From Aureimonas flava (lineage in GTDB: Bacteria; Pseudomonadota; Alphaproteobacteria; Rhizobiales; Rhizobiaceae), in contig NZ_QYRN01000009.1 of assembly GCF_003583935.1 (NCBI RefSeq), positions 124,001 to 188,000 on the forward strand: a stretch of 64,000 nucleotides of DNA, read 5' to 3'. The position numbers and the translations under genes are program-made. The notes under the pieces are model-generated. The model was not told where the DNA came from and searched no databases. It was given only the letters and a program-made list of their open reading frames with translations. This document shows positions 1 through 64,000 of the stretch, one piece after another (within the stretch, counting starts at the first letter, position 1; each line of letters starts with the position of its first letter).

Positions 1-263
1 AGCATCACGATCGACATGCGGCGGATGCCGCGCGGGGTGAGCAGGGAGGTCGCCAGCATCACCGCGATGGACGGAAACAGAAACAGCGCGTGGCGCTTCA
101 CGAAGTGGAACGGCTCCAGGCCGATCTTCTCGGCCACCGGCGGGCTGGCGGCGAAGGACAGGACCATACCGCCGATCATCAGGATCAGGAAGGCGGCCAG
201 GAACCAGCGGTCGACGGACCACCACCAGTCCGTGATGAGACCCTTCTTGGCGCGGCTCGACAT
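1..263 (-). CDS. ftsW: FtsW, lipid II polymerase/flippase-family division protein (N-terminal part only)
   Basis: This is the first about 87 codons of a SEDS-family protein; the gene continues past the left edge of the window. FtsW polymerises septal peptidoglycan together with FtsI in the inner membrane. The visible part has a short cytoplasmic leader rich in Lys/Arg and Trp, a first membrane segment at about residues 21-40, the family-typical loop PPVAEKIGLEPFHFVKRHAL (residues 41-60) and the beginning of a second hydrophobic segment. The ATG lies 3 nt after the murD stop codon, so it is co-transcribed with the dcw genes upstream. Family assignment rests on this N-terminus plus its position directly after murD, which is the usual dcw order. 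Confidence 0.9.
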   Translation of the reverse strand, partial: MSSRAKKGLITDWWWSVDRWFLAAFLILMIGGMVLSFAASPPVAEKIGLEPFHFVKRHALFLFPSIAVMLATSLLTPRGIRRMSIVM

Positions 264-266
264 GGC

Positions 267-1661
267 TCAACCCTTCGCTGAGAGTTCGGTCGCGGGCAGC
301 GCGGCCACAAGCTGGCGGAACGTGTCGCCCCGCACCTCGAAATTCCGGAACTGGTCGAAGCTGGCGCAGGCCGGCGACAGGAGCACGACCTCCTCCTCAC
401 CGGTCCGGGCGGCGTCGCGCGCCGCATCCTCGACCGCGACGTCCAGGGTACCGGAGATTTCGTAAGGAATTCGTTCACCAAGCGCGGCGGCGAAGGCGGG
501 CGCGGCCTCGCCGATCAGATAGGCCTTGGCGATGCGCGGGAAGAGCGGCTCCAGCGAGGCGATGCCGCCCTCCTTGGGCAGGCCGCCGGCGATCCAGTGG
601 ATGCGCTCGAAGCTGCCGAGCGCGGGCGCGGCGGCGTCCGCATTGGTCGCCTTGGAATCGTTGACGAAGAGGACGCGGCCCTGCCGGCCGACCTCCTCCA
701 TGCGGTGGGCGAGGCCCGGAAACGACCGCAGGCCGGCGAGAACCTCGTCGTGGTCGAGACCGAGCGCCAGAAGCGTCGCCACGGCGGCGGCGGCGTTCTG
801 GCCGTTGTGGCGCCCGCGCAGCGAGCCGATGCCCGCCAGGGGAAAGCGCGCGGCGACCGTGCCGCCCGTGGCGACCCGCACCTCGCCGTCCGCAAAGAAC
901 ACGCCGTCGGACAGCGCGCGCTCCTTGGAGATGCGAACCACGACGTTGCCCTCGCTCTCATGCCAGTCGGCGATGCCGGCGCAGTAGTCGTCGTCCACCC
1001 CGATCACCGCCGTTCCGGCCTCCTGGAGGAGCCGCGCCTTGATGGCCGCGTAGTTCTCCATCGTACCGTGGCGGTCGAGGTGGTCCGGCGTGAGGTTCAG
1101 GAGGATGCCCACGGTGGGGCTGATCGAGGGCGCGAGGTCGATCTGGTAGGACGAGCACTCCACCACGTAGAAGCGATCGGGGCCGGGCGGCTCCAGCGTC
1201 AGAACCGCGACGCCGATGTTGCCGCCGAGCTGCGTGTCGCGCCCGGCGGCGCGCAGGCAATGGGCGACCAGCGCCGTGGTGGTGGACTTGCCGTTGGTGC
1301 CGGTGATGGCGACGAAGGGCGCGCGGGGCGTCCCTGCGTCGCGCTCGCGCTGGAAGATCTCGATGTCGCCGATCACCGGGACGCCGGCGGCGATGGCGAG
1401 GTCGGCCGCCCAGTGGGGCTTGGGATGGGTCAGCGGCACGCCCGGCGAGAGCACCAGCGCCTCCACCGCGGTCCAGTCGAGATCGTGCAGGTCGCAGGTC
1501 GGGATGCCCTCCGCAGCCGCCGCCTCGACGCTCTTCGGATTGTCGTCGAAGGCGACGAGGCGCGCGCCTCCCGCCTCCAGCGCGCGGGCCGTCGCCAGCC
1601 CCGAGCCGCCGAGCCCGAACAGGGCGACGGTGCGATCCTTGAACGTGCGGGCCGCGATCAT
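267..1661 (-). CDS. murD: UDP-N-acetylmuramoyl-L-alanine--D-glutamate ligase
   Basis: MurD adds D-glutamate to UDP-MurNAc-L-Ala in the cytoplasm using ATP. The protein has 464 residues, normal for the family. It begins with a Rossmann-like UDP-binding motif ([12 protein letters not shown], about residues 14-25), followed by the Mur ligase P-loop ITGTNGKST (119-127) and later the VNDSKATN segment typical of MurD. The start chosen is the ATG 8 nt after the mraY stop. The stop lies 3 nt before ftsW. Tight spacing on both sides supports a single polycistronic dcw transcript. Confidence 0.96.
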
Positions 1662-1669
1662 CCCCGACC

Positions 1670-2752
1670 TCAGCGCAGCTTGAGGGTCGACAGGCCCACG
1701 AAGGCCAGGAGAAGCGCGATGATCCAGAAGCGCACCACGACCTGGCTCTCGGTCCAGCCGAGCTTCTCGAAATGGTGGTGGATCGGCGCCATCAGGAAGA
1801 CGCGCCGGCCGGTCATCTTGAACCAGCCCACCTGAATGATGACCGAGAGGGCCTCCATCACGAAGAGGCCGCCGATCACCCCGAGCACCAGCTCGTGCTT
1901 GGTGGCGACCGCCACGGCGCCGACCAATCCGCCCAGCGCCAGCGAGCCCGTGTCGCCCATGAAGATGGCGGCCGGCGGCGCATTGAACCAGAGGAAGCCG
2001 AGCCCCGCGCCGATCACCGCTCCGCACACGACCGCCAGCTCGCCCGTGCCGACGACGTAGTGAATCTGGAGATAGTTGGCGAAGTTCGTGTTGCCGGCGA
2101 GATAGGCGATCAGGCCGAAGGCCGCGGCCGCGATCATGATCGGCATGATGGCGAGCCCGTCGAGCCCGTCGGTGAGGTTCACCGCGTTGCCGGCGCCCAC
2201 GATCACGAAGGCGGCGAAGGCGGCGTAGAACCAGCCGAGGTCGATCAGCAGCGACTTGAAGAACGGGATCGAGAGCGAGCTCGCGAAGCTGCCGGACTGC
2301 GCCAGGATTACCATCACGCCCGCCGCGCCCGCGATCAGGAACTCGAGGCCGAGGCGCGACTTCCCGGAGAAGCCCTTGTGGCTCTGCTTGGTGACCTTGA
2401 GATAGTCGTCGTAGAAGCCGATCGAGCCGAAGCCGACCGTCACCAGCAGCACCATCCAGACGTAGATGTTGGACAGCTCGGCCCAGAGCAGCGTCGCGAC
2501 CAGGAAGCCGGACAGGATCATCAGCCCGCCCATGGTCGGCGTGCCCGCCTTCTTGAAGTGGGTCTGCGGCCCGTCGGCGCGGATCGGCTGCCCCCTGCCC
2601 TGGCGCACCCGCAGATTGGCGATGATCGCGGGACCGAACAGGAACACCACGATGAACGAGGTGATCATCGCGCCGCCGGTGCGGAAGGTGATGTAGCGGA
2701 AGACGTTGAAGAGCTGGGCGTCGTCGGCGAGCGTGGCGAGATAGGACAGCAT
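1670..2752 (-). CDS. mraY: phospho-N-acetylmuramoyl-pentapeptide transferase
   Basis: MraY transfers phospho-MurNAc-pentapeptide to undecaprenyl phosphate, making lipid I in the inner membrane. The 360-residue protein has the usual length and about ten hydrophobic segments. Diagnostic motifs are visible: FYDDYLKV with the paired aspartates, a further aspartate in [10 protein letters not shown], the [10 protein letters not shown] loop, and the histidine cluster [10 protein letters not shown] near the C-terminus. It starts 3 nt after the murF stop and ends 8 nt before murD. Confidence 0.97.
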
Positions 2753-2755
2753 GGA

Positions 2756-4225
2756 TCAGGCTCCCTGCCCGGTATCGGAGGAGGCCGGCATGCCGGAGGC
2801 CGCCGGGACCGGGGCCGAGTGGATGCGGATCAGATCGTCCACGATCTTCGAGAAACCGATGCTCTTCGAGGCCTTCGCCATGACGACGTCGCCCGGCCGA
2901 AGATGCCCGACGAGGCTTTCGCGAAGCTCGTCCGGGCTGGCGTGCCATTCGTGGCGCACGAGCCGCTCCAGCGCGCCGTCGAGCCCGCGCATCTCCGGGC
3001 CCGACAGGAGCACGAGGTCGGGATGGGCGTCGAGGATGGGGCCCGCGAGGTCGGCGTGGAGGCCGGACGAGAACTCCCCGAGCTCCAGCATGTCGCCGAG
3101 CAGCGCGATGCGGCGCCCGCTTGGGCCCGGCGCCGCCTGCGCCAGGAGCGCCAGCGCGGCGCGCATGGAGGCCGGATTGGCGTTGTAGCTCTCGTCGATC
3201 AGGGTCCACTCGCCGCCGCCGGGCAAGGTGAGCGCATGACGCTCGCCCCGGCCCTTGCCGGCGCGCCACGAGGTCAGCGCCTGCGCGGCCTGGTCCACGT
3301 CGGCGCCCAGGAGATCGGCCGCTCCCAGCACCGCCAGGGCGTTCTGCACGAGATGGCGCCCACCCGAGCCCAGCGCGACCTCGACCTGCGTCCCGTCGAT
3401 GCGCGCCACGAAGCGCGAGCCCGACGCCGAGGGCCGGAAGCCGGCGAGCCGGTAGTCGGCGCCTTCCGCCTCGCCGAAGGTCGTGATGCGCGTCACGCCC
3501 GCCGCGCGCGCGGCATCGGCGAGCGTCGCGGTCAGCGGATCGTCGGCGTTGAGCACGGCGGTGCCGCCCGGCACCACGCCCTCGAAGATCTCGGCCTTGG
3601 CCGCCGCGATCTCTTCCAGGCTGCCGAAGAAGCCGAGATGGGCGGCGGCGATCAGCGTGACCACGGCGACGTGCGGGCGCACCAGCTTCACCAGCGGGCG
3701 GATCTCGTCCGGGTGGTTCATGCCGATCTCGAACACGGCGAAGCGCGCGTCGGCCGGCAGACGGGCCAACGTCAGCGGCACGCCCCAATGGTTGTTGAAC
3801 GAGGCGGCGGAGGCGTGCACCGAGCCCTGCGCGCCCAGGACATGGCGCAGGGCGTCCTTCGTGGTCGTCTTGCCGACGCTGCCCGTCACCGCGACGATGC
3901 GCGCGGTCGCCCGGTCACGCGCGGCGGCGCCGAGGCGCTCCAGCGCCGTCAGGACGTCGTCCACCACCACCAGCGGCAGGCCGATGGCGCCGAGCGCCGG
4001 CAGCTTCTGTTCCGACACCACGAGCATGGCGGCGCCCGCGGCGGCCGCCTGGCGCAGGAAGGCGTGGCCGTCGAAGGCGTCTCCCTTGATGGCGAAGAAG
4101 ACGTCGCCCGGCTCGAGCGTGCGCGTGTCGATCGACACGCCCGTCACCGCCGTGGGCATGGCGCCGACTGGGCGCCCGCCGGTGGCCTTGGCGATGTCGT
4201 CGCCGGTCCAGAGCGGCGCGCTCAA
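2756..4225 (-). CDS. murF: UDP-N-acetylmuramoyl-tripeptide--D-alanyl-D-alanine ligase
   Basis: MurF adds D-Ala-D-Ala to the UDP-MurNAc tripeptide. With the start used here the protein is 489 residues. The Mur ligase P-loop VTGSVGKT lies at residues 113-120 and is followed by TTKDAL. The reading frame stays open upstream inside murE, so the start must be inferred. A TTG codon that shares bases with the murE stop (TTGA) gives an N-terminus [17 protein letters not shown], which matches the expected start of MurF proteins; no ATG fits as well. The C-terminal tail after about residue 470 is Ala/Pro-rich and probably not part of the fold. Stop overlaps by close spacing with mraY (3 nt). Confidence 0.94.
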
Positions 4226-5670
4226 CGGGCGACTCCCGCGATCGCGGCGCGAACCTCGTCGTGGTCGCTGAAGGGCAGCGTCGCGTTGCCGGTCGTCTGG
4301 CCGTTCTCGTGGCCCTTGCCCGCGATCACCACCGTGTCGCCGGCATCCGCCAGTTCCACCGCGTGCCGGATCGCCGCGCGGCGGTCGCCGATCTCCTCGG
4401 CCTGCGGCACGGCGGCCAGGATCGCGGCGCGGATCTCGGACGGCACCTCCGAGCGCGGATTGTCGTCGGTGACCACCACCACATCGGCGAGGCGCCCGGC
4501 GATCTCGCCCATGATGGGCCGCTTGCCGCGATCGCGATCCCCGCCGCAGCCGAACACCACCACGACGCGGCCGGTGGTGAACGGGCGCACCGCCGACAGG
4601 ACGTGCTCCAGCGCCTCGGGCTTGTGCGCGTAGTCCACGAAGACCGGCGCCCCCTCGGCGGTGGTGCCGGCGAGTTCGAGCCGGCCGGGCGCGCCCTTGA
4701 GATGCTCCAGCGCCGGCAAGACGTCGTCGACGTTGCGCCCGGTGGCGATCGCCAGGCCCGCAGCCACCAGCGCGTTGGCCATCTGGAACTCGCCGGCCAG
4801 CGGCAGCACGACGCGGTAGAGCTTGCCGGCGGCCTCGATCTCGGCGATCTGGCGGTGACGCTCGTGCTCCAGGCGCTTGAGCTTCAGGAAGCCGCCGTTG
4901 GAGCCCACGGTCATCACGGTGGCGCCTGCGAGCTTGGCGGCTTCGGTGGCCGCCGCCGACCAGCGGTCGTCGGCATAGATCACGGCCGGCGCGCCCTTGG
5001 GCAGCAGCGTGTCGAACAGGCGCATCTTGGCCCGGAAATAGTCCTTCACCGTCGGGTGGTAGTCCATGTGGTCGCGGCCGAGATTGCTGAAGCCCGCGGC
5101 GCGCAGTTCCACGCCGTCCAGCCGGCGCTGGTCGAGCCCGTGGCTCGACGCCTCCATGGCGGCGTGCGTGACGCCCTCGTCGGCGAGCTCGGCCATCAGG
5201 CGCGCCAGCGCCACCGGCTCGGGCGTCGTCAGCGAGCCGTAGTCGTCGCGCGTCGGCGAGACCACGCCCGTGGTGCCGATCGACGCGGCCTTGAGGCCGC
5301 ACATCGTCCAGATCTGGCGGGTGAAGGCCGCAATCGAGGTCTTCCCGCTGGTGCCGGTCACGGCCACCACGTGCTCGGGCTGGCGGCCGTGGAAGCGGGC
5401 GGCCATGCGCGCGAGCGCCCGGCGCGCGTCGCCCGAGCGCAGGACCGGCACGGCGGCCGTGGTCTCGACGCCCACCGGCAGCAGCACCGCCGCCGCGCCC
5501 CGAGCCACCGCGTCCCCGACGAAGGCCGCGCCGTCGCCCTTGGAGCCGGCCAGCGCGGCGAACAGGAAACCGGGACGGACCTCGCGCGAGTCGGAGGTCA
5601 GGCCGGTCACATCGGCCGTGTCATCGTTCGCCCCGGTGGCGAGGTCCTCGGCCAGTTCGCAAAGCTTCAT
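4222..5670 (-). CDS. murE: UDP-N-acetylmuramoyl-L-alanyl-D-glutamate--2,6-diaminopimelate ligase
   Basis: MurE adds the third stem-peptide residue. The protein is 482 residues. It carries the N-terminal [10 protein letters not shown] substrate loop (25-34), the P-loop VTGTSGKT (104-111) and the DNPR motif (403-406) that marks meso-diaminopimelate-specific enzymes, so the organism builds DAP-type peptidoglycan as expected of a Gram-negative. The stop codon overlaps the putative TTG start of murF. It lies 114 nt downstream of ftsI, the largest gap inside this part of the cluster. Confidence 0.96.
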
Positions 5671-5784
5671 TCACCATCTTCCGCATGTCACGGAAAAGCC
5701 GGCGGGCATGCCGCCGGCTCGTCCGGGTTCGCTCTCGGGCTCGTCCTGTAGAGCACGGGACGACCCTGTTGAAGCAATTTGACG

Positions 5785-7509
5785 TCAGTAGGACACGAGG
5801 AGCGACTTGCCCGTCTCTCCGAAGTCCGGCTTCACGTCGAGGAACGTGGCGGCCCGGCGCACGATGTTGCCGACCATGGGCGCGGCGTTGTAGCCGGCGG
5901 TCGCCGCGTACTTGCCCTCCTCGCGCTGGGGCTCGTCGATGATCGACAGAACGAGGTAGCGCGGCTTCTCGATCGGGAAGGCGCCGACATAGGCGTTGAA
6001 ACGCTTGTCCTTGGAGTAGCGCCCGGCGACGACCTTCTCGGCCGTGCCCGTCTTGCCGCCCACATGGTAGCCGGGCGGGTTGGCGCTCTTGCCCGAGCCC
6101 GACACGCCGTTGAGCTTGAAGATCTCGCGCATCTCGGCGGAGGTCTGGTCCTTGAGCACCTTCACCCGGATCGCCTCGGCCTCCTCCTTGGTGCGGGGCA
6201 GGAAGGTGGGCGGCACGTACCAGCCGTCGTTGACGATCGCCGCCGCCGCCGCCGCCGTCTGCAGCGGCGTGGTGGATACGCCGTGACCGAAGGCGATGGT
6301 CATGGAGTTGATCTTCTTCCACTGCTTGGGCTGCGTCGGCATGGCCGTCTCGGGCAGCTCGGTCTTGATCCGCGACAGGAGGCCCATGCGGGTCAGGAAC
6401 TCCTTGTGCCCCTCGATCCCGATGAGGTCGGCCTCGCGCGCCGAGCCGACGTTGGACGAGTATTCGAAGATCTCGGGCACGGAGAGCGGGCGGCCCTTGC
6501 CGTGGAACTCCTTGATCGTGAAGCCCGCGACGCGGAAGGGCGTCGTGGGGAACATGTCGGTGTACTTCACCTTGCCCGAATCGAGCGCCATGGCCGTGGT
6601 GAAGATCTTGAAGGTCGAGCCCATCTCGAACGTGCCGGCCGAGATGCGGTTGAGGTTCTCCTTCTTCAGCGCGTCGGCCGGGAAGTTCGGATCGTAGTCC
6701 GGCAGGGACGCCATGGCGATGATCTCGCCGGTCTGGATATCCATCACGAGGCCGCCGGCGGCGATCGCCTTGTACTTGGCCATGGCGGCGACGAGCTCGT
6801 CGCGCACGATGTGCTGGACGCGCAGGTCGATCGACAGGTTCACCGGCTCCAGCTTGCCGTTGCCGGCGAAGCCCAGTTGCTGGAGATCGCGGAAGCCGGC
6901 GTCGTCGACGTACTTCTCCATGCCGGCGATGCCCTGGTTGTCGATGTTGGTCACACCGACGATGTGGGCCGCGGTCGGACCGCCGGGATAGAACCGCTTC
7001 TTCTCCGTGCGGAAGCCGATGCCGGGGATGCCGAGCGCCATGATCTGCTGCTGCTGGCGCGGCGTCAGCTCGCGCTTCAGCCAGGCGAAGCCCGCCTTGG
7101 ACGAGAGGCGCGCGTGCAGGACCTTGGCGTTGAGGTCGGGCAGGACGGTGAGGATGGACTCCGTCGCCTCGTCCGCGTCCACGATGCGGCGCGGCTCGGC
7201 GAAGAGCGAGGCGGTCTTGATGTCGGTCGCCAGCACCTCGCCGTTGCGGTCGAGAAGGTCGGGGCGCGTCACCGGCCCCTGCCCGGCCACCGAGCGGTAG
7301 GTGTCGTTCGGGTCGGACTGCGTGCCGAGATAGACCAGCCGTCCGCCGATCACGACGTAGATGGCGCAGAACAGGCCGGTGGCGATCAGGAAGCGAGGCT
7401 TGTTGCGCGGCGCCTCGACGCGTCGGCGGCGCAGGCCGGCGGCCGGCGCGGGGGGCGTCACGCCGGGCGCGCGGGCAAGGCCGGACAGGAGCGTGCGGAG
7501 CACTTTCAT
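5785..7509 (-). CDS. ftsI: peptidoglycan D,D-transpeptidase FtsI (penicillin-binding protein 3)
   Basis: FtsI is the septal class B penicillin-binding protein. The 574-residue product has a cytoplasmic basic leader rich in Pro/Arg, one membrane anchor at about residues 40-60, a pedestal domain, and a transpeptidase domain with the three active-site motifs: STFK (298-301), SSN (351-353) and KTGT (486-489). The ATG overlaps the ftsL stop as ATGA, so translation is likely coupled. The frame is open further upstream but that stretch lies within ftsL. Confidence 0.96.
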   Translation of the reverse strand: MKVLRTLLSGLARAPGVTPPAPAAGLRRRRVEAPRNKPRFLIATGLFCAIYVVIGGRLVYLGTQSDPNDTYRSVAGQGPVTRPDLLDRNGEVLATDIKTASLFAEPRRIVDADEATESILTVLPDLNAKVLHARLSSKAGFAWLKRELTPRQQQQIMALGIPGIGFRTEKKRFYPGGPTAAHIVGVTNIDNQGIAGMEKYVDDAGFRDLQQLGFAGNGKLEPVNLSIDLRVQHIVRDELVAAMAKYKAIAAGGLVMDIQTGEIIAMASLPDYDPNFPADALKKENLNRISAGTFEMGSTFKIFTTAMALDSGKVKYTDMFPTTPFRVAGFTIKEFHGKGRPLSVPEIFEYSSNVGSAREADLIGIEGHKEFLTRMGLLSRIKTELPETAMPTQPKQWKKINSMTIAFGHGVSTTPLQTAAAAAAIVNDGWYVPPTFLPRTKEEAEAIRVKVLKDQTSAEMREIFKLNGVSGSGKSANPPGYHVGGKTGTAEKVVAGRYSKDKRFNAYVGAFPIEKPRYLVLSIIDEPQREEGKYAATAGYNAAPMVGNIVRRAATFLDVKPDFGETGKSLLVSY

Positions 7510-7853
7510 CGAATGCGGCCCTGGCTGGCGGAGGCGATCTTGGCTTCGTGCGCGGCCTCCTGCGGCACGGGCACCGCCGGAAGCTGGTTCGGGTCCACGA
7601 TCTGCTGCGGCTCGACCGGCCGAAGCTCGAGCACGGAATCGAAGTTGCGCGCCAGCGCCTCCAGGCGGAACGGCTGGTTCAGCAGGCTCCAGTCGGCCTC
7701 CAGAAGCTGCATGGTCTCGTGCTCCTGCGTGATCTTGCGATCGAGCAGCATGACCTGATGCTCCAGCGCCTCGGCGTGGTACTTCTGGCCGAAGGTCCAC
7801 GTGGCGGCGACGAGGACGATGGCGACGAGGAGGACGTCGAGCGTCTTCAGCAT
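7506..7853 (-). CDS. ftsL: cell division protein FtsL
   Basis: This is a 115-residue bitopic membrane protein: a very short cytoplasmic N-terminus, one membrane span (about residues 5-22) and a periplasmic coiled coil with a heptad-like region at about residues 28-65. FtsL proteins are poorly conserved, so the assignment rests on size, topology, the LLEADWSLLNQP-type segment common in alphaproteobacterial FtsL, and its place between rsmH and ftsI. FtsL works with FtsB and FtsQ to activate FtsWI. The stop overlaps the ftsI start; the start lies 3 nt after the rsmH stop. Confidence 0.9.
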   Translation of the reverse strand: MLKTLDVLLVAIVLVAATWTFGQKYHAEALEHQVMLLDRKITQEHETMQLLEADWSLLNQPFRLEALARNFDSVLELRPVEPQQIVDPNQLPAVPVPQEAAHEAKIASASQGRIR

Positions 7854-7856
7854 GGG

Positions 7857-8894
7857 TCAGGCAGCTCCGGACGGCGGCAGGTCGGCAAGGGACGGCAGGT
7901 CGACGAAGGCCGTCGCCTCCGCATCCCGCCGTGGCGGCGTCGCGGTTCGGACGGCGGCCCGCAGCTTGGCCGATCGCGCACGGGGGTTGAGAGCGATCTC
8001 CCCCTCGTCGCCCGTCACGGCCTTGTTGCGGGATTCGAATGTGACGTCCCTATGCTGAACATCCGGTAAATGGCGCGAACCTGACGCCGCCTCCGAGCGG
8101 TCGCGCAGGAAGCGCTTCACGATCCGATCCTCCAGCGAATGGAAGGTGACGACCACGAGCCGGCCGCCCGGCTTCAGCACGTGCTCCGCCGCCACCAGCG
8201 CGCGCACCAGCTCGCCTAGCTCGTCGTTGATGAAGATGCGCAGGGCCTGGAACGTACGGGTCGCAGGGTCGATCCGGTCCTTGTGCGAACGGCCGACGAC
8301 CCGGCCCACCAGCCCGGCCAGATCCAGCGTCCGCTCGAACGGCCGCTCGGCGCGGCGCGCCTCGATGGCGCGCGCGATGCGGCCGGCCTGCCGCTCCTCG
8401 CCGAGGAAGTTGAGGATGCGCGCGAGGTCGCCGACCTTGAGCCGGTTGACGACGTCCGCCGCGCTCGGGCCGTCGCGGCTCATGCGCATGTCGAGCGGGC
8501 CGTCCTTCTGGAACGAGAAGCCCCGCTCGGCGTCGTCGATCTGCATGGACGACACGCCGATGTCGAGCACGACGCCATCGAACGGCGCCTCGTCGCGCTC
8601 GGCGGCGATGGCGCGCAGGTCGCCGAAGCGGCCGGGATGCAGGGAGAGATCCGGGAAGCGCTCCCGGAGCGGCCGGGCCGCCGCGATCGCCGTGGGGTCC
8701 CGGTCGATGCCGAGCACCGACGCGCCGCGCTCGAGCAGCGCCGACGAATAGCCGCCCGCGCCGAACGTGCCGTCCACGAACCGCTCGCCGGGGCGCGGGT
8801 CCAGTGCCGCGAGGACGGGGTCGAGAAGCACCGGAACGTGGCGGACCGGTCCGCCACCGGCTGGCGCGAAGGCCTGGCCGTGGTCCGCCATCAT
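7857..8894 (-). CDS. rsmH: 16S rRNA (cytosine(1402)-N4)-methyltransferase RsmH
   Basis: RsmH (MraW) methylates N4 of C1402 in 16S rRNA using S-adenosylmethionine. The 345-residue protein has the family hallmark [13 protein letters not shown] near the N-terminus, the SAM-binding [13 protein letters not shown] loop, [20 protein letters not shown] and the late motif [13 protein letters not shown]. Two ATG codons in tandem are possible starts (8894 or 8891). Either overlaps the mraZ stop, which is the usual dcw arrangement. The open frame extends upstream through mraZ but that part encodes nothing recognisable. Confidence 0.95.
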
Positions 8895-9352
8895 TCCGGT
8901 GTACTCTCGAACGCGCCTCGTCCGAGGCGCCGCGCGGTGAGCCGCGCCCTCGCCTCGGCCCGGTAGGCCTCGAACTGGGATGGCTCCCAGAGTTGGAAGA
9001 AGTGGTTGCGTCCGACGAAGGCCACACGGTCGGTGATGCCCGTATGGGAGCGGATGAAATCGGAGATCATGATCCGCCCTTCCCCGTCGAACTTCAGGAA
9101 TGCCCCATCGCCATAGGCGAAGAGCGACATGTCGGCGTAGTCCTCGCCGAAAGGGTCCTCGGCCGCCATCCGCGCCTCGTAGCGCTCCAGGAGGTCCATG
9201 CCGCCGACGTCGATCGCCGGATGCCCGATCGCCTGCAGCGCATAGAGCTCGCGCACGCCCCGCCCGGCCAGAACCTGGCGGAAGTGCGCCGGAACCGACA
9301 CGCGACCTTTGGCGTCGATGTTGTTGATCGCGTTGGAAAGAAACCGTTCCAC
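8891..9352 (-). CDS. mraZ: transcriptional regulator MraZ
   Basis: MraZ is an AbrB-like DNA-binding protein that in other bacteria represses its own dcw operon. The product is 153 residues, normal length, with two SpoVT/AbrB-like halves: the first contains [20 protein letters not shown] (residues 7-26), the second has the same fold around [15 protein letters not shown]. The start is GTG. It is the first gene of the dcw cluster and the stop overlaps rsmH. A G-triplet-rich tract directly upstream could be its binding region (see findings). Confidence 0.95.
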
Positions 9353-9871
9353 CCGTCGCGAACCCCAGCCCTCGGCCCCGCACCGACCCTTTCACCCACA
9401 GCCCGTGTCCGGCCGAATTCGGCACAGCCGGACCCCACCGCGCAACCTGAGGTTACGCGGATTGCTCAACCACGACGGGTCGAGCGGACGTGCCGCATGC
9501 CTGAAATCGGCCCGTAGCGGGCCTTCGAATATGCGATTTGGGATACCATGGGCGGATATGGGGGTCAATGGGAACGCGCGGCCGCGCGCACCCCACCGCC
9601 ACAGCGATCCGCCGCGCTGGAACGAATTAAATCAATTGATATCAGCTATTTAGCGGATTTCGTCAGCATGGACTACGACACACCGCGTTGCAGCGAAGCC
9701 GCGCCGGAAATGTTTGCGAACGCAGGGAGTTGCCGCGTCGTGCAGCGGCACTAAAGCAGCGTCGGCAACGGCGGGAATATCGATGGGTCCGACCCCGCCT
9801 CTCGACGGCCGGGGGAGTTCACGGCACCCGTCGGTTGCGGTGGGAGCGCATCCCAAATGTCGATGGGTCGA
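9353..9871. other. intergenic region between mraZ and rnpB, likely dcw promoter region
   Basis: About 520 bases without a convincing gene. The short open frames here lack ribosome binding sites and family resemblance. The part next to mraZ must hold the dcw promoter. A conspicuously AT-rich patch at about 9626-9655 (aattaaatcaattgatatca, then ctattt) stands out in this GC-rich genome and is the best place for promoter elements reading left into mraZ. The 10-base string tcgatgggtc occurs twice (around 9780 and 9860), the second copy just beyond the rnpB 3' end. Confidence 0.5.
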
Positions 9872-10268
9872 GTGCCAGCCGGCCTGTAAGCCGGGTTCTG
9901 TGCGACGGCGACGAGCCGTGCGGCGACCATTCCTCTGGGACGCCGCTCGCGCGGCGCCTCAAGCAACCTACCCGGACGACTGGCCCGGAGCGGGCCGGCG
10001 GTTGCCCGCCACGTCGTCCCTATTCGGTCTTGCTCCCGGTGGGGTTTACCATGCCGCGACCGTTGCCGGCCGCGCGGTGGGCTCTTACCCCACCCTTTCA
10101 CCCTTACCCCGCAAGCCGAAGGCTGCGGGGCGGTCTGCTCTCTGTGGCACTGTCCCTGGGGTCACCCCCGCCGGGCGTTACCCGGCACCGTTCCTCCTTG
10201 GAGCCCGGACTTTCCTCCCCCGCCGCCTTTCGACGATTGCGGGAGCGGCCGCCCGGCCGGCTGGCAGG
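9872..10268 (-). ncRNA. rnpB: RNase P RNA, bacterial type A
   Basis: The catalytic RNA of RNase P, which removes tRNA 5' leaders. On the minus strand the conserved core pieces are readable: gaggaaagtccgggctcc (P4 5' strand and neighbourhood) near the 5' end, the ggtaagagcccaccgc-like segment in the middle, and the closing cggcttacaggccggctggc near the 3' end, which pairs with the 5' end (agccggccgggcggccgc). Ends are estimated from the terminal helix and may be off by a few bases. Length of about 395 nt fits alphaproteobacterial RNase P RNA. It lies downstream of, and on the same strand as, the lytic transglycosylase gene. Confidence 0.93.
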
Positions 10269-10324
10269 GCGCGGTGTCGCCCGGCGGCCGGGCTCCTGTC
10301 AAGCAGGCGCGGCCCGTGGGGCCC

Positions 10325-10870
10325 TCAGAGCGAGGCGAGAACCGTCTTGACCTTCTGGCAGTAGCGCGCCGAGGTTGGGTTCATGCGCTTGGAATAGTGG
10401 CCGGCATTGTATTTCAGGATGGTGCCGCACAGCGTCCCGCCGCCCCGGCGCTCGGCCCCGGCCAGGTAGCGCATGCCGTACTTGATGTTCACGGCCGGGT
10501 TGTAGAGTTCGTGGACGTCCCCCTCGAAGCCCATGTCTCGCGCGGTGGCGGGCTTGATCTGCATCAGGCCGATCTCGCCAGCCCGGCCCGTCACCTCGAT
10601 CCGGTAGTTGCTCTCCACCGAGACGATCGCGTGGGCGAGCTCCACCGGAACGTCGTTGGCCTTCGCCTCCCGGGCGATGATGTCCGCGAAGGGGCGATCC
10701 TTCAGGGCTTCGTCGGCGGTCTCCTCGGCCTCGTCGGCCGGCTTCTGCTGGGAAATGGACGGCTCCGCGACGGGCGCCAGGGACGTGGATGATGCGGTAT
10801 CGGCTTGTGCGGCAGAAATCTGGGCAAGCAGAAGCGTCGCGGCGCAAGCCGCGGCAGGCAGACGGTTCAT
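10325..10870 (-). CDS. small secreted lytic transglycosylase (SLT domain)
   Basis: A 181-residue protein with a Sec signal peptide (about residues 1-23, ending in an Ala-rich AQA-type site), a low-complexity linker rich in Glu/Ala (25-60) and an SLT-type goose-lysozyme fold at about 65-178. Visible SLT motifs: IVSVESNYR with the catalytic Glu, GEIGLMQIKPATA, NPAVNIKYGMRYL and KYNAGHY. Such enzymes cleave the MurNAc-GlcNAc bond in the periplasm. The small size suggests a specialised rather than a main housekeeping transglycosylase. It is upstream of rnpB on the same strand. Confidence 0.9.
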   Translation of the reverse strand: MNRLPAAACAATLLLAQISAAQADTASSTSLAPVAEPSISQQKPADEAEETADEALKDRPFADIIAREAKANDVPVELAHAIVSVESNYRIEVTGRAGEIGLMQIKPATARDMGFEGDVHELYNPAVNIKYGMRYLAGAERRGGGTLCGTILKYNAGHYSKRMNPTSARYCQKVKTVLASL

Positions 10871-11061
10871 TGTGGTTCCGTGGATTGTCGGCGCACCCGT
10901 CGAACGGACGGGCGGCCGGCCCCCTCATGGGCCGCCCGGATACGCGGCGGCGATGACGGGTCTGCTTTTGCCGCCGGAATCGACCGCCAATGTGTCGATG
11001 CGATCACGGAACATTAACGACTGAAACATTTCGGCACGACCGTAAGTCGGCCATACGTCCG

Positions 11062-11817
11062 TCAGGAGAGGGATGGCAGGCTCGTCAGAAGGCGGTGCAG
11101 CGTGGCGATCGTGCCCATGTCGGCTACCCCGTCGACGCGACCGGGGCGAAAGTGCCGTTGGAAGGCAAACGTGTTGAAACGCGTTGCCTCATCGAAGGTT
11201 CCATCGATCGCCTGCCGATATCCGTAGGCCGCGAGGAGCCCCTGGTACGCCTCGACGGGTTGGCCGCGATCGCCGAGCGTCAGGAAGCGGCCGCTGGGGA
11301 CCACGGCGGGGGCAACCCAGTGGCCGATCCCTGCCCGAAAGAGTTGATCCCAGGGAAACAGTTCGCCGGGATCCTGCTTGCGCGTCGGCGCGACATCGGA
11401 ATGGGCCAGCACGTTTTGCGCCGCAATAGACCATCGTGCGACGCAATCGCGACACAATTCGATCACCGCCTCGATCTGCCGAGCGGGAAACGGACGGTAG
11501 CCGTGCTCGTGTCCCGGATTGACGATCTCCACGCCGATCGAGCGCGAATTGACGTCGTCGCGGCCTCGCCACCAGGACACTCCGGCGTGCCAGGCGCGCC
11601 GCTCCTCCGCGACGAGTTGGAAGACGCACCCGTCCTCCTCCACCAGATAGTGCGAGGACACCTCGCCTTCGGCGCCCGACAGGCGGCGCAGCGCAGCCGC
11701 GCCGCTTTCCATGCCGGTATAGTGCAGGAGCAGGATCTCGGGGCGCAGGCCGTCGCGACGTGCATCGTGGTGCGGCGAGGCGAGCGTGCGTGTGGCGACC
11801 GGGCTGTCCGGCGTCAT
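11062..11817 (-). CDS. AmpD-like N-acetylmuramoyl-L-alanine amidase
   Basis: A 251-residue Amidase_2 family protein. Zinc-ligand and core motifs are visible: LLLHYTGMESG (first His), SSHYLVEEDG, AWHAGVSWW, IGVEIVNPGHE and VLAHSDVAPTRKQDPG (second His and Asp-Pro). A C-terminal peptidoglycan-binding-like domain occupies about residues 170-250. There is no clear signal peptide, so a cytoplasmic role in anhydro-muropeptide recycling, as for AmpD, is likely. The ATG overlaps the stop of the upstream TerB/DnaJ gene (ATGA), which is a common pairing in Rhizobiales. Upstream in-frame codons lie inside that neighbour, so this start is preferred. Confidence 0.92.
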   Translation of the reverse strand: MTPDSPVATRTLASPHHDARRDGLRPEILLLHYTGMESGAAALRRLSGAEGEVSSHYLVEEDGCVFQLVAEERRAWHAGVSWWRGRDDVNSRSIGVEIVNPGHEHGYRPFPARQIEAVIELCRDCVARWSIAAQNVLAHSDVAPTRKQDPGELFPWDQLFRAGIGHWVAPAVVPSGRFLTLGDRGQPVEAYQGLLAAYGYRQAIDGTFDEATRFNTFAFQRHFRPGRVDGVADMGTIATLHRLLTSLPSLS

Positions 11818-12530
11818 GTCATCGCGACCCGACCGACCAGCGACCACGCCGCGTTGATCGCCTTCATGCGCTCGGTGGCGATGGCCATGAACTCGTCCGG
11901 CACGCCCCGCGCGGCGAGACGGTCGGGATGGTTCTCCTTCACCAGTTCCAGATAGCGCCGCCGGATCACCTCCGGCGGATCGGTGGGACGCACCCCGAGG
12001 ACGGCGAAGGCGCCTTCCGGGCCGACCTGCACATGGCGCGCCTTGACCCGCTCGAACTCCGCCTCGGTCATGCCGAAGATCTCGGCGACGCGCGCCAGGA
12101 ACTCCAGCTCGCGCTCGTGGACGAAGTCGTCCGCCCCGGCGATGTGGAACAGGCCATCCAGGACGTCGCCCAGCAGCGCGCAGTTGCCCGGCCCGCCGTC
12201 GCAAAGGCCGCGCATCTTGGCGGCGTAGATCTCGAACCCGGCCGTGTCTCGGCGGGCGAGGTCGTAGAGAGCGAAGACGTTGCCGACCTCTTCCGGCGGG
12301 ATCTTGAAGATTTCCCGGAAGGCCCTGATCTCGTTCTGGCTCACCACGCCGTCGGCCTTCGCCATCTTGGCCGACAGGGCGATCATCGCCACCGAGAAGG
12401 CGACGCGGCGACGCGTCTCCCGGTCGCCGGAATAGGCGGTGCGCACGCGCTCGACGATCGCCTCGATCGCCTCGGCGCCCGAAGCGGCGATGTCCCGGAA
12501 GAGCTGGGCCAGCGTGGAGAAGATGGACAT
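11814..12530 (-). CDS. DjlA-like protein with TerB and J domains
   Basis: A 238-residue protein. The first two thirds form a TerB-like helical domain (about residues 30-150), seen by the acidic pattern AKMAKADGVVSQNEIRAF and later ADDFVHERELEFLARV. The C-terminus is a J domain with the diagnostic HPD (KENHPDRLAA, about residues 205-214). J domains stimulate DnaK. Unlike E. coli DjlA there is no obvious N-terminal membrane anchor. It is translationally coupled to the amidase gene downstream, hinting at a shared envelope function. Confidence 0.9.
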   Translation of the reverse strand: MSIFSTLAQLFRDIAASGAEAIEAIVERVRTAYSGDRETRRRVAFSVAMIALSAKMAKADGVVSQNEIRAFREIFKIPPEEVGNVFALYDLARRDTAGFEIYAAKMRGLCDGGPGNCALLGDVLDGLFHIAGADDFVHERELEFLARVAEIFGMTEAEFERVKARHVQVGPEGAFAVLGVRPTDPPEVIRRRYLELVKENHPDRLAARGVPDEFMAIATERMKAINAAWSLVGRVAMT

Positions 12531-12633
12531 GCGAAACGGGTCCTGCCGCCCGATGCGGCGAATCCAGGCCGTTCTATCCGATCCGGGCCGTAGACCGAAA
12601 GGGCCGCCCCGATCCGCTCGCGGCGCACCCCGT

Positions 12634-12664
12634 GAAAAAGGCCCGTCCCCGAGGGGACGGGCCC
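12634..12664 (-). terminator. rho-independent terminator after the small lipoprotein gene
   Basis: On the minus strand a GC-rich hairpin with arms ggcccgtcccc / ggggacgggcc and a very short loop is followed by five T residues. It lies about 25 nt downstream of the lipoprotein gene stop, so it should end that single-gene transcript before the TerB/DnaJ gene. Confidence 0.8.
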
Positions 12665-12689
12665 GGTCCGGGCAGCCGGTAAGCGCGGC

Positions 12690-12890
12690 CTACTGCGTGG
12701 TGGTGGTCCCGGTCGTGCCGGTGGCCGGCGTCGTGGCCGTGCCGGTGGCGGGCGCCGGAGCCGGCGTCGTGGCGGTGCCGGTGGCGGGCGTCGTCTCGGT
12801 GGTCGCCGCCGGCGTGGAGGAGCTGTTGTCCGAGCACGCGCCGAGCACGAGCATGGACGAGGCACCGATGGCGAGAAGCATGGAACGCAT
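12690..12890 (-). CDS. small lipoprotein with Thr/Pro/Ala-rich tail
   Basis: A 66-residue protein beginning MRSMLLAIGASSMLVLGACS, a type II signal peptide with lipobox LGAC (Cys at residue 19). The mature part is low-complexity: Ser/Asn then repeats built from Thr, Pro, Ala and Gly (TGTATTPA-like units, the DNA itself repeating). The ATG chosen follows a GGGAG ribosome binding site with normal spacing; a longer frame exists upstream but would bury the lipobox. Function unknown; such low-complexity lipoproteins are often surface or periplasm spacers. It has its own terminator and is likely monocistronic. Confidence 0.75.
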   Translation of the reverse strand: MRSMLLAIGASSMLVLGACSDNSSSTPAATTETTPATGTATTPAPAPATGTATTPATGTTGTTTTQ

Positions 12891-13090
12891 AGGTCGTCTC
12901 CCTTGATGACAGTCCCCCATCGAACGAACGGGGTGGGAGTTGGGTTCACGCGACCGGATCACGCCTTGAGTCCCGATGTTTCACATTCGATCATGGCTGC
13001 GTGAAGCGGGCGGGCGGCTCAGTTTCGGACAAGCGTGCGCCTCGAAGGTCCGCGCCGGCTCCGGCCGTTCCGTCGCCAATGGGAAGACGC

Positions 13091-13885
13091 ATGCGCGCGA
13101 TCCAAAGCCTCCTGTCGCGAGCCGCCGCCGGCTCTCGCATCCTCGTCCTCGTCGCCTCGGCGCTGGTGGTCGCCGGTTGCCGCACCGCCTCGCTCGACCC
13201 GGCGGAGCTCGGCCTGACCGGCGTTTCCGGCTCCGCTCCGCACCACTATCCCGTTCACGGGATCGACGTGTCGAAATACCAGGGCAAGATCGACTGGGAC
13301 GGCGTGCGCCAGGGCGGCGTCGCCTTCGCCTTCATCAAGTCCACGGAGGGCGGGGATCGCGTGGACTCGGCCTTCCGACGCAACTGGGACGCGGCCGGCG
13401 CGGCCGGGGTGCCGCGCGGCGCCTACCATTTCTTCTACTGGTGCCGGCCCGGCATCGAGCAGGCGCGCTGGTTCATCCAGAACGTGCCGCGCGACCCCGC
13501 CGCCCTGCCCCCGGTCCTCGACGTCGAGTGGACGCCGGACTCGCCCACCTGCACCCGACGCCCGCCTCGCGAGGAGATGGTGCGCGAGATGACCGCCTTC
13601 ATGGACGCGCTGGAGAAGCATTACGGCGTGCGTCCGATCATCTACGCCCCGATCGACATCCATCGCGACCGGCTGGTCGGCACGTTCCCCCAGCATCAGT
13701 TCTGGCTGCGCGGCGTGAAGGACCATCCGAGCGTCAACTACGCGGGCCGCGAGGACTGGCGCTTCTGGCAGTGGACGGCGACGGGCACGGTGCCGGGCGT
13801 CGCCGGCGACGTCGACCGCAACGCCTTCTCGGGCACGCGAGAGGACTGGGACACCTGGCTCCGGGCCCACCGCCCCGCCGCCTGA
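13091..13885 (+). CDS. GH25 family muramidase (lysozyme-like lipoprotein)
   Basis: A 264-residue protein with a type II signal peptide (lipobox LVVAGC, Cys30) and a GH25 (Chalaropsis-type lysozyme) domain from about residue 55. The key motifs are HGIDVSKYQGKIDW (Asp59 at the active site), FIKSTEGG, AYHFFYW and LDVEW (Asp144, Glu146 catalytic). GH25 enzymes hydrolyse the beta-1,4 bond of peptidoglycan. Start choice: an ATG at 13091 follows GGGAAG; upstream in-frame starts (13001, 13079) would extend the basic leader. It is divergent from the small lipoprotein gene. Confidence 0.92.
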   Translation: MRAIQSLLSRAAAGSRILVLVASALVVAGCRTASLDPAELGLTGVSGSAPHHYPVHGIDVSKYQGKIDWDGVRQGGVAFAFIKSTEGGDRVDSAFRRNWDAAGAAGVPRGAYHFFYWCRPGIEQARWFIQNVPRDPAALPPVLDVEWTPDSPTCTRRPPREEMVREMTAFMDALEKHYGVRPIIYAPIDIHRDRLVGTFPQHQFWLRGVKDHPSVNYAGREDWRFWQWTATGTVPGVAGDVDRNAFSGTREDWDTWLRAHRPAA

Positions 13886-13958
13886 TCTTCCTCAAAGCGC
13901 CCCATTTGCGCCGTCAAAGGCGACGCACCCATCCTTTCCACGGAGCGAGAGTCCCGCC

Positions 13959-15158
13959 ATGGCCCCTTCCCTCAAATCGCTGGCGCTCGCCTCGACACTT
14001 CTGATTGCGGGCGTTTCCGGCGCTGCGGCGCAAGGCGCGCAGTGCGGCGGCGACTGGAACCGGTTCATGCAGGACGTGCGGGCCGAGGCGCTGGCCAAGG
14101 GCCTTTCGGCGGCGGGCGTCGACCGCGCGCTCGCCGACGTCCGCCAGGACGACAAGGTCCTGTCGCGCGATCGCGGTCAGGGCGTGTTCCAGCAGGAATG
14201 GAGCCGCTTCCAGGGCCGCATGGTCAACAAGGACCGGTTGGCGCGCGGCCAGGCCCAGCTCAAGAAGCATGCCACCACCTTCCGCGAGGTGGAAGCCGCC
14301 ACCGGCGTGCCCGGCCCGGTGATCGCGAGCTTCTGGGGGCTGGAAACCGATTTCGGCGCGGTGCTCGGCGACTTCGACACGCTGTCGGCGCTCGCCACGC
14401 TCGCCCACGACTGCCGCCGCCCCGAGATCTTCCGCCCGCATCTGATCTCGGCGATCGAACTGGTGGACAAGGGATACCTGCGCCCCGACCAGATGCGCGG
14501 CGCCTGGGCGGGCGAGCTCGGCCAGACGCAGATGCTTCCCGAGGACTACATCGCCTTCGGCACAGACCAGGACGGCAACGGCCAGATCAACCTCCTGACC
14601 GATGTGCCGGACGTCCTGATGACCACAGGAAAGTTCATCCAGTCCATGGGCTGGCAGCGGGGCCAGCCCTGGCTGGAGGCGATCCGCGTGCCGGCCGATT
14701 TTCCGTTCGACCGCGCCGCGCTCGTCAACAAGGAGCCGCGCAGCGCCTTCGCGGCGCTCGGCGTCCGAAAGGCGGACGGCTCTCCGCTGGAGCGCGACGA
14801 CGTTCCCGCCTCCATCATCCTGCCGCAGGGCAAGGGCGGGCCGGCCTTCCTCGCCTTCCCGAACTTCGACATCTACCTCCAGTGGAACAACTCGCTCACC
14901 TACTCGCTGACCGCCGCCTATTTCGGCACGCGGCTGGCGGGCGAGCCCGTGGTGGACATGGGCAACCCGCAGCCGGGCCTCGACGGCGACCAGATGAAGC
15001 GCCTCCAGAACAGGCTGGTGTCGCTCGGCTACGACGTCGGCAAGGTGGACGGCATCCTGGGCGCCAACACGCGGGCCGCGGTGGCGACCGAACAGTCCAA
15101 GCGCGGCTTCGCGCCGGACGGATGGCCCACGGCGCCCTTCCTGGCCGCGCTGAACTGA
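13959..15158 (+). CDS. MltB-like lytic murein transglycosylase with peptidoglycan-binding domain
   Basis: A 399-residue secreted protein. Signal peptide at residues 1-25 (ending GAAAQ), an SLT_2/MltB-type catalytic domain at about 30-320 with SFWGLETDFG (catalytic Glu129) and GELGQTQMLPEDYI, and a C-terminal PG_binding_1 domain at about 340-395 (KRLQNRLVSLGYDVGKVDG). No lipobox, so it is a soluble periplasmic member of the family. It lies 73 nt after the GH25 gene on the same strand. Confidence 0.93.
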   Translation: MAPSLKSLALASTLLIAGVSGAAAQGAQCGGDWNRFMQDVRAEALAKGLSAAGVDRALADVRQDDKVLSRDRGQGVFQQEWSRFQGRMVNKDRLARGQAQLKKHATTFREVEAATGVPGPVIASFWGLETDFGAVLGDFDTLSALATLAHDCRRPEIFRPHLISAIELVDKGYLRPDQMRGAWAGELGQTQMLPEDYIAFGTDQDGNGQINLLTDVPDVLMTTGKFIQSMGWQRGQPWLEAIRVPADFPFDRAALVNKEPRSAFAALGVRKADGSPLERDDVPASIILPQGKGGPAFLAFPNFDIYLQWNNSLTYSLTAAYFGTRLAGEPVVDMGNPQPGLDGDQMKRLQNRLVSLGYDVGKVDGILGANTRAAVATEQSKRGFAPDGWPTAPFLAALN

Positions 15159-15502
15159 GGGTACCGGGGCGGGCCGCCGCGCCCGCCCCTTCGGCCCACG
15201 CGCGGTTGCCCATACACCGGAGGGGCGACCGCGCTCCCACGTCCGGCGCACGGCTCCGGCCGGCCCAGCAGGCAGAAGCGGGAGCGCCTCCCGCCCCTGT
15301 TCCCAAGCGTGGCGGCGGTCGATCCGCCCCGCCCCTCCCTGCCCCGCCGCGCCGGAGCAGCCCCTTCTCCCCGCCTTGTGCACCGCCGCGCCTCCTGCGC
15401 CCAAGCTGAGGCGAGGCGACCAGCCCTGTCGACCGGCATCGCTCGCGGGTCGCAGCGGGTGTCTCGCAGGTGAAGCCGACGGGTTTCGAGAGGGAGCGCG
15501 AC
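15159..15502. other. GC-rich intergenic stretch between the MltB-like and GH19 genes
   Basis: About 340 bases with no supported gene. It begins with a strong hairpin just after the MltB-like stop (see terminator entry). The rest is extremely C/G-rich and contains only short frames without ribosome binding sites. The GH19 gene start lies at its right end. Confidence 0.5.
15166..15189 (+). terminator. possible terminator hairpin after the MltB-like gene
   Basis: A perfect 9-bp stem, ggggcgggc / gcccgcccc, with a six-base loop starts 7 nt after the stop codon. Only two T residues follow, so it is a weak or rho-assisted terminator at best. Confidence 0.5.
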
Positions 15503-16291
15503 GTGTATCCGATCGATGGGGACTTCATTCTGAAGATCGCGCCGAGGTTTTGGGGCGCCAGGGCGGCGGCGCAGTCCGCGATCGTCGCCGCCGTCTCGCC
15601 GATCCTCGCCCCGACGCTGGACGAGTACGACATCGGCAGCAGGCTTCGCATCGCCCACTTCATGGCGCAGGTGACGCACGAGTGCGCCGGCTTCCGCACC
15701 ACGGAGGAGTTCGCCTCCGGCAGCGCCTACGAAGGCCGGACCGACCTCGGCAACACGAAGCGCGGAGACGGCGTACGGTACAAGGGACGCGGCCTTCTTC
15801 AGCTCACCGGCCGGGCCAACTACCGCCGCCTGGGCGAGAGGCTCGGCCTGCCGCTGGAGGACGAGCCGGAGATCGCCGCCGATCCGGCGATCTCGCTCCG
15901 GATCGCCTGCGAGTACTGGCACGAGCGCAGGATCAACCCGGCCTGCGACGGGGACGACCTCGTCAAGGTGACGCGGCTCGTCAACGGCGGCCTGAACGGG
16001 CTGGAGGATCGCCGCAACTTCCTGAAGAGAGCGAAGGCGGCGCTGGCGGAGATGGATGCCGTCGCGGTCGGGCTGAGCGCGAGGGCGGCGACGCCCGTGC
16101 TGCGGCGAGGGTCATCGGACGAAGCCGTAGGAGAGCTGCAGTCGCTCCTGCGCGGCAAGGGATACGCGCTGGCGATCGACAACGAGTTCGGAGCGGCGAC
16201 GGAACTGGCGCTCTTCCTGTTTCAGCGAGAGGCCGGGCTCGCGCCCGACGGCATCGCCGGCCGGAAGACCTGGTCCGCCCTGCGCGCCTGA
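15503..16291 (+). CDS. GH19-like endolysin/chitinase with peptidoglycan-binding domain
   Basis: A 262-residue protein with an N-terminal GH19-like lysozyme domain (about 1-180) and a C-terminal PG_binding_1 domain (about 195-260, DEAVGELQSLLRGKGYALAI). Visible GH19 features: FMAQVTHECAGFRTTEEF (Glu60 and Glu69 in the catalytic region), YKGRGLLQLTGRANYRRLG and the CEYWHERRINPACD segment. No signal peptide is seen, as in phage-type endolysins. The GTG at 15503 is preferred because GAGAGGGAG lies at proper distance; another GTG at 15470 would add 11 residues. It could be a domesticated phage lysin; no other phage genes are nearby. Confidence 0.85.
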   Translation: MYPIDGDFILKIAPRFWGARAAAQSAIVAAVSPILAPTLDEYDIGSRLRIAHFMAQVTHECAGFRTTEEFASGSAYEGRTDLGNTKRGDGVRYKGRGLLQLTGRANYRRLGERLGLPLEDEPEIAADPAISLRIACEYWHERRINPACDGDDLVKVTRLVNGGLNGLEDRRNFLKRAKAALAEMDAVAVGLSARAATPVLRRGSSDEAVGELQSLLRGKGYALAIDNEFGAATELALFLFQREAGLAPDGIAGRKTWSALRA

Positions 16292-16565
16292 ACGGGGACG
16301 AGCCCGCCTCCCCTACGCGCCGCACTCGCAAAGCAGCTCCCGGCGCGGATGCCGAGCCGGCGGTGCCCCGGGAGCCTGCCCCTTCTCGGCAACGGCTTCG
16401 ACCCGATCCTCGAGCGGCCGGCGTTGATCGCCTCCATGCGATCGGCGCCGGTCGGGTCGCCATCGTGCGGGCGGCCGGGCGCCGAAGACCGTGCGCCGGA
16501 TCGATAGGGTTCCGGCACGGCTCGAGGTCAGCGCCTGAGCAGGCCCCGGAGGCGTTGCAGCGATC

Positions 16566-17513
16566 TTAAGCCGCGGCCTTCCACCCTGCGCCGCCGGCCT
16601 CCGTCAGGAGGAACGCCTCGCCGCAGGCCTTCGCGAGGGTGCGCACGCGCAGGATGTAGCTTTGGCGCTCGGTGACCGAGATCACGCCGCGCGCGTCCAG
16701 GAGGTTGAAGGCGTGGCTCGCCTTGATCGCCTGGTCGTAGGCCGGCAGCACGCAGCGGTGCAGCGCGCCCTCGCCGGACGGTGCGCCCGCGGCCAGGATG
16801 GCGGCGCATTCGCGCTCGGCGTCGTCGAAGTGCCGGAGCAGCATCTTCGTGTCGGCGATCTCGAAGTTGAAGCGCGAATATTCGCGCTCGGCCTGGAGGA
16901 ACACGTCCCCGTAGGTGACCTTCTCAGCGCCCTCGCGTCCGTTGAAGTTCAGGTCGTAGACGTTGTCGACGTTCTGGACATACATCGCCAGACGCTCCAG
17001 ACCGTAGGTCAGCTCGCCCGCGACCGGCGCGCATTCGATGCCGCAGACCTGCTGGAAGTAGGTGAACTGCGACACCTCCATCCCGTCGCACCAGCACTCC
17101 CAGCCGAGGCCCCAGGCGCCCAGCGTCGGCGATTCCCAGTCGTCCTCGACGAAGCGGATGTCGTGCAGCGCCATGTCCACGCCGATCGCCTTGAGCGAGC
17201 CGAGGTAGAGCTCCTGGAGATTGGGCGGGTTGGGCTTCAGGATGACCTGATACTGGTAGTAGTGCTGGAGCCGGTTGGGGTTCTCGCCGTAGCGCCCGTC
17301 CTTGGGCCGGCGCGACGGCTGGACGTAGGCCGCGTTCCACGGGCGGGGTCCGAGCGCGCGCAGCGTCGTCGCCGGATGGAAAGTGCCGGCGCCGACCTCC
17401 ATGTCGTAGGGCTGGAGCACCACGCAGCCGTAGTCCGCCCAGTAGCGGTGAAGCGCGAGGATCAGCCCCTGGAAGGAGCGTTCGGGCCGCATGTGATCGG
17501 CGAGTTCGGACAT
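16566..17513 (-). CDS. glyQ: glycine--tRNA ligase alpha subunit
   Basis: GlyQ is the catalytic subunit of the bacterial alpha2beta2 glycyl-tRNA synthetase. The 315-residue protein has the family signatures [61 protein letters not shown] and the [18 protein letters not shown] segment. The ATG chosen gives [15 protein letters not shown]; an upstream start would add a basic leader not seen in the family. The partner gene glyS is not next to it within this window. It faces the GH19 gene convergently. Confidence 0.95.
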
Positions 17514-17606
17514 GGACGGCGGGCCTCGGGAATGAAAAGCGCGGCGGGTTGCTGGCGCGCGAGTTGCCACGCGCGCTTCGCCGGGGTCAAGCCTCGGGCG
17601 GCGCGG

Positions 17607-17798
17607 TCAGTCCCGCCGGATCCGGTAGACCCCGTCGGCCCCCCGCTCCAGCGTGCCGTGCGCGCCCGTGCGGGTCTCGGCCTCGGTGCGACGGTTGCGC
17701 TCCACCACGCGCGCCGTTTCCTGGCGGAGCTGGCGATAGCCGAGATAGGCGGCGGCCCCGACGAGGCCGAAGAGGAGGATGGGCATCGGATCGACCAT
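17607..17798 (-). CDS. small membrane protein upstream of glyQ
   Basis: A 63-residue protein with one hydrophobic span at about residues 5-20 followed by a charged, coiled-coil-like Arg/Glu-rich region and a short hydrophobic tail (TLERGADGVYRIRRD). A clear ribosome binding site (GGAAGG) precedes the ATG. It sits between the S49 peptidase and glyQ genes on the same strand, so it is probably co-transcribed with them. I do not recognise a named family; the function is unknown. Confidence 0.7.
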   Translation of the reverse strand: MVDPMPILLFGLVGAAAYLGYRQLRQETARVVERNRRTEAETRTGAHGTLERGADGVYRIRRD

Positions 17799-17848
17799 GA
17801 TTCACCTTCCCCCGACTATCTCGGCGCTTTCGGGCGAAGGCAAGGCGT

Positions 17849-18697
17849 TCAGAGCCCGTAGCGGGCCCACAGGGCTCGCTCGTCGGCGGCGGCGAGGACG
17901 GCTTCCGCCGCCGCGCCGGCCAGGGCACCGGCGCCCGCGCCGCGCCCGAGGCCGAACAGGCCGCGCTTCTGCTGGATCACCGCGAGCCGCACCTTGGGCC
18001 CGTAGGTTTCGCGCAGGACCGAGCGCAGGTCGCCCACGCGGTCCACCAGCCCGAGCTCCAGCCCGCGCGTGCCCGACCAGAACAGGCCGGAGAAGAGGTC
18101 CGGGTGGTCGGCAAGCCGATCCCCGCGCCGCGACCGGACCAGATCGATGAAGGTGCGATGCACGTCGAGCTGCAGGGCCTTGAGATGCTCGACGTCCTCC
18201 GGCCGCTCGGGGCGGAACGGGTCCAGCGTCGCCTTGTTCTGGCCCGCGGTGTGGACGCGGCGCTCGATGCCGAGCTTGGCGATCAGGTCGACGAAGCCGA
18301 AGCCGCCCGACACGACACCGATGGAGCCGACCACCGAGGACGGATCGGCGACGATCTCGTCGCCCGCGCAGGCGATCATGTAGCCGCCGGACGCCGCGAG
18401 ATCCTCGCAGGCGACCACCACGCGCTTGTTCTTCTCCTCGGCAAGGTCCCGGATCCGCTGGAACACGAGCCGCGACTGCACGGGCGATCCGCCCGGCGAG
18501 TTGACCGAGATCGCCACCGCCGGCGCGTCCTTGTGGGCGAACGCCCGCTCCAGGAGCGGCGCGACGGAGGCGAGGTTGATGGAGGAGCGCAGCGGCGACC
18601 CGCCGGACATGATGACGCCGTTGAGCCGCACCACGGGGATCACGGTCTCCGCCTTGCGGAAACGCTTGGGAAGGAGCCTGGCGATGGGGTTGGGCAC
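17849..18697 (-). CDS. S49 family signal peptide peptidase (SppA/SohB-like)
   Basis: An approximately 282-residue serine protease of the ClpP/crotonase fold. Motifs: VAISVNSPGGSPVQSRLV (oxyanion region), ACEDLAASGGYMIACAGDEI with the catalytic Ser, and SIGVVSGGFGFVDLI followed by a TAGQNKATLDPF segment holding the likely catalytic Lys. Family members degrade cleaved signal peptides and small membrane proteins. The start is uncertain: a GTG giving MPNPIARLLPKRFRK avoids overlap with the methyltransferase gene upstream; an ATG exists only well inside that gene. The Ala-rich C-terminal tail (about 245-270) is low complexity. Confidence 0.88.
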   Translation of the reverse strand: MPNPIARLLPKRFRKAETVIPVVRLNGVIMSGGSPLRSSINLASVAPLLERAFAHKDAPAVAISVNSPGGSPVQSRLVFQRIRDLAEEKNKRVVVACEDLAASGGYMIACAGDEIVADPSSVVGSIGVVSGGFGFVDLIAKLGIERRVHTAGQNKATLDPFRPERPEDVEHLKALQLDVHRTFIDLVRSRRGDRLADHPDLFSGLFWSGTRGLELGLVDRVGDLRSVLRETYGPKVRLAVIQQKRGLFGLGRGAGAGALAGAAAEAVLAAADERALWARYGL

Positions 18698-18765
18698 GGG
18701 GCGGGCCTTGGGTGAGAGCTGCGTCGCCCGGCATGTAGGGATCGGCGCCCGCCGCGCCAACGACG

Positions 18766-19533
18766 TCACGTCATCGCGATATGCAGGTGCCCGCCGGCAA
18801 GCGCCGTCCTGGTCGGCGCGTCGAGGACCAGCGGAGGCAGGAGACGCAAGGGTGCGCGCGAGCCGCGCGTCGCCGCGACCAGGATGCGAATCGCCGGGGC
18901 ATGCGCGTCCGAATGCACGGCACGCACGCAAAGGCCGCCGAGCCGGTTGTCGCAGGCCCTCGCGATCTCGGCGAGCTGGTCCGGCCGGCCGATCATGCGC
19001 AGCGCCCCGCCGTGGCGCAGCAACGCGGCGGCCACCGCGAGCCAGCGGCCGGTGAAAGCGGGATCCGGCACGCCCTTGGCGCTGGCGCGCATGGGATGGG
19101 GCGAGACGCGGCCGCCGGCGGGGTGGAACGGCGGGTTGGTGAGCACGAGGTCGAAGGCGGCATCGGCCAGCCCCGCCGCCTCGCGCGCCGGGCGCGGCTG
19201 GAGAAGGTCGAGCTCCGCAAGGTGCAGACGCCCGGCCAGGGCGGCGTTCTCCGGCAGCGCCAGGGTTCCGCGGGCGAGCTCGGCCATGGCCCGGTTGCGC
19301 TCGGCGAGCACGACATGCAGTCCCGGCGCCCGGACCGCCGCGGCCAGGGCGACCGCCCCGGCGCCCGAGCCGAGATCGGCCGCCAGCCCGCCCTGCCCCG
19401 GCTCCACCGTGGCGGCGAGCAGAAGCGCGTCGTCGCCCGACCGGAGGCCGCCGCGCGCCGGCTGAAGGAGATGGAAGGCGCCACCCAGGAAGGCGTCGCA
19501 GGTGACGCCGTCGGCGGGCGCTCCGTCAGGCAC
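18766..19533 (-). CDS. tRNA1(Val) (adenine(37)-N6)-methyltransferase-like protein
   Basis: A 255-residue class I SAM-dependent methyltransferase. The SAM loop LAADLGSGAGAVALA is at about residues 49-63 and the N6-adenine motif NPPF (in VLTNPPFHPAGG) at about 132-135. The N-terminal LLQPARGGLRSGDDALLLAA segment is typical of the YfiC/TrmN6 group. GTG start, overlapping the stop of the small DUF2007 gene by 8 nt. In Rhizobiales this pair often lies next to the polyprenyl synthase gene, as here. Confidence 0.88.
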   Translation of the reverse strand: MPDGAPADGVTCDAFLGGAFHLLQPARGGLRSGDDALLLAATVEPGQGGLAADLGSGAGAVALAAAVRAPGLHVVLAERNRAMAELARGTLALPENAALAGRLHLAELDLLQPRPAREAAGLADAAFDLVLTNPPFHPAGGRVSPHPMRASAKGVPDPAFTGRWLAVAAALLRHGGALRMIGRPDQLAEIARACDNRLGGLCVRAVHSDAHAPAIRILVAATRGSRAPLRLLPPLVLDAPTRTALAGGHLHIAMT

Positions 19534-19753
19534 GGTCGGACAGTTCGTGCGCCAGCCCCGCGTCGGTCAGTAGGCGGCGGGCGCGCTCGACATCGTCGCC
19601 ATCGACCAGGAGGCGGCGCGGCAGGATGCCGATCGAGCCGTCCAGGACGCTCATGTGGCTGTCCGCCAGGAGATGGATGACGTCGGCATCGCGCAGCAGG
19701 GCCTGCGCGAAGGACAGGAGGACGGGATCGTTGGTGCGCAGGAGTTCGATCAT
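19526..19753 (-). CDS. DUF2007 family protein
   Basis: A 75-residue protein starting MIELLRTNDPVLLSFAQALL, with a compact alpha/beta pattern and the closing ILPRRLLVDGDDVERARRLL. This matches the DUF2007 (putative signal-transducing, GlnB-like ferredoxin fold) family. The frame extends upstream but the family's start coincides with this ATG. The stop overlaps the methyltransferase start, so the two are probably translated together. Divergent from the polyprenyl synthase gene. Confidence 0.82.
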   Translation of the reverse strand: MIELLRTNDPVLLSFAQALLRDADVIHLLADSHMSVLDGSIGILPRRLLVDGDDVERARRLLTDAGLAHELSDRA

Positions 19754-19897
19754 GGGAACGTTCAGTGCCCCCAAACCGGCGTGCTCCGCAAGCCGCAAGG
19801 CCGCCTCGGTCGCCGGACGGCGCCGCCGCGCCACTTTACGCACTTGCCGCCCATCGCCCGCCCGGCTATTGCGCGCGCAGCCACACGGAGATGTTCA

Positions 19898-20911
19898 GTG
19901 ACCCTTGCCAGCCCCTTGGATCAGACGAGAGCGGTCGCCTCGATCGACCCGATCCTCGGCCTGACGCGCGCGGACATGGACCGCGTCAACGCGCTGATCC
20001 TGTCCATGGCGGGGTCGAACGTCGAGCTGATCCCCGAGATCGCCGAGCACCTGATCTCGTCCGGCGGCAAGCGGCTCCGCCCGATCCTGACGCTGGCCTC
20101 GGCGCTGGCCTTCGGCTACCGGGGCGACGATCACGTCAAGCTCGCGGCGAGCGTCGAGTTCCTCCACACGGCGACGCTCCTGCACGACGACGTGGTGGAC
20201 GAGAGCGACCTGCGGCGCGGGCGCAAGACCGCGCGCACCATCTGGGGCAACCAGGCGAGCGTTCTGGTCGGCGACTACCTTCTCGGCCAGGCCTTCAAGA
20301 TGATGGTCGAGGTCGGCTCGATGCGCGCGCTGGCGATCCTGTCCAACGCCTCGGCGGTGATCGCCGAGGGCGAGGTGTGGCAGCTTTCGGCGGCCAAGCG
20401 GATCACCACCACGGAAGCGGACTACATGGCGGTGATCGGCGCCAAGACGGCCGCCCTGTTCGCCGCCGCGGCCGAGGTCGGGCCGGTGATCGCGGGCGCC
20501 GGGCCGGCGTTCGAGGCGGCCATGCGCGACTACGGCCTGCATCTCGGCCTCGCCTTCCAGCTCGTGGACGACGTGCTCGACTACGGCGGTTCGGCGGGCG
20601 ATCTCGGCAAGAACGTCGGCGACGACTTCCGCGAGGGAAAGATCACGCTTCCGGTGATCCTCGCCCATGCCGCCGGCACGCCGGCCGAACGCGACTTCTG
20701 GCGATGCGCCATGGAGGAGGGGCGCAACGACGACGCGGCGCTGGCCGAGGCCCGCGAACTGATGGCGCGCCACGGCGCGCTGGAGGCCACCAAGGCCCGC
20801 GCCCGCGAGCACGGGCGCCACGCGTCCGAGGCGCTGTCCCTGCTACCCGCGGGCCCCTATCGCGACGCGCTGGACGCCGTGGTCGCCTTCTCGATCGACC
20901 GCATCCGATAA
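19898..20911 (+). CDS. ispB: octaprenyl/polyprenyl diphosphate synthase
   Basis: A trans-prenyltransferase that makes the long isoprenoid side chain of ubiquinone. The product is 337 residues. The first Asp-rich motif DDVVD lies at residues 97-101 and the second, DDVLD, at 224-228; SGGKRLRP and EGEVWQL are also family hallmarks. The GTG start is supported by GGAG seven bases upstream and excludes the low-complexity in-frame extension before it. Chain length cannot be read reliably from the sequence. Confidence 0.92.
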   Translation: MTLASPLDQTRAVASIDPILGLTRADMDRVNALILSMAGSNVELIPEIAEHLISSGGKRLRPILTLASALAFGYRGDDHVKLAASVEFLHTATLLHDDVVDESDLRRGRKTARTIWGNQASVLVGDYLLGQAFKMMVEVGSMRALAILSNASAVIAEGEVWQLSAAKRITTTEADYMAVIGAKTAALFAAAAEVGPVIAGAGPAFEAAMRDYGLHLGLAFQLVDDVLDYGGSAGDLGKNVGDDFREGKITLPVILAHAAGTPAERDFWRCAMEEGRNDDAALAEARELMARHGALEATKARAREHGRHASEALSLLPAGPYRDALDAVVAFSIDRIR

Positions 20912-21067
20912 TCGTCCGGCAGGCTGGCGTCGCGCGTCGTCGCAAAATAAACATTCTGAACACGGACATGGGTGGGCGCGCTTCACCTGCGCGCAGCACC
21001 GGCAGCGGACAAGGCGGCGATCTTCGGCGCCGACGCGCCGGGGGGGTCGGGAAAGAGGAAGTTCGAC

Positions 21068-22906
21068 GTGGATAGAACGCGCATCTCGCGGATCGCACTC
21101 GCGGCCGCCCTGGCCTCCGCCGTCCTGGCCGGCCCCGCCGGCGCCCAGACCGCCGAACCCGCCGCCCAGGACGCGCCCGCCACCGGAACCGAGCGCGCCA
21201 CGGTGAACGTGCAGTCCCTGTCCGGCGCCTATCTGGCCGCCAAGATGGCGCGCGAGAACCGCCAGCCGGGGATCGCCGCCGACTACTACGACGAGGCGCT
21301 GCGGCTCGATCCGACCTCCGAGGTGCTGCAGCAGGAGGCGATGTTCGCCTATCTCGCGGACGGGCGCTTCAAGGACGGCGTGGATCTCGCCGCCAAGCTC
21401 GTGGACAACGAGACCGTGGGCAAGGTGGCGCAGATCGCCGTGGCGCTCGACGCGCTGCACGACGGCCGTTTCGACGCCGCGATCGAATCCCTCAAGCTGC
21501 GCGACACGAGCGATCTCGACAGCCTCCTGGTCGCCCATCTCTCGGCCTGGGCCGACGTGGGCGCCGGACGCGGCAAGGAGGCGCTCCGTCGGATCGACGA
21601 CCTGCGCGGCGCCTCGTGGTTCGCCGCGTTCAACCAATACCAGACCGGCCTGATCGCCGGCCTCACCGGCAACCTCGACCGAGCGCGCTCCTCGCTCGGC
21701 GCGCTGATCTCGGACCAGAGCTCGGCGCAGACCTCCGTGGACGCCTATATGGCGGGCGCCGAGGCGCTGGCCCGGCTGGAAGCGCGCGCCGGACGCAAGC
21801 GGCAGGCGCTGGACGCGGTGGCGCGGGGTCTGGAGCTCGCTCCCAACTACGAGCCGCTGACCCAGCTCCAGTCCGCCATCCAGGACGGCAAGGAGATCGC
21901 CCCGCCGATCGCCGACGCGCAGGCGGGCGCCGCCGAGACGCTCTACATCCTCGGCCAGGCGATCAATCGCGGCGACGGGCAGGACGTCGCGCTGCTCTAC
22001 TTCCAGTTCGCCCGGGCCGTCGCCAAGACGGCCGACCCCAAGCTCCTGACGGCGCTGGCGGGCATCGCCGACCGCTCCAAGCAGATCGACCTCGCCCTGA
22101 CCTACTACGGGCAGATCCCGGAGGGCTCGCCCTACCGTCGCACGGCCGAGCTGCAGATGGGGCTCGACCTCTGGCAGGCCGACCGCAAGAGCGAGGCGAA
22201 GGTGCACCTGCGCAAGGCGGTCGAGAATTATCCGAGCGACCTCCAGGCGCACCTGGCGCTGGCCGACGTCCTGGCGGCGGACAAGGAATACGCCGAAGCC
22301 GTCACCATGCTCGACAAGGCGCTGACCCTGGCCCCCAAGAACGCGCCCAACCTCTGGAACATCTACTACCAGCGCGGCATCGCCTTCGAGCGCCAGAAGG
22401 AATGGGACAAGGCCGAGCCCGACCTCCGCCGCGCGCTGGAGCTCGAGCCGGACCAGCCGCAGGTCCTGAACTATCTCGGCTATTCCTGGGTCGACATGGA
22501 CCGCAACCTCGACGAGGGGCTGCAGATGATCCGCACCGCCGTCGACCTGCGTCCCAACGACGGCTACATCATCGATTCGCTCGGCTGGGCCTACTATCGC
22601 CTGGGCCGCTTCGACGAGGCGGTGGAGCAGCTCGAGCGCGCCGTGCTCATCATGCCGGCCGATCCGACGCTGAACGATCACCTCGGCGACGCCTACTGGC
22701 GCGTCGGACGCACGCGCGAGGCACGGTTCCAGTGGAACCGCGCGCTGGTGGGCGACCCGGCGCCCGAGGCCGTCGAGGTCGAGAAGATCAAGCGCAAGCT
22801 GGCCGACGGCCTGCCGGCGGCCGAGACCGCCCCCAGGCCCGGGCAGCAGCGCGCGGCCAACGAGAATGCGCCGGCCGAGCCCAAGGCGGCCGCGCAGCCG
22901 AACTGA
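21068..22906 (+). CDS. secreted/periplasmic tetratricopeptide-repeat protein
   Basis: A 612-residue protein with a cleavable signal peptide (about residues 1-24, ending GPAGAQT) and TPR-like helical repeats over most of its length. The clearest repeats are around residues 385-550, for example AHLALADVLAADKEYAEAV and GWAYYRLGRFDEAVEQLERA. GTG start with a GAGGAAG ribosome binding site. Followed 7 nt later by ispE, so co-transcription is likely. TPR proteins are scaffolds; no specific partner is visible. Such a gene upstream of ispE is common in Rhizobiales. Confidence 0.85.
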   Translation: MDRTRISRIALAAALASAVLAGPAGAQTAEPAAQDAPATGTERATVNVQSLSGAYLAAKMARENRQPGIAADYYDEALRLDPTSEVLQQEAMFAYLADGRFKDGVDLAAKLVDNETVGKVAQIAVALDALHDGRFDAAIESLKLRDTSDLDSLLVAHLSAWADVGAGRGKEALRRIDDLRGASWFAAFNQYQTGLIAGLTGNLDRARSSLGALISDQSSAQTSVDAYMAGAEALARLEARAGRKRQALDAVARGLELAPNYEPLTQLQSAIQDGKEIAPPIADAQAGAAETLYILGQAINRGDGQDVALLYFQFARAVAKTADPKLLTALAGIADRSKQIDLALTYYGQIPEGSPYRRTAELQMGLDLWQADRKSEAKVHLRKAVENYPSDLQAHLALADVLAADKEYAEAVTMLDKALTLAPKNAPNLWNIYYQRGIAFERQKEWDKAEPDLRRALELEPDQPQVLNYLGYSWVDMDRNLDEGLQMIRTAVDLRPNDGYIIDSLGWAYYRLGRFDEAVEQLERAVLIMPADPTLNDHLGDAYWRVGRTREARFQWNRALVGDPAPEAVEVEKIKRKLADGLPAAETAPRPGQQRAANENAPAEPKAAAQPN

Positions 22907-22913
22907 CGCCCGC

Positions 22914-23810
22914 ATGGATGCCCTGGTCCGCGAGACGGCGGTCGCCTCGGTCGCCGCGCGCGCCAAGCTCAACTTGGCGCTGCACGTGGTCGGCCGCCGC
23001 GCCGACGGCTACCACGAGCTGGAGAGCCTCGTCGCCTTCGCCGACTTCGGCGACCGGCTCGAGATCGCACCCGCCGAGCGCGACGCGTTTCGCGTCGACG
23101 GGCCGCTCGGGGCGGGCGTGCCGACGGACGCCGCGAACCTCGTTCTCCGGGCGCGGGCGCTGGCGAGGGCCTGCGCGGCGGAGGCAGGGCTCGACCTCGA
23201 ACCGCTGGACATCCGCCTGACCAAACACCTGCCGCACGCGGCGGGCATCGGCGGCGGCTCGGCGGACGCGGGCGCGCTTCTCGCCTGGGTCGTCGCGCGC
23301 CATCCGTCGCTCGGCCCCCGCATCGCCGAACGCTGCGTCGCGCTCGGTGCCGACGTGCCCATGTGCCTCGCCGGCGAGGCGGCCGTGGTGCGCGGCATTG
23401 GCGAACGCCGCGGGCGGCTGGCCGCCCTTCCCGCCCTTCCCGTGGTGCTGGTCAACCCGGGCGTGCCGCTGGCGACGCCCGCCGTGTTCGCCGGCCTCGC
23501 GCGCCGCGACAACGCGCCCCTGCCGCCGCTCCCCGAAGGTTTCGCCGATCTCGGCACGCTGGCCGGCTATCTCGCCGCCACCCGCAACGATCTCGAGCCG
23601 CCGGCCTGCGCGCTGGCGCCGGCGGTGGCGCACGCCGTCGCGGCGCTCCAGGCGAGCGGCGCCGGCTTCGCGCGCATGTCCGGCTCCGGCGCCACCGTGT
23701 TCGGCCTGTTCGCCGACCGGGCGGGGGCGGAGGCGGCCGCGCGCGCCATCGTGGCGGAGCGGCCCGGCTGGTGGGTCCGGGTCTCCTGCCTGACGGGACA
23801 GGGCCGATGA
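22914..23810 (+). CDS. ispE: 4-diphosphocytidyl-2-C-methyl-D-erythritol kinase
   Basis: IspE phosphorylates CDP-methylerythritol in the non-mevalonate isoprenoid pathway. It is a 298-residue GHMP kinase with ARAKLNLALHVVGRRADGYHE at the N-terminus (substrate-binding segment), the ATP loop LPHAAGIGGGSADAGAL (about 106-122) and the C-terminal MSGSGATVFGLF motif. It is 7 nt after the TPR gene and its stop overlaps the moaB-like start (ATGA). Confidence 0.95.
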   Translation: MDALVRETAVASVAARAKLNLALHVVGRRADGYHELESLVAFADFGDRLEIAPAERDAFRVDGPLGAGVPTDAANLVLRARALARACAAEAGLDLEPLDIRLTKHLPHAAGIGGGSADAGALLAWVVARHPSLGPRIAERCVALGADVPMCLAGEAAVVRGIGERRGRLAALPALPVVLVNPGVPLATPAVFAGLARRDNAPLPPLPEGFADLGTLAGYLAATRNDLEPPACALAPAVAHAVAALQASGAGFARMSGSGATVFGLFADRAGAEAAARAIVAERPGWWVRVSCLTGQGR

Positions 23811-24349
23811 CCGATCGCATCTTCGTGCCGCTGCGGATCGCCGTGCTCACCGTGTCGGACACGCGCACCCCGGCGGACGACCGCTCCGGCGACACGCTGG
23901 CGCAGCGGCTGGAAGCGGCGGGCCATGCGCTCGCCGATCGGCGCATCGTCCCCGACGATGTCGCCGCGATCCGCAAGACGGTGCTCGGCTGGTCGCGCGA
24001 CCCGGCCGTGGACGTCGTGCTGACGACGGGCGGCACCGGCTTCACCGGGCGCGACGTGACGCCGGAGGCGCTGGAGCCGATCTTCGAGAAGCGGATGGAC
24101 GGCTTCTCGGCCGTGTTCCACCGCGTGTCCTTCGAGACGATCGGCGTGTCCACGATCCAGTCCCGCGCGACGGCCGGCGTCGTCGACGCGACGTTCGTCT
24201 TCGCGCTGCCCGGCTCGCCCGGCGCCTGCCGGGACGCCTGGGACCATATTCTCGCGGCGCAGCTCGACTACCGCCACCGCCCCTGCAATTTCGTGGAGAT
24301 CATGCCACGCCTCGACGAGCATCTCCGGCGAGGCGGCCTCTCGGCCTGA
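23807..24349 (+). CDS. moaB: molybdenum cofactor biosynthesis protein MoaB/MogA family
   Basis: A 180-residue member of the MoaB/MogA family, which adenylates molybdopterin before metal insertion. Diagnostic segments: VLTVSDTRTPADDRSGDTLA, VLTTGGTGFTGRDVTPEA (the conserved GGTG) and FALPGSPGACRDAWD. Translationally coupled to ispE by an ATGA overlap. MoaB and MogA cannot be separated with certainty from the sequence alone. Confidence 0.9.
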   Translation: MTDRIFVPLRIAVLTVSDTRTPADDRSGDTLAQRLEAAGHALADRRIVPDDVAAIRKTVLGWSRDPAVDVVLTTGGTGFTGRDVTPEALEPIFEKRMDGFSAVFHRVSFETIGVSTIQSRATAGVVDATFVFALPGSPGACRDAWDHILAAQLDYRHRPCNFVEIMPRLDEHLRRGGLSA

Positions 24350-24355
24350 GCGGGA

Positions 24356-24832
24356 TCAGCGCCCCGGCCGCATCCGGCGGGGGCGCAAGGCCCGCAGAAG
24401 GGCGTCGATATCGCCGCCGCGGGACGCCGCCGCCAGCGCGGCGCGCGACACCAGCACGGCACCGCGCCGGCGCGGCATGAGGCGGTCCAGGACCCCGGCG
24501 CGCGGCTCGGGCAGGCGCACGGCGCCGGCCCCGGCGGCGCCCCGCCCCCCGGCGTGGCGCAGGACCCGCTCGATCCAGTCCTCGGGCAGGCGCTCACCCG
24601 CGCGCACCAGCAACACCCACTCGCCCCGCAGCCCGGCGGCGCCCGCCATCGTCTCGCCGGTCGCAGCCAGCCGACAGCCGGCGTGGTCGGCGACGCGCCG
24701 CACATCCTCGTTCTCGGCGTCCAGCACCGCAACGTCCCGCAGGACGCCCTCCACCGCACCGGCGACGAGCGGCGTCAACGTCTGCGCGAGGGCCGCCGGA
24801 TCGTCGGCGCGGTGGATCAGGACCGTCAACAT
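24356..24832 (-). CDS. short glycosyltransferase-like protein
   Basis: A 158-residue protein that resembles the N-terminal half of GT2 glycosyltransferases: MLTVLIHRADDPAALAQTL, then a LAATGETMAGAAGLRGEWVLLVRAG region where GT2 enzymes place the nucleotide-sugar-binding acidic residues, and an Arg-rich tail. It is much shorter than complete GT2 enzymes and a full DXD motif is not evident, so activity is doubtful. An AGGAGG lies unusually close (1 nt) to the ATG. It converges on moaB with a 6-nt gap. Confidence 0.55.
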   Translation of the reverse strand: MLTVLIHRADDPAALAQTLTPLVAGAVEGVLRDVAVLDAENEDVRRVADHAGCRLAATGETMAGAAGLRGEWVLLVRAGERLPEDWIERVLRHAGGRGAAGAGAVRLPEPRAGVLDRLMPRRRGAVLVSRAALAAASRGGDIDALLRALRPRRMRPGR

Positions 24833-24890
24833 GCCTCCTGCGTTAGCGCAAGGCGCCTCGCGCCGCCAGCGTCACCGTTCGTTCCGTTTT

Positions 24891-24905
24891 GTTCTTGTAT
24901 TGTTC
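24891..24905. promoter_or_regulatory. candidate LexA (SOS) box, GTTC-N7-GTTC
   Basis: GTTC ttgtatt GTTC matches the direct-repeat operator used by alphaproteobacterial LexA. It lies 60 bp before the ATG of the radical SAM gene, in the divergent promoter region shared with the glycosyltransferase-like gene. Two further GTTC words lie just upstream (24877 and 24881). Confidence 0.55.
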
Positions 24906-24964
24906 TCTTCCGATGATTAGGATCCTGGTCATACCGGGATCGCACCCGAAGGGAACCTTGTCCC

Positions 24965-26122
24965 ATGTCCGAGATCCGCAGCATCGACCGCGCCGCGCTG
25001 GGCCCCGGCCGCGGCGTCGACATCGCGAACCACATGCTCAACCAGTCGGGCCTGCGGGTCGGTTTCGACCGCCGGCGCGGCCGGGGCGCGGGGCTCAACC
25101 CGTCGGGCCGCTACGAGCCCTTCTCGCGTGCCGCCTTCGACGACGGCTGGAACACGATCGACGAGCTGCCGCCTTTCCGTACCGAGGTGCAGAACGAGAC
25201 GGCGCGCACGATCATCACGCGCAACCAGTCGCCCGACATCTCCTTCGACCGGTCGGTGAACCCCTATCGCGGCTGCGAGCACGGCTGCGTCTACTGCTTC
25301 GCGCGGCCGACGCACGCCTTCATGGGCCTGTCGCCGGGTCTCGACTTCGAATCGAGGCTGTTCGCCAAGCCCAACGCGGCCGAACTCCTGGAGGACGAGC
25401 TGTCGAAGCCCGGCTACGAGCCGCGCTCGATCGCCATCGGCACGAACACCGACCCCTACCAGCCGATCGAGAAGACCCGGCGCATCATGCGCGAGATCCT
25501 GGAGGTGCTCGAGCGGGCCAATCATCCGGTCGGCATCGTCACCAAGTCGGCGCTGGTGACGCGCGACATCGACATCCTCGGCCGCATGGCGGCCAAGGGT
25601 CTGGCGCGCGTCGCCGTGTCGGTCACCACGATGGACCGGCATCTGGCGCGCACCATGGAGCCGCGCGCGGCGACGCCCGCCCGGCGATTCGACGCCGTGC
25701 GCCAACTGACCGACGCCGGCATTCCGACCATGGTGATGACCGCGCCGATCATTCCGGGCCTGACCGACTCCGAGATCGAGCGCCTCCTGGAGGCGGCGGC
25801 CGAGGCGGGCGCGAAGGAGGTCGGCTACGTGCTCCTGCGCCTGCCGCTCGAGGTCTCGCCGCTCTTCAAGGACTGGCTGCTGCGGCACTATCCCAACCGC
25901 TACCGTCACGTGATGGCGCTGCTGCGCGCGATGCGCGACGGCAAGGACTACGACGCCGAATGGGGTCAGCGGATGACCGGCAAGGGCCCTTACGCGCAGC
26001 AGATCCGCCGCCGCTTCGAGCTCGCCGCCAAGCGCCTGGAGCTGAACCTCGACCGCTCCAAGCTGCGCACCGACCTGTTCCGCGCACCCAAGGGCGGCGG
26101 CGTGCAGCTTTCGCTGCTCTGA
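24965..26122 (+). CDS. PA0069-family radical SAM protein (SplB-like)
   Basis: A 385-residue radical SAM enzyme. The 4Fe-4S ligands are Cys104, Cys108 and Cys111 in [15 protein letters not shown], a CxxxCxxC variant shared with spore photoproduct lyase-like proteins. The leader [20 protein letters not shown] and the [18 protein letters not shown] segment are typical of the PA0069 group. Its substrate is not known. A candidate LexA box upstream suggests a DNA damage role, which is inference. Confidence 0.9.
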
Positions 26123-26273
26123 ACGGTCGCGGGGGGTGCAAGGTGCCCCCCGTGCGATCGGATCGCCCGGTGCCGCAGCCGGGCGACAGGCGCCGGTGGT
26201 TTCTCCCCGTTCCGCCGCCGCCAAAAGCTCGACGGTTCGCCAACCCGCCGTCGAGCTTGAGAAGGATCGGAGA

Positions 26274-26981
26274 ATGCGCAAGGGTCGCCGCACCATGACC
26301 CGCCACGTCTCCGATCCTTCGCTCCCCTTCCCCCCCACGACCGTTCTGGCCCGATCCGACGCCCTCGCGCCGGACGACGCGCTGGAGCGTGAGCTCCGGG
26401 CCGGGGGCGCCGAGCGCGTCGCCGGCGTGGACGAAGCCGGCCGGGGGCCGCTTGCCGGGCCGGTGGTCGCGGCGGCGGTGATTCTGGACCCGTCCCGCGT
26501 GCCGTCCGGCCTCAACGATTCCAAGAAGCTGCGGGCGGTCGAGCGCGAGCGGCTGTTCCACGAGATCCTCGCGACGGCGCTCGTCGGCATCGGCACGGCG
26601 GGGGCGGTGGAGATCGACCGCGTCAACATTCGGCAGGCCACGCTGAACGCCATGCGACGCGCGCTGGGCGGTCTCGCGCTGCCGGCGTCGCACGCGCTGA
26701 TCGACGGGCGCGATGTGCCGCCCCGCCTCGCCTGCCCCGCGACGGCCGTGATCGGCGGCGACGCGCGCTCCCTGTCGATCGCCGCCGCCTCGATCGTCGC
26801 CAAGGTGACGCGCGACCGCATGATGGCGCATGTGGGCGCCGCCCATCCGGGCTACGGGTTCGACCGCCACATGGGCTACGGAACGGCGGCGCATCTGGCC
26901 GCCATCGAGGCGGACGGCCCCTGCCCGCACCATCGGCGCAGCTTCGCCCCGATCGCCGCGCGGCTCCGGCGCGGCGCCTGA
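26274..26981 (+). CDS. rnhB: ribonuclease HII
   Basis: RNase HII cuts the RNA strand at single ribonucleotides in DNA. The 235-residue protein has [19 protein letters not shown] with the catalytic Asp53 and Glu54, then [16 protein letters not shown] and a late [15 protein letters not shown] segment holding the remaining acidic ligands nearby. Two starts are plausible (26274 and 26295); both precede a Pro/Asp-rich extension of about 40 residues before the conserved domain. Confidence 0.94.
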
Positions 26982-27050
26982 GGCGCCTCCGGGCCGCGCG
27001 GCATCGGGCAGCGGGGCCTGCGCGCAGCGGATGCCCGGCCTTCGTGCCAA

Positions 27051-27077
27051 CAAAAAAGCCGCCCCGAAGGGCGGCTC
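27051..27077 (-). terminator. rho-independent terminator of the ATP synthase F0 operon
   Basis: On the minus strand the stem gccgccc / gggcggc with a short ttcg-type loop is followed by six T residues. It is 26 nt beyond the atpF stop and ends the F0 operon. The same hairpin may also insulate the convergent rnhB transcript. Confidence 0.85.
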
Positions 27078-27102
27078 GATCTGCGTGCGGGTGCGACGGA
27101 CT

Positions 27103-27585
27103 TCAGTTGAGCCGGCGCCGCACCTCCTCGATGGAGCGTTCGGTCATCCGGCCGTCGTTGCCGAGATTGCGCTCGCCGATGATGCGGGTCGCCGCGTCGA
27201 TCGCGATGTTGACGGCGGAGGCGCGCACCTCTGCGATCGCGTCGGACTCGGCCTGGGCGATCTTCTGCTCGGCCACCTGGGTGCGCCGGGCGACGTATTC
27301 CTCGCTTTTGACGCGCGCTTCCTCGACCAGGGCCGACGCCTCGCGCTGGGCGCTGGCGACGATCTCGCGGGCCTCCGCCTCGGCCTCGCGGCGGCGGCGC
27401 TGGTAGTCGGCGAGCTGGCGCTTGGCCTCTTCCTTCAACTCGCGTGCCTCCTCCATCTCGTTCTCGATCCGCTTGGCGCGGTTGTCGAGCGAGCGGGCGG
27501 CCATGGCGGGCGCCTTGAAGTAGGCGACGATGGCGAGGAACAGTACCAGGCCGACAAGAGCCCAGAAGGTCGCGTCGAAATGCAT
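27103..27585 (-). CDS. atpF: F0F1 ATP synthase subunit b
   Basis: A 160-residue peripheral-stalk subunit: short N-terminus, a membrane span at about residues 7-26, then a long charged coiled coil (about 30-140). It pairs with the b' subunit encoded just upstream. Presence of two different b-type genes is typical of alphaproteobacteria and photosynthetic lineages. The gene is 11 nt after the b' stop and is the last gene before the operon terminator. Confidence 0.92.
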   Translation of the reverse strand: MHFDATFWALVGLVLFLAIVAYFKAPAMAARSLDNRAKRIENEMEEARELKEEAKRQLADYQRRRREAEAEAREIVASAQREASALVEEARVKSEEYVARRTQVAEQKIAQAESDAIAEVRASAVNIAIDAATRIIGERNLGNDGRMTERSIEEVRRRLN

Positions 27586-27596
27586 GGTTCAGCTCC

Positions 27597-28214
27597 TCAG
27601 GCGCGAACGGCGCGGACGGCTGTGGCGACGTCCTCGCGGGGCACGTCGGTGCCGGTCAGCTCGGTCAGGATGGCCTCGGCAGCTTCCGTCGCGATCGTGT
27701 CGACGTCCGCGAGGGCTCGGGCCTTGATGTCGGCGATGCGGGCCTGCGCCGCATCCAGCTTGGCGTCCAGCTCGCCCTCGATGCGCTTGCGCTCCGCATC
27801 CGCGCCCGAGCGGGCCGAATCGCGGGCCTCGCCGGCGATCTTCTGCGAGTTGGCGCGGGCGCTGGCGAGTTCCTGCTCGTAGGCGGCCTGCGCCTCGTCG
27901 GCGTCGGCGCGCATGCGCTCTGCGGCCTCGAGGTCGGCGGCGATGCGCTCGCGGCGGTTCTCGAGGACCGATGCGATGCGCGGGACGATCGTCTTCGACA
28001 GGACGTAGTAGAAGACGCCGAAGGTGATCGCCAGCCACAGGATCTGCGAGGCGAAGAATTCGGGGTTCAGCGGCGGAAAGGTTCCACCGGCCTCGTGCGC
28101 GCCCTCGGGCACGCCGATGGCTTCGGAGGTCTGGGGGGTCGGGGCGGCGGTCAACGGCGTTCCATGGCCATCAGGCGCACCCTCCGTCTGCGCGAAAGCT
28201 TCGGTGACAAACAT
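27597..28214 (-). CDS. atpG: F0F1 ATP synthase subunit b'
   Basis: A 205-residue b'-type stalk subunit. It has an unusually long N-terminal extension (about 65 residues, rich in Pro, Gly and Thr) before the membrane span (about 70-90, FFASQILWLAITFGVFYYV), followed by a charged coiled coil. The start chosen (MFVTEAFAQTEG) matches the common alphaproteobacterial N-terminus, which may be processed. It lies between atpE and atpF. The symbol for b' varies (atpG, atpX or atpF2). Confidence 0.9.
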   Translation of the reverse strand: MFVTEAFAQTEGAPDGHGTPLTAAPTPQTSEAIGVPEGAHEAGGTFPPLNPEFFASQILWLAITFGVFYYVLSKTIVPRIASVLENRRERIAADLEAAERMRADADEAQAAYEQELASARANSQKIAGEARDSARSGADAERKRIEGELDAKLDAAQARIADIKARALADVDTIATEAAEAILTELTGTDVPREDVATAVRAVRA

Positions 28215-28286
28215 GTCCCACTCCGATGATACGGGTCCGGCCGCCCCCTTCGGAGCGGCCGGCTGCACAATCCCGGTAAACGTCGA

Positions 28287-28511
28287 TCAGACGAAGAGCA
28301 GCAGCAGCGCGATGAGCAGCGAGAAGATGCCCAGAGCTTCCGTGACGGCGAAGCCGAAGATCAGGCGGCCGAACTGGCCGTCGGCGGCCGACGGGTTCCG
28401 CAGAGCGCCGGTGAGGAAGCTCGAGAAGATGTTGCCGAGGGCGAGAGCCGTGCCGGCCATGCCGAAGCAGGCCAGACCAGCGCCGATGTAACGTGCAGCT
28501 TCCGCGTCCAT
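28287..28511 (-). CDS. atpE: F0F1 ATP synthase subunit c
   Basis: A 74-residue proteolipid with two membrane helices and the polar loop RNPSAADGQ (residues 38-46). The proton-carrying carboxylate is a Glu in the second helix (FAVTEALGIF), the normal type for a proton-driven enzyme. It lies between the a and b' subunit genes. Confidence 0.96.
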   Translation of the reverse strand: MDAEAARYIGAGLACFGMAGTALALGNIFSSFLTGALRNPSAADGQFGRLIFGFAVTEALGIFSLLIALLLLFV

Positions 28512-28583
28512 GTGAAACTCCTTTAGTGGATCGTGCGGGAAAGGGTCCGCGACCCGCGAGGGCCGCGCGACGAGGGGATGCGG

Positions 28584-29333
28584 TCAGTGGTGAACGTGGA
28601 CCGCGTCGTTGAGGTACATGCAGGTCAGCACCGCGAAGACGTAGGCCTGCAGGAACGCCACGAGGAACTCGAGCGCCGTGATGCCGACCGTCATCAGGAG
28701 CGGCAGGATCGCGCCGCCGACGCCCACGGCGCCGAGCGCGCCGAGCGAGGTGACGAAGCCCGCAAAGACCTTCAGCGTGATGTGGCCCGCCAGCATGTTG
28801 GCGAAGAGACGAACCGAGAGGGAAACCGGGCGCGACAGGAACGAGATGATCTCGATCAGCACCACGAAGGGCACCACCGCCGCCGGCACGCCGGAGGGAA
28901 CGAAGACCTTGAACCAGCCGAGACCGTGGCCCCGGATGCCGGCCACCACCACCGTGCCGATCACCAGGAGCGCCAGGGCGAAGGTGACGATGAGATGGCT
29001 GGTGACGGTGAAGAAGTAGGGGAACATCCCGAGCAGGTTGGCGACCAGGATGAACATGAAGAGCGAGAACACGAGGGGGAAGAACTTCATCCCCTTGGAA
29101 CCCGCCGCATCGCGCAGCATGCTCGCGATGAATTCGTAGGACAGCTCCGAGACCGACTGCGAGCGGCTGGGAACCAGACCGCGGCCGCGCGTCGACCAAT
29201 ACAGGAAGCCCGTCGCCACCGCGACAGTCGCGACCATGAAGAGCGAAGAATTGGTGAACGAGAAATCGACCCCGCCGATTTCGATCGGAACCAGCCGAGA
29301 AATCTGAAACTGATGAAGGGGATCGTTCGCCAA
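28584..29333 (-). CDS. atpB: F0F1 ATP synthase subunit a
   Basis: A 249-residue membrane protein with five or six hydrophobic segments. The proton-channel helix contains the essential Arg in [14 protein letters not shown]. The start is a TTG: it gives the family N-terminus [20 protein letters not shown] and has GAGGA seven bases upstream, whereas upstream in-frame codons would add an unrelated basic leader. It follows atpI after a 234-nt gap that shows no gene. Confidence 0.93.
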
Positions 29334-29567
29334 ACGCTTGGTCCTCTTATGCTCGCCCTCTCGGAGCGAGACTGCCATAGCGTCCCGAACCGCGGTTCGC
29401 AACACCCGCAAGCCGAAATGCGAAGACTGTCCCCGCCGTATCGCCGCGCCGGGTGCGCGGAACGTCCTTCGCGGTGCACCCGGCGCGCCGGGGATGCCCG
29501 GCCGCGCCGCCAGCGCACGCCCCGCGCCCTGCCCGGGCGGCCACCCGCGCGGCGCGCGACGGTCTCG

Positions 29568-29906
29568 TCATCGTGAAGGCGGATCGGCGGGCGGCGTCGG
29601 CTGGCTGGCCGAGCGGATCACGTTGAGCACGCCCGCCGCGAAGCCGAGGAGCAGGAAGACGATCAGCCCGAAGGGCGCCGTGCCGAAGAACCGGTCGATG
29701 CCGTAGCCGATCACCGCGCCGACCACGACGCCGGCGATGAACTCGCTGGCGATCTTGAGGCCCTGCGCCATGCCCTGCATGCTGCCGGGCTTGTCCGTCT
29801 CGGGCGGGATCGTCGTCTGGGTGGCCTTGAACCGATCGAGGCGGGCCCGGAGGCGGGCCCGGTCGGCTGCCAGCTCGGCGTCGGTCTTGTCCGTCCCGTG
29901 ATCCAT
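29568..29906 (-). CDS. atpI: AtpI/AtpQ-type ATP synthase assembly protein
   Basis: A 112-residue protein with a charged N-terminal coiled-coil-like half (residues 1-45, Asp/Arg-rich) and two membrane spans (about 52-70 and 76-95, with GYGIDRFFGTAPFGLIVFLL). AtpI proteins help assemble the c-ring. As the first gene of the F0 operon it is in the usual position. Confidence 0.88.
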   Translation of the reverse strand: MDHGTDKTDAELAADRARLRARLDRFKATQTTIPPETDKPGSMQGMAQGLKIASEFIAGVVVGAVIGYGIDRFFGTAPFGLIVFLLLGFAAGVLNVIRSASQPTPPADPPSR

Positions 29907-30024
29907 CGTCCCCGCCGCTCCGCGTGCCGAACCTTCGCGAGGGTCCGCACGCTCTTCACGATACCGTGTCCGGCGCGATGCCGGTCACCCCCATGTACGT
30001 CAGGAGGCGTGCGAGCGGTAGGGC

Positions 30025-31176
30025 TCAGCGCCAGCCGCCGCCGAAGGTGCGGTAGAAGACGTGCAGGCCGATCTTGTCGACCTTCTGCATGGTGCGCGCC
30101 CAGCGCGGGCTGACATAGGTGGCGTGGTAGTGCGTGGCGGAGCCGACTTCGGGGAGCCAAGTCTCGCCGCGCGTCACCTCGCCGGCGATGCGCTTGGCGG
30201 TGCCGTAGGCGCGCTTGTTCCAGATCACGTCCTTGATGCCGTCGCAAGCGAACGAGAACTGGCAGCGATTCTTCCAGTCCTGGTTCTGGTAGACCACGCC
30301 GCAGATGGTCTCCGGGTAGGCCGGGTTGCGCACGCGGTTGAGGATCACCTGCGCGACGGCCGCCTGCCCCTTCTCGCTCTCGCCCCGCGCCTCGAAATAG
30401 ATGCCCTTGGCGAGGCAGGTCTGCTCCTTCTCGGTGAACGAGGAGGCCGGGAGGGTCGAGGCCGCCCAGGAATGGTCGTCCGCGCCGATGGGCGGGCGGA
30501 AGTCGCGGCCCGTCGGATGGAGCACGGCGTCGAAGAGGCTGGAATTGCCGGGCGCGGCCTCGGGGGCGTAGGCCGCGAGGGCCTGGAGCGCCTCGGCCTT
30601 GCCGGCGGGAATCTCCCTGGCCACGGCGGCGGGTGCGAGCGAGGCCACCTCGACGGCCATGTCGGCGGACGGAAGGCGCACGTCGTCGCCCATTCGACGG
30701 AAGGCGGCGACGCGGGTCGCATCGGCCGGCATCGGGCCGGCGAGCGCGGTCCGCATCTCGTCGTCGCCGAGCGCCAGGCCGGGGCGCAGCAGGCCGTTCG
30801 GCGAGAGGATCGCGCCCGCCGCGAAGCGCGGCTGCACCGCCGCCAGGGGATGGGGTCCGACGCGCCCTCCCCGTTCGGCCGGGATGCGCCGCGAGCCGTC
30901 GCGAACGTAGACCGCGCCGTCGGCGGGGAGCATCGCGAGATCGGCCTCGGCGTCGTCGAAGGCGGGTTCGCCGGCGAAGGCGGACAGCGTGAGGAGCGGC
31001 GCGGCGAGGTTGGACGACGGATCCGGGGTCGAGGACCCGGTGTTCGACAGGGCGGTCGGAAGGGCGGGCAGAACCAGAAGCGTGGTGGCGAGCGACAGGA
31101 CCAGGCGGCGGAGCACGGCGCGGCGGGCGGCGGATGTCCTTGCCCCCCGGCGGGCGCCACGCTTCGGTTTGGTCAT
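30025..31176 (-). CDS. SleB-like cell wall hydrolase
   Basis: An approximately 383-residue protein: a basic N-terminus with a membrane-anchoring or signal segment at about residues 22-42, a long linker without a clear family (about 45-245), and a C-terminal Hydrolase_2 (SleB/CwlJ) domain at about 250-383. That domain has LAKGIYFEARGES (Glu262 is the probable catalytic residue), AVAQVILNRVRNPAYP, CQFSFACDG and THYHATYVSP. SleB-like enzymes act as lytic transglycosylases. ATG at 31176 has a GGAAG site; a TTG at 31191 is possible. A 12-bp inverted repeat lies upstream. Confidence 0.87.
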   Translation of the reverse strand: MTKPKRGARRGARTSAARRAVLRRLVLSLATTLLVLPALPTALSNTGSSTPDPSSNLAAPLLTLSAFAGEPAFDDAEADLAMLPADGAVYVRDGSRRIPAERGGRVGPHPLAAVQPRFAAGAILSPNGLLRPGLALGDDEMRTALAGPMPADATRVAAFRRMGDDVRLPSADMAVEVASLAPAAVAREIPAGKAEALQALAAYAPEAAPGNSSLFDAVLHPTGRDFRPPIGADDHSWAASTLPASSFTEKEQTCLAKGIYFEARGESEKGQAAVAQVILNRVRNPAYPETICGVVYQNQDWKNRCQFSFACDGIKDVIWNKRAYGTAKRIAGEVTRGETWLPEVGSATHYHATYVSPRWARTMQKVDKIGLHVFYRTFGGGWR

Positions 31177-31213
31177 GATCGGCTTCCGCAACGTTCCATC
31201 GGAAGCCGAACAT

Positions 31214-31246
31214 CGCTCATTAACCTTAGCGAGCGGTTAATGAGCG
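31214..31246. repeat. 12-bp perfect inverted repeat between der and the SleB-like gene
   Basis: Arms CGCTCATTAACC and GGTTAATGAGCG separated by nine bases. It is 17 nt past the der stop and 38 nt before the SleB-like start. No T tract follows on either strand, so it is more likely an operator or an RNA-processing hairpin than a simple terminator. Confidence 0.6.
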
Positions 31247-31262
31247 GGAGGACCGGGGCGGG

Positions 31263-32672
31263 TCAGAACTTCTTCGCCTTGTGGGCGTAGGGGTTGTCCG
31301 ACTTGCGCATGGTCATGCGGATCGGGATGCCGACGAGACCGAACTGCTCGCGCAGGCCGTTCACGAGATAGCGCGTGTAGGCGGTGCCCACAGCCTCGGG
31401 CCGCGAGGTGTGGAGGATGAAGGTCGGCGGCCGGGTCTTGATCTGCGTCATGTACTTGATGTTGACGCGCCGGCCGGAGGCCGCCGGGGGCGGATGGTGG
31501 GCCACCATGCGCTCCAGCCACTGGTTGAGCTTGGCCGTGGAGATGCGCCGGTTCCAGGTCTCGTGCGTCTCGGTGACGGCGCGCATCAGGCGGTCGAGGC
31601 CCTCGCCCGTCGCGCCCGCGACGGTGACCGCCTTGACGCCGCGCACCTGCGGCAGGAGCCGCTCGGTCTTCTCGCGCAGGTCGGCGAGCACTGCCTGCCG
31701 GTCCTCCACCAGATCCCACTTGTTGAAGGCGAGCACGGGCGCGCGCCCCTCGCGGGCGATGAGGTCCACCAGCGTGAGGTCCTGCTTCTCGAAGGGGATG
31801 GTGACGTCGAACACGATCACCACCACCTCGGCGAAGCGGATCGCCCGCAGCGCGTCGGCGACCGAGAGCTTCTCCAGCTTTTCCTGCACGCGGGCCCGGC
31901 GGCGCATGCCGGCGGTGTCGAACATCTTGACCCGGCGCCCGCGCCATTCCCATTCCACCGAGATCGAATCGCGCGTGATGCCGGCCTCGGGGCCGGTCAG
32001 CAGGCGCTCCTCGCCCAGGAAGCGGTTGACCAGGGTGGACTTGCCGGCGTTGGGCCGCCCGACGATGGCGATGTTGAGCGGCTTGGTCGCGTCGTAACGC
32101 TCGATCGGCTCGCCGTCCTCGTCGAACTCGATCTCGGCCTCGAGGTCGGCCACGGCGGCCTCGTCGTCGGCGAAGGCTCCGGCGCCGAGCGCCTCCACGA
32201 TCGCGTCGCGCAGGTCGCCCATCCCCTCGCCGTGCTCGGCCGAGATGGCGCAGGGCTGGCCGAGGCCGAGCGAGAAGGCGTCGTAGAAACCGACGTCCGA
32301 GCCCCGCGCCTCCGCCTTGTTGGCCACGAGCACCACCGGCTTGCCGCGACGGCGCAGAAGCTCGCCGAACGTCTCGTCCTGCGGGGTGATGCCGGTCTTG
32401 GCGTCCACGACGAAGAGCGAGAGGTCGGCGTCGTCGATCGCCGTCTCGGTCTGGGCGCGCATGCGCCCCTCCAGCGTGTCGGCGCCGGCCTCCTCGAGAC
32501 CCGCCGTGTCGATCACCCGGAAGTCGAGGTCGAGCAGGCGCGCCTCGCCCTCGCGCCGGTCGCGCGTGACGCCGGGACGGTCGTCGACCAGCGCAAGCTT
32601 GCGGCCGACCAGCCGGTTGAAGAGGGTGGACTTGCCGACGTTCGGCCGCCCGATGATGGCGATGGTGACCAT
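31263..32672 (-). CDS. der: ribosome-assembly GTPase Der (EngA)
   Basis: A 469-residue GTPase with two tandem G domains: GRPNVGKST (residues 8-16) and GRPNAGKST (about 208), each with its own NKxD ([16 protein letters not shown]), followed by a KH-like C-terminal domain. Der acts in 50S subunit maturation. A GAGGAG site precedes the ATG. It is 18 nt after the yfgM stop, a conserved gene pair. Confidence 0.96.
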
Positions 32673-32690
32673 GGTCTCCTCGGGCTCCCG

Positions 32691-33536
32691 TCAGGCCGGG
32701 GGCTGGGCGGGCGCGGCGGCGGGCGCGGGCGCGGGCGTTTCGGCCGGCGCTACGGCGGCCGGGGCTTCGGGGGCGGGCGGCGCCGGTTCGGCGGGCGCAG
32801 CAGGCGCGGAGGGTGCCGGTTCGCCCGACGGGACGGTAGCCGGCACCGGCGCGTCGGGCGCCGACGTCGCGGCCGGCGCGGCGGGGGTCGAGGCCGCGAT
32901 GAGTTCCCCCATCAGGCCGGCGCGGCGGCGGATGCCGGCCGGCGCGCCGAGGTCCTCCTGCAACTGGTCGAACATGGCTCGGGCGGTGTCGATGTCGCCG
33001 GCCTTCCAGGCCGACAGTCCGATCGCCTCGCGCGCCGGAAAGCGAAGCGGCTCCGCGTCGCCGGTCAGCCGCTCCGCACGGGCGCGCACGTCGGCCAGGG
33101 AGCCGTGGTCGACCAGGATATAGGCCGCGCGCACCGCCGCCATGTCGCGCAGGCCCTTGGGCGCGTCGGCCGTCCCCGCCACCTCGTCGAAGGCGGCGAC
33201 CGCGGCGCTCGGATCGTCGCCCGCGCGGGCCTCGGCCAGCCGCATGCGCGCCAGCGCCGGGTATGCGTTCACGCCGTCCGCCGCCAACCCGTCGAGGATC
33301 GCCGCGGCCTCCTGCGTCTTGCCCTCGGCATAGAGCGTCTCGGCCTGGAGCAGGCGGTCGCCGTCGGCGGCGGCCACGCCCGCCTCGTACCGCTGCCACA
33401 GGACATAGCCCGCGACGCCCAGCACGAGGAGCACGGCCAGGACGACGAAGGCGGTGCCGTAGCGGACCCACAAGGCGCGGACACGCTCCTGGCGAAGCTC
33501 CTCGTTCACCTCGCGAACGAATGTGTCATTGCTCAT
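32691..33536 (-). CDS. YfgM-like TPR membrane protein
   Basis: A 281-residue single-pass membrane protein. Short cytoplasmic N-terminus (SNDTFVREVNEELRQERVRA), membrane span at about 25-47, then periplasmic TPR-like repeats to about residue 215 and a Pro/Ala-rich tail (about 215-281). YfgM in E. coli associates with the Sec translocon and PpiD. The gene precedes der in many proteobacteria, supporting the call. Confidence 0.87.
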   Translation of the reverse strand: MSNDTFVREVNEELRQERVRALWVRYGTAFVVLAVLLVLGVAGYVLWQRYEAGVAAADGDRLLQAETLYAEGKTQEAAAILDGLAADGVNAYPALARMRLAEARAGDDPSAAVAAFDEVAGTADAPKGLRDMAAVRAAYILVDHGSLADVRARAERLTGDAEPLRFPAREAIGLSAWKAGDIDTARAMFDQLQEDLGAPAGIRRRAGLMGELIAASTPAAPAATSAPDAPVPATVPSGEPAPSAPAAPAEPAPPAPEAPAAVAPAETPAPAPAAAPAQPPA

Positions 33537-33649
33537 GGACGCTCAACCTTGGCGCTGGAACGGGCGGCCCGCGGGGCCGGGCCGGATAGGCTTGCGCTTT
33601 TGAACGATTTTTTCCGCGAGCGGAAGCCATGGGCGTCGCGCGGACGGCT

Positions 33650-34693
33650 TTACAGGGCTCGACCGACGCGCTCGGCGGCGTCCGGCGGCAGCCAGGCGCG
33701 CCAGACCGAGGGGTAGGATCGCAGGAAATGCAGCGCCGCCGCCTCGCCGTCGGCCTCGTTCTCCTCCTTCCAGAGCAGGACGCGGTTCACGGTTTCGTTG
33801 CGCCAGCTCCGGACGGACAGGTAGCGCATGGCGGCGGGAGCCGCGCGCTCGAAGCGGTGGGACACCAGCGTGTAGACGTCGGCCGGGGTCCAGGCGTTGG
33901 GGCGTGGGTCGGCGCATTCGGGCCGGGTCGTGCAGCGCAGCCATTCCCGGCGGTCGAAGGGCACGTCGAAGGCGAGGCGCGTCATCGGGTAGCGGGCGAG
34001 GACGCCGGTGGGCGACCAGTAGTAGCCGATCCAGCCGCGCCGCTCGGCGAAGGCCCGCGCGATGGAGCCGTCCAGCGCGTCGCCGCTTTCGCTGGAAGCG
34101 AGCCGAAACCCCTTCTCGGCGGCCCGGTTGGCGCGGAACAGGTTCTCCACCATGATCTGGCAGCCCCAGCCGAGCGGGCAGTTGTGCAAGACCCCTTCTC
34201 CCGGCGCGCCCGCAGCGGCGAAGAGCTCGGGCCGCGCAAGCGCGTCGCCGAGCGTGCGGATCTCGGGATGGGCGTCGGCGAGGTATCGCGGGATCCAGAA
34301 CCCCTCCTGCGAGCCGTCCGAAAGCACCTTGGCGCCGAAGGCGATGCGGCCCCGGTCGGCGGCTTCGCCCAGCTCGTCGCGGAACTGGTTGACGAAGACC
34401 TCCGGCGCGACGTCCGGCTCGCCCCGCGCCGTCATGGATGCGAAGGTGCTCATCGTGTCGCCGGGGACCAGGACCGCGTCGCAGCCGAAGCCGTGCCGCA
34501 GGACGAAGCGGTCGATGGACGCCATCACCTCGGCCGAGCCCCAGGTCATCGCGGCGATGCGCACGGCGCCGCAGGCGGGGGGCGGCGCGGCACCGGCAGG
34601 CGCCGCGCGGAGCAGCGCGGCGGCCGCGGCTAAGGCCAGGGCCAGGGCCAGGGCCAGGGCCAGGAATGCCGTCGGGCGGCGCGCTGCTGTCAT
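33650..34693 (-). CDS. glycine betaine/proline-type ABC transporter substrate-binding protein
   Basis: A 347-residue periplasmic binding protein of the OpuAC family. The signal peptide contains an alternating Ala-Leu tract encoded by a hexanucleotide repeat (see repeat entry). The mature part begins around ACGAVRIAAMTWGSAEVMASID and has DVAPEVFVNQFRD and GWIGYYWSPTGVLARYPM, typical of OpuAC/ProX proteins that bind quaternary amines through aromatic residues. No permease or ATPase gene is adjacent, so it is an orphan in this window. Confidence 0.85.
   Translation of the reverse strand: MTAARRPTAFLALALALALALAAAAALLRAAPAGAAPPPACGAVRIAAMTWGSAEVMASIDRFVLRHGFGCDAVLVPGDTMSTFASMTARGEPDVAPEVFVNQFRDELGEAADRGRIAFGAKVLSDGSQEGFWIPRYLADAHPEIRTLGDALARPELFAAAGAPGEGVLHNCPLGWGCQIMVENLFRANRAAEKGFRLASSESGDALDGSIARAFAERRGWIGYYWSPTGVLARYPMTRLAFDVPFDRREWLRCTTRPECADPRPNAWTPADVYTLVSHRFERAAPAAMRYLSVRSWRNETVNRVLLWKEENEADGEAAALHFLRSYPSVWRAWLPPDAAERVGRAL
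34634..34663. repeat. five tandem copies of a six-base unit in a signal-peptide coding region
   Basis: GGCCAG repeated five times in a row. On the coding (minus) strand each unit encodes Ala-Leu, so the repeat forms most of the hydrophobic core of the OpuAC-like signal peptide. Unit gain or loss would keep the frame and only change core length. Confidence 0.85.
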
Positions 34694-34806
34694 CTCGACC
34701 CTCGACTTCGGACACGCACGGGCGGAAGCCGGCGGCGGGCCCGCCGGCTCGCCGATCTAGGCGTTACCTCGTTTCGTGCCGATGTCGTGGGCGGTGCGCC
34801 GACCGG

Positions 34807-36732
34807 TCAGAACTCTTCCCAGCTCTCGGACGCGGGCGCGGCAGCCGAGGCGGCACCGCCTCGCCCGTGGCTGCGGAACTGCACCACCGCCCGGGCGGCG
34901 CGCGGCGTCTCGCGGCGGTCGGCGCGCTGGAGCTGGTGGGAATGCCCCTGCGTCGAGAAGATCTTGAACTCGCCGATCAGGCGGGCGAGCTCGTCGGTCT
35001 CGCTGGCCAGAGACTGGGCGGCGGCGGTCGCCTCCTCCACCATGGCGGCGTTCTGCTGGGTGAACTTGTCCATCTGGTCTGCCGCCGTCTGGACCTCCTT
35101 CAGCGAGGTCGCCTGCTCGCGGGTGCGCGTCGCGATTTCGGCCACCGTGCGGCTGACCTCGCCGACCTCGGCGATGATGTCGTCGAGGCTGCGACCCGAG
35201 GCGGTGACCAGCTCGACGCCCGCCTCTACCTGCGTGCCCGACGCGGAGATCAGCGTCTTGATCTCCTTGGCCGCCTCGGCCGAACGCTGCGCCAGCCCGC
35301 GCACCTCCTGCGCCACCACCGCAAAGCCCCGCCCCGCCTCGCCGGCGCGCGCCGCCTCGACGCCCGCGTTCAGCGCCAGGAGGTTGGTCTGGAACGCGAT
35401 CTCGTCGATCACCCCGATGATGCGGCCGATCTTCTCGGACGATTCCTCGATCGCGCGCATCGCCTCCACCGCGCGGCCGACGATCTCGCCGCCCTTGGCC
35501 GCGTTGCGGTTGGCGCTCTCGGCGGAGGCCAGCGCGCGCCCGGCGCCCTCCGCCGTCTCGTTCACCGCGCGCGTCACGTCGGCCAGCGCGGCCACCGTCT
35601 GCTCGAGGCTGGCGGCCTGCTGCTCCGTGCGCTGGGACAGATCGCTGGACGCGGCGTTGATCTCGCCGAGTCCCGTGCGCAGCGAGCCGACCGCCGCGAC
35701 CACCGAGCCCAGCGTGCCCTCCAGACGCTCGACGGAGGTGTTGAACTGATCGCGGATCGGCAGATACTGCTCGGCCACCGGCTGGTCGATGCGAACCGTG
35801 AGATCCCCCTGCGACAAGCGGGCGAAGCCACCCTGGACGCCGTCCACGAAGACCTGGAGATCCTGCTTCGCGGCGCGCTCGGTGGCGGCGGCGCGCTCGC
35901 GCTCGGCCGCCTGCAACTCGCGCAGGGCGGCGGCTTCGGCCTCGAGGCGCACCTGCTCCACGGCCGCCAGCCGGAACGTCTCGACGGCGGCCGCCATCTG
36001 GCCGATCTCGTCGCGGCGCCCAAGCGAGGGCACCGTGATGTCGCGGTCGCCGGCCGCCAGCCTGCCCATGGAGTCGCGCAGGCGCATCGCCGGCTTCGAG
36101 ATCGCGCCGACCAGGAGCCAGGCGAAGGCACAGCCGGCCGCCAGCAGCAGACCGAGCGCGGTGAGGATCTGCGTGATCCCCGTCTCGTAGGCCGCGCGCT
36201 GCTCTTCGCCCAACGCATCGGATCGGTCGCGCAGCGCCTTGATGGATGCGTCGATGGACGTCTCGATCGGATCGATCAGCGCATCGGCGCGGTCGGAGCG
36301 TACGAAGGGACCGGCCTGTGCGATGGTGGCCGGGTCGGAGGCAAGCCGCAGCGCCTGCGCGGCGACCTGCGCCTGCCAGACGTCCATCGCGGCGGACGCG
36401 TCGCGAAGCATCGTCTTCACCGCCGGATCGATCGCCGAGCCGTCGAGCTTGGCGGCCGTCGCGCGGAAGCTGTCGTAGTGCTTGGCGAGCCGCTTGGCCA
36501 TGTCCTCGGACGGCATCAGGATATAGCCGCGCATCGACAGTTCCTGCCGTGTCACCAGCATGCGCAGCAGCAGCGCGTCGCTGACGCCCTCCCCGACGGC
36601 CTCGCGCTCCAGGCGGACGCCCTCGATCTTCGCCATCGTGCCGTAGACGACCGCGCCCATCACGGCCGAGCCGACGATCATGGCCGCGAAGCTGGCCGTG
36701 ATCTTCTTGCCGATGGAGATTTTGGACAACAT
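34807..36732 (-). CDS. methyl-accepting chemotaxis protein
   Basis: A 641-residue transmembrane receptor. TM1 at about residues 9-30, periplasmic four-helix-type sensor region (about 31-190), TM2 at about 190-214, HAMP, then the signalling domain with the highly conserved hairpin tip ([20 protein letters not shown] and the following [11 protein letters not shown]). The very C-terminus ends in ESWEEF, which fits the W-x-x-F tether that binds CheR and CheB in other receptors. It has its own AT-rich promoter region and lies after the che operon terminator, so it is probably transcribed separately. The ligand cannot be predicted. Confidence 0.93.
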
Positions 36733-36919
36733 GGGGTGCGACCTTCCGGCGAAGCGAATTCGGTTGCTCCCGGCGGCCGCGCCCGTCTTGCAACGAGACG
36801 TCAAGCAGCCGGTCGGGATCTTCACGCCATAGTGAAAACTATAAGTCGAACTAAATACTTAATGAGGTGACTCGACGCAGTACCGGAAGCCGCGATCTTG
36901 GTCGCACCCCGCCTGCGCG

Positions 36920-36947
36920 AAAACGCCGCCGGCGCGGGCCGGCGGCG
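36920..36947 (-). terminator. rho-independent terminator of the chemotaxis operon
   Basis: On the minus strand a 10-bp stem (cgccgccggc / gccggcggcg, 4-base loop) followed by four T residues, about 37 nt past the cheA stop. It shows that cheA is the last gene of the operon and that the MCP gene is separate. Confidence 0.8.
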
Positions 36948-36983
36948 TCGAGGAACGCGTGCGATAGTCCGGTGGGGCGCGCG

Positions 36984-39212
36984 CTATTCGGCGGCCAGGG
37001 CCGAGATGCCGTTCTCGAAGCGCGAGGAGGCGGCCACCGCGTCGATGTCGAGGATCAGCGCCACGCGGCCATCGCCGAGGATGGTCGCGGCCGCGATGCC
37101 GGCGACCCGGCCGTAGTTGGCCTCCAGGCTCTTGATCACCACCTGCCGCTGGCCCTGGATGCTGTCCACGAGAAGCGCGGAGCGCTGCCCGTTCTCGGCC
37201 TCGACCAGGATGGCCACGCCCGCCATGGCGTCGGTCGGCTCGCGCCGGTAGCCGAGCTGGCGCGACACGTCGATCAGCGGCAGGAAGCTGTCGCGCACGT
37301 TGATGACGCGCTGGTCGCCGCCGAAGGGCTTCACCTCAATGTTCTTCGGCCGCAGCGTCTCGATGATCGCGGTCATCGGGACCACCAGCGTGTGCTCGCC
37401 GCACGAGACGATCATGCCGTCGAGCACCGCGAGCGTCAGCGGCAGGCTCATGGAGAAGAGCGAGCCCTTGCCGGGACGCGAGGTGATCGACACCCGCCCG
37501 CCGAGCGCCTGGATCGAGCGCTTCACCACGTCCATGCCGACGCCGCGACCGGACAGTTCGGAGACTTCCTTCTTGGTGGAGAAGCCGGGCAGGAAGACGA
37601 GGTTGTCGAGCTCGTCGTCGGAGAGTTGCGCGTCGGCGGGCACGAGGCCCTTGGACACGGCGATGTCGAACACCGCCTTACGGTTGATGCCGGCGCCGTC
37701 GTCGGAGATCTCGATCACGATGCGCCCGGACCGGTGCATGGCCGCGACGCGCACCACGCCCTCGGCCGGCTTGCCCGCTGCCGCGCGCCCCTCGGGCGAT
37801 TCCAGCCCGTGGTCGATGGCGTTGCGGATCATGTGGGTGAGCGGGTCGGAAAGACGCTCGATCACCGTCTTGTCGACTTCGGTGTACTCGCCCTCGGTGA
37901 CGAGGCGGACGCTCTTGCCGGTGCGCTCGGCCACCTCGCGCACCAGGCGCGGCAGCTTCTGGAACACCGACTTCACGGGCTGGGCCCGGATCGCCATCAC
38001 GCTGTCCTGCATCTCGCGCGTGAGCTGCTCGAGCTCGTCGAGGCCGATGGCGATGTCGGACGCGCGGGTGAGGCCCGCCTGCATCACGCGCTGCGACAGC
38101 ATCACCTGGTGGATCACGAGCTCGCCCACGAGGTCGATCAGACGATCGACGCGCTCGAGGTCGACGCGGATGGTGGGCACCGGACCGGCGGGCGCGGCCT
38201 TGTCGCCCGAGGCTTCGGAAGCGGCGGCGGCCGAGGCCGCGGATGCGACAGGAGCGGGTGCGGGCGTGGCGGGTGCCGCGGGCGTCAGGGCGCCCACGTC
38301 GGGGTGAGCCTGCTCGGGCGGGTCCGCCTGCGCAGGCTCATCCGCGAAAGGGACGGAGGACCCTCCCCCGATCGAGCCGAGGAGCGCGGCCATCTGGGCG
38401 TCGAGATCCTCGGCGCTGAGCTGGGGCGCGTCGTCGTCGGCCCGCTCCACCGCGATGTCGCAATCGCCCTCGACGAACTCGAAGATCTCGTGGATGGCGG
38501 CTTCGCCCGCCGCCGTGGTCACCTCGATCGTCCAGGACAGGGCGGCGCCCTCGGGCTCCAGCTCGGCAAGGTCCGGCAGTTCGTCCGAATGGCAGGTCAC
38601 CGAGCCGGTTCCGAGCGCCATGGTCTCGCGGATCAGGCGGGCGGCGTCGTTGGCGTGCTCGTAGAGCGAGGGCTTGGGCTCGACGCGCACGCGGAACGTG
38701 GCGTCCTGGCCGGCGGCGGCGAACATGTCGCTGAAGTCGACGGCCACGGGAACGAAGTCGACCTCTTCCTCGATCGGCGCGGCGAACGAGGGGGGCGCAT
38801 GGTGGACGGGCACCGTCGCATGCGCGCCACCACCGGCCAGGACCGACAGCTCCGCCATCAGCGACTGCGGGCGCGCCGGATCCACCGCGCCGTCGTCGCG
38901 CGCGGCGGTGACGAGATCGGTCAGCACGTCGGCCGAGCGCAACAGCACCCGCACCACGCCCTGGTCGGCTTCCAGCCGCTCGGAGCGCACGAGGTCCAGC
39001 ACCGTCTCGAAGGCGTGCGCGAACTGCACCAGCGCGTCGAGGTTGAAGGCGCCCGCGCCGCCCTTGATCGAGTGCACCGCTCGGAACACGGCGTTGACCG
39101 TCTCCGAATCCGTCTGTCCGCCCTCCATGGCGAGCAGGCCCGCCTCCAGTTCCTGGAGCTGCTCGGCGCACTCCTCGAAGAAGGTGGCGCGAATGGCGGC
39201 CATCGTGTCCAT
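36984..39212 (-). CDS. cheA: chemotaxis histidine kinase CheA
   Basis: A 742-residue kinase with all CheA parts. The HPt domain has the phosphorylated His47 in AVHSIKGGAGAF. A second region around residues 130-240 is the likely response-regulator docking area, followed by a Pro/Ala linker. Then the dimerisation helices (RVDRLIDLVGELVIHQVML), the ATPase domain with MIRNAIDHGLESPEGR (N box), SDDGAGI and GRGVGMDVVK, and a CheW-like domain at the C-terminus. ATG with GGAA upstream; last gene of the che operon. Confidence 0.96.
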   Translation of the reverse strand: MDTMAAIRATFFEECAEQLQELEAGLLAMEGGQTDSETVNAVFRAVHSIKGGAGAFNLDALVQFAHAFETVLDLVRSERLEADQGVVRVLLRSADVLTDLVTAARDDGAVDPARPQSLMAELSVLAGGGAHATVPVHHAPPSFAAPIEEEVDFVPVAVDFSDMFAAAGQDATFRVRVEPKPSLYEHANDAARLIRETMALGTGSVTCHSDELPDLAELEPEGAALSWTIEVTTAAGEAAIHEIFEFVEGDCDIAVERADDDAPQLSAEDLDAQMAALLGSIGGGSSVPFADEPAQADPPEQAHPDVGALTPAAPATPAPAPVASAASAAAASEASGDKAAPAGPVPTIRVDLERVDRLIDLVGELVIHQVMLSQRVMQAGLTRASDIAIGLDELEQLTREMQDSVMAIRAQPVKSVFQKLPRLVREVAERTGKSVRLVTEGEYTEVDKTVIERLSDPLTHMIRNAIDHGLESPEGRAAAGKPAEGVVRVAAMHRSGRIVIEISDDGAGINRKAVFDIAVSKGLVPADAQLSDDELDNLVFLPGFSTKKEVSELSGRGVGMDVVKRSIQALGGRVSITSRPGKGSLFSMSLPLTLAVLDGMIVSCGEHTLVVPMTAIIETLRPKNIEVKPFGGDQRVINVRDSFLPLIDVSRQLGYRREPTDAMAGVAILVEAENGQRSALLVDSIQGQRQVVIKSLEANYGRVAGIAAATILGDGRVALILDIDAVAASSRFENGISALAAE

Positions 39213-39264
39213 GGACGGGTTCCTTGAAATCGGCTTCGAAGGACGGTGTGTCGGTGTCGGCGCT

Positions 39265-39627
39265 TTACGGGGCGACGCGGTTGATCGCGTCCACGAGCTT
39301 CTTGGGATCGAACGGCTTGACGATCCAGCCGGTGGCGCCGGCGGCCTTGGCGCGCGCCTTCTTCTGCGCGTCGTTCTCGGTGGTCAGCACCAGCACCGGG
39401 ATCGCCCGCTTGTCGGCGTCCGCGCGGAGCTGCTCGATGAAGGTCAGGCCGTCCATGCGGGGCATGTTCACGTCGGTCACGATCACGTCGGGATCGCAGC
39501 CGGCCAGGACCTCGAGACCGTGGACCCCGTCCTCAGCCTGGACGACGTCGAAGCCGGCGCCGGCGAGCGCCGCCCGCAACATGTCGCGCATGGTCCGCGA
39601 GTCATCTACCGTCAGGATCGTCTTCAC
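39265..39627 (-). CDS. cheY: chemotaxis response regulator CheY (first of two)
   Basis: A 120-residue single-domain receiver. Acidic pocket Asp8-Asp9, phospho-acceptor Asp52 in VIVTDVNMPRMDG, conserved Thr in VLVLTTENDAQ and Lys in WIVKPFDPKKL. The GTG at 39627 follows AAGGAA and gives the normal CheY start MKTILTVDDS; a longer frame would add an unusual leader. It is next to cheA. In rhizobia the cheA-proximal CheY often acts as a phosphate sink; which one this is cannot be told from sequence. Confidence 0.93.
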   Translation of the reverse strand: MKTILTVDDSRTMRDMLRAALAGAGFDVVQAEDGVHGLEVLAGCDPDVIVTDVNMPRMDGLTFIEQLRADADKRAIPVLVLTTENDAQKKARAKAAGATGWIVKPFDPKKLVDAINRVAP

Positions 39628-39740
39628 TACCGGTTCCTTTCTGAAATCGGTCACATCGGGTTTACTTTAGAGGGCAGAAATTTCTTCTTCATGAACAAGC
39701 AGGACGCGGCGGAAGCAGATGTTCGCCAGTGGTCCGCCCG

Positions 39741-40058
39741 TCAGAACAGGTCCACGTCGCCCGCCCGCACCTCGGCCTCCGTCCAGCCGCCGAGCCGGGT
39801 CGCGAGGGCCGACAGGCGGATGGCCGAAAGCGGCTCCCCGAGATCGCGCTCCCCCTCGCCGGCGAAGGAAGGCGCGCTGGCCCGCACGAAGCCTTCCAGC
39901 TCGGCGATGGTCTGGCTGAGGAGATCGTGGCTCTGCGCGACGATCATCGCTTCCGGGCCGAGCCCTGCGGGCGGGATCAGTCCTTCCAGGCGCGTCGCCG
40001 CGGCCGTGAGACGGGCCAGTTCGTCGGCGAGGCGCTCGAGAAGCAGTTGCGAAGACAT
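39741..40058 (-). CDS. CheT/CheZ-like chemotaxis protein with a DxxxQ motif
   Basis: A 105-residue, mainly helical protein directly after cheD. It contains AQSHDLLSQTIAELEGF (about 41-57), in which Asp45-Leu-Leu-Ser-Gln49 has the spacing of the catalytic D-x-x-x-Q of the CheY-P phosphatase CheZ. Its position and small size match CheT of Sinorhizobium-type che operons, described as carrying the same motif. The C-terminus (GDVDLF) resembles that of CheD in this operon (GDLELF), suggesting a shared docking tail. Start at ATG 40058; an upstream GTG overlaps cheD. Confidence 0.7.
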   Translation of the reverse strand: MSSQLLLERLADELARLTAAATRLEGLIPPAGLGPEAMIVAQSHDLLSQTIAELEGFVRASAPSFAGEGERDLGEPLSAIRLSALATRLGGWTEAEVRAGDVDLF

Positions 40059-40086
40059 GGAGCTTCCGGTCACGCCGCGCGGTCCT

Positions 40087-40659
40087 TCAGAAGAGCTCAA
40101 GGTCGCCGCCACCCAGCGGGGGCGCCACGGGCACCGGCGCCATGATCTTGGGAATGGCCTTGTCGGTCGGCTCCATCAGGATCTGGCGCGCGCGCCCGCT
40201 GACCGGCCAGAACTCGATCCGCCGCCCCTGGGCACCGCCCAGGCTGCCGCCGACATGGGAGATGCCTTCCAGTTCCAGGAAGCGCCGGGCGAAGCCGGCG
40301 TTCTTGGCGCCGATGTCGGACAGGCCGACCATGGTGCGTGCCCCGCCGAACAGCTTGGCCTCCAGGGCATGCTTGCGCGCGCCCTTCTTCAGGAGGCCGT
40401 TGACCAGAAGCTCCATCAGGTAGAGCCCGTAGCTCTGCATGCTGGTGGACGAGCCCCCGGCGCCGTCGCCCGGAAGCAGGAAGTGGTTCATCCCCCCGAC
40501 CCCGGCGCCGGGATCGCGAATGCAGGCCGCGATGCAGGATCCGAGCAGCGTGGTGAACACCACGTTGGGCCGGTCGTCGACCTGCGCTTCCCCCTGGATC
40601 AGGTTGATGCGCAGGCGGTCCGTCGACGTGGGCGGAGGGGCGAACCGGGCCTGGCTCAT
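40087..40659 (-). CDS. cheD: chemoreceptor glutamine deamidase CheD
   Basis: CheD deamidates receptor glutamines. The 190-residue protein has the catalytic Cys in [11 protein letters not shown] (Cys42) and His in [11 protein letters not shown] (His59), plus [14 protein letters not shown]. The ATG overlaps the stop of the second cheY (ATGA). It ends with GGGDLELF, a short acidic tail of a kind that other CheD proteins use for partner binding. Confidence 0.94.
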
Positions 40660-41045
40660 TGCAGGGGACCGAGCACCGCTTCGAGGGTCTTGCGCAGCAC
40701 CGGGACCGTGATGGGCTTGGCCAGGATGTTGTTGGCGCCCGCCGCCGCCGCCTGCTGCACCAGGGCGCGGTCGCCCTTGCCGGTGAGGATGAAGAACGGC
40801 GTCTTCTTGGTCGGCCCGTAGGACCGCAGCGCCTTCAGGAGCTGGATGCCGTCCAGCTTGGGCATATTGAAGTCGGAGATGACGATGTGGCACGGCGTCG
40901 CCATCATCTGCTTCAGCGCCTGCTCGCCGTCCACGGCATAGATCACCTGCGTGATGCCGAGCTGCGTCAGCGCTTCGTAGATCAGGAGACGGCTGGTCCG
41001 ATGGTCGTCAACGATCATCACCTTGAGATGCTGTACGAAACTCAT
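40656..41045 (-). CDS. cheY: chemotaxis response regulator CheY (second of two)
   Basis: A 129-residue receiver. Acid pocket Asp13-Asp14, phospho-acceptor Asp58 in [13 protein letters not shown], conserved Thr in [11 protein letters not shown] and Lys in [18 protein letters not shown] is closer to flagellar-motor CheY proteins than the first copy's VNMPRMDG, so this one is the better guess for the motor-binding form, but this is inference. Coupled to cheD, downstream of cheB. Confidence 0.92.
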
Positions 41046-41130
41046 GGATTGCCATTCCCTTGTCGAAAATTCCGAGACCGATCGTCTCGCAGAAAGCTGA
41101 AGGATTCATGCAGGAGAAGGGAACGGCCGG

Positions 41131-42141
41131 TCAGTTGAAGATGGCCTTGGCCATCGCCCCGATCGGGACCCGCTTCTCGGCGGCGCCGATCTCCCAAGCC
41201 ACGCGCGGCATGCCGTAGACGAGCGAGGTCGCCTCGTCCTGCGCGAGCGTCCGGAACCCCTTCCCGCGCATCGCCAGGAGCCCGTCGGCCCCGTCCCGCC
41301 CCATGCCGGTGAGGATCGCTCCGGTGACCCGGCCCTCGCAGGTCCTGGCGATGGAATGGAACAGCACGTCGACCGACGGCCGGTGGCCCTGCACCGGGTC
41401 CTCGTCGCCGAGCGAGACGATCAGCCTGGTGCCGCTGCGTCGCACGCTCATGTGCCGCCCGCCGGGCGCGAGATAGACGTGGCCGGGCAGGATCGGCTCG
41501 CCCGAGCGGGCCTCCACCACGGTGGCGGGCGAGGCGCGGTCGAGACGCGCGGCGAAGGAGGCCGTGAAGGAGGCCGGCAGGTGCTGGACGATCATCACCG
41601 GCGGGGTGTCGGCCGGAAACTGCGCCAGAAGCGCGATCAGCACCTCGACGCCGCCGGTCGAGGAGCCGATGCCGACCAGCTCGGGCCAGGCGGCCCGTGC
41701 GGTCTGCGGGGCGGAGATCTGGCGGTCGCGGCTGCCGGCGATCTGGGCCTTAGCCCGATGCGCCTCGTGCACCAGCGCGGGCAACACGGCCAACGTGTCG
41801 CGCCCGCTTCCCGTGCCCGGCTTGGGGACGCAGTCGAACGCGCCGAGCCGCAGCGCCTCGATGGTGGCGGCCTGGCCGGGCTGGGTCAGCGTCGACACCA
41901 TGATGACCGGGGTCGGGCGCAGGCGCATGATCTTGTCGAGGAACTCCAGGCCGTTCATGCCCGGCATCTCGATGTCAAGCGTCACGACGTCCGGGTCGAG
42001 CGCCTTGATCGCCTGGCGCGCCTGCATCGGGTCGGCGGCCTCCCCGACGACCTCGATCCCCGGGTCCGCCTGCAGCGAGTGCCGGATCAGAGCGCGCATG
42101 GTGGCGGAATCGTCGACGACGAGGACACGCGTGGAAGACAT
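41131..42141 (-). CDS. cheB: protein-glutamate methylesterase CheB
   Basis: A 336-residue response regulator-esterase. Receiver domain with phospho-acceptor Asp56 in VVTLDIEMPGMNG, then the methylesterase domain with the catalytic Ser in GIGSSTGGVEVL, His in MIVQHLPASFTASF and Asp in GMGRDGADGL. It removes methyl groups from receptors and opposes CheR. Follows cheR in the operon. Confidence 0.96.
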   Translation of the reverse strand: MSSTRVLVVDDSATMRALIRHSLQADPGIEVVGEAADPMQARQAIKALDPDVVTLDIEMPGMNGLEFLDKIMRLRPTPVIMVSTLTQPGQAATIEALRLGAFDCVPKPGTGSGRDTLAVLPALVHEAHRAKAQIAGSRDRQISAPQTARAAWPELVGIGSSTGGVEVLIALLAQFPADTPPVMIVQHLPASFTASFAARLDRASPATVVEARSGEPILPGHVYLAPGGRHMSVRRSGTRLIVSLGDEDPVQGHRPSVDVLFHSIARTCEGRVTGAILTGMGRDGADGLLAMRGKGFRTLAQDEATSLVYGMPRVAWEIGAAEKRVPIGAMAKAIFN

Positions 42142-42190
42142 GGAAAAGGTTCTCGCGACCTTGGGACTACGGGGGCCGGGCGCCTCGGCG

Positions 42191-43060
42191 TCAGGTCCGA
42201 CGGTACGTGGTCGTTCCCACCAGGGAGAGCTGGTTGGCGGCAGGCCCGGTCAGGCGCTCGGAATGGCCGATGTAGAGCACGCCGGACGGTTCGAGGTGTT
42301 TCATGAAGCGCCCCCAGATCTTCTGGCGCGTCGGCTCGTCGAAGTAGATCGTGACGTTTCGGCAGAAGATCGCCTGGAACCCGTTGCGCATCGGCCAGTC
42401 GCCGATGAGGTTCAGCTCGCGGAACGAGACGAGCGCGCGCATCTCGTCGCTGACGGAGTGGCCGGCGGCGGTGCGCGAGAACCAACGGCGACGCAGTTCC
42501 GCCGGCACCGGCTGGATGGCGGCGTCGTCGTAGACGCCGGCCCGGCCGAAGGCGACGACGTTGGGGTCGATGTCGGAGGCGAGGATGCGCACGTCGTGGT
42601 TCGCGGCGTCCGGCATCAGGCCGAGCACCGTGAGGGCGATCGAATAGGGCTCGTGGCCGTTGGAGCAGCCCGCCGACCAGATGCGCACCCGTCCGCCGCG
42701 CCGCGCCGATTCCAGGAGCGGCGGCAGGAACTCGGTCCTCAGATGGTCGAAGTGGTGCATCTCGCGGAAGAAATGCGTGACGTTGGTGGTGAGCGCGGCG
42801 AGCATCGTCATGCGCTCGCCCGCTCCCTCGGCGCCGGACACGTGTTCGCAGTACTGCCGGAAGCTCTGCATGCCGAGCGCCCGGAGCCGCTTGGCCAAGC
42901 GCGAATAGACCAGCGCCATCTTGCTGTCGGGCAGCGCGATGCCGGAATCCTCGTAGAGGATCTTGGCGATGCGCAGGAAGTCCTTCTGCGTCAGCTCGAA
43001 CTCGCCGGTGGGCTGGAGCGGTTCGGACTGCGCCGAAGCGCCCGGCAGGATTCGCGACAT
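42191..43060 (-). CDS. cheR: chemotaxis protein methyltransferase CheR
   Basis: A 289-residue SAM-dependent methyltransferase with the CheR N-terminal helical domain (FELTQKDFLRIAKILYEDSG) and SAM domain (RVRIWSAGCSNGHEPYSIAL, about residues 115-134; IFCRNVTIYFDEPTR near 225). It methylates receptor glutamates; the adjacent receptor gene carries a C-terminal W-x-x-F motif that could tether it. Confidence 0.95.
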   Translation of the reverse strand: MSRILPGASAQSEPLQPTGEFELTQKDFLRIAKILYEDSGIALPDSKMALVYSRLAKRLRALGMQSFRQYCEHVSGAEGAGERMTMLAALTTNVTHFFREMHHFDHLRTEFLPPLLESARRGGRVRIWSAGCSNGHEPYSIALTVLGLMPDAANHDVRILASDIDPNVVAFGRAGVYDDAAIQPVPAELRRRWFSRTAAGHSVSDEMRALVSFRELNLIGDWPMRNGFQAIFCRNVTIYFDEPTRQKIWGRFMKHLEPSGVLYIGHSERLTGPAANQLSLVGTTTYRRT

Positions 43061-43094
43061 CGGTTGCCTCCCAAGCCTGGTGCGGCGGGTCCGC

Positions 43095-43559
43095 TCAGGC
43101 GGCCAGGTTCTCGACGGACGGCGGCAGGACGCTCTCGGTGCTGATGAGCGAGATCATCCGCCCTTCCAGCGCGATCACGCCGCGTACGAAGCTGCGCGCG
43201 ATCTCGGACGCGAGGTCCGGCGTCGGCTGCAGGTTCTCGTCCACCACGGTCAGGATGTCGGACACCGCGTCGACCAGAAGGCCGACGAGTTGGTTGCCGA
43301 CCATGACCACGATGATGACGGAGCGGGCCGTCGGCTCGGTCGGGCCGAAGCCGAGACGCAGCGACAGGTCGACGATGGGCAGCACCGCGCCCCGAAGGTT
43401 GATGACGCCCGTCACGAAGCTGGGCGTGTGCGGCAGCGGCGTCGCGGCCGCGAATCCGCGGATCTCCCGCACGGAGGTGATGTCGACGCAGAACTCCTGC
43501 TCGGCAACGCGAAAGGCGATCAGTTCGCGTGCCCGCTCCGCCTCGTGCGACTTGCTCAT
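43095..43559 (-). CDS. cheW: chemotaxis adaptor CheW
   Basis: A 154-residue adaptor that links receptors to CheA. The chosen start ([20 protein letters not shown]) gives the usual length. Family features: [35 protein letters not shown] and [12 protein letters not shown]. The frame is open further upstream through the STAS gene but that is not coding in this frame. Confidence 0.94.
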
Positions 43560-43624
43560 GTTCGTTGTTCCCTGGCTCGAAGAGGTCGTTGCGTTCCGGT
43601 CAGCGATGCGGGGAGGCCCCGGTG

Positions 43625-43981
43625 TCAAACCGTGGCTTCGCCGAAGTCCGGCAGGGTTCCGCCCACCTCGTGGAGGCCGATGCCGAGGAGCTCGAGCCCC
43701 CGGCACAGCGCGTCGGACGGGTTGACCAGGCTGAATTCCTGCCCGTCCGATTCCCAGCTCCGGGCGGCCGACAGGAGGATGGCGGCGCACTGCGCGCCGA
43801 TCCGCTCGACCTGGGCGCCGTCGACGATCACGGTGTCGCCGCGCAGGGCCAGGAGCTCGGCATGCAACGGCTTCGCCGCCCGGACGTCCAGAACCGGCGC
43901 GAGGGTCGCCTCTCCGTGCGCCGCGTCCGACGGGACTGCGAACGCGACGGGCTCGCCTTCGGACTGAAGTTCCTGCAGCAT
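43625..43981 (-). CDS. STAS-domain protein at the start of the chemotaxis operon
   Basis: A 118-residue protein with a STAS-like fold: [25 protein letters not shown] (about residues 46-70, where STAS proteins place the central Asp/Ser switch) and [21 protein letters not shown]. The usual phosphorylatable Ser position appears to be Gly/Ala-rich, so it may not be phosphorylated. A strong AAGGAG site precedes the ATG. First gene of the che operon; small STAS proteins at this position help CheA-CheY signalling in rhizobia, which is inference here. Confidence 0.75.
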
Positions 43982-44144
43982 CTTCGCTCCTTGCGTCCTG
44001 CGTGCCGACCATGCGTCGCTCGGGAAGGTCGGAACCGCGGGCTCGGACCGACTTTGTCCGGCAAGTTGTATCCTGCAAAGATTGACGAACGTTTGAGTGG
44101 GGACATCCCGGCGCCGCAATTCGGCCGCGGCGAACGGGGCGCAC

Positions 44145-44178
44145 GAAAAAGGGGACCTCCGCCGGGCGAAGGTCCCCT
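44145..44178 (-). terminator. rho-independent terminator, probably that of guaA
   Basis: On the minus strand an 8-bp stem aggggacc / ggtcccct with an 11-base loop, followed by five T residues. It follows the 3' remnant of guaA by about 33 nt. Nothing else on the minus strand upstream needs it, so it most likely belonged to the intact guaA before the island arrived. Confidence 0.75.
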
Positions 44179-44210
44179 CGATCGTTCGGCGCCGGCTCGC
44201 GGCGCCGGCG

Positions 44211-44225
44211 TCACTCCCACTCAAT
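44211..44225 (-). other. guaA 3'-end remnant, candidate island attachment site
   Basis: Minus strand ATTGAGTGGGAGTGA encodes Ile-Glu-Trp-Glu-stop, the near-universal C-terminus of GMP synthase (GuaA). The codons before it do not encode GuaA, so only the last 15 bases are present. The 3' end of guaA is a known integration target of genomic islands, which leave such a partial copy at the far end. To the left is native GC-rich chromosome and the terminator; to the right composition changes at once. Confidence 0.72.
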
Positions 44226-44598
44226 TATCGGCCCCGATGCATAGGGCATTGAAAAGAAAAGCGAAAAAATTTTTTTGGCGCAAAAAGTCCGTCAGGGTCA
44301 GCGGCAAAAAAACTTGCTGATGAAAACATTGGACTTTTCCGACCCAGCGACCTCTGAAAAGTTCCGCCATCTATCGCTGATGACGGCGACGGAGCATTTT
44401 GAGGCCGCCAAGGACGAAAGTGCTCGCGAAAACCCCATCGTACCGACTCTGCTCACAGTTAGCGATCCACCTCGAAACGTCGCGGCCGCGACGCCTCACA
44501 ACAATGACGCATCAGGCAACTCGTTTTGCCGACTGCTCGCGCAGCGAATGCTTTGAGGATCGAACAGCTCTGCATCCCACAGCCATACCCAGCCCGCG
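44226..44598. other. AT-rich stretch between the island boundary and the SNF2 gene
   Basis: About 370 bases without a supported gene. It starts with long A and T runs (gcgaaaaaatttttttggcg region at about 44259-44278), the most AT-rich spot of the window. A plus-strand frame at about 44320-44556 lacks a good ribosome binding site and has no recognisable domain. The stretch may include the arm sites of the island attachment region. Confidence 0.45.
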
Positions 44599-47253
44599 CT
44601 ACCTTGCCTCGCTCGGAAGGAAGAGCATTTCTGGCCATGACCTCGGTCGCCGGAGCATGGGCACATGGAAGGAGAGGCCGGCGTCAAATGCCTCTTTAAA
44701 GCGTTCGATCACCGCCTCAGCGTCCTCTGTCACCGGCCCGGCACAAAGAGCACCTTTGACCGCGGGCGCGTTCATCAACTGCAACAGTTCCCAATCTCGC
44801 AAGACTTCGATCTTCCCGTCCTTCTCCGTCACGCCAAAAATCAGCCTATGGACGAGCGAACCGGTACCGGTGACTTCATCCTCAACAGCTAGGATCAGCA
44901 CCGGACCGCCAAGCCCATCGACGGAAGCGGCTCGCGCCGAAATGCCATGCGCATCGTCGAGCGCAATGTCGAACAGAGGATGACCGATCCCCAGGACCCG
45001 GGAGGCGGCATTGGCGCCACGGAGGCTGCGGTCGAAAACTAATCCCTCGTACTTATCCCGGAGCGTGTAGCTGCGCGCTTTCCAATCATCAGGAGTCCTA
45101 ATCTCCAGACCATCATCCCGCCGGAAAATCCGGCGCCCATGCCTGCCGACGGTTTGGGTGAAGAACCGCTCCAGGTCGGGAAGGTCGACCTTCGGCAGGT
45201 CCTTTCCGATTTGCTGAAAATCAAATCTCGACACGGAGCCCAGAAGCTCGCGCACAGTTTCAACCACGTCACGCCCGCCTAGGGTAGAAGTGGTGCGATC
45301 GAACCAGGCTCCCAATCGTTCGCCAGAAAGCCCTTCGCTCCCGGAGAAAAGCTCGTTGAAGAGCGAACTGCCAGCCATGCCTATGACCAACTGCGAAATA
45401 TCCTCCTGTTCCTCCATCACCGAGGAGAGAGCAGCCTGAATGCGCTCCAGCTTTGCATTGAGCAAATCCCAAATGCGAGCCTCAACGGTCTGGGGGTTTC
45501 GCAAAATATAGACCGAGACGGGCCGCGTCTGGCCATAGCGGGATAGACGCCCGACCCTCTGATGGAGTCGCATCGGGTTCCAGGGCATATCCGCATGGAC
45601 CAGTACAGCGCAGCGCTCTTGAAGGTCGATGCCTTCGCCGCCGGCCTCAGTGGACACGAGAAACCGCACTCTTCCCGTAATGAAGGCATCCGCAGCGTGC
45701 TCGCGGGGCTGGCTGACAATCTTTGCTGAGCCCGAAGGCTGATCAAGACCATCCAGCCGTTCGTCTCCGTTGATGAACGTTGCCGAACCAAACCCAAATC
45801 GGCGATGCAGCGCGTTAATGATAAGGGCTTGGGTTGCCTTGTATTCCGTGAAAAGCAGAATCGGCTCGTCAGGACCAAACTCCTCGCCGATCATCTGAAG
45901 CAGGCGCTCGATCTTGGTCTCTCGGGCTATGCCGTCGGCGAGAGCGATCAGTTCGTCGAGACGCTGTATTTCGTCCTCCATCAGCAGGACGGCAACAGAT
46001 CCGGGAAGCGCCTCTTCGGCTTCTGCCAAATCGTCAAACGTCGCCTGCTCCTCATCAGGAAGCGAGACAGACTCACTTGAACGACCAACGAGGTTCGCGA
46101 GCGTTGTTCGACGTTTACGGAGTGCATTGCGAATTGCCGCGATCGAACTTGCAGCCAGCTTCTGCAGTGTGATCAGCACGAGCATCCGGGCTGTCTGCGC
46201 ACGCCCTTCAAGGGTCGCGGCATAGGCCCTGCCGTCGATGACGAACTCGCTTAACGTCCGATAGAATTGTGTTTCATTGTTGTTATATTGGTATTCCCGA
46301 CTGAAGACGTTAACAGGCTTGAAGAGCTTTTGACCTTGGAGATCGGTGACAGTCGCCTTGTTGTTTCTGATCATAACTTTGGAAAGCTGAGAAAGCTGTT
46401 TTAGCGGGTCATGCTCCGGGTCGAAGAGGTCCGGCTGCACAAGGTGCATCAGGCCGAAGAAGCCGTAGTCTTTCCCACGATGCGGGGTTCCGGTGAAAAA
46501 CAGCAAGGAGTTGATCTTGCCCCGCTCCTGGAGCTCGGAGACAAGGCTGTATGCCAGCGTCTCGCCAGCGCGTTCATCCACACTGAGGTGGTGAGCCTCA
46601 TCAACAATGACCAAATCCCAGGGATCGGCGTCAAGGAGCCTTTGTCGCGCTCCACGACGGTCGTCTCGCAGCGTATGGAATGATGCGGCCACCATCGAAG
46701 CAGTTGCCCAGAAATCGCCGCGCGCCGTGTCCGCCTGCGTGACATAGCGTTGGAGCCGGATGTCGAACATATCCTTGAGGCGGAATTGCCACTGCGGCAC
46801 GAGCTTTGCCGGTGCAAGGATCAGCACGCGCCGCACACGCCCAGATGCGATCAACGGCATGAGGACAAGGCCGCATTCGATCGTCTTGCCCAGCCCGACG
46901 TCGTCAGCGACAAGCCAGCGGAAGGGCCATTCCTGGATTACTTTGCGGCAAACCCATAGCTGGTGAGGAAGCAACTGCACGCGCGAGCGAGAAAACACCC
47001 CCCACTGGTCATTGACCGATCGGATGGAAAGCGCCTGGGCACGGATCAGCGCATCTATGGGATCGGTGTCCGTGCCCGCGCGGAGAGCCGAGTATAGAGA
47101 CGGTATCTCGGAAATCTCGCTTGCCAGAACCTGCTCAACAGCCCCGCCAAAACGAACGACGACGGTGGCTCCCATATCCACCACGACGCGCCCATTGCCG
47201 TGACGAGGATGGTGAACGGGAATTCCGGCAGCCAATGCTGGTGTTTCCGTCAT
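44599..47253 (-). CDS. SNF2-family helicase (island operon gene 5)
   Basis: An 884-residue superfamily 2 ATPase related to SNF2/RapA proteins. A small N-terminal beta-rich module (residues 15-45, HHPRHGNGRVVVDMGATVVV) is followed by the first RecA domain with DDVGLGKT (117-124), DEAH (218-221) and FFTGTPHRG, and the second with FLVSTEAGGEGIDLQ and QRVGRLSRYGQ (565-575). The C-terminal about 280 residues are of unknown family. SNF2 enzymes translocate on duplex DNA. The ATG overlaps the stop of the sacsin-like gene. DISARM DrmD is also SNF2-like, but no other DISARM gene is here. Confidence 0.9.
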   Translation of the reverse strand: MTETPALAAGIPVHHPRHGNGRVVVDMGATVVVRFGGAVEQVLASEISEIPSLYSALRAGTDTDPIDALIRAQALSIRSVNDQWGVFSRSRVQLLPHQLWVCRKVIQEWPFRWLVADDVGLGKTIECGLVLMPLIASGRVRRVLILAPAKLVPQWQFRLKDMFDIRLQRYVTQADTARGDFWATASMVAASFHTLRDDRRGARQRLLDADPWDLVIVDEAHHLSVDERAGETLAYSLVSELQERGKINSLLFFTGTPHRGKDYGFFGLMHLVQPDLFDPEHDPLKQLSQLSKVMIRNNKATVTDLQGQKLFKPVNVFSREYQYNNNETQFYRTLSEFVIDGRAYAATLEGRAQTARMLVLITLQKLAASSIAAIRNALRKRRTTLANLVGRSSESVSLPDEEQATFDDLAEAEEALPGSVAVLLMEDEIQRLDELIALADGIARETKIERLLQMIGEEFGPDEPILLFTEYKATQALIINALHRRFGFGSATFINGDERLDGLDQPSGSAKIVSQPREHAADAFITGRVRFLVSTEAGGEGIDLQERCAVLVHADMPWNPMRLHQRVGRLSRYGQTRPVSVYILRNPQTVEARIWDLLNAKLERIQAALSSVMEEQEDISQLVIGMAGSSLFNELFSGSEGLSGERLGAWFDRTTSTLGGRDVVETVRELLGSVSRFDFQQIGKDLPKVDLPDLERFFTQTVGRHGRRIFRRDDGLEIRTPDDWKARSYTLRDKYEGLVFDRSLRGANAASRVLGIGHPLFDIALDDAHGISARAASVDGLGGPVLILAVEDEVTGTGSLVHRLIFGVTEKDGKIEVLRDWELLQLMNAPAVKGALCAGPVTEDAEAVIERFKEAFDAGLSFHVPMLRRPRSWPEMLFLPSEAR

Positions 47254-50200
47254 TCGCCAATACCCTCTATTTCGTCCTCGTCTTCCTGTTCATCGCCATA
47301 CTCCATCAGGTCTGACGGAGCGCCGCCAACCTCAGCGAAGCATGTTTCCAAAGCACCACGGTGCTTGCGCCGGGTAATCAACTGAAGCGGGAGATCGAAA
47401 TCGCCAACAAATCGACGGTCGTCTCCCAGATGTTTCGTTACGAAATCACAGATCGTCCGACTTGCTTCTTTGTCCGCCCGCTCGCCGACATCGGCGCCTA
47501 GTTCATTTAACAGAATACGCACGCGCCGAGATGGAGCCCAAACATAGGGAAGCATCAGGTGCTCATCGCGAGTCTCATAGGCGCCGTGGCGCAGCAGCTC
47601 ACGGAGCATCCAGTTCATGCCGATACCGAGAGAACGGTTTATCGGGGCGGCGTCGATGGAAAGGCGCATCGCCGGCGGCCAGTAGCTCGGCTGCAAGGCG
47701 CCATTGAGCGAAATGACGCCATGCTCCTCAATAATTCTCGGCAGCTTGACCGCAATCTCTCGATACTCATCCAGCCAACGGGCAACGGAATACAGATCGA
47801 CAAATGTGCGTCGCCACGTCAGATACTGCTGATCGAAATGATTGGGTGCACTCCATCGTTCGAGCCGTTCAAGCCAAGAGTGCACCTCATCGGGCGGCCG
47901 TGACTCGGACAATTCTTGCCACCAGCCTTCTCTGAAGCCAGCGTCGACAAAACTCTTGTGCTGCTCATCCTGCGCTAGGCCGAACGAATGGAAGCAGGCC
48001 AAGGCGAACATCGTGAACCATGCCGTGCGATCCTGTGACTCCCGAAGCTGCGACGGCGAGAAATCCCCCGGGTAGGCCCTCTCCGCGTATGAGGCGCGGA
48101 GGCTAGAGCCCTCGGCGCGCCACCAGGCGTGGATTGCCTTCAGGACCGTTGCAGGCTCAGGCGGGGGAGACTGAACAGACATTGGCGACAAGAAGGCATC
48201 TCGGCCCTGGAGGGCGTACAGGAGATCGTCCTTTTCCTTCTCCGTCCAGCCAGAGAGCAGCGGGCTGATCCGCAACTGCGACGAAGGCCAAGGCAGCCAG
48301 CCAGGGCGATGGCGGCGGATCTCATCACCCAATTCTCGGCCTTGGCGCCCCTCAATGACGTATCGGAGCGCTGCCGCTTGTCGGCCTTGGTCATCGTCCG
48401 GGATTTCCGCTGTCCAGCCGCCGAGATCACGCGTTTTAGGGCCGAAGCCCGATCGTTCGCGGGCGACCCGGAAAAACTCCAGTGCCGCGCCAGTATATTG
48501 CTTGTCGAGCAGATGCATCGCGGGCGCAAATGCGCATAGCCTGCGCTCTTCGGGGTCCTCGGCGGCATCGGGACTCGGAAGCTGAGCTATCCGCCATGCC
48601 CCGTCCTGTGCGAGGAACAATGCCTGCCTGGAAACGTCCAGAATCTCGTAAAGTTCGTTATCAAGCGGCGCTTCCCGAATAGATTGAGATGTAAGGGCAA
48701 GGCCGAGGGTCTTCGCCAAATCTGAACTGACATGCTTGTCTTCGCCGATCTGCTGGCGGAGAAGGCCTGCGAAGCGCAGTGGACGAATATTCCCAAAGCC
48801 GAGCTTTCTCAATTGCCCAGCTATATCGGATGATACCGTCCGGTCTCGTAGCTCCGTGAGGGCAGGCCAATCCTGTACTTTGGCGAGCATGAGAAGATCC
48901 GATAACGCGCCATCGACGAAACAGGCCGCGTCCGACGCCTTTATCAACAAAGCGAATGAAGGCGGCAGGCGGGTCGGCACGACCTGGCGCTGGTCTATGA
49001 GGTGGCCATATCCCCGACCATCGGCGTGCAGGTGCCGGGCCAGATCGTCGTCGAAATCCAGCGCGAGAACATCGAATAGGCGGGACCAGAAGGTGCTCCA
49101 CGCCGCTGTTCTAGAAGCGTCAGAGGCATCCAAGTCAAGGCTTTCCGCGAACCCGCGCCAGTCTGTGTCCGCGAGATCGTGCAGTTTCAGAAGGCGGTCC
49201 CCTAATGTCCGCCCTAGTGTTCGGAATTTCTCCGTCTGGTCAGCAATTGAGCCGGCCAGTCCTGTGCGTCCTGGATCGACAGCGAAAGGACCGTTGAGCA
49301 GCCAGCCAGAGCGGGACGGCACCTCGAGCGGGGCCAGGTTCCAGAGTCGATTCAGATCGTCGGGAAATCTACCTGGTCCGGCGGCATCAATATGCAGCAG
49401 AAGGGCAAACCCGAACGACAGATCGAAGCGCAGGGCTCGCTCGCGGCGCCCGCCTGACACGGAAACGACTCTGATCTGGCTCTCGCCGAGAAGCGGCAAA
49501 GACGAGCAATCTACGCTCGTGGGAACGTCGCCATCGATCTCGATGCGGCGAATTGTGCGGGCGAAAGCAGGCAGCCATGTCACGGCGGATTTGAACGCCG
49601 CCATCGCATCAGCGCCTTTGTCAGCCGTCTCCGCTGAAAGGGGAACTTCGATAACGGTCGCCTTTCGGCCGCCGGGGACTTTTTGCCTCTCTGCTATGTC
49701 GATGCCCGCCGGCCAGGGCGTCGGCAGAAAGCCGCCGGCCGTGCGCAGGGCGATGAAGCCGCTGGCGATGCCGACGCCGTCCGACAGCACATGGACGCTC
49801 TTGAAGCCCAAGCCAAACTTGCCGGTGAGATCGTCTCCGGGGCGTTTCTCGGAGAAGTTCATCAGCAGCATATTGAGCAGGTCACGATCGTGACCGACGC
49901 GACGCCCCTCCTCTGCGTCATGCCCCATGTGATTGATCGGGCGGCCCCAATGAACGACACGAAATCCACCTGGGTCGCCCGGTAGCTGCTCCACCCGGAA
50001 ACGGGCGTCCGATGCAGTTTCACAATGCTGCCGATAGGCATCGTCGGCGTTCTGGAACAGCTCGAAGAGAACCCGGCTGGCGGAATATCCGAAATCCCCG
50101 ATCTTGGCGCGAACCGCAGACAGAAGCTCGGCTGCCAGCGTGCTGTCGGATACTTTTCGCCATAGCTCCGCTTTCAGCTCTTCCATCTTCTGCGCCGACG

Positions 50201-53200
50201 CGGAAAGGTGATGGAGGTGGCTTTCCTCAGCTTGATACTCGCGTAGCGCCTTCTGTGTGCGGTAGTCAGTGGGGAGCTTCAACTCAGCGAGAATCGTGGG
50301 GAGCCGGTCTCGAAGCAACCGTTCAGTTTCCTCGATCGTCGATTGATCGACCTCAACCGCCCTGTCCAACATCTCCCGCAACGCCGTACGCTGGCTTTCC
50401 ATGCCGAGCCACAGACAGTCCGCCGCGACTGTCTCGACAAACCGCCGGAAGATGCCGCTGGCCTCTTTCTGACCGTATCCGCTCGGATCGACGTGCCTGA
50501 CTGGCAGCGTGATCAATGACCGCACTTTACCATCGGCGGCCCGGATGCCCTCATGGCTCTTGTGCAGATTCCCGACGAGGATTCCGTTGCCAGGACCACC
50601 CAATGGCGCATCGAACACATCCCCCGACAGGGCGACGGCTTGCACATGCTCGCCCGCGACCGGCACAATCAGGAACCGGCGTTGATCGACCTCATCCGCC
50701 AACGGGTTCGGATAGAGGATTTCTCTGGGAAAATGATTGTCGAGGTCAGCCCAAAGGGTATCGACATCGGCCGTCGCGTCGATCGCCCATTCGTTCGCAA
50801 GGCGCTGAAAGGGCTCGCTGCGGCCTATCAAGCCGAGATAGACAATCACCAGGTCGGACGGTACGCGCCCCCGCCATGTGGTGAGGAACGACCGATGCTG
50901 GTCTGCCCACTGGGGCTCCAACGCAGTCAGATCGACATCCATGATCTCTCCCCGGCGATGATCGGTTGGAGATGAGTCATGAACTTCATGTCCGGCGCCC
51001 TGCCTCTCGGCGAGTGCTGCCTCACGCTTTCCAAGCGTGGATGCGTAGTGCCGCGCCAATACATAATTCGGATCGAGCCCGTCACCGCCCTGGACGACTT
51101 GCCGGCCGCTGCGCCAATCTCCGGCCTCAGTAGGAACCAGCGTCTCACCGAACACCTGATAGCGAGTTTCTTCTCGCCAACGAGCGACGACGTTGAAGCC
51201 GTGGCGATAGGCTCTGCGGGCGGCCTCGCCTTTTCGCCCGTTTTCCGCCGCCAGCGTCGCCATGCGGTCGAGGTGGGTTCCTGCCAAATTTGTGTTGGAG
51301 GGGAGAATCTCCGCGAAAGCGGCGACAACCTTCATCGCGTCCCCGCCATCAGCCTCCGAGGCCAGAACCGCCGCTAGCAGAGGCCAACCGGGCAACCCAA
51401 CATCGCCGCTGTCTTTCGCCAATGTCGCAAAATCGTCTATCGGAAACTCATCCGCCGCTCCGAGGCGTCCGATGATGCCCGCATCCTCGATCATCAGCGC
51501 CAGGGCTCCGAATGACGAGCGTCTATCCGGAAGCACCCATTTCCCAAGATGATCGAATCCGCGATGCTCGCGCACATCGATGGCCAGCTTTGCAGCGGGC
51601 AAGAACGGCGGGTTTTCTCCATTCTTCAAAAGAAGCGCTCGCGCCGCTTCATCGACCGCTGGTGGAAGAGCGAGCACGTCCTGGGGCGCGACAGGCTGCC
51701 CGTCCGCCAGAAGCCACGGTTTGGCGCGAAGCGCATCAAGCCGGCGCTCATCGGGCGAAGATTCGAGCTTGGCGAGCGCATCCAGTACATCACCACGAAA
51801 GCGGTGTGGATCATCGCAACCGAGCGCGACCTCAATCTGGCTTAATGGCGACCACGCCCCAATAAGCTGCCCTTGCCGTTCCCTCGCCTTCTGGCTTCGG
51901 CATGGCTGGATGATGGAGACGACTGCCCGCAACGCTTCAGGAACAAGCCATTCTTTCGTCTCACGAAAGATACCCTTTCCATCGCCAACGGTTCCGTCCC
52001 GCCTTTCGTGAATAGGCAGCCGGATCAGCAGATCATCGGGCAGACCGGCCTCAAGGACGGCTTCCCGCTCTGAAACATCAGGGCTGAGTTGCTCGATGGC
52101 GGCGATACGCTTCTCGAACAACGCTTCCAGATTGGTCGCGTCGAGAACCTCAATACGAAGATGGTTTCGTTGCGTCCTGGACAGTCCATCGGCTATGCCG
52201 GTTGGGACAAGAAATTCGTTCTGGCTCTCGGCAATTAGAGCCGTGGTAATACGCTCTATTCGTTTCAGGTTCGGGTCTAGGGTCCAGAGCTTTGATACTG
52301 AATATCCCGCCTCACGACTACCGACACACAGACGCCGGGCGGCGGCTGGATCGTCTTTGCTGTCGATTCCAATCTCATCGAGTAGCCGTTGGCGGGCGCT
52401 TATCGGCCCAAAGCTCATGGCTTTGTCGATGAGCGAGAACGCGGCCTCCTTACCCGCCGACTGAAGCGTGAGATTCGCCACGTCTCGAAGGAAGGGCATC
52501 GCACCGCTATCGACGATCAGCGGGGATGCGCCTGGTAATGCCTCCACGAGTAAAGGCAGCCATGTGTTTGCTTGAGGAGAGTTGGAGAACAAGAGTCCGG
52601 TTCTGGAGCGCTCAACAAGTGCTTGGAGTGACAGCACAATCGGGCCACGGATACGGACATCCCGCACACGCAGAACCTTGATGGATGCGAAATCGGGATC
52701 ACGCGCCAATTCGGAGATACTCCGCTCGGCCTGAGCGAGCAGCGCCAACGCGGTGGTAGCCGCTTGATCCGCCTGATCGCCTTCAAGCAGCGGTTCGAGT
52801 GCGGTGAGCAACGTCTTGAGGTCTTCATCGGATAGTCGGGGAGGACGTCGGCTATCGTCGAGCCATTCGCCTCGAACTGGCAGGATATTCGCCGGGACAC
52901 ATGCCAGCGCCCGCAGGACTTGCCGGTTTTCGACAGATAGCGGAAGCGGGAACAACGCGCTGTGGGGAATGTGGGCAAGAGCCGATTTAACGAGTTCGGA
53001 CGGAGCAAGCGTATGAGTTTCCGCCATTGCTGTCCGCAAGGCCGCGACTATGTGCGGCCCGATCACAGAATCCTCGGCATCGCCGAGCATCGCTATGTCG
53101 AGGAAATCGACGAGGAGTCGCGAGAGATCGCGTGACTGAAACGCACGCGGCGATAGGCCGGAAAATACTGCGCCAAGGTCTTCCCCGGTCCAGCGTATCG

Positions 53201-54761
53201 GTTGCGCGCTCAGCCCGGCGCTGGCATCGACGACGAGACGCACACCGCTTGAATCGGCCCACGCTCCGATGGTTCCGAACAATTCCCCAATCCGCTGCTG
53301 GGCATCTGCCACCGAGGCCGGAAGCGGCCGGAGGGCGTCCCCCGACCGGACGACGCGCCAAACGACGGCTTGTCCTTCGAGAACACGCACCAGCGCATTG
53401 TCCCGGCAAATCGCTTCGCGGTGGCGGCGAAACCATTCATGACGCGCGAGTGCCGACACAAGCTGTGTGAGTTCCGATGATGCTATCATCGCCTCGCCAA
53501 GCGCGTCTCTCAGCAGAGTCGGCAGGAGTGGGAGAACCACGGCGTCTCGAAGTTCGGCATTCCACGCGCGGCGCAACGCCGTAGCATCGGCGGGCAAGTC
53601 CGTTTCGACGGGAGCTTTCAGCCCTTCGATCTGACGCCGGCCACTGTCGAGGAAGAAATACCCGTGTAGCAGGAGGCGGAACTGGCCAAGCACACCGTCG
53701 TGGTCGAGCGGGATGTCTATGCTGGATTCATCGGAGATTGGCAGGAACACGGCCCAGGAAATGCGTAGTCGCGCAGGCATGGCTCGCTCGGTCCCCCCGC
53801 GGGGGATGCGCAACAGCGTCGCGGCCCCGTGCGGCTCTCCCTTTTCAGGAACGGGTTGTGGGCTGAGAACGGTGATCGTTTGCGGCCAATGTGGCGTGCG
53901 TCTCAGCTCCGCGAGACGACCGTCAAGAGCCATCGTTTCGCGCCCAACAAATGAAGCTGTCGATCTCTCCGGCCCGACTTCGATCTTGCCGCCAAAGGCG
54001 TTAACACCATCGCCCAAACGGTTCGGCCCGACGAAGCGACCATGCGCAGCATCCAGTTCCAACGCGCAGCGAGTTTTACCGTTTTCCAGAATCTCAATCG
54101 ATTTCAGGTGACGCAGCGTCGTCAGGACGGCGCGTAAATCATCAGGTCGGACAAGTTCCCTGATTGTCTCTGCTGTCGATGGCATGTTGCTGGAAAAGCC
54201 AACCCCCGGGGCTGGCTGGATGCTTTCCCGACGCAGCGGCAACCACAGAACGAGGTAGCGATCCGGGAAATCTGAGACGACCTCACCTCCCAAAAATCCA
54301 ACATCGGCAAGCTCGAGAGGCTCCCACTGCCGGCTGATATTGCCTGCGACATCCACCTCCAGGAACGGGTTGACGACGGTGCTGAAGGCGTCGCCGTCTT
54401 CTCTTCTGGCGTAGACGATAAACGCATCGCAGAGGTGAAACACGGCCTTCTGGCCGAAACCAAACTTGCCGATCGCGGCATTGTCGGCGGCTTTGCTGCT
54501 CTCGCCAAACGACGTGATGCCACCCTCGTCCTGCTTGCGGAAGAAACCATCATTCGCGACCAGAAGGCCCGGCCCGCGCAACAGCGGATGCACCGCATCT
54601 GGCCAGCCAGGCAGTACGTCGAGCCTGAATCGTTGGGCTTCCGCGTCGTCAGCGTTTTGCAGCAACTCTTTGAGGATCGGATACCCGGAATCGTACCGAT
54701 CCTGCAGATTGCTCTTGATCTGATTAACGATCGAGATCGGAGAGATGTGAAAATCAGGCAT
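47250..54761 (-). CDS. giant sacsin-like protein with two Hsp90-type ATPase domains (island operon gene 4)
   Basis: A 2503-residue protein. The N-terminal GHKL ATPase domain resembles the sacsin N-terminus: KELLQNADDAEA (from residue 31), LLVANDG (66-72) and GKFGFGQKAVFHL (98-110). A second GHKL domain lies in the middle: FELFQNADDA (about 1566-1575) and GKFGLGFKSVHVL (1647-1659). About 1400 residues lie between the two and 800 follow; I recognise no family in them. No nuclease motif is evident. The ATG at 54761 has GGAT upstream and overlaps the mcrC stop by 8 nt. The C-terminal tail is acidic (EDEDEIEGIGE). It is probably an ATP-driven sensor or chaperone-like clamp, which is inference. Confidence 0.88.
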   Translation of the reverse strand: MPDFHISPISIVNQIKSNLQDRYDSGYPILKELLQNADDAEAQRFRLDVLPGWPDAVHPLLRGPGLLVANDGFFRKQDEGGITSFGESSKAADNAAIGKFGFGQKAVFHLCDAFIVYARREDGDAFSTVVNPFLEVDVAGNISRQWEPLELADVGFLGGEVVSDFPDRYLVLWLPLRRESIQPAPGVGFSSNMPSTAETIRELVRPDDLRAVLTTLRHLKSIEILENGKTRCALELDAAHGRFVGPNRLGDGVNAFGGKIEVGPERSTASFVGRETMALDGRLAELRRTPHWPQTITVLSPQPVPEKGEPHGAATLLRIPRGGTERAMPARLRISWAVFLPISDESSIDIPLDHDGVLGQFRLLLHGYFFLDSGRRQIEGLKAPVETDLPADATALRRAWNAELRDAVVLPLLPTLLRDALGEAMIASSELTQLVSALARHEWFRRHREAICRDNALVRVLEGQAVVWRVVRSGDALRPLPASVADAQQRIGELFGTIGAWADSSGVRLVVDASAGLSAQPIRWTGEDLGAVFSGLSPRAFQSRDLSRLLVDFLDIAMLGDAEDSVIGPHIVAALRTAMAETHTLAPSELVKSALAHIPHSALFPLPLSVENRQVLRALACVPANILPVRGEWLDDSRRPPRLSDEDLKTLLTALEPLLEGDQADQAATTALALLAQAERSISELARDPDFASIKVLRVRDVRIRGPIVLSLQALVERSRTGLLFSNSPQANTWLPLLVEALPGASPLIVDSGAMPFLRDVANLTLQSAGKEAAFSLIDKAMSFGPISARQRLLDEIGIDSKDDPAAARRLCVGSREAGYSVSKLWTLDPNLKRIERITTALIAESQNEFLVPTGIADGLSRTQRNHLRIEVLDATNLEALFEKRIAAIEQLSPDVSEREAVLEAGLPDDLLIRLPIHERRDGTVGDGKGIFRETKEWLVPEALRAVVSIIQPCRSQKARERQGQLIGAWSPLSQIEVALGCDDPHRFRGDVLDALAKLESSPDERRLDALRAKPWLLADGQPVAPQDVLALPPAVDEAARALLLKNGENPPFLPAAKLAIDVREHRGFDHLGKWVLPDRRSSFGALALMIEDAGIIGRLGAADEFPIDDFATLAKDSGDVGLPGWPLLAAVLASEADGGDAMKVVAAFAEILPSNTNLAGTHLDRMATLAAENGRKGEAARRAYRHGFNVVARWREETRYQVFGETLVPTEAGDWRSGRQVVQGGDGLDPNYVLARHYASTLGKREAALAERQGAGHEVHDSSPTDHRRGEIMDVDLTALEPQWADQHRSFLTTWRGRVPSDLVIVYLGLIGRSEPFQRLANEWAIDATADVDTLWADLDNHFPREILYPNPLADEVDQRRFLIVPVAGEHVQAVALSGDVFDAPLGGPGNGILVGNLHKSHEGIRAADGKVRSLITLPVRHVDPSGYGQKEASGIFRRFVETVAADCLWLGMESQRTALREMLDRAVEVDQSTIEETERLLRDRLPTILAELKLPTDYRTQKALREYQAEESHLHHLSASAQKMEELKAELWRKVSDSTLAAELLSAVRAKIGDFGYSASRVLFELFQNADDAYRQHCETASDARFRVEQLPGDPGGFRVVHWGRPINHMGHDAEEGRRVGHDRDLLNMLLMNFSEKRPGDDLTGKFGLGFKSVHVLSDGVGIASGFIALRTAGGFLPTPWPAGIDIAERQKVPGGRKATVIEVPLSAETADKGADAMAAFKSAVTWLPAFARTIRRIEIDGDVPTSVDCSSLPLLGESQIRVVSVSGGRRERALRFDLSFGFALLLHIDAAGPGRFPDDLNRLWNLAPLEVPSRSGWLLNGPFAVDPGRTGLAGSIADQTEKFRTLGRTLGDRLLKLHDLADTDWRGFAESLDLDASDASRTAAWSTFWSRLFDVLALDFDDDLARHLHADGRGYGHLIDQRQVVPTRLPPSFALLIKASDAACFVDGALSDLLMLAKVQDWPALTELRDRTVSSDIAGQLRKLGFGNIRPLRFAGLLRQQIGEDKHVSSDLAKTLGLALTSQSIREAPLDNELYEILDVSRQALFLAQDGAWRIAQLPSPDAAEDPEERRLCAFAPAMHLLDKQYTGAALEFFRVARERSGFGPKTRDLGGWTAEIPDDDQGRQAAALRYVIEGRQGRELGDEIRRHRPGWLPWPSSQLRISPLLSGWTEKEKDDLLYALQGRDAFLSPMSVQSPPPEPATVLKAIHAWWRAEGSSLRASYAERAYPGDFSPSQLRESQDRTAWFTMFALACFHSFGLAQDEQHKSFVDAGFREGWWQELSESRPPDEVHSWLERLERWSAPNHFDQQYLTWRRTFVDLYSVARWLDEYREIAVKLPRIIEEHGVISLNGALQPSYWPPAMRLSIDAAPINRSLGIGMNWMLRELLRHGAYETRDEHLMLPYVWAPSRRVRILLNELGADVGERADKEASRTICDFVTKHLGDDRRFVGDFDLPLQLITRRKHRGALETCFAEVGGAPSDLMEYGDEQEDEDEIEGIGE

Positions 54762-56082
54762 AGGCGCATCCTGCCAATTCCCGGACCATCGGCTCTTCAC
54801 TCAAGAACAAGTGCCTCAGCCGCGTCATCATGTTGGTGCTGTTCGACACATCGATGCTTGCTGTCTCCAGGATAGTGGCGTGTCCCGTAATGCGATGGCG
54901 TGCGTGAACCACACCTTCGTGTCCGAGCCCTGGGTGGTGGGGGTAAAGCAACGTCAAGCGCGGGGCGTGATAGAGCTGCGCATAGGCCATCATCTGATAG
55001 ACGTCAGCCTGCGAGACGCCTTGCTTCGGATCATCGATCCGCGAGGCTATCCGCTTCCATTTGGTATCGATGACATGGGTTACCATGCCACCTTTGCGGA
55101 TTAGGATATCGGGCTTGGTCTGGAACAGTCCGCGTTCGCTGTCCTGCGCGCTCAGGCAGAACAGGCGTCCGCCTTGCAGCGAGACGGTGAGGCCCGTTCC
55201 CGCCAGCGCACGGGCGATCAGCCGACCGACATATTCTTCAAACAGAGCGTTCATCTCGAACAGCATCGCGGTGCCCTGGCCGGCGCCGCCCGTAGTTGTC
55301 TGATAACGATCCTGCAAAAAGAGACGGGCCATGGCGAACAGCTCTTGCCACGACCGATTGGTGCGATCGATGACGACCTCGTCCCAGCGCAACGCCGCGA
55401 TCGGCACCTCGCTGATACCGGCATAGACGAAGGCGAGTTCGCGCAGGCGTTGCTGGTTGGCGCTGCGCCGCGAGAGACGCAACAGGCGGACCACCGCCGC
55501 CTTCATGATCCGGTTGAGCGGAGTATCTTCCGATAGGAGATCGAAGCGGCAGGCAAGACGCGAGGGATTGACCGCATGGCGCGTGAACTGGCGCGTGATG
55601 TCGAGCTGACCACGCATGGTCGGCAAGTCTTCTTCGTGCCCGACATAGCGACGCGGCATGCCCTTCCGAAGAGCTTCCGTCAGCTTTTCGCAAAAGATGC
55701 GGATTAAGATTTCGAGCAGGGTTTCGCGCTGCCAGGCGAGATCCGTGATGACGCCGAGGTCGATCTTGAGATCGAGCGCCACCGCCAGCATATGGACCAG
55801 GCGTTTGCGGATCGCCGCATCCTGGTGATCGCGTGTTTCACCGGGCGCAACATCGATCTTGGGCAATATCTCCAGGCTTGCATCGCCCGCCGCCAGAATT
55901 CCGACCACGCCGCGGGCGCGCAAGGCGTGCCGACCATGTTCGAGTACGCCGCTACCGCCCCGGCCGGCAAAGGCCGAGCGCGCCGCCAACCCCGCCATTC
56001 GGTCAGCGTGGCGGGCCGGAATCTGCCCGTCGCCTTCGCCATAGGCGAGCTTGTCCCATTCACGAACCGTGTAGGCGGGCAT
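54754..56082 (-). CDS. McrC-like PD-(D/E)XK endonuclease subunit (island operon gene 3)
   Basis: A 442-residue McrC family protein. The N-terminal half has the beta-rich McrC domain (VLEHGRHALRARGVVGILAA) and the segment MRGQLDITRQFTRH common to the family. The C-terminal nuclease domain shows Asp325 in TKPDILIRKGG and Asp339-Thr-Lys341 in HVIDTKWKRI, a complete PD-(D/E)XK site, with a following Gln-rich helix (DVYQMMAYAQLY). McrC cuts DNA when driven by the McrB ring. The start codon shares one base with the mcrB stop (TGATG). Confidence 0.93.
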   Translation of the reverse strand: MPAYTVREWDKLAYGEGDGQIPARHADRMAGLAARSAFAGRGGSGVLEHGRHALRARGVVGILAAGDASLEILPKIDVAPGETRDHQDAAIRKRLVHMLAVALDLKIDLGVITDLAWQRETLLEILIRIFCEKLTEALRKGMPRRYVGHEEDLPTMRGQLDITRQFTRHAVNPSRLACRFDLLSEDTPLNRIMKAAVVRLLRLSRRSANQQRLRELAFVYAGISEVPIAALRWDEVVIDRTNRSWQELFAMARLFLQDRYQTTTGGAGQGTAMLFEMNALFEEYVGRLIARALAGTGLTVSLQGGRLFCLSAQDSERGLFQTKPDILIRKGGMVTHVIDTKWKRIASRIDDPKQGVSQADVYQMMAYAQLYHAPRLTLLYPHHPGLGHEGVVHARHRITGHATILETASIDVSNSTNMMTRLRHLFLSEEPMVRELAGCAYA

Positions 56083-59000
56083 CAGGCTGCAAAATCCGAG
56101 AAATCGAAACTGGCTTTCACACTCCAGCGCCGCTTGTCTCCGCCCAGTTCATCATCAGCAAAGCCGGATGGAGTCGGAAGACTCATTGATTCCAGGAAAT
56201 GGGCGCCGTTGGTACCGTCACCATCGCCGAGCACTACGGCGACCTTCGACCAGTCCTCATAGAAATACTCGGCCAAAAGCGGGATGATCTTGTGGCGCAT
56301 GACATCCTCGACATCAGCTCGGGAGCTGCATCCGGTAAAATAGGCGTGACCGATCTGGTGCTCGCGATCGAAGAGATATTCGATCCGCTCATTGAGGGTG
56401 TGCAGCAGCTTGCACAGATCAATCCCGTCGAGATTTTCCGCATCAAGCTGCCGCGCCGCCAGCGCCCGGCGAAGCTCTGAAACGTCCGGCATCAGCTCGC
56501 GGAAGGTGAAGCGGCGACGCAGGGCGGTATCGAGCAGCGCGATCGAGCGATCCGCAGTGTTCATCGTTCCGATGATATGCAGATTGGCAGGCACGCCGAA
56601 TTCATCGCCTGAATATGGCAGATGCACCTTGATGGCGTTGGGTTGCCCCAGGCGCTTGTCCGGCTCCAGCAGCGTGATCAATTCGCCGAAGACCTTGGAA
56701 ATGTTGGCCCGGTTGATTTCGTCGATAATCAACACGAAGGCTTCGCGTTCAGCGTCGGCGTCAGCTTCCTTGATCGCGCTGTTCATGTAGCGCTCGAGGG
56801 CCGGAATATTGAGGCGCTCCTTCCTCAGCCCGTAAAGCGACCGCATCGTGAAATTGCCGTCATAGACCTCGGTGACTGGCACGCCGGCAGCATCGTGCCA
56901 AAGCCAGCGCACGGCACGCCTGTGGCCATAGTTCCCCTCTGGCCGCGGATGATATTCATAAGGGCCAGTCACCTCGCCTATGGCGCGGATCAACCGATTC
57001 CCTTTCGACACGACAATGATGTCGCCCGGCTTGAGACGATTCCGAAACGTATCGGTGATCGACACCTGGCCAGACTGCAATGTGACCGGCCCTTCGATCT
57101 TGCCCTTTTCCTGGCACGTTTTCAGGATTTCCTCGGCATCCTCGTACTTCGGGTCGCTCCAGTCGATGTCTTCCCAACTCAGCAGCGTGTAGCCACCCTC
57201 GATCACTTCCTCGAAGAGTTCCTGATCGCCGGCGTCCCGGCTAAAGCCGACCGACATCTTGTAGATTTGGCGGCCATCACTCGTGATCCGATTGCTGATC
57301 GCCGTTTTGCCCAATCCGGTCTCGGCCCGCTTCGCAATGCGCCGGAAAATCCCGGGCACCGTTTCCAGTCGGAACCCTGCTGACGATGCGCCTTCGTCGT
57401 CATCCGATCCTGTCATGGGCTGGCGACCCTCGACAAAATCCTCGTAGGCCATCGACTGGTGAAATGTGACGAACTCGATCCGGCCTTCGCCGGCAAGACG
57501 GCGATACTCGGCCATCAGGGCATCGCGATCATCGCGCACCGGCTCGGCCGCGGCGTCACCCAGACAAAGCCGCACGGCCTCCCAGGCCGTGGCATAGGTC
57601 TTGCCGGTCCCCGGGGGGCCGTAAAGGATGAGATTGGTGGCGGCGGGCATTGCGGTCATGGGTTCAAAGGTCATGGGTTGGCGCCCTTCCGCTGAGGCGA
57701 GCTGATAGGTGAAAACGGTGGAGCTGCTGGGATTGGGCTGGGTGTGCGTTGGCGCGGGGACGCGGGCGCTTTCCTGGAACTTCGCGCCGCCGAGAGCGCT
57801 GCAAATGGCCGGATGCGCATTGTCCAGACCCATTTCGCGACCGAGAGTGCCCGCGCGGATCGAAACCTCTGCCGCGCCGTTCTCACGGGCCGGCTCGATA
57901 TAATAGTTGAGCGCGCATAGCCGGATGCGATCGGCATCGCCGATCAGATGCTGATAGCGCTCAGGCGGAGTGACCGGCATGTCATCGCCATCGACGATGA
58001 TGTAGCCGGCATTGTGGAGCTGGGCGGCTGCATCCGCCTTCTGTCCCCAACCGCCATTGAGCTGCGTCTTGCCGCGCAGGAAGCCGACGATCGGCTTCGA
58101 AGGGTAGACCCGATTGGGCCGCTCGCGTGTCGAACGGACCCAATAGTCGCGTGGCTCGCCGAATGCGTCGAAGATCGCGCTGTGCTCGCCCGACTGGCGG
58201 TAGCTGTCATAGGCGTCAAATGCCGCTTCGATCGCTTCGCGCGAAAAGGTAGCCGCGTTCTCTTCCTTGTAATTGTGGACGATCCACAGCGCGCCTTGCA
58301 CATCGATCATGTCGCGCGGCGCCAGACCCTGGGACGAAAAGGCACAGCGTACAGCCTGCATGAAGCGCAGTTCGTCACGGTAGGTGTCGGCCATCGACGC
58401 GTTGTCGGGAAACCGGCTGCCCACAGCTTCCAGCCAGAGGTCTTGGCGCACGGAATGGCGAATGTAGATACCGTGATCGGGAGCGAGATGAAGGAACAGA
58501 AACTCCGCAATCTGTCGTGCCGGATCGGGTTTGCCGTCCGGAACCGCTGCGATCCAGGCGCTGACAAAGGTCTCCAGCGCTGAGGCGTGGCTTTCCGACG
58601 CGCCGAGCGCCGCATCTATGAGCGTGCGCAAGGCTGGCCAGAGCTTTTCGCGATTCGCATCCCCCTTGGGCGACATCGGCCAATAGGCGCGCCATTGCAG
58701 AAGGTTGCTTTTAGCCAGCGCGGTATTGACGGCGTCGGCCAGTTCCTGATCGGAGCCCGCCTGCGTGATCGCAGCCTTGAGGTCGGCCGCGATCTCCAGC
58801 TTGTAGATCCGTTCCGCCTCGTCGAAATGCGGATCCGGCCGGTCGAAACGGTCGAGTGCAGGAAAGAAATGGCGCAGCCGCTCGATCCAGCGCGTGATCG
58901 CAGCCGGGTTGAGCATCAACGCATCGCCCGACTGCGACAGCACCGCGATCAGACGGCGCAAGGCTTCGGCGCTTTCGATCCGCACGACAAAACAGTCTGC

Positions 59001-59321
59001 GTCGCCAAAAGACCAGTCGCGGCTGAGGGCGGAATGCCGTCCGCCATCCTTCATGCCACTCTGAAAGGGCCGTGGTTCGCTGGAAAAGCGGTTCGCCTCA
59101 ACCAGATCGCGCCATTTCGCGTGGAGGAAGACGTTGGCCGGGTTCTGGATTTCCCACAGCAGATGATCGCCCGCGCCGAACTTGAAGGCCACCATCTTCT
59201 TGGTGACCCCGTCGCCGGGGCGCAGAGCCGAGCCGCGCAAAACCTCGAAAAGCGCACGGCGCAGCGGTAAGGGACGCTCCCGCTCATTCTCCTCGAGGCG
59301 CGCCTCGAAACTCTCCCACAT
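56082..59321 (-). CDS. McrB-like AAA+ GTPase with inserted EVE-like domain (island operon gene 2)
   Basis: A 1079-residue protein. The AAA+ domain has Walker A GPPGTGKT (568-575), Walker B IIDEINRANISKVFGE (about 865-880) and the McrB signature MNTADRS (920-926) with ALRRRF. Between them, about residues 689-795, is an inserted module ending GDIIVVSKGNRLIRAIGEVTG (from 766), which looks like the EVE/PUA-type domains that read modified bases. The 550-residue N-terminus is of unknown family and could be the target-recognition part. It starts directly after the stop of gene 1, with no gap. Confidence 0.92.
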   Translation of the reverse strand: MWESFEARLEENERERPLPLRRALFEVLRGSALRPGDGVTKKMVAFKFGAGDHLLWEIQNPANVFLHAKWRDLVEANRFSSEPRPFQSGMKDGGRHSALSRDWSFGDADCFVVRIESAEALRRLIAVLSQSGDALMLNPAAITRWIERLRHFFPALDRFDRPDPHFDEAERIYKLEIAADLKAAITQAGSDQELADAVNTALAKSNLLQWRAYWPMSPKGDANREKLWPALRTLIDAALGASESHASALETFVSAWIAAVPDGKPDPARQIAEFLFLHLAPDHGIYIRHSVRQDLWLEAVGSRFPDNASMADTYRDELRFMQAVRCAFSSQGLAPRDMIDVQGALWIVHNYKEENAATFSREAIEAAFDAYDSYRQSGEHSAIFDAFGEPRDYWVRSTRERPNRVYPSKPIVGFLRGKTQLNGGWGQKADAAAQLHNAGYIIVDGDDMPVTPPERYQHLIGDADRIRLCALNYYIEPARENGAAEVSIRAGTLGREMGLDNAHPAICSALGGAKFQESARVPAPTHTQPNPSSSTVFTYQLASAEGRQPMTFEPMTAMPAATNLILYGPPGTGKTYATAWEAVRLCLGDAAAEPVRDDRDALMAEYRRLAGEGRIEFVTFHQSMAYEDFVEGRQPMTGSDDDEGASSAGFRLETVPGIFRRIAKRAETGLGKTAISNRITSDGRQIYKMSVGFSRDAGDQELFEEVIEGGYTLLSWEDIDWSDPKYEDAEEILKTCQEKGKIEGPVTLQSGQVSITDTFRNRLKPGDIIVVSKGNRLIRAIGEVTGPYEYHPRPEGNYGHRRAVRWLWHDAAGVPVTEVYDGNFTMRSLYGLRKERLNIPALERYMNSAIKEADADAEREAFVLIIDEINRANISKVFGELITLLEPDKRLGQPNAIKVHLPYSGDEFGVPANLHIIGTMNTADRSIALLDTALRRRFTFRELMPDVSELRRALAARQLDAENLDGIDLCKLLHTLNERIEYLFDREHQIGHAYFTGCSSRADVEDVMRHKIIPLLAEYFYEDWSKVAVVLGDGDGTNGAHFLESMSLPTPSGFADDELGGDKRRWSVKASFDFSDFAA

Positions 59322-62300
59322 TCAACGATCTCCAAAATCAGGCAAGGCGCACAGCGTGTTTACGAGGCGCATCTGTTCGACGGTGTCGCATTTGGCTTCA
59401 CGCAACCGCGGCGCACCGAAAACGAGCGCCAGGCCTTTGGCGCGAGAGACGGCGACATTGATGCGGTTGAGCGAGAACAGGAAATCCATGCCGCGCGGTA
59501 TCTCCTCGACAGAGGAAGCGGTCATGGACACCAGGCAGACGGGCGCTTCCTGCCCCTGGAACTTGTCTACCGTGCCAACACGGATGGCAGCGGACAAAGC
59601 GTCCTGCAGCGCATTGACCTGGGCATTGTATGGCGCGACGACGATGATGTCGGCGGGCCCGAGCGGGCGTGTCTTCCCTTCCTTGCCAGTCCAGCTGCCC
59701 GACAGCAGATCGTCGATCGTCGCCTTGATCGCGGCGACTTCCTCGGCCGCGATCTGGGCATTGCCTTCATGCACGATCGGCATCCAGAAGGCGCCGGCTT
59801 GGGCACATCCCGTCCCGCGCACGGCCTGGTTCGCAGTATCAGGCTGGCTCGCCAGTCGACCTTCATAGACCTGCCGCGAAATAAATCCGCACACATCGGG
59901 GTGCATCCGGCGCGAGACCGGCAGGAAGATGCCGCGATCGGACGGGATGGTAGCGTGATCGCCCAACATCCATTCCAGGCAGGAGAGGTTGGCCGGATCG
60001 GGATGCGCGCCCTGGATCACCTGCGGCAATTGACGGGGATCGCCGACCAGCACGATGTTGCGCGCACACCGGCCCATGGCGACCATATTGGCGAGCCCCA
60101 CCTGGCCGGCCTCATCGACGAACAGCCAATCTAGCGCCTGTTCCTGTTCGGGCCGGGCAAAAAAGAAGGCCGTGCCGCCGACCACATGGGCACGGCTCCA
60201 TAGGGGATCGTCATTGGCGGTCGAGCGGATGACGCCGACACAGCTTTCGGGGTAACCGTCCTCGCCGCCGCTGACCTTGTGGGCGATGCACAAGCCCCGG
60301 ACAGGTTCGCCATCCTCTTGGGCGGCAAGACATCCCATCAGCACATTTCGGACGGCCTCATGGCTGTTCGAGGCGACACCCACGCGCTGGCCCTGGCGCA
60401 CCAGCGACAGAAGCGCCCGGGCGGTGACATAGGTCTTGCCAGTCCCCGGCGGCCCCTGGATCGGCAGCACGGTGCCGTCCATGGCGGCGATCGCCGCGAT
60501 CGTGCCCGTCAACGGGTCCGCGCCGTCGAGCAGGTCGGCGCGCGGCCCCGTTGTAAGTCGCGGCGCGGCCCGACCAAGCAGATCATCGAGCGCGGTCAGA
60601 CGGCGTGGGCCGCATTGATCGGCGATCACATCGCGCAGGGCGGCGGCGATGACGTCGGTGCTCAGCGGCCAGTCGGGATGCAGCGTCAGGCGATCCGTCA
60701 GAAGATGCGCCTTGGCGGGTCCGGCCTTGACCGCGATGATCCGCGCGGTACGGTCGAGATCTTCAATGCTGACACTGGCCGGCGGACCATCGACGACCGG
60801 GACGGTCGCGCTGCGGCCGGCGCGCAGCTTGGTCTCCTGCTGCGGGAAGAGATAGCGGCGCATCATGGAGCGTTTGACCGGTACAGCGGGGCCGATCGCC
60901 TCAAGGCCGGCCAGCGCATCGAGGTCGTCGATCAGATCGTCCTCGTCCTTGCCGGCGCTGTCGAAGACTGCCCATTGCGCCGGCTTGGCCTCGCGCTTGT
61001 GGAACAGGCCGAGATTGAACAACATCTCCTGTCGGTCCTGCGGCAGGCCGGAAGCGACGAGACTGGCGCGCAGGCCTTGCGTATCGGCATCTTCCTCGAC
61101 TTCCTTGTCGCTGGCGTCGACCGCCAGCACCGGCCAGGGCGCCGCAGGCCGGATGTTCACCAGCCAGTCGCGCAGCTCCTCGGTCGAGACGCAGTCGACA
61201 CGATTATAGTCCTCGATTTCATCGAGGATCGATTGCTCACCGGTTTCGCGCCAACGCTCATAGGCGACGACCGAGCCGCCTGCGGTCTTCACTTCACCGA
61301 CGCGCACCCGGCCGTAGAAGGCTTCCATCGACTTGATCGAATAATTGGCTTCTGAACCAATGAGCCCACCACGCACCACCGCGAAGAGATCGACAAAGCG
61401 CCGTTCGCGCAGCAGACGATCGAGGAAGGCCTCGCCGATCCCGTATTTGGCGGTCAGCCGCCGCATGGCGGTGATCTCATAGGGCGCATAGTGATAAATG
61501 CGCGCCTCGGGATAGGCCGTGAGCCGCTGCCGGAAGAAATCGAGAAGCTCGGACAAGGCCCGCGCCTCGGCGGCATGATCATGCGCCCAGAATGCCTTGA
61601 ACTGGCCGTCGAGCCAGACGCCGTGCAGATATTCAAGGCCGCCCTCGTAGTGCGGGTCGCCCTCGATATCGTAGAAGATGTCGCCGGGCTGCGGCGCCGG
61701 CAGGAGATCGAAGCCCTTGCCAGGTTCCGCCTCACGCAATTCAAAATCGGGCGTCCCGGTCTTGCGGGCATGTTGCAGCCGGGCCTGCGTCACGAGGCGG
61801 GCTCGGGTGTTGTCGGCCATGCCGCGGACGGAATGGTCGAGTCCGGCCAGCGCCTCCATGGTCGTGACGCCCGCCGCTTCGAGCTTCTTGATCTGGCTAC
61901 GGCTGATATTGGCGACGTTGAACAGGCTATCCTCGGCCTGCCACTGGCTCTCGCAATGATCACCCCAGCGGCACAACGCGCAGTCGGCGCAAGGGACGGG
62001 CCGGGTCGGCGCCAGGTTTTCCAGGAAGCTTTCGAGCCGGCGGCGCGCCATGCGGGCATAGGCCTGATAGTCGGCGAGGCGCAGGCGCGCACGGCTGCCA
62101 TCGCCCAGCTCGACATGGGCAAACTCGGGAGCGACGCCCTGAATCTGCGTCAGCAGGTCCGAATAGAGCACCAGCTGAAGCACATGTTTGGGATGAGGAC
62201 GTCGCTTGAGCTTGGTGTCGGTTACTTCATAGCTGAAGGGGCCAAGATCCGATGGGCGCTCGACACGTTCGAGAAAGTCCGACCAGCCGCCCCAATTGTC

Positions 62301-62681
62301 GCCGAGCAGCGCCCCCTGGAAGACAATCTGCGGACCGCCCGCCAGAGCCGCGCGGGTCGCCCGTGCGTTGTCGGCGAGATCGGACCGCGCGATCTCCACG
62401 ACCGATACGCCCGAGGCTTTGAGCTTGGCCAGGTGCGCCGCTTCATGAGCATCGCCCTGTTTCTGGAGCAGAGCCGCATCATCGCTATCCGCGCGGGGCA
62501 CGAGGCCTTCGCCGCGCATATGGGTGAGGTCGAGTGCTGTCGCGTGGGCGCAGCCCATGAACCGCATCAGATCCGATGCGGACAATAATATTCGGTCCCC
62601 TTCGATACTTCGCACTACCACCCCCTGTTCGAGCGCAATCGCGACAAGACTTGCATCTCGACAGATTGCCAGTTCAGCCAT
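59322..62681 (-). CDS. TM0106-type nuclease-helicase fusion (island operon gene 1)
   Basis: A 1119-residue protein with three enzymatic parts. (a) A Cas4/RecB-like nuclease at about 35-245: Cys44, His79, Asp134, Asp155-Thr-Lys157, Gln169 and a Cys cluster (231, 234, 237, 243) for an iron-sulfur site. (b) A DEDD-type exonuclease domain (FYDIEGDPHYEGG at about 335, later DCVSTEELRDWL). (c) An SF1 UPF1/DNA2-like helicase with GPPGTGKT (743-750), VDEAGQV, GDPRQLPQV, TVDKFQGQEA and RINVAVSRAKG. ATG at 62681 is preferred to a TTG at 62699 because the TTG lies inside the palindromic operator. Confidence 0.92.
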   Translation of the reverse strand: MAELAICRDASLVAIALEQGVVVRSIEGDRILLSASDLMRFMGCAHATALDLTHMRGEGLVPRADSDDAALLQKQGDAHEAAHLAKLKASGVSVVEIARSDLADNARATRAALAGGPQIVFQGALLGDNWGGWSDFLERVERPSDLGPFSYEVTDTKLKRRPHPKHVLQLVLYSDLLTQIQGVAPEFAHVELGDGSRARLRLADYQAYARMARRRLESFLENLAPTRPVPCADCALCRWGDHCESQWQAEDSLFNVANISRSQIKKLEAAGVTTMEALAGLDHSVRGMADNTRARLVTQARLQHARKTGTPDFELREAEPGKGFDLLPAPQPGDIFYDIEGDPHYEGGLEYLHGVWLDGQFKAFWAHDHAAEARALSELLDFFRQRLTAYPEARIYHYAPYEITAMRRLTAKYGIGEAFLDRLLRERRFVDLFAVVRGGLIGSEANYSIKSMEAFYGRVRVGEVKTAGGSVVAYERWRETGEQSILDEIEDYNRVDCVSTEELRDWLVNIRPAAPWPVLAVDASDKEVEEDADTQGLRASLVASGLPQDRQEMLFNLGLFHKREAKPAQWAVFDSAGKDEDDLIDDLDALAGLEAIGPAVPVKRSMMRRYLFPQQETKLRAGRSATVPVVDGPPASVSIEDLDRTARIIAVKAGPAKAHLLTDRLTLHPDWPLSTDVIAAALRDVIADQCGPRRLTALDDLLGRAAPRLTTGPRADLLDGADPLTGTIAAIAAMDGTVLPIQGPPGTGKTYVTARALLSLVRQGQRVGVASNSHEAVRNVLMGCLAAQEDGEPVRGLCIAHKVSGGEDGYPESCVGVIRSTANDDPLWSRAHVVGGTAFFFARPEQEQALDWLFVDEAGQVGLANMVAMGRCARNIVLVGDPRQLPQVIQGAHPDPANLSCLEWMLGDHATIPSDRGIFLPVSRRMHPDVCGFISRQVYEGRLASQPDTANQAVRGTGCAQAGAFWMPIVHEGNAQIAAEEVAAIKATIDDLLSGSWTGKEGKTRPLGPADIIVVAPYNAQVNALQDALSAAIRVGTVDKFQGQEAPVCLVSMTASSVEEIPRGMDFLFSLNRINVAVSRAKGLALVFGAPRLREAKCDTVEQMRLVNTLCALPDFGDR

Positions 62682-62693
62682 AGCGTGCGTGGG

Positions 62694-62714
62694 TGTCAAT
62701 ATCTGACATAGTCA
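62694..62714. promoter_or_regulatory. overlapping palindromes between the divergent island genes, candidate WYL operator
   Basis: TGTCA atatc TGACA is a perfect inverted repeat, and TGAC ata GTCA is a second one sharing bases with it. They lie in the 51-bp gap between the start of the nuclease-helicase gene (62681) and that of the WYL regulator (62733), where both promoters must be. An operator here would let the regulator control itself and the operon. Confidence 0.6.
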
Positions 62715-62732
62715 ACGGCCGGGATTTGGATC

Positions 62733-63716
62733 ATGTCGTTCGCCAAGGCTCAGGATCTCATCAGGCTGGCGCGGCTGGCGGCCACCCGCCGGACCGGAAT
62801 CGGCCTCGATGAGATCTGCGAGGAATTCGACATCTCGCACCGCACGGCACAGCGCATGACCGACGCGCTCGAGACCGTGTTCACCAATGTAGAGGTGATG
62901 GATGGACCCGATCGCCGGAGACGCTGGCGCGTCGCTGACACGATGCTCGACCGGCTCCAGACCCGCCCGGAAACGGCGATTGAAGCCTTGGAGATCGCCG
63001 GCAGGACGGCGCGCGGCGATGGCCGGCTGCGCCACGCGGCGGCGCTTGAGGATCTACGCGACGGATTGCTGGCCCGCCTGACGACCAAAGACGCCCTGCG
63101 CACCGAAACCGATGTTGAAGCCGTCCTCCTCGCGATGGGATCGGTCACCCGGCCCGGTCCACGGGTCAATCTGACGCCGGCGGTGCTGGATGCGGTGATC
63201 GAGGGGCTGCGCGGCCCGTTCCGCTTGCGGTTGCGTTACGGGACCGAGGATGCGCCCGAACGGATCATCGAGCCGCATGGCCTCTTGCTGGGCCACCGCA
63301 GCTATCTCGTGGCGCGCCAACCGGCGCGCGGCGGCGACATCCTGAATTTCCGGATGGACCGTATCCTGAGCGCCCAGACGCTGGACGAGAGCTTCAGCCT
63401 GGCGCCAGGCTTTTCGCTGGAGAACTATGCGGCGCAATCGTTCGGCGTCTACCAGGACCCGGCGCAATATGACGAGGTCATCTGGCGTTTCGCGCCACAC
63501 GCCGCAGCGCGGGCGGCCGAGTTCTGCTTTCACCCGAAACAAGCAGTTGAACCGCAGGAGGATGGCGGTCTCATCGTGCGCTTTCATGCGGCGGGCTGGC
63601 TCGAAATGGCGTGGCATCTCTATCAATGGGGCGATGCGGTCGAGGTCATCGCGCCCGATGGCCTGCGCGCCCTGATCGAAAACCACCGCAGGAGTGATTT
63701 CGACGCCCTGCCCTAA
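62733..63716 (+). CDS. WYL-domain transcriptional regulator
   Basis: A 327-residue protein with an N-terminal winged HTH (about 1-60: IGLDEICEEFDISHRTAQRMTDAL), a WYL domain around residues 165-225 (ERIIEPHGLLLGHRSYLVAR) and a C-terminal WCX region. WYL regulators such as BrxR and CapW repress defence operons until a ligand, probably nucleic acid, binds. It is divergent from the five-gene operon and shares its promoter region. The gene downstream follows after 26 nt. Confidence 0.92.
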   Translation: MSFAKAQDLIRLARLAATRRTGIGLDEICEEFDISHRTAQRMTDALETVFTNVEVMDGPDRRRRWRVADTMLDRLQTRPETAIEALEIAGRTARGDGRLRHAAALEDLRDGLLARLTTKDALRTETDVEAVLLAMGSVTRPGPRVNLTPAVLDAVIEGLRGPFRLRLRYGTEDAPERIIEPHGLLLGHRSYLVARQPARGGDILNFRMDRILSAQTLDESFSLAPGFSLENYAAQSFGVYQDPAQYDEVIWRFAPHAAARAAEFCFHPKQAVEPQEDGGLIVRFHAAGWLEMAWHLYQWGDAVEVIAPDGLRALIENHRRSDFDALP

Positions 63717-63742
63717 AGCAACAGGAATGAAGCGGAGTGACC

Positions 63743-64000
63743 ATGAGAACGGGTATCGCCCATGCCGAACTGAAGACCAAACAGCGCGCTATTCGCGAGG
63801 GCTTCCCGCCAACGATGGGCCTTCACGTCCATCGCGCCATCAGCTGGATCGGCCGCGCCGAAACCTGCGGGACGGATGACGATGCGCGCTTCATCTTCCT
63901 GTGGATCGCGTTCAATGCCGCCTATGCCGACGAAGGGGAATTTCAGACGATCCAGCCGGGCGAACGGGCCGCCTTCGCCGACTTCTTTGGCAGGCTGATC
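63743..64000 (+). CDS. HEPN-like hypothetical protein (5' part, runs off the right edge)
   Basis: The first 86 codons are visible. ATG preceded by GGAG, 26 nt after the WYL stop, so probably the same transcript. The sequence MRTGIAHAELKTKQRAIREG is followed by RAISWIGRAE and a segment RFIFLWIAFNAAYADE, which resembles the helix of Apea-type HEPN domains that carries LWxAFNxxY. The catalytic RxxxxH of active HEPN ribonucleases is not in the visible part. Low certainty. Confidence 0.5.
   Translation, partial: MRTGIAHAELKTKQRAIREGFPPTMGLHVHRAISWIGRAETCGTDDDARFIFLWIAFNAAYADEGEFQTIQPGERAAFADFFGRLI

Follow-up and report, generated by a model that had tools for sequence, protein, structure and literature searches.

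A probable two-module anti-invader operon of Aureimonas flava joining a McrBC-type unit to a sacsin-like giant and its SNF2 partner

The five-gene operon described here, with its divergent regulator, is probably a mobile composite anti-invader operon in which two defence modules, each inherited independently, are combined. Module A consists of the divergent WYL regulator, a TM0106 nuclease/RNase H/SF1 helicase, McrB and McrC; module B consists of a double-GHKL sacsin-like giant and a RapA/DrmD-like SNF2 ATPase. The first-pass annotation had seen a candidate undescribed defence system in these genes. What stands of that proposal is a multi-gene, probably anti-invader operon; what does not stand is a single conserved system, since the two modules are each found alone. 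Taken by itself, cooperation between modules A and B is doubtful.

Layout of the operon and its island

Six intact genes are present at the locus in the window, the whole 64,000-nucleotide stretch of DNA analysed (Table 1), and in each of the five enzymes the motifs looked for are preserved, both GHKL sites included. The ORF coordinates bear out the five minus-strand genes and the close junctions originally described: the nuclease-helicase and McrB genes abut (59322/59321), the McrB and McrC genes have position 56082 in common, the start of the giant at 54761 lies within the McrC gene, whose stop is at 54754, and the giant and SNF2 genes overlap (47253/47250). The domain assignments proposed for these genes and for the WYL regulator agree with Pfam and NCBIfam profiles, with the catalytic motifs present, and the regulator does face away from the operon. 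The longest ORF of the giant begins at a GTG at 54800 (2516 aa); the alternative ATG at 54761, which gives the 2503 aa proposed earlier, agrees with the two closest homologues, of 2503 aa each. The first-pass annotation had noted neither the EVE/YTH-type insert of McrB nor the existence of the pair on its own, nor did it describe the modular composition or the links to integrases.

Table 1. Features of the locus, in window coordinates; residue numbers of the giant count from its longest ORF (54800)
Feature	Position	Strand	Remarks
guaA-3'-end-like short sequence	44211-44231	-	PIIEWE-stop; candidate attachment-site remnant, island edge
SNF2-family ATPase, RapA/BrxH/DrmD group	44599-47253	-	
Sacsin-like giant	47250-54761; longest ORF up to 54800	-	2503 aa, two GHKL ATPase sites
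GHKL domain 2 and Hsp90-type middle domain of giant	48774-50123	-	about residues 1560-2009
GHKL domain 1 of giant	54390-54734	-	residues 23-137
McrC-like PD-(D/E)xK nuclease subunit	54754-56082	-	PF10117
McrB-like AAA+ GTPase, long N-terminal region	56082-59321	-	PF07728
Predicted EVE/YTH-fold insert of McrB	56775-57296	-	residues 676-849
TM0106-family nuclease/RNase H/SF1 helicase	59322-62699	-	ATG 62681 is an alternative start
SF1 helicase part of TM0106 protein	59412-60500	-	PF13087, AAA_11/AAA_12
RNase_H_2 domain of TM0106 protein	61158-61679	-	PF13482
RecB/Cas4-like nuclease part of TM0106 protein	61680-62582	-	
WYL-WCX transcriptional regulator, divergent from operon	62733-63716	+	PF13280 and PF25583 (Pfam)

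The operon looks as if it sits on a lower-GC, seemingly mobile genome island. Measured in 2-kb steps, the GC content is 0.67-0.74 up to 44 kb and 0.57-0.66 over the rest of the window, and no SNF2 orthologue was found in 20 same-genus genomes. The guaA-like sequence at the left edge is suggestive only, as a candidate attachment-site remnant of the island. The 3' end of the strain's guaA, reading TIEWE-stop, lies close to the beginning of contig C4, and an integrase-like ORF adjoins the gene. A cheW match occurred in two of five compared genomes and never beside guaA, the nearest lying about 192 kb (G387) and about 1.5 Mb (G396) away.

Module A and the insert of McrB

Both components of McrBC are present, namely a McrB GTPase with Walker A, Walker B and NxxD motifs and an adjacent McrC with a PD-(D/E)xK site. 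McrB matches PRK11331 (118 bits) in addition to its Pfam family, and carries GPPGTGKT (Walker A) at residue 568, LIIDE (Walker B) at 864 and NTADRS at 921, in which NTAD is the NxxD motif; the McrB structures of T. gammatolerans and E. coli rank first among its relatives in two comparisons, one of them by Foldseek. McrC matches its Pfam family with 245.6 bits and shows PD...DTK at residues 324-341, and no PADLOC model matched it.

The modified-base reader domain of McrBC Type IV restriction is also represented here, as a predicted EVE/YTH fold inserted between Walker A (57597-57620) and Walker B (56718-56732) of McrB. The assignment comes from fold comparison, the sole informative search of the insert; by sequence, the best match to a solved structure had an E value of 0.49, which is chance level, and no Pfam family was matched. 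The identity between inserts is either 71-100% or 21-36%, with no values between, and that of the flanking stretches is 62-99%. This pattern of sharply different alleles on well-conserved flanks suggests that the insert is an exchangeable specificity cassette, and the alleles would then form a natural series for reading which modified bases Type IV restriction recognises. According to the available part of PMC11090510, McrB GTPase domains often bear inserts that are likely specificity domains.

The TM0106 protein matches the RecB-like nuclease family TIGR03491 (265 bits, residues 40-513), a match that encloses the RNase_H_2 domain (341-514), and contains the motifs DTK, CADCALC...C, YDIEGDP, GPPGTGKT and VDEAGQ. 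A divergent WYL gene also lies beside TM0106 at loci L007, L008, L082, L094 and L096. Module A occurs without the giant in L082, and alone also on a Rhizobium daejeonense plasmid and on Aminobacter plasmids. In L098, TM0106 directly precedes a sacsin giant; it lies 8 kb from one in L002 and, on the opposite strand, 2 kb upstream of one in L068.

Module A is probably a modification-dependent (Type IV) restriction unit. Modified bases would be recognised by the exchangeable EVE/YTH-fold reader within the GTPase of McrB, DNA would be moved by GTP-driven McrB and then cut by McrC, and the TM0106 nuclease/RNase H/SF1 helicase would process the broken ends, with the divergent WYL protein as the likely repressor.

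The giant, its SNF2 partner and their recurrence

The giant has the SACS/P_loop_sacsin domains of sacsin-domain proteins: two SACS stretches, with PF25794 at 94.6 bits (cut-off 32.8) and NF047352 at 113.9 bits (cut-off 50), and the Pfam scan found no family besides SACS. GHKL domain 1 contains ELLQNADDA at 45 and GKFGFGQK at 111 and matches a sacsin SR1 profile (E 4e-17); both GHKL sites are kept in 50 relatives of the giant. The predicted structure of its second half is an Hsp90-type N-terminal ATPase plus middle domain, the combination of GHKL and transducer/middle domains that marks the GHKL ATP clamps (Hsp90, GyrB, topoisomerase VI B), and the C-terminal region is long and helical. A HEPN site was considered and rejected, as the Arg-x4-His spacing near the end is, judged by eye, lost from the alignment consensus. 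The plasmid records examined annotate the giant merely as a hypothetical protein.

The SNF2 protein contains the SNF2 and Helicase_C domains (PF00176 and PF00271). The PADLOC 'DrmD' model PDLC02634 matches it over nearly its full length (836 bits, residues 10-828 of 884) and the PADLOC BrxH models at about 244 bits, whereas NCBIfam DISARM_DrmD scores 267.8 and misses its cut-off of 610. DrmA matches with 165 bits, amid other SNF2 models among the best 25 of 51 families, and RapA is the top solved relative. No nuclease domain was found in the giant or the SNF2 protein.

Genomes were scanned by GHKL motifs and the best 80 of 157 hits were kept, representing 74 distinct loci; because the scan looked for these motifs, giant loci are under-counted where the motifs are lost. 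A gene of the same SNF2 subfamily adjoins the giant in 64 of the 75 listed loci, all found via the giant and including the identical sequences L019 and L020. Of the 67 listed loci whose downstream flank reaches 2.5 kb or more, 63 show the pair, and they span about ten phylum labels; all four plasmid records fetched via SNF2 show it too. Giant and SNF2 distances correlate with r 0.90 over 49 sequences including that of the window (0 of 999 permutations as high); co-inheritance would produce such a correlation in any pair of genes. At L075 the giant is split and SNF2 is absent, and L022 and L098 have a shorter giant without SNF2. The viral collection gave one giant locus (L080), and phage records gave none.

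On the other hand, all five genes were found only in L007 and L008 among the 75 listed giant loci, many of which have short flanks, and these two are also the only ones with an upstream McrC among the 47 pairs having at least 1.5 kb upstream. In 26 of these 47 pairs there is no co-directional neighbour within 120 bp. The full set does occur elsewhere, in two further genomes, so the first-pass proposal is not refuted on that count, but the recurrence in conserved order across unrelated taxa that it had anticipated is strong only for the pair. The gene order is the same in the window, L007 and L008, the latter two belonging to different orders by their titles; the proteins of the set are 85-92% identical across the three genomes (McrB 71-73%), and the integrases near the set in L007 and L008 are 94% identical. 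With at most two candidates scored per genome, neither the 385 class genomes nor the 398 phylum genomes yielded a full-length giant apart from that of the window's own genome; on the same scoring, none of the eight other genomes with a close McrC among the 385 class members has one.

Defence genes are common around the pair. The large genes directly adjoining it match PADLOC models in 10/10 cases (PDC-S68 SF1 helicase three times, pAgo twice, NucS-like PDC-S11, ZorA, DruE, PglZ and a generic helicase), these ten being the larger ones of 26 attached genes and several being helicases that match many models. Other long neighbours match in four of eight cases. As a control, one of 26 ORFs in the window's leftmost 44 kb does so; this is a single chromosome region, with sizes unmatched to the neighbour genes. 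Integrases are 6 of 107 nearest neighbours (107 of 109 picked proteins of 200-900 aa, two McrC neighbours being excluded).

We infer a defence function with DNA as the target. The giant may be an ATP-gated Hsp90/topoisomerase-like clamp, whose two GHKL heads would probably close on each other in one chain or a dimer, while the SNF2 ATPase would move along duplex DNA or displace a phage nucleoprotein complex. The pair would sense or hold invading DNA, which would be exposed to whichever nuclease module adjoins. Two points weigh against the composite defence reading: proteins of the GHKL and SNF2 families act in chaperoning, repair and transcription as well, and PADLOC already files the SNF2 family under DISARM DrmD.

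Alternative readings and relation to known systems

The two-module composite has to be weighed against other readings of the same genes. That the operon is one integrated system of interdependent genes, with modified DNA detected by McrBC, clamped by the giant, moved along by the SNF2 and SF1 motors and degraded by TM0106, is unlikely: the close junctions throughout, the common order in genomes of different orders, their similar integrases and TM0106 upstream of a giant in L098 argue for it, but the rarity of the set among giant loci, the eight close-McrC genomes lacking the full-length giant and the 26 pairs free of a close co-directional neighbour argue against it. As the full set is confined to three genomes with mostly 85-92% identical proteins, it may reflect one recent joining without shared function. 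It is possible, at clearly less than even likelihood, that two unrelated defence systems are stacked in one transcription unit under a shared WYL switch and with no mechanistic interplay, which overlaps the two-module composite except for cooperation. Each module does occur alone, the pair adjoins many different defence genes, and defence islands accumulate unrelated systems; against this, the McrC/giant and giant/SNF2 overlaps suggest coupled dosage, and TM0106 is also found with a sacsin giant in a different arrangement.

A further reading, tentative but not far short of even, centres on the pair as an undescribed, widespread two-gene immune system. A two-headed single-chain Hsp90-type ATP clamp and a RapA-like DNA motor would jointly seize invading DNA and pass it to interchangeable nucleases (McrBC, TM0106, NucS-like, Argonaute), and in the five-gene operon a partner restriction unit with an exchangeable modified-base reader would be transcriptionally coupled to them. 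If true, prokaryotes under about ten phylum labels would share a recurring immune unit made of a sacsin/Hsp90-like giant and a SNF2 motor; chaperone-type GHKL clamps would be linked to phage defence, and bacterial sacsin-like ATPases would have a testable reason to exist. It is improbable that the pair is instead an accessory derived from DISARM or BREX, with a helicase like DrmD and its chaperone modifying other systems. The PDLC02634 and BrxH matches point that way, and so does the neighbourhood: in L005 the pair has DISARM at a distance of about 5 kb, and in L028, L011, L029 and L063 genes of DrmA, DruE or PglZ type lie near or beside it. Yet the NCBIfam cut-off is missed, L005 has its own annotated DrmD in addition to the SNF2 of the pair, and the 26 pairs without a close co-directional partner count against this reading too. 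A housekeeping or stress role, in which a chaperone of sacsin/Hsp90 type works alongside a RapA-like ATPase that recycles RNA polymerase, is very improbable: RapA as the top solved SNF2 relative and the Hsp90 and sacsin folds of the giant fit it, but the giant is rare and patchy in the class and phylum genomes scored, integrases occur among the nearest neighbours and defence genes adjoin the pair.

No named system corresponding to the pair or the full set was found in PADLOC 2.0 (2023), NCBIfam (2026) or open-licence PMC full text, and the DISARM and BREX core genes tested were not matched, in agreement with the earlier view that these two systems differ. DISARM was rejected because DrmB and DrmC are absent from the listed matches of the six proteins and DrmA appears only as the SNF2 match noted above; BREX was rejected because PglZ, BrxC and PglX are absent from the same matches and only BrxH models match SNF2. 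DISARM DrmD, BREX BrxHII and RapA belong to the same SNF2 group, but here the SNF2 protein has a constant sacsin-like giant as its partner and the operon gave no DrmB/DrmC match. TmtA of PADLOC, which we take to be Tiamat, resembles the giant in its GHKL/sacsin-type ATPase. Membership was rejected, as the eight TmtA models match at best with 74.9 bits, at residues 27-440 or 1571-1681, over stretches of about 36-405 of 2516 residues and not over full length; the TmtA profiles have 1063-1655 positions, whereas the giant has 2503 aa, two GHKL sites and a SNF2 partner.

Module A shares the NxxD McrB GTPase, the McrC nuclease and an EVE-superfamily reader with McrBC Type IV systems that have an EVE/YTH-type McrB, as described in the available parts of PMC7641849 and PMC11090510. 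Unlike them, it is combined with a TM0106 nuclease-helicase and a WYL regulator, and the alleles of its reader diverge sharply while the flanks on either side stay well conserved. CoCoNuTs are likewise McrBC-derived, and some have SF1 helicases and YTH-like domains, but the available part of PMC11090510 gives their McrB motif as NxD, so that the NxxD (NTAD) of this McrB excludes the CoCoNuT subtype that the first-pass annotation had allowed for. The ARMADA and other YprA-helicase systems of PMC12458937 are DISARM-like cassettes, sometimes beside McrBC; this family is built on YprA helicases, and the available part of that source contains no GHKL, sacsin, Hsp90 or DrmD term. With eukaryotic sacsin, Hsp90/TRAP1 and topoisomerase VI B, the giant has the GHKL ATPase fold in common, and its second half resembles the N-terminal and middle domains of Hsp90; unlike them, it is bacterial, paired with SNF2 and extended by a long helical C-terminal region.

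The island in the Aureimonas window

Re-reading of the ORFs returned the six genes (the five of the minus-strand operon and its divergent WYL regulator) at the positions and with the junctions of the first-pass annotation, and family scans concur with its protein names. By motif search, both GHKL sites of the sacsin-like giant, the PD...DTK site of McrC, the Walker motifs of McrB and the helicases, and the RecB-type nuclease, its cysteine cluster and the RNase H DxE start of the TM0106 protein are intact. GC content is lower in the island than in the chemotaxis genes on its left, and no orthologue of the SNF2 gene was found in 20 same-genus genomes, three of which contain matches at E 1e-30 or better that are only 29-32% identical.

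At its edge, the island resembles the final codons of guaA. The real guaA of this strain is found close to the beginning of contig C4, next to an integrase-like ORF (recognized by eye), and each of the two sites has a 12-base repeat, AAAAGTCCGTCA, nearby. Together, these features fit a candidate island insertion at guaA, the middle part of which is missing from the assembly.

Recurrence of the giant and SNF2 genes

A scan of one genome from each species, based on 18 aligned giants, picked out 157 stretches that encode relatives; the best 80 of these gave 74 loci, and one locus from a viral collection brought the number to 75. Four plasmid loci found through SNF2 (L002-L005) complete a table of 79 rows and stand outside the 75-locus counts. 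The recurrent unit is the pair of giant and SNF2 genes. The SNF2 gene, counted as present above 150 bits, accompanies the giant at 64 of 75 loci, and at 63 of the 67 where the sequence downstream of the giant extends for 2.5 kb or more; the other four have early-ending giant ORFs (L018, L022), a 551-aa giant (L023) or a giant in two ORFs (L075). Across all rows, SNF2 is co-directional and within 100 bp of the giant, or overlaps it, in 62 of 79; it lies approximately 0.8 kb away in L057 and L067 and on the opposite strand in L072. Giant and SNF2 distances correlate (r 0.90; 49 sequences, including those of the window), as expected for genes inherited together.

According to record titles, and with classes placed in their phyla, the pair is found in Pseudomonadota, Acidobacteriota (Vicinamibacteria, Bryobacterales), Planctomycetota, Chloroflexota, Cyanobacteriota, Desulfobacterota (Desulfobulbaceae, Desulfobacteraceae) and Deinococcota plasmids, and in single MAGs with the labels Actinomycetota, Bacillota and Neomarinimicrobiota; such labels can be wrong. 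It is rare: among 385 class members, a full-length giant was found in the window's own genome only, one other (G060) has an N-terminal piece and three more give weak GHKL matches; among 398 phylum members, no full-length giant was found outside the window's own genome. The three N-terminal-only giants are 59-66% identical and match up to residue 547-556. One sits at a contig end (L019) and another adjoins an IS66 transposase (L023); they may represent decay or a free-standing GHKL protein. In Sphingomonas plasmid pC33, the giant is two ORFs (1607 and 799 aa), split within the second GHKL region beside a run of G.

Partners of the pair

The pair is often found among defence genes. Flanks were long enough at 47 loci, L002-L005 among them, and at 26 of these no co-directional neighbour lies within 120 bp. 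The attached genes listed for the 47 loci number 26 (12 upstream, 14 downstream), 13 of them at least 368 aa. The PADLOC scan covered 10 of these 13 larger genes, with a gene of L002 and the McrC genes of L007 and L008 set aside; all 10 matched at 1e-8 or better. Four of eight other long neighbours match Type IIG/DrmMI, DruE, DrmA or helicase models and four match none; in a comparison region, the window's left-hand 44 kb, 1 of 26 ORFs matches. Not all nearest neighbours are defence-like: they also include ribonucleotide reductase, xanthine dehydrogenase-type and transposase genes, and 6 of 107 are phage integrases. On Trichormus plasmid C, approximately 5 kb separate the pair (giant in two ORFs) from a DISARM cluster, in which a DrmD of its own is annotated.

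Features and their locations
Feature	Location	Source
cheD, cheB, cheR, CheW-domain gene (left border of island)	window 40087-44144	
guaA 3'-end-like remnant (candidate) at island edge	window 44211-44231	
Real guaA, integrase-like ORF and AAAAGTCCGTCA repeats	source genome C4:1-2464	
PDC-S68, large SF1 helicase (candidate), adjoining pair up- or downstream	L025:20352-24215, L029:6148-9909, L077:6029-9853	PADLOC
Prokaryotic Argonaute (PADLOC pAgo), 20-30 bp upstream of Planctomycete pairs	L037:8346-9956, L047:8407-9966	
NucS-like PDC-S11 protein attached to pair	L003	PADLOC
ZorA attached to pair	L014	PADLOC
DruE attached to pair	L029	PADLOC
PglZ attached to pair	L063	PADLOC
Generic helicase attached to pair	L037	PADLOC
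Pair and DISARM cluster, Trichormus plasmid C	L005:14399-42490	
Split giant, pC33	L002:17400-17760	
N-terminal-only giants	L019:9252-10952, L023:10001-11656, G060:C78:9243-10856	
TM0106, 1405-aa protein and giant, pOT1-5	L098:1-12300	
End piece of 1405-aa protein and giant, Paracoccus	L022:121-7661	

TM0106-McrBC module and the composite

The module of WYL regulator, TM0106, McrB and McrC occurs on its own. McrC at least 46% identical is present in 8 of the 385 class genomes besides the window's own, and a full-length giant was found in none of these eight (G065 gives a weak GHKL match only). One locus (L082) carries WYL and TM0106-McrB-McrC at 87-91% identity on a contig that stops beside McrC, and no giant was found in its genome; another (L081) has McrBC alone, directly at the guaA 3' end. 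WYL and TM0106-McrB-McrC also occur on a Rhizobium daejeonense plasmid and on R. leguminosarum pRL1, where the unannotated McrC region reads as two overlapping pieces; an Aminobacter aminovorans plasmid carries TM0106-McrB-McrC, and its WYL matches fall into two pieces, and a Sphingobium herbicidovorans plasmid has McrBC without TM0106 or WYL within the stretch read. No plasmid record was found among both the eight with McrB of at least 60% identity and the seven with a giant.

TM0106 meets sacsin giants in other arrangements. Haematobacter plasmid pOT1-5 carries, in this order, a TM0106 gene (identity of 74% across the 481 residues read), a gene for a 1405-aa protein and one for a 2103-aa giant, which has no SNF2 partner. 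The 1405-aa protein has a SACS match, and its end piece in Paracoccus locus L022 a NOV_C match, both below cut-off; the L022 giant is identical to that of pOT1-5, in a second genus. WYL/TM0106 lies 8 kb from the pair in L002, and in L068, TM0106 lies 2 kb upstream on the other strand.

The five-gene set, its order and WYL recur in L007 (Rhizobiales AFS050986) and L008 (Novosphingobium naphthalenivorans), but only there beyond the window. In both, a tyrosine integrase lies 0.5-1.4 kb downstream of SNF2; the two integrases are 94% identical, so the composite probably travels as one element in these genomes.

The first-pass annotation had proposed an undescribed five-gene defence system. The locus is most likely a defence operon, but a composite one; what is new is not the five-gene set but the giant and SNF2 pair, together with its modular partners. 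That the pair by itself constitutes an undescribed system is a tentative reading that we hold to be possible, if somewhat doubtful.
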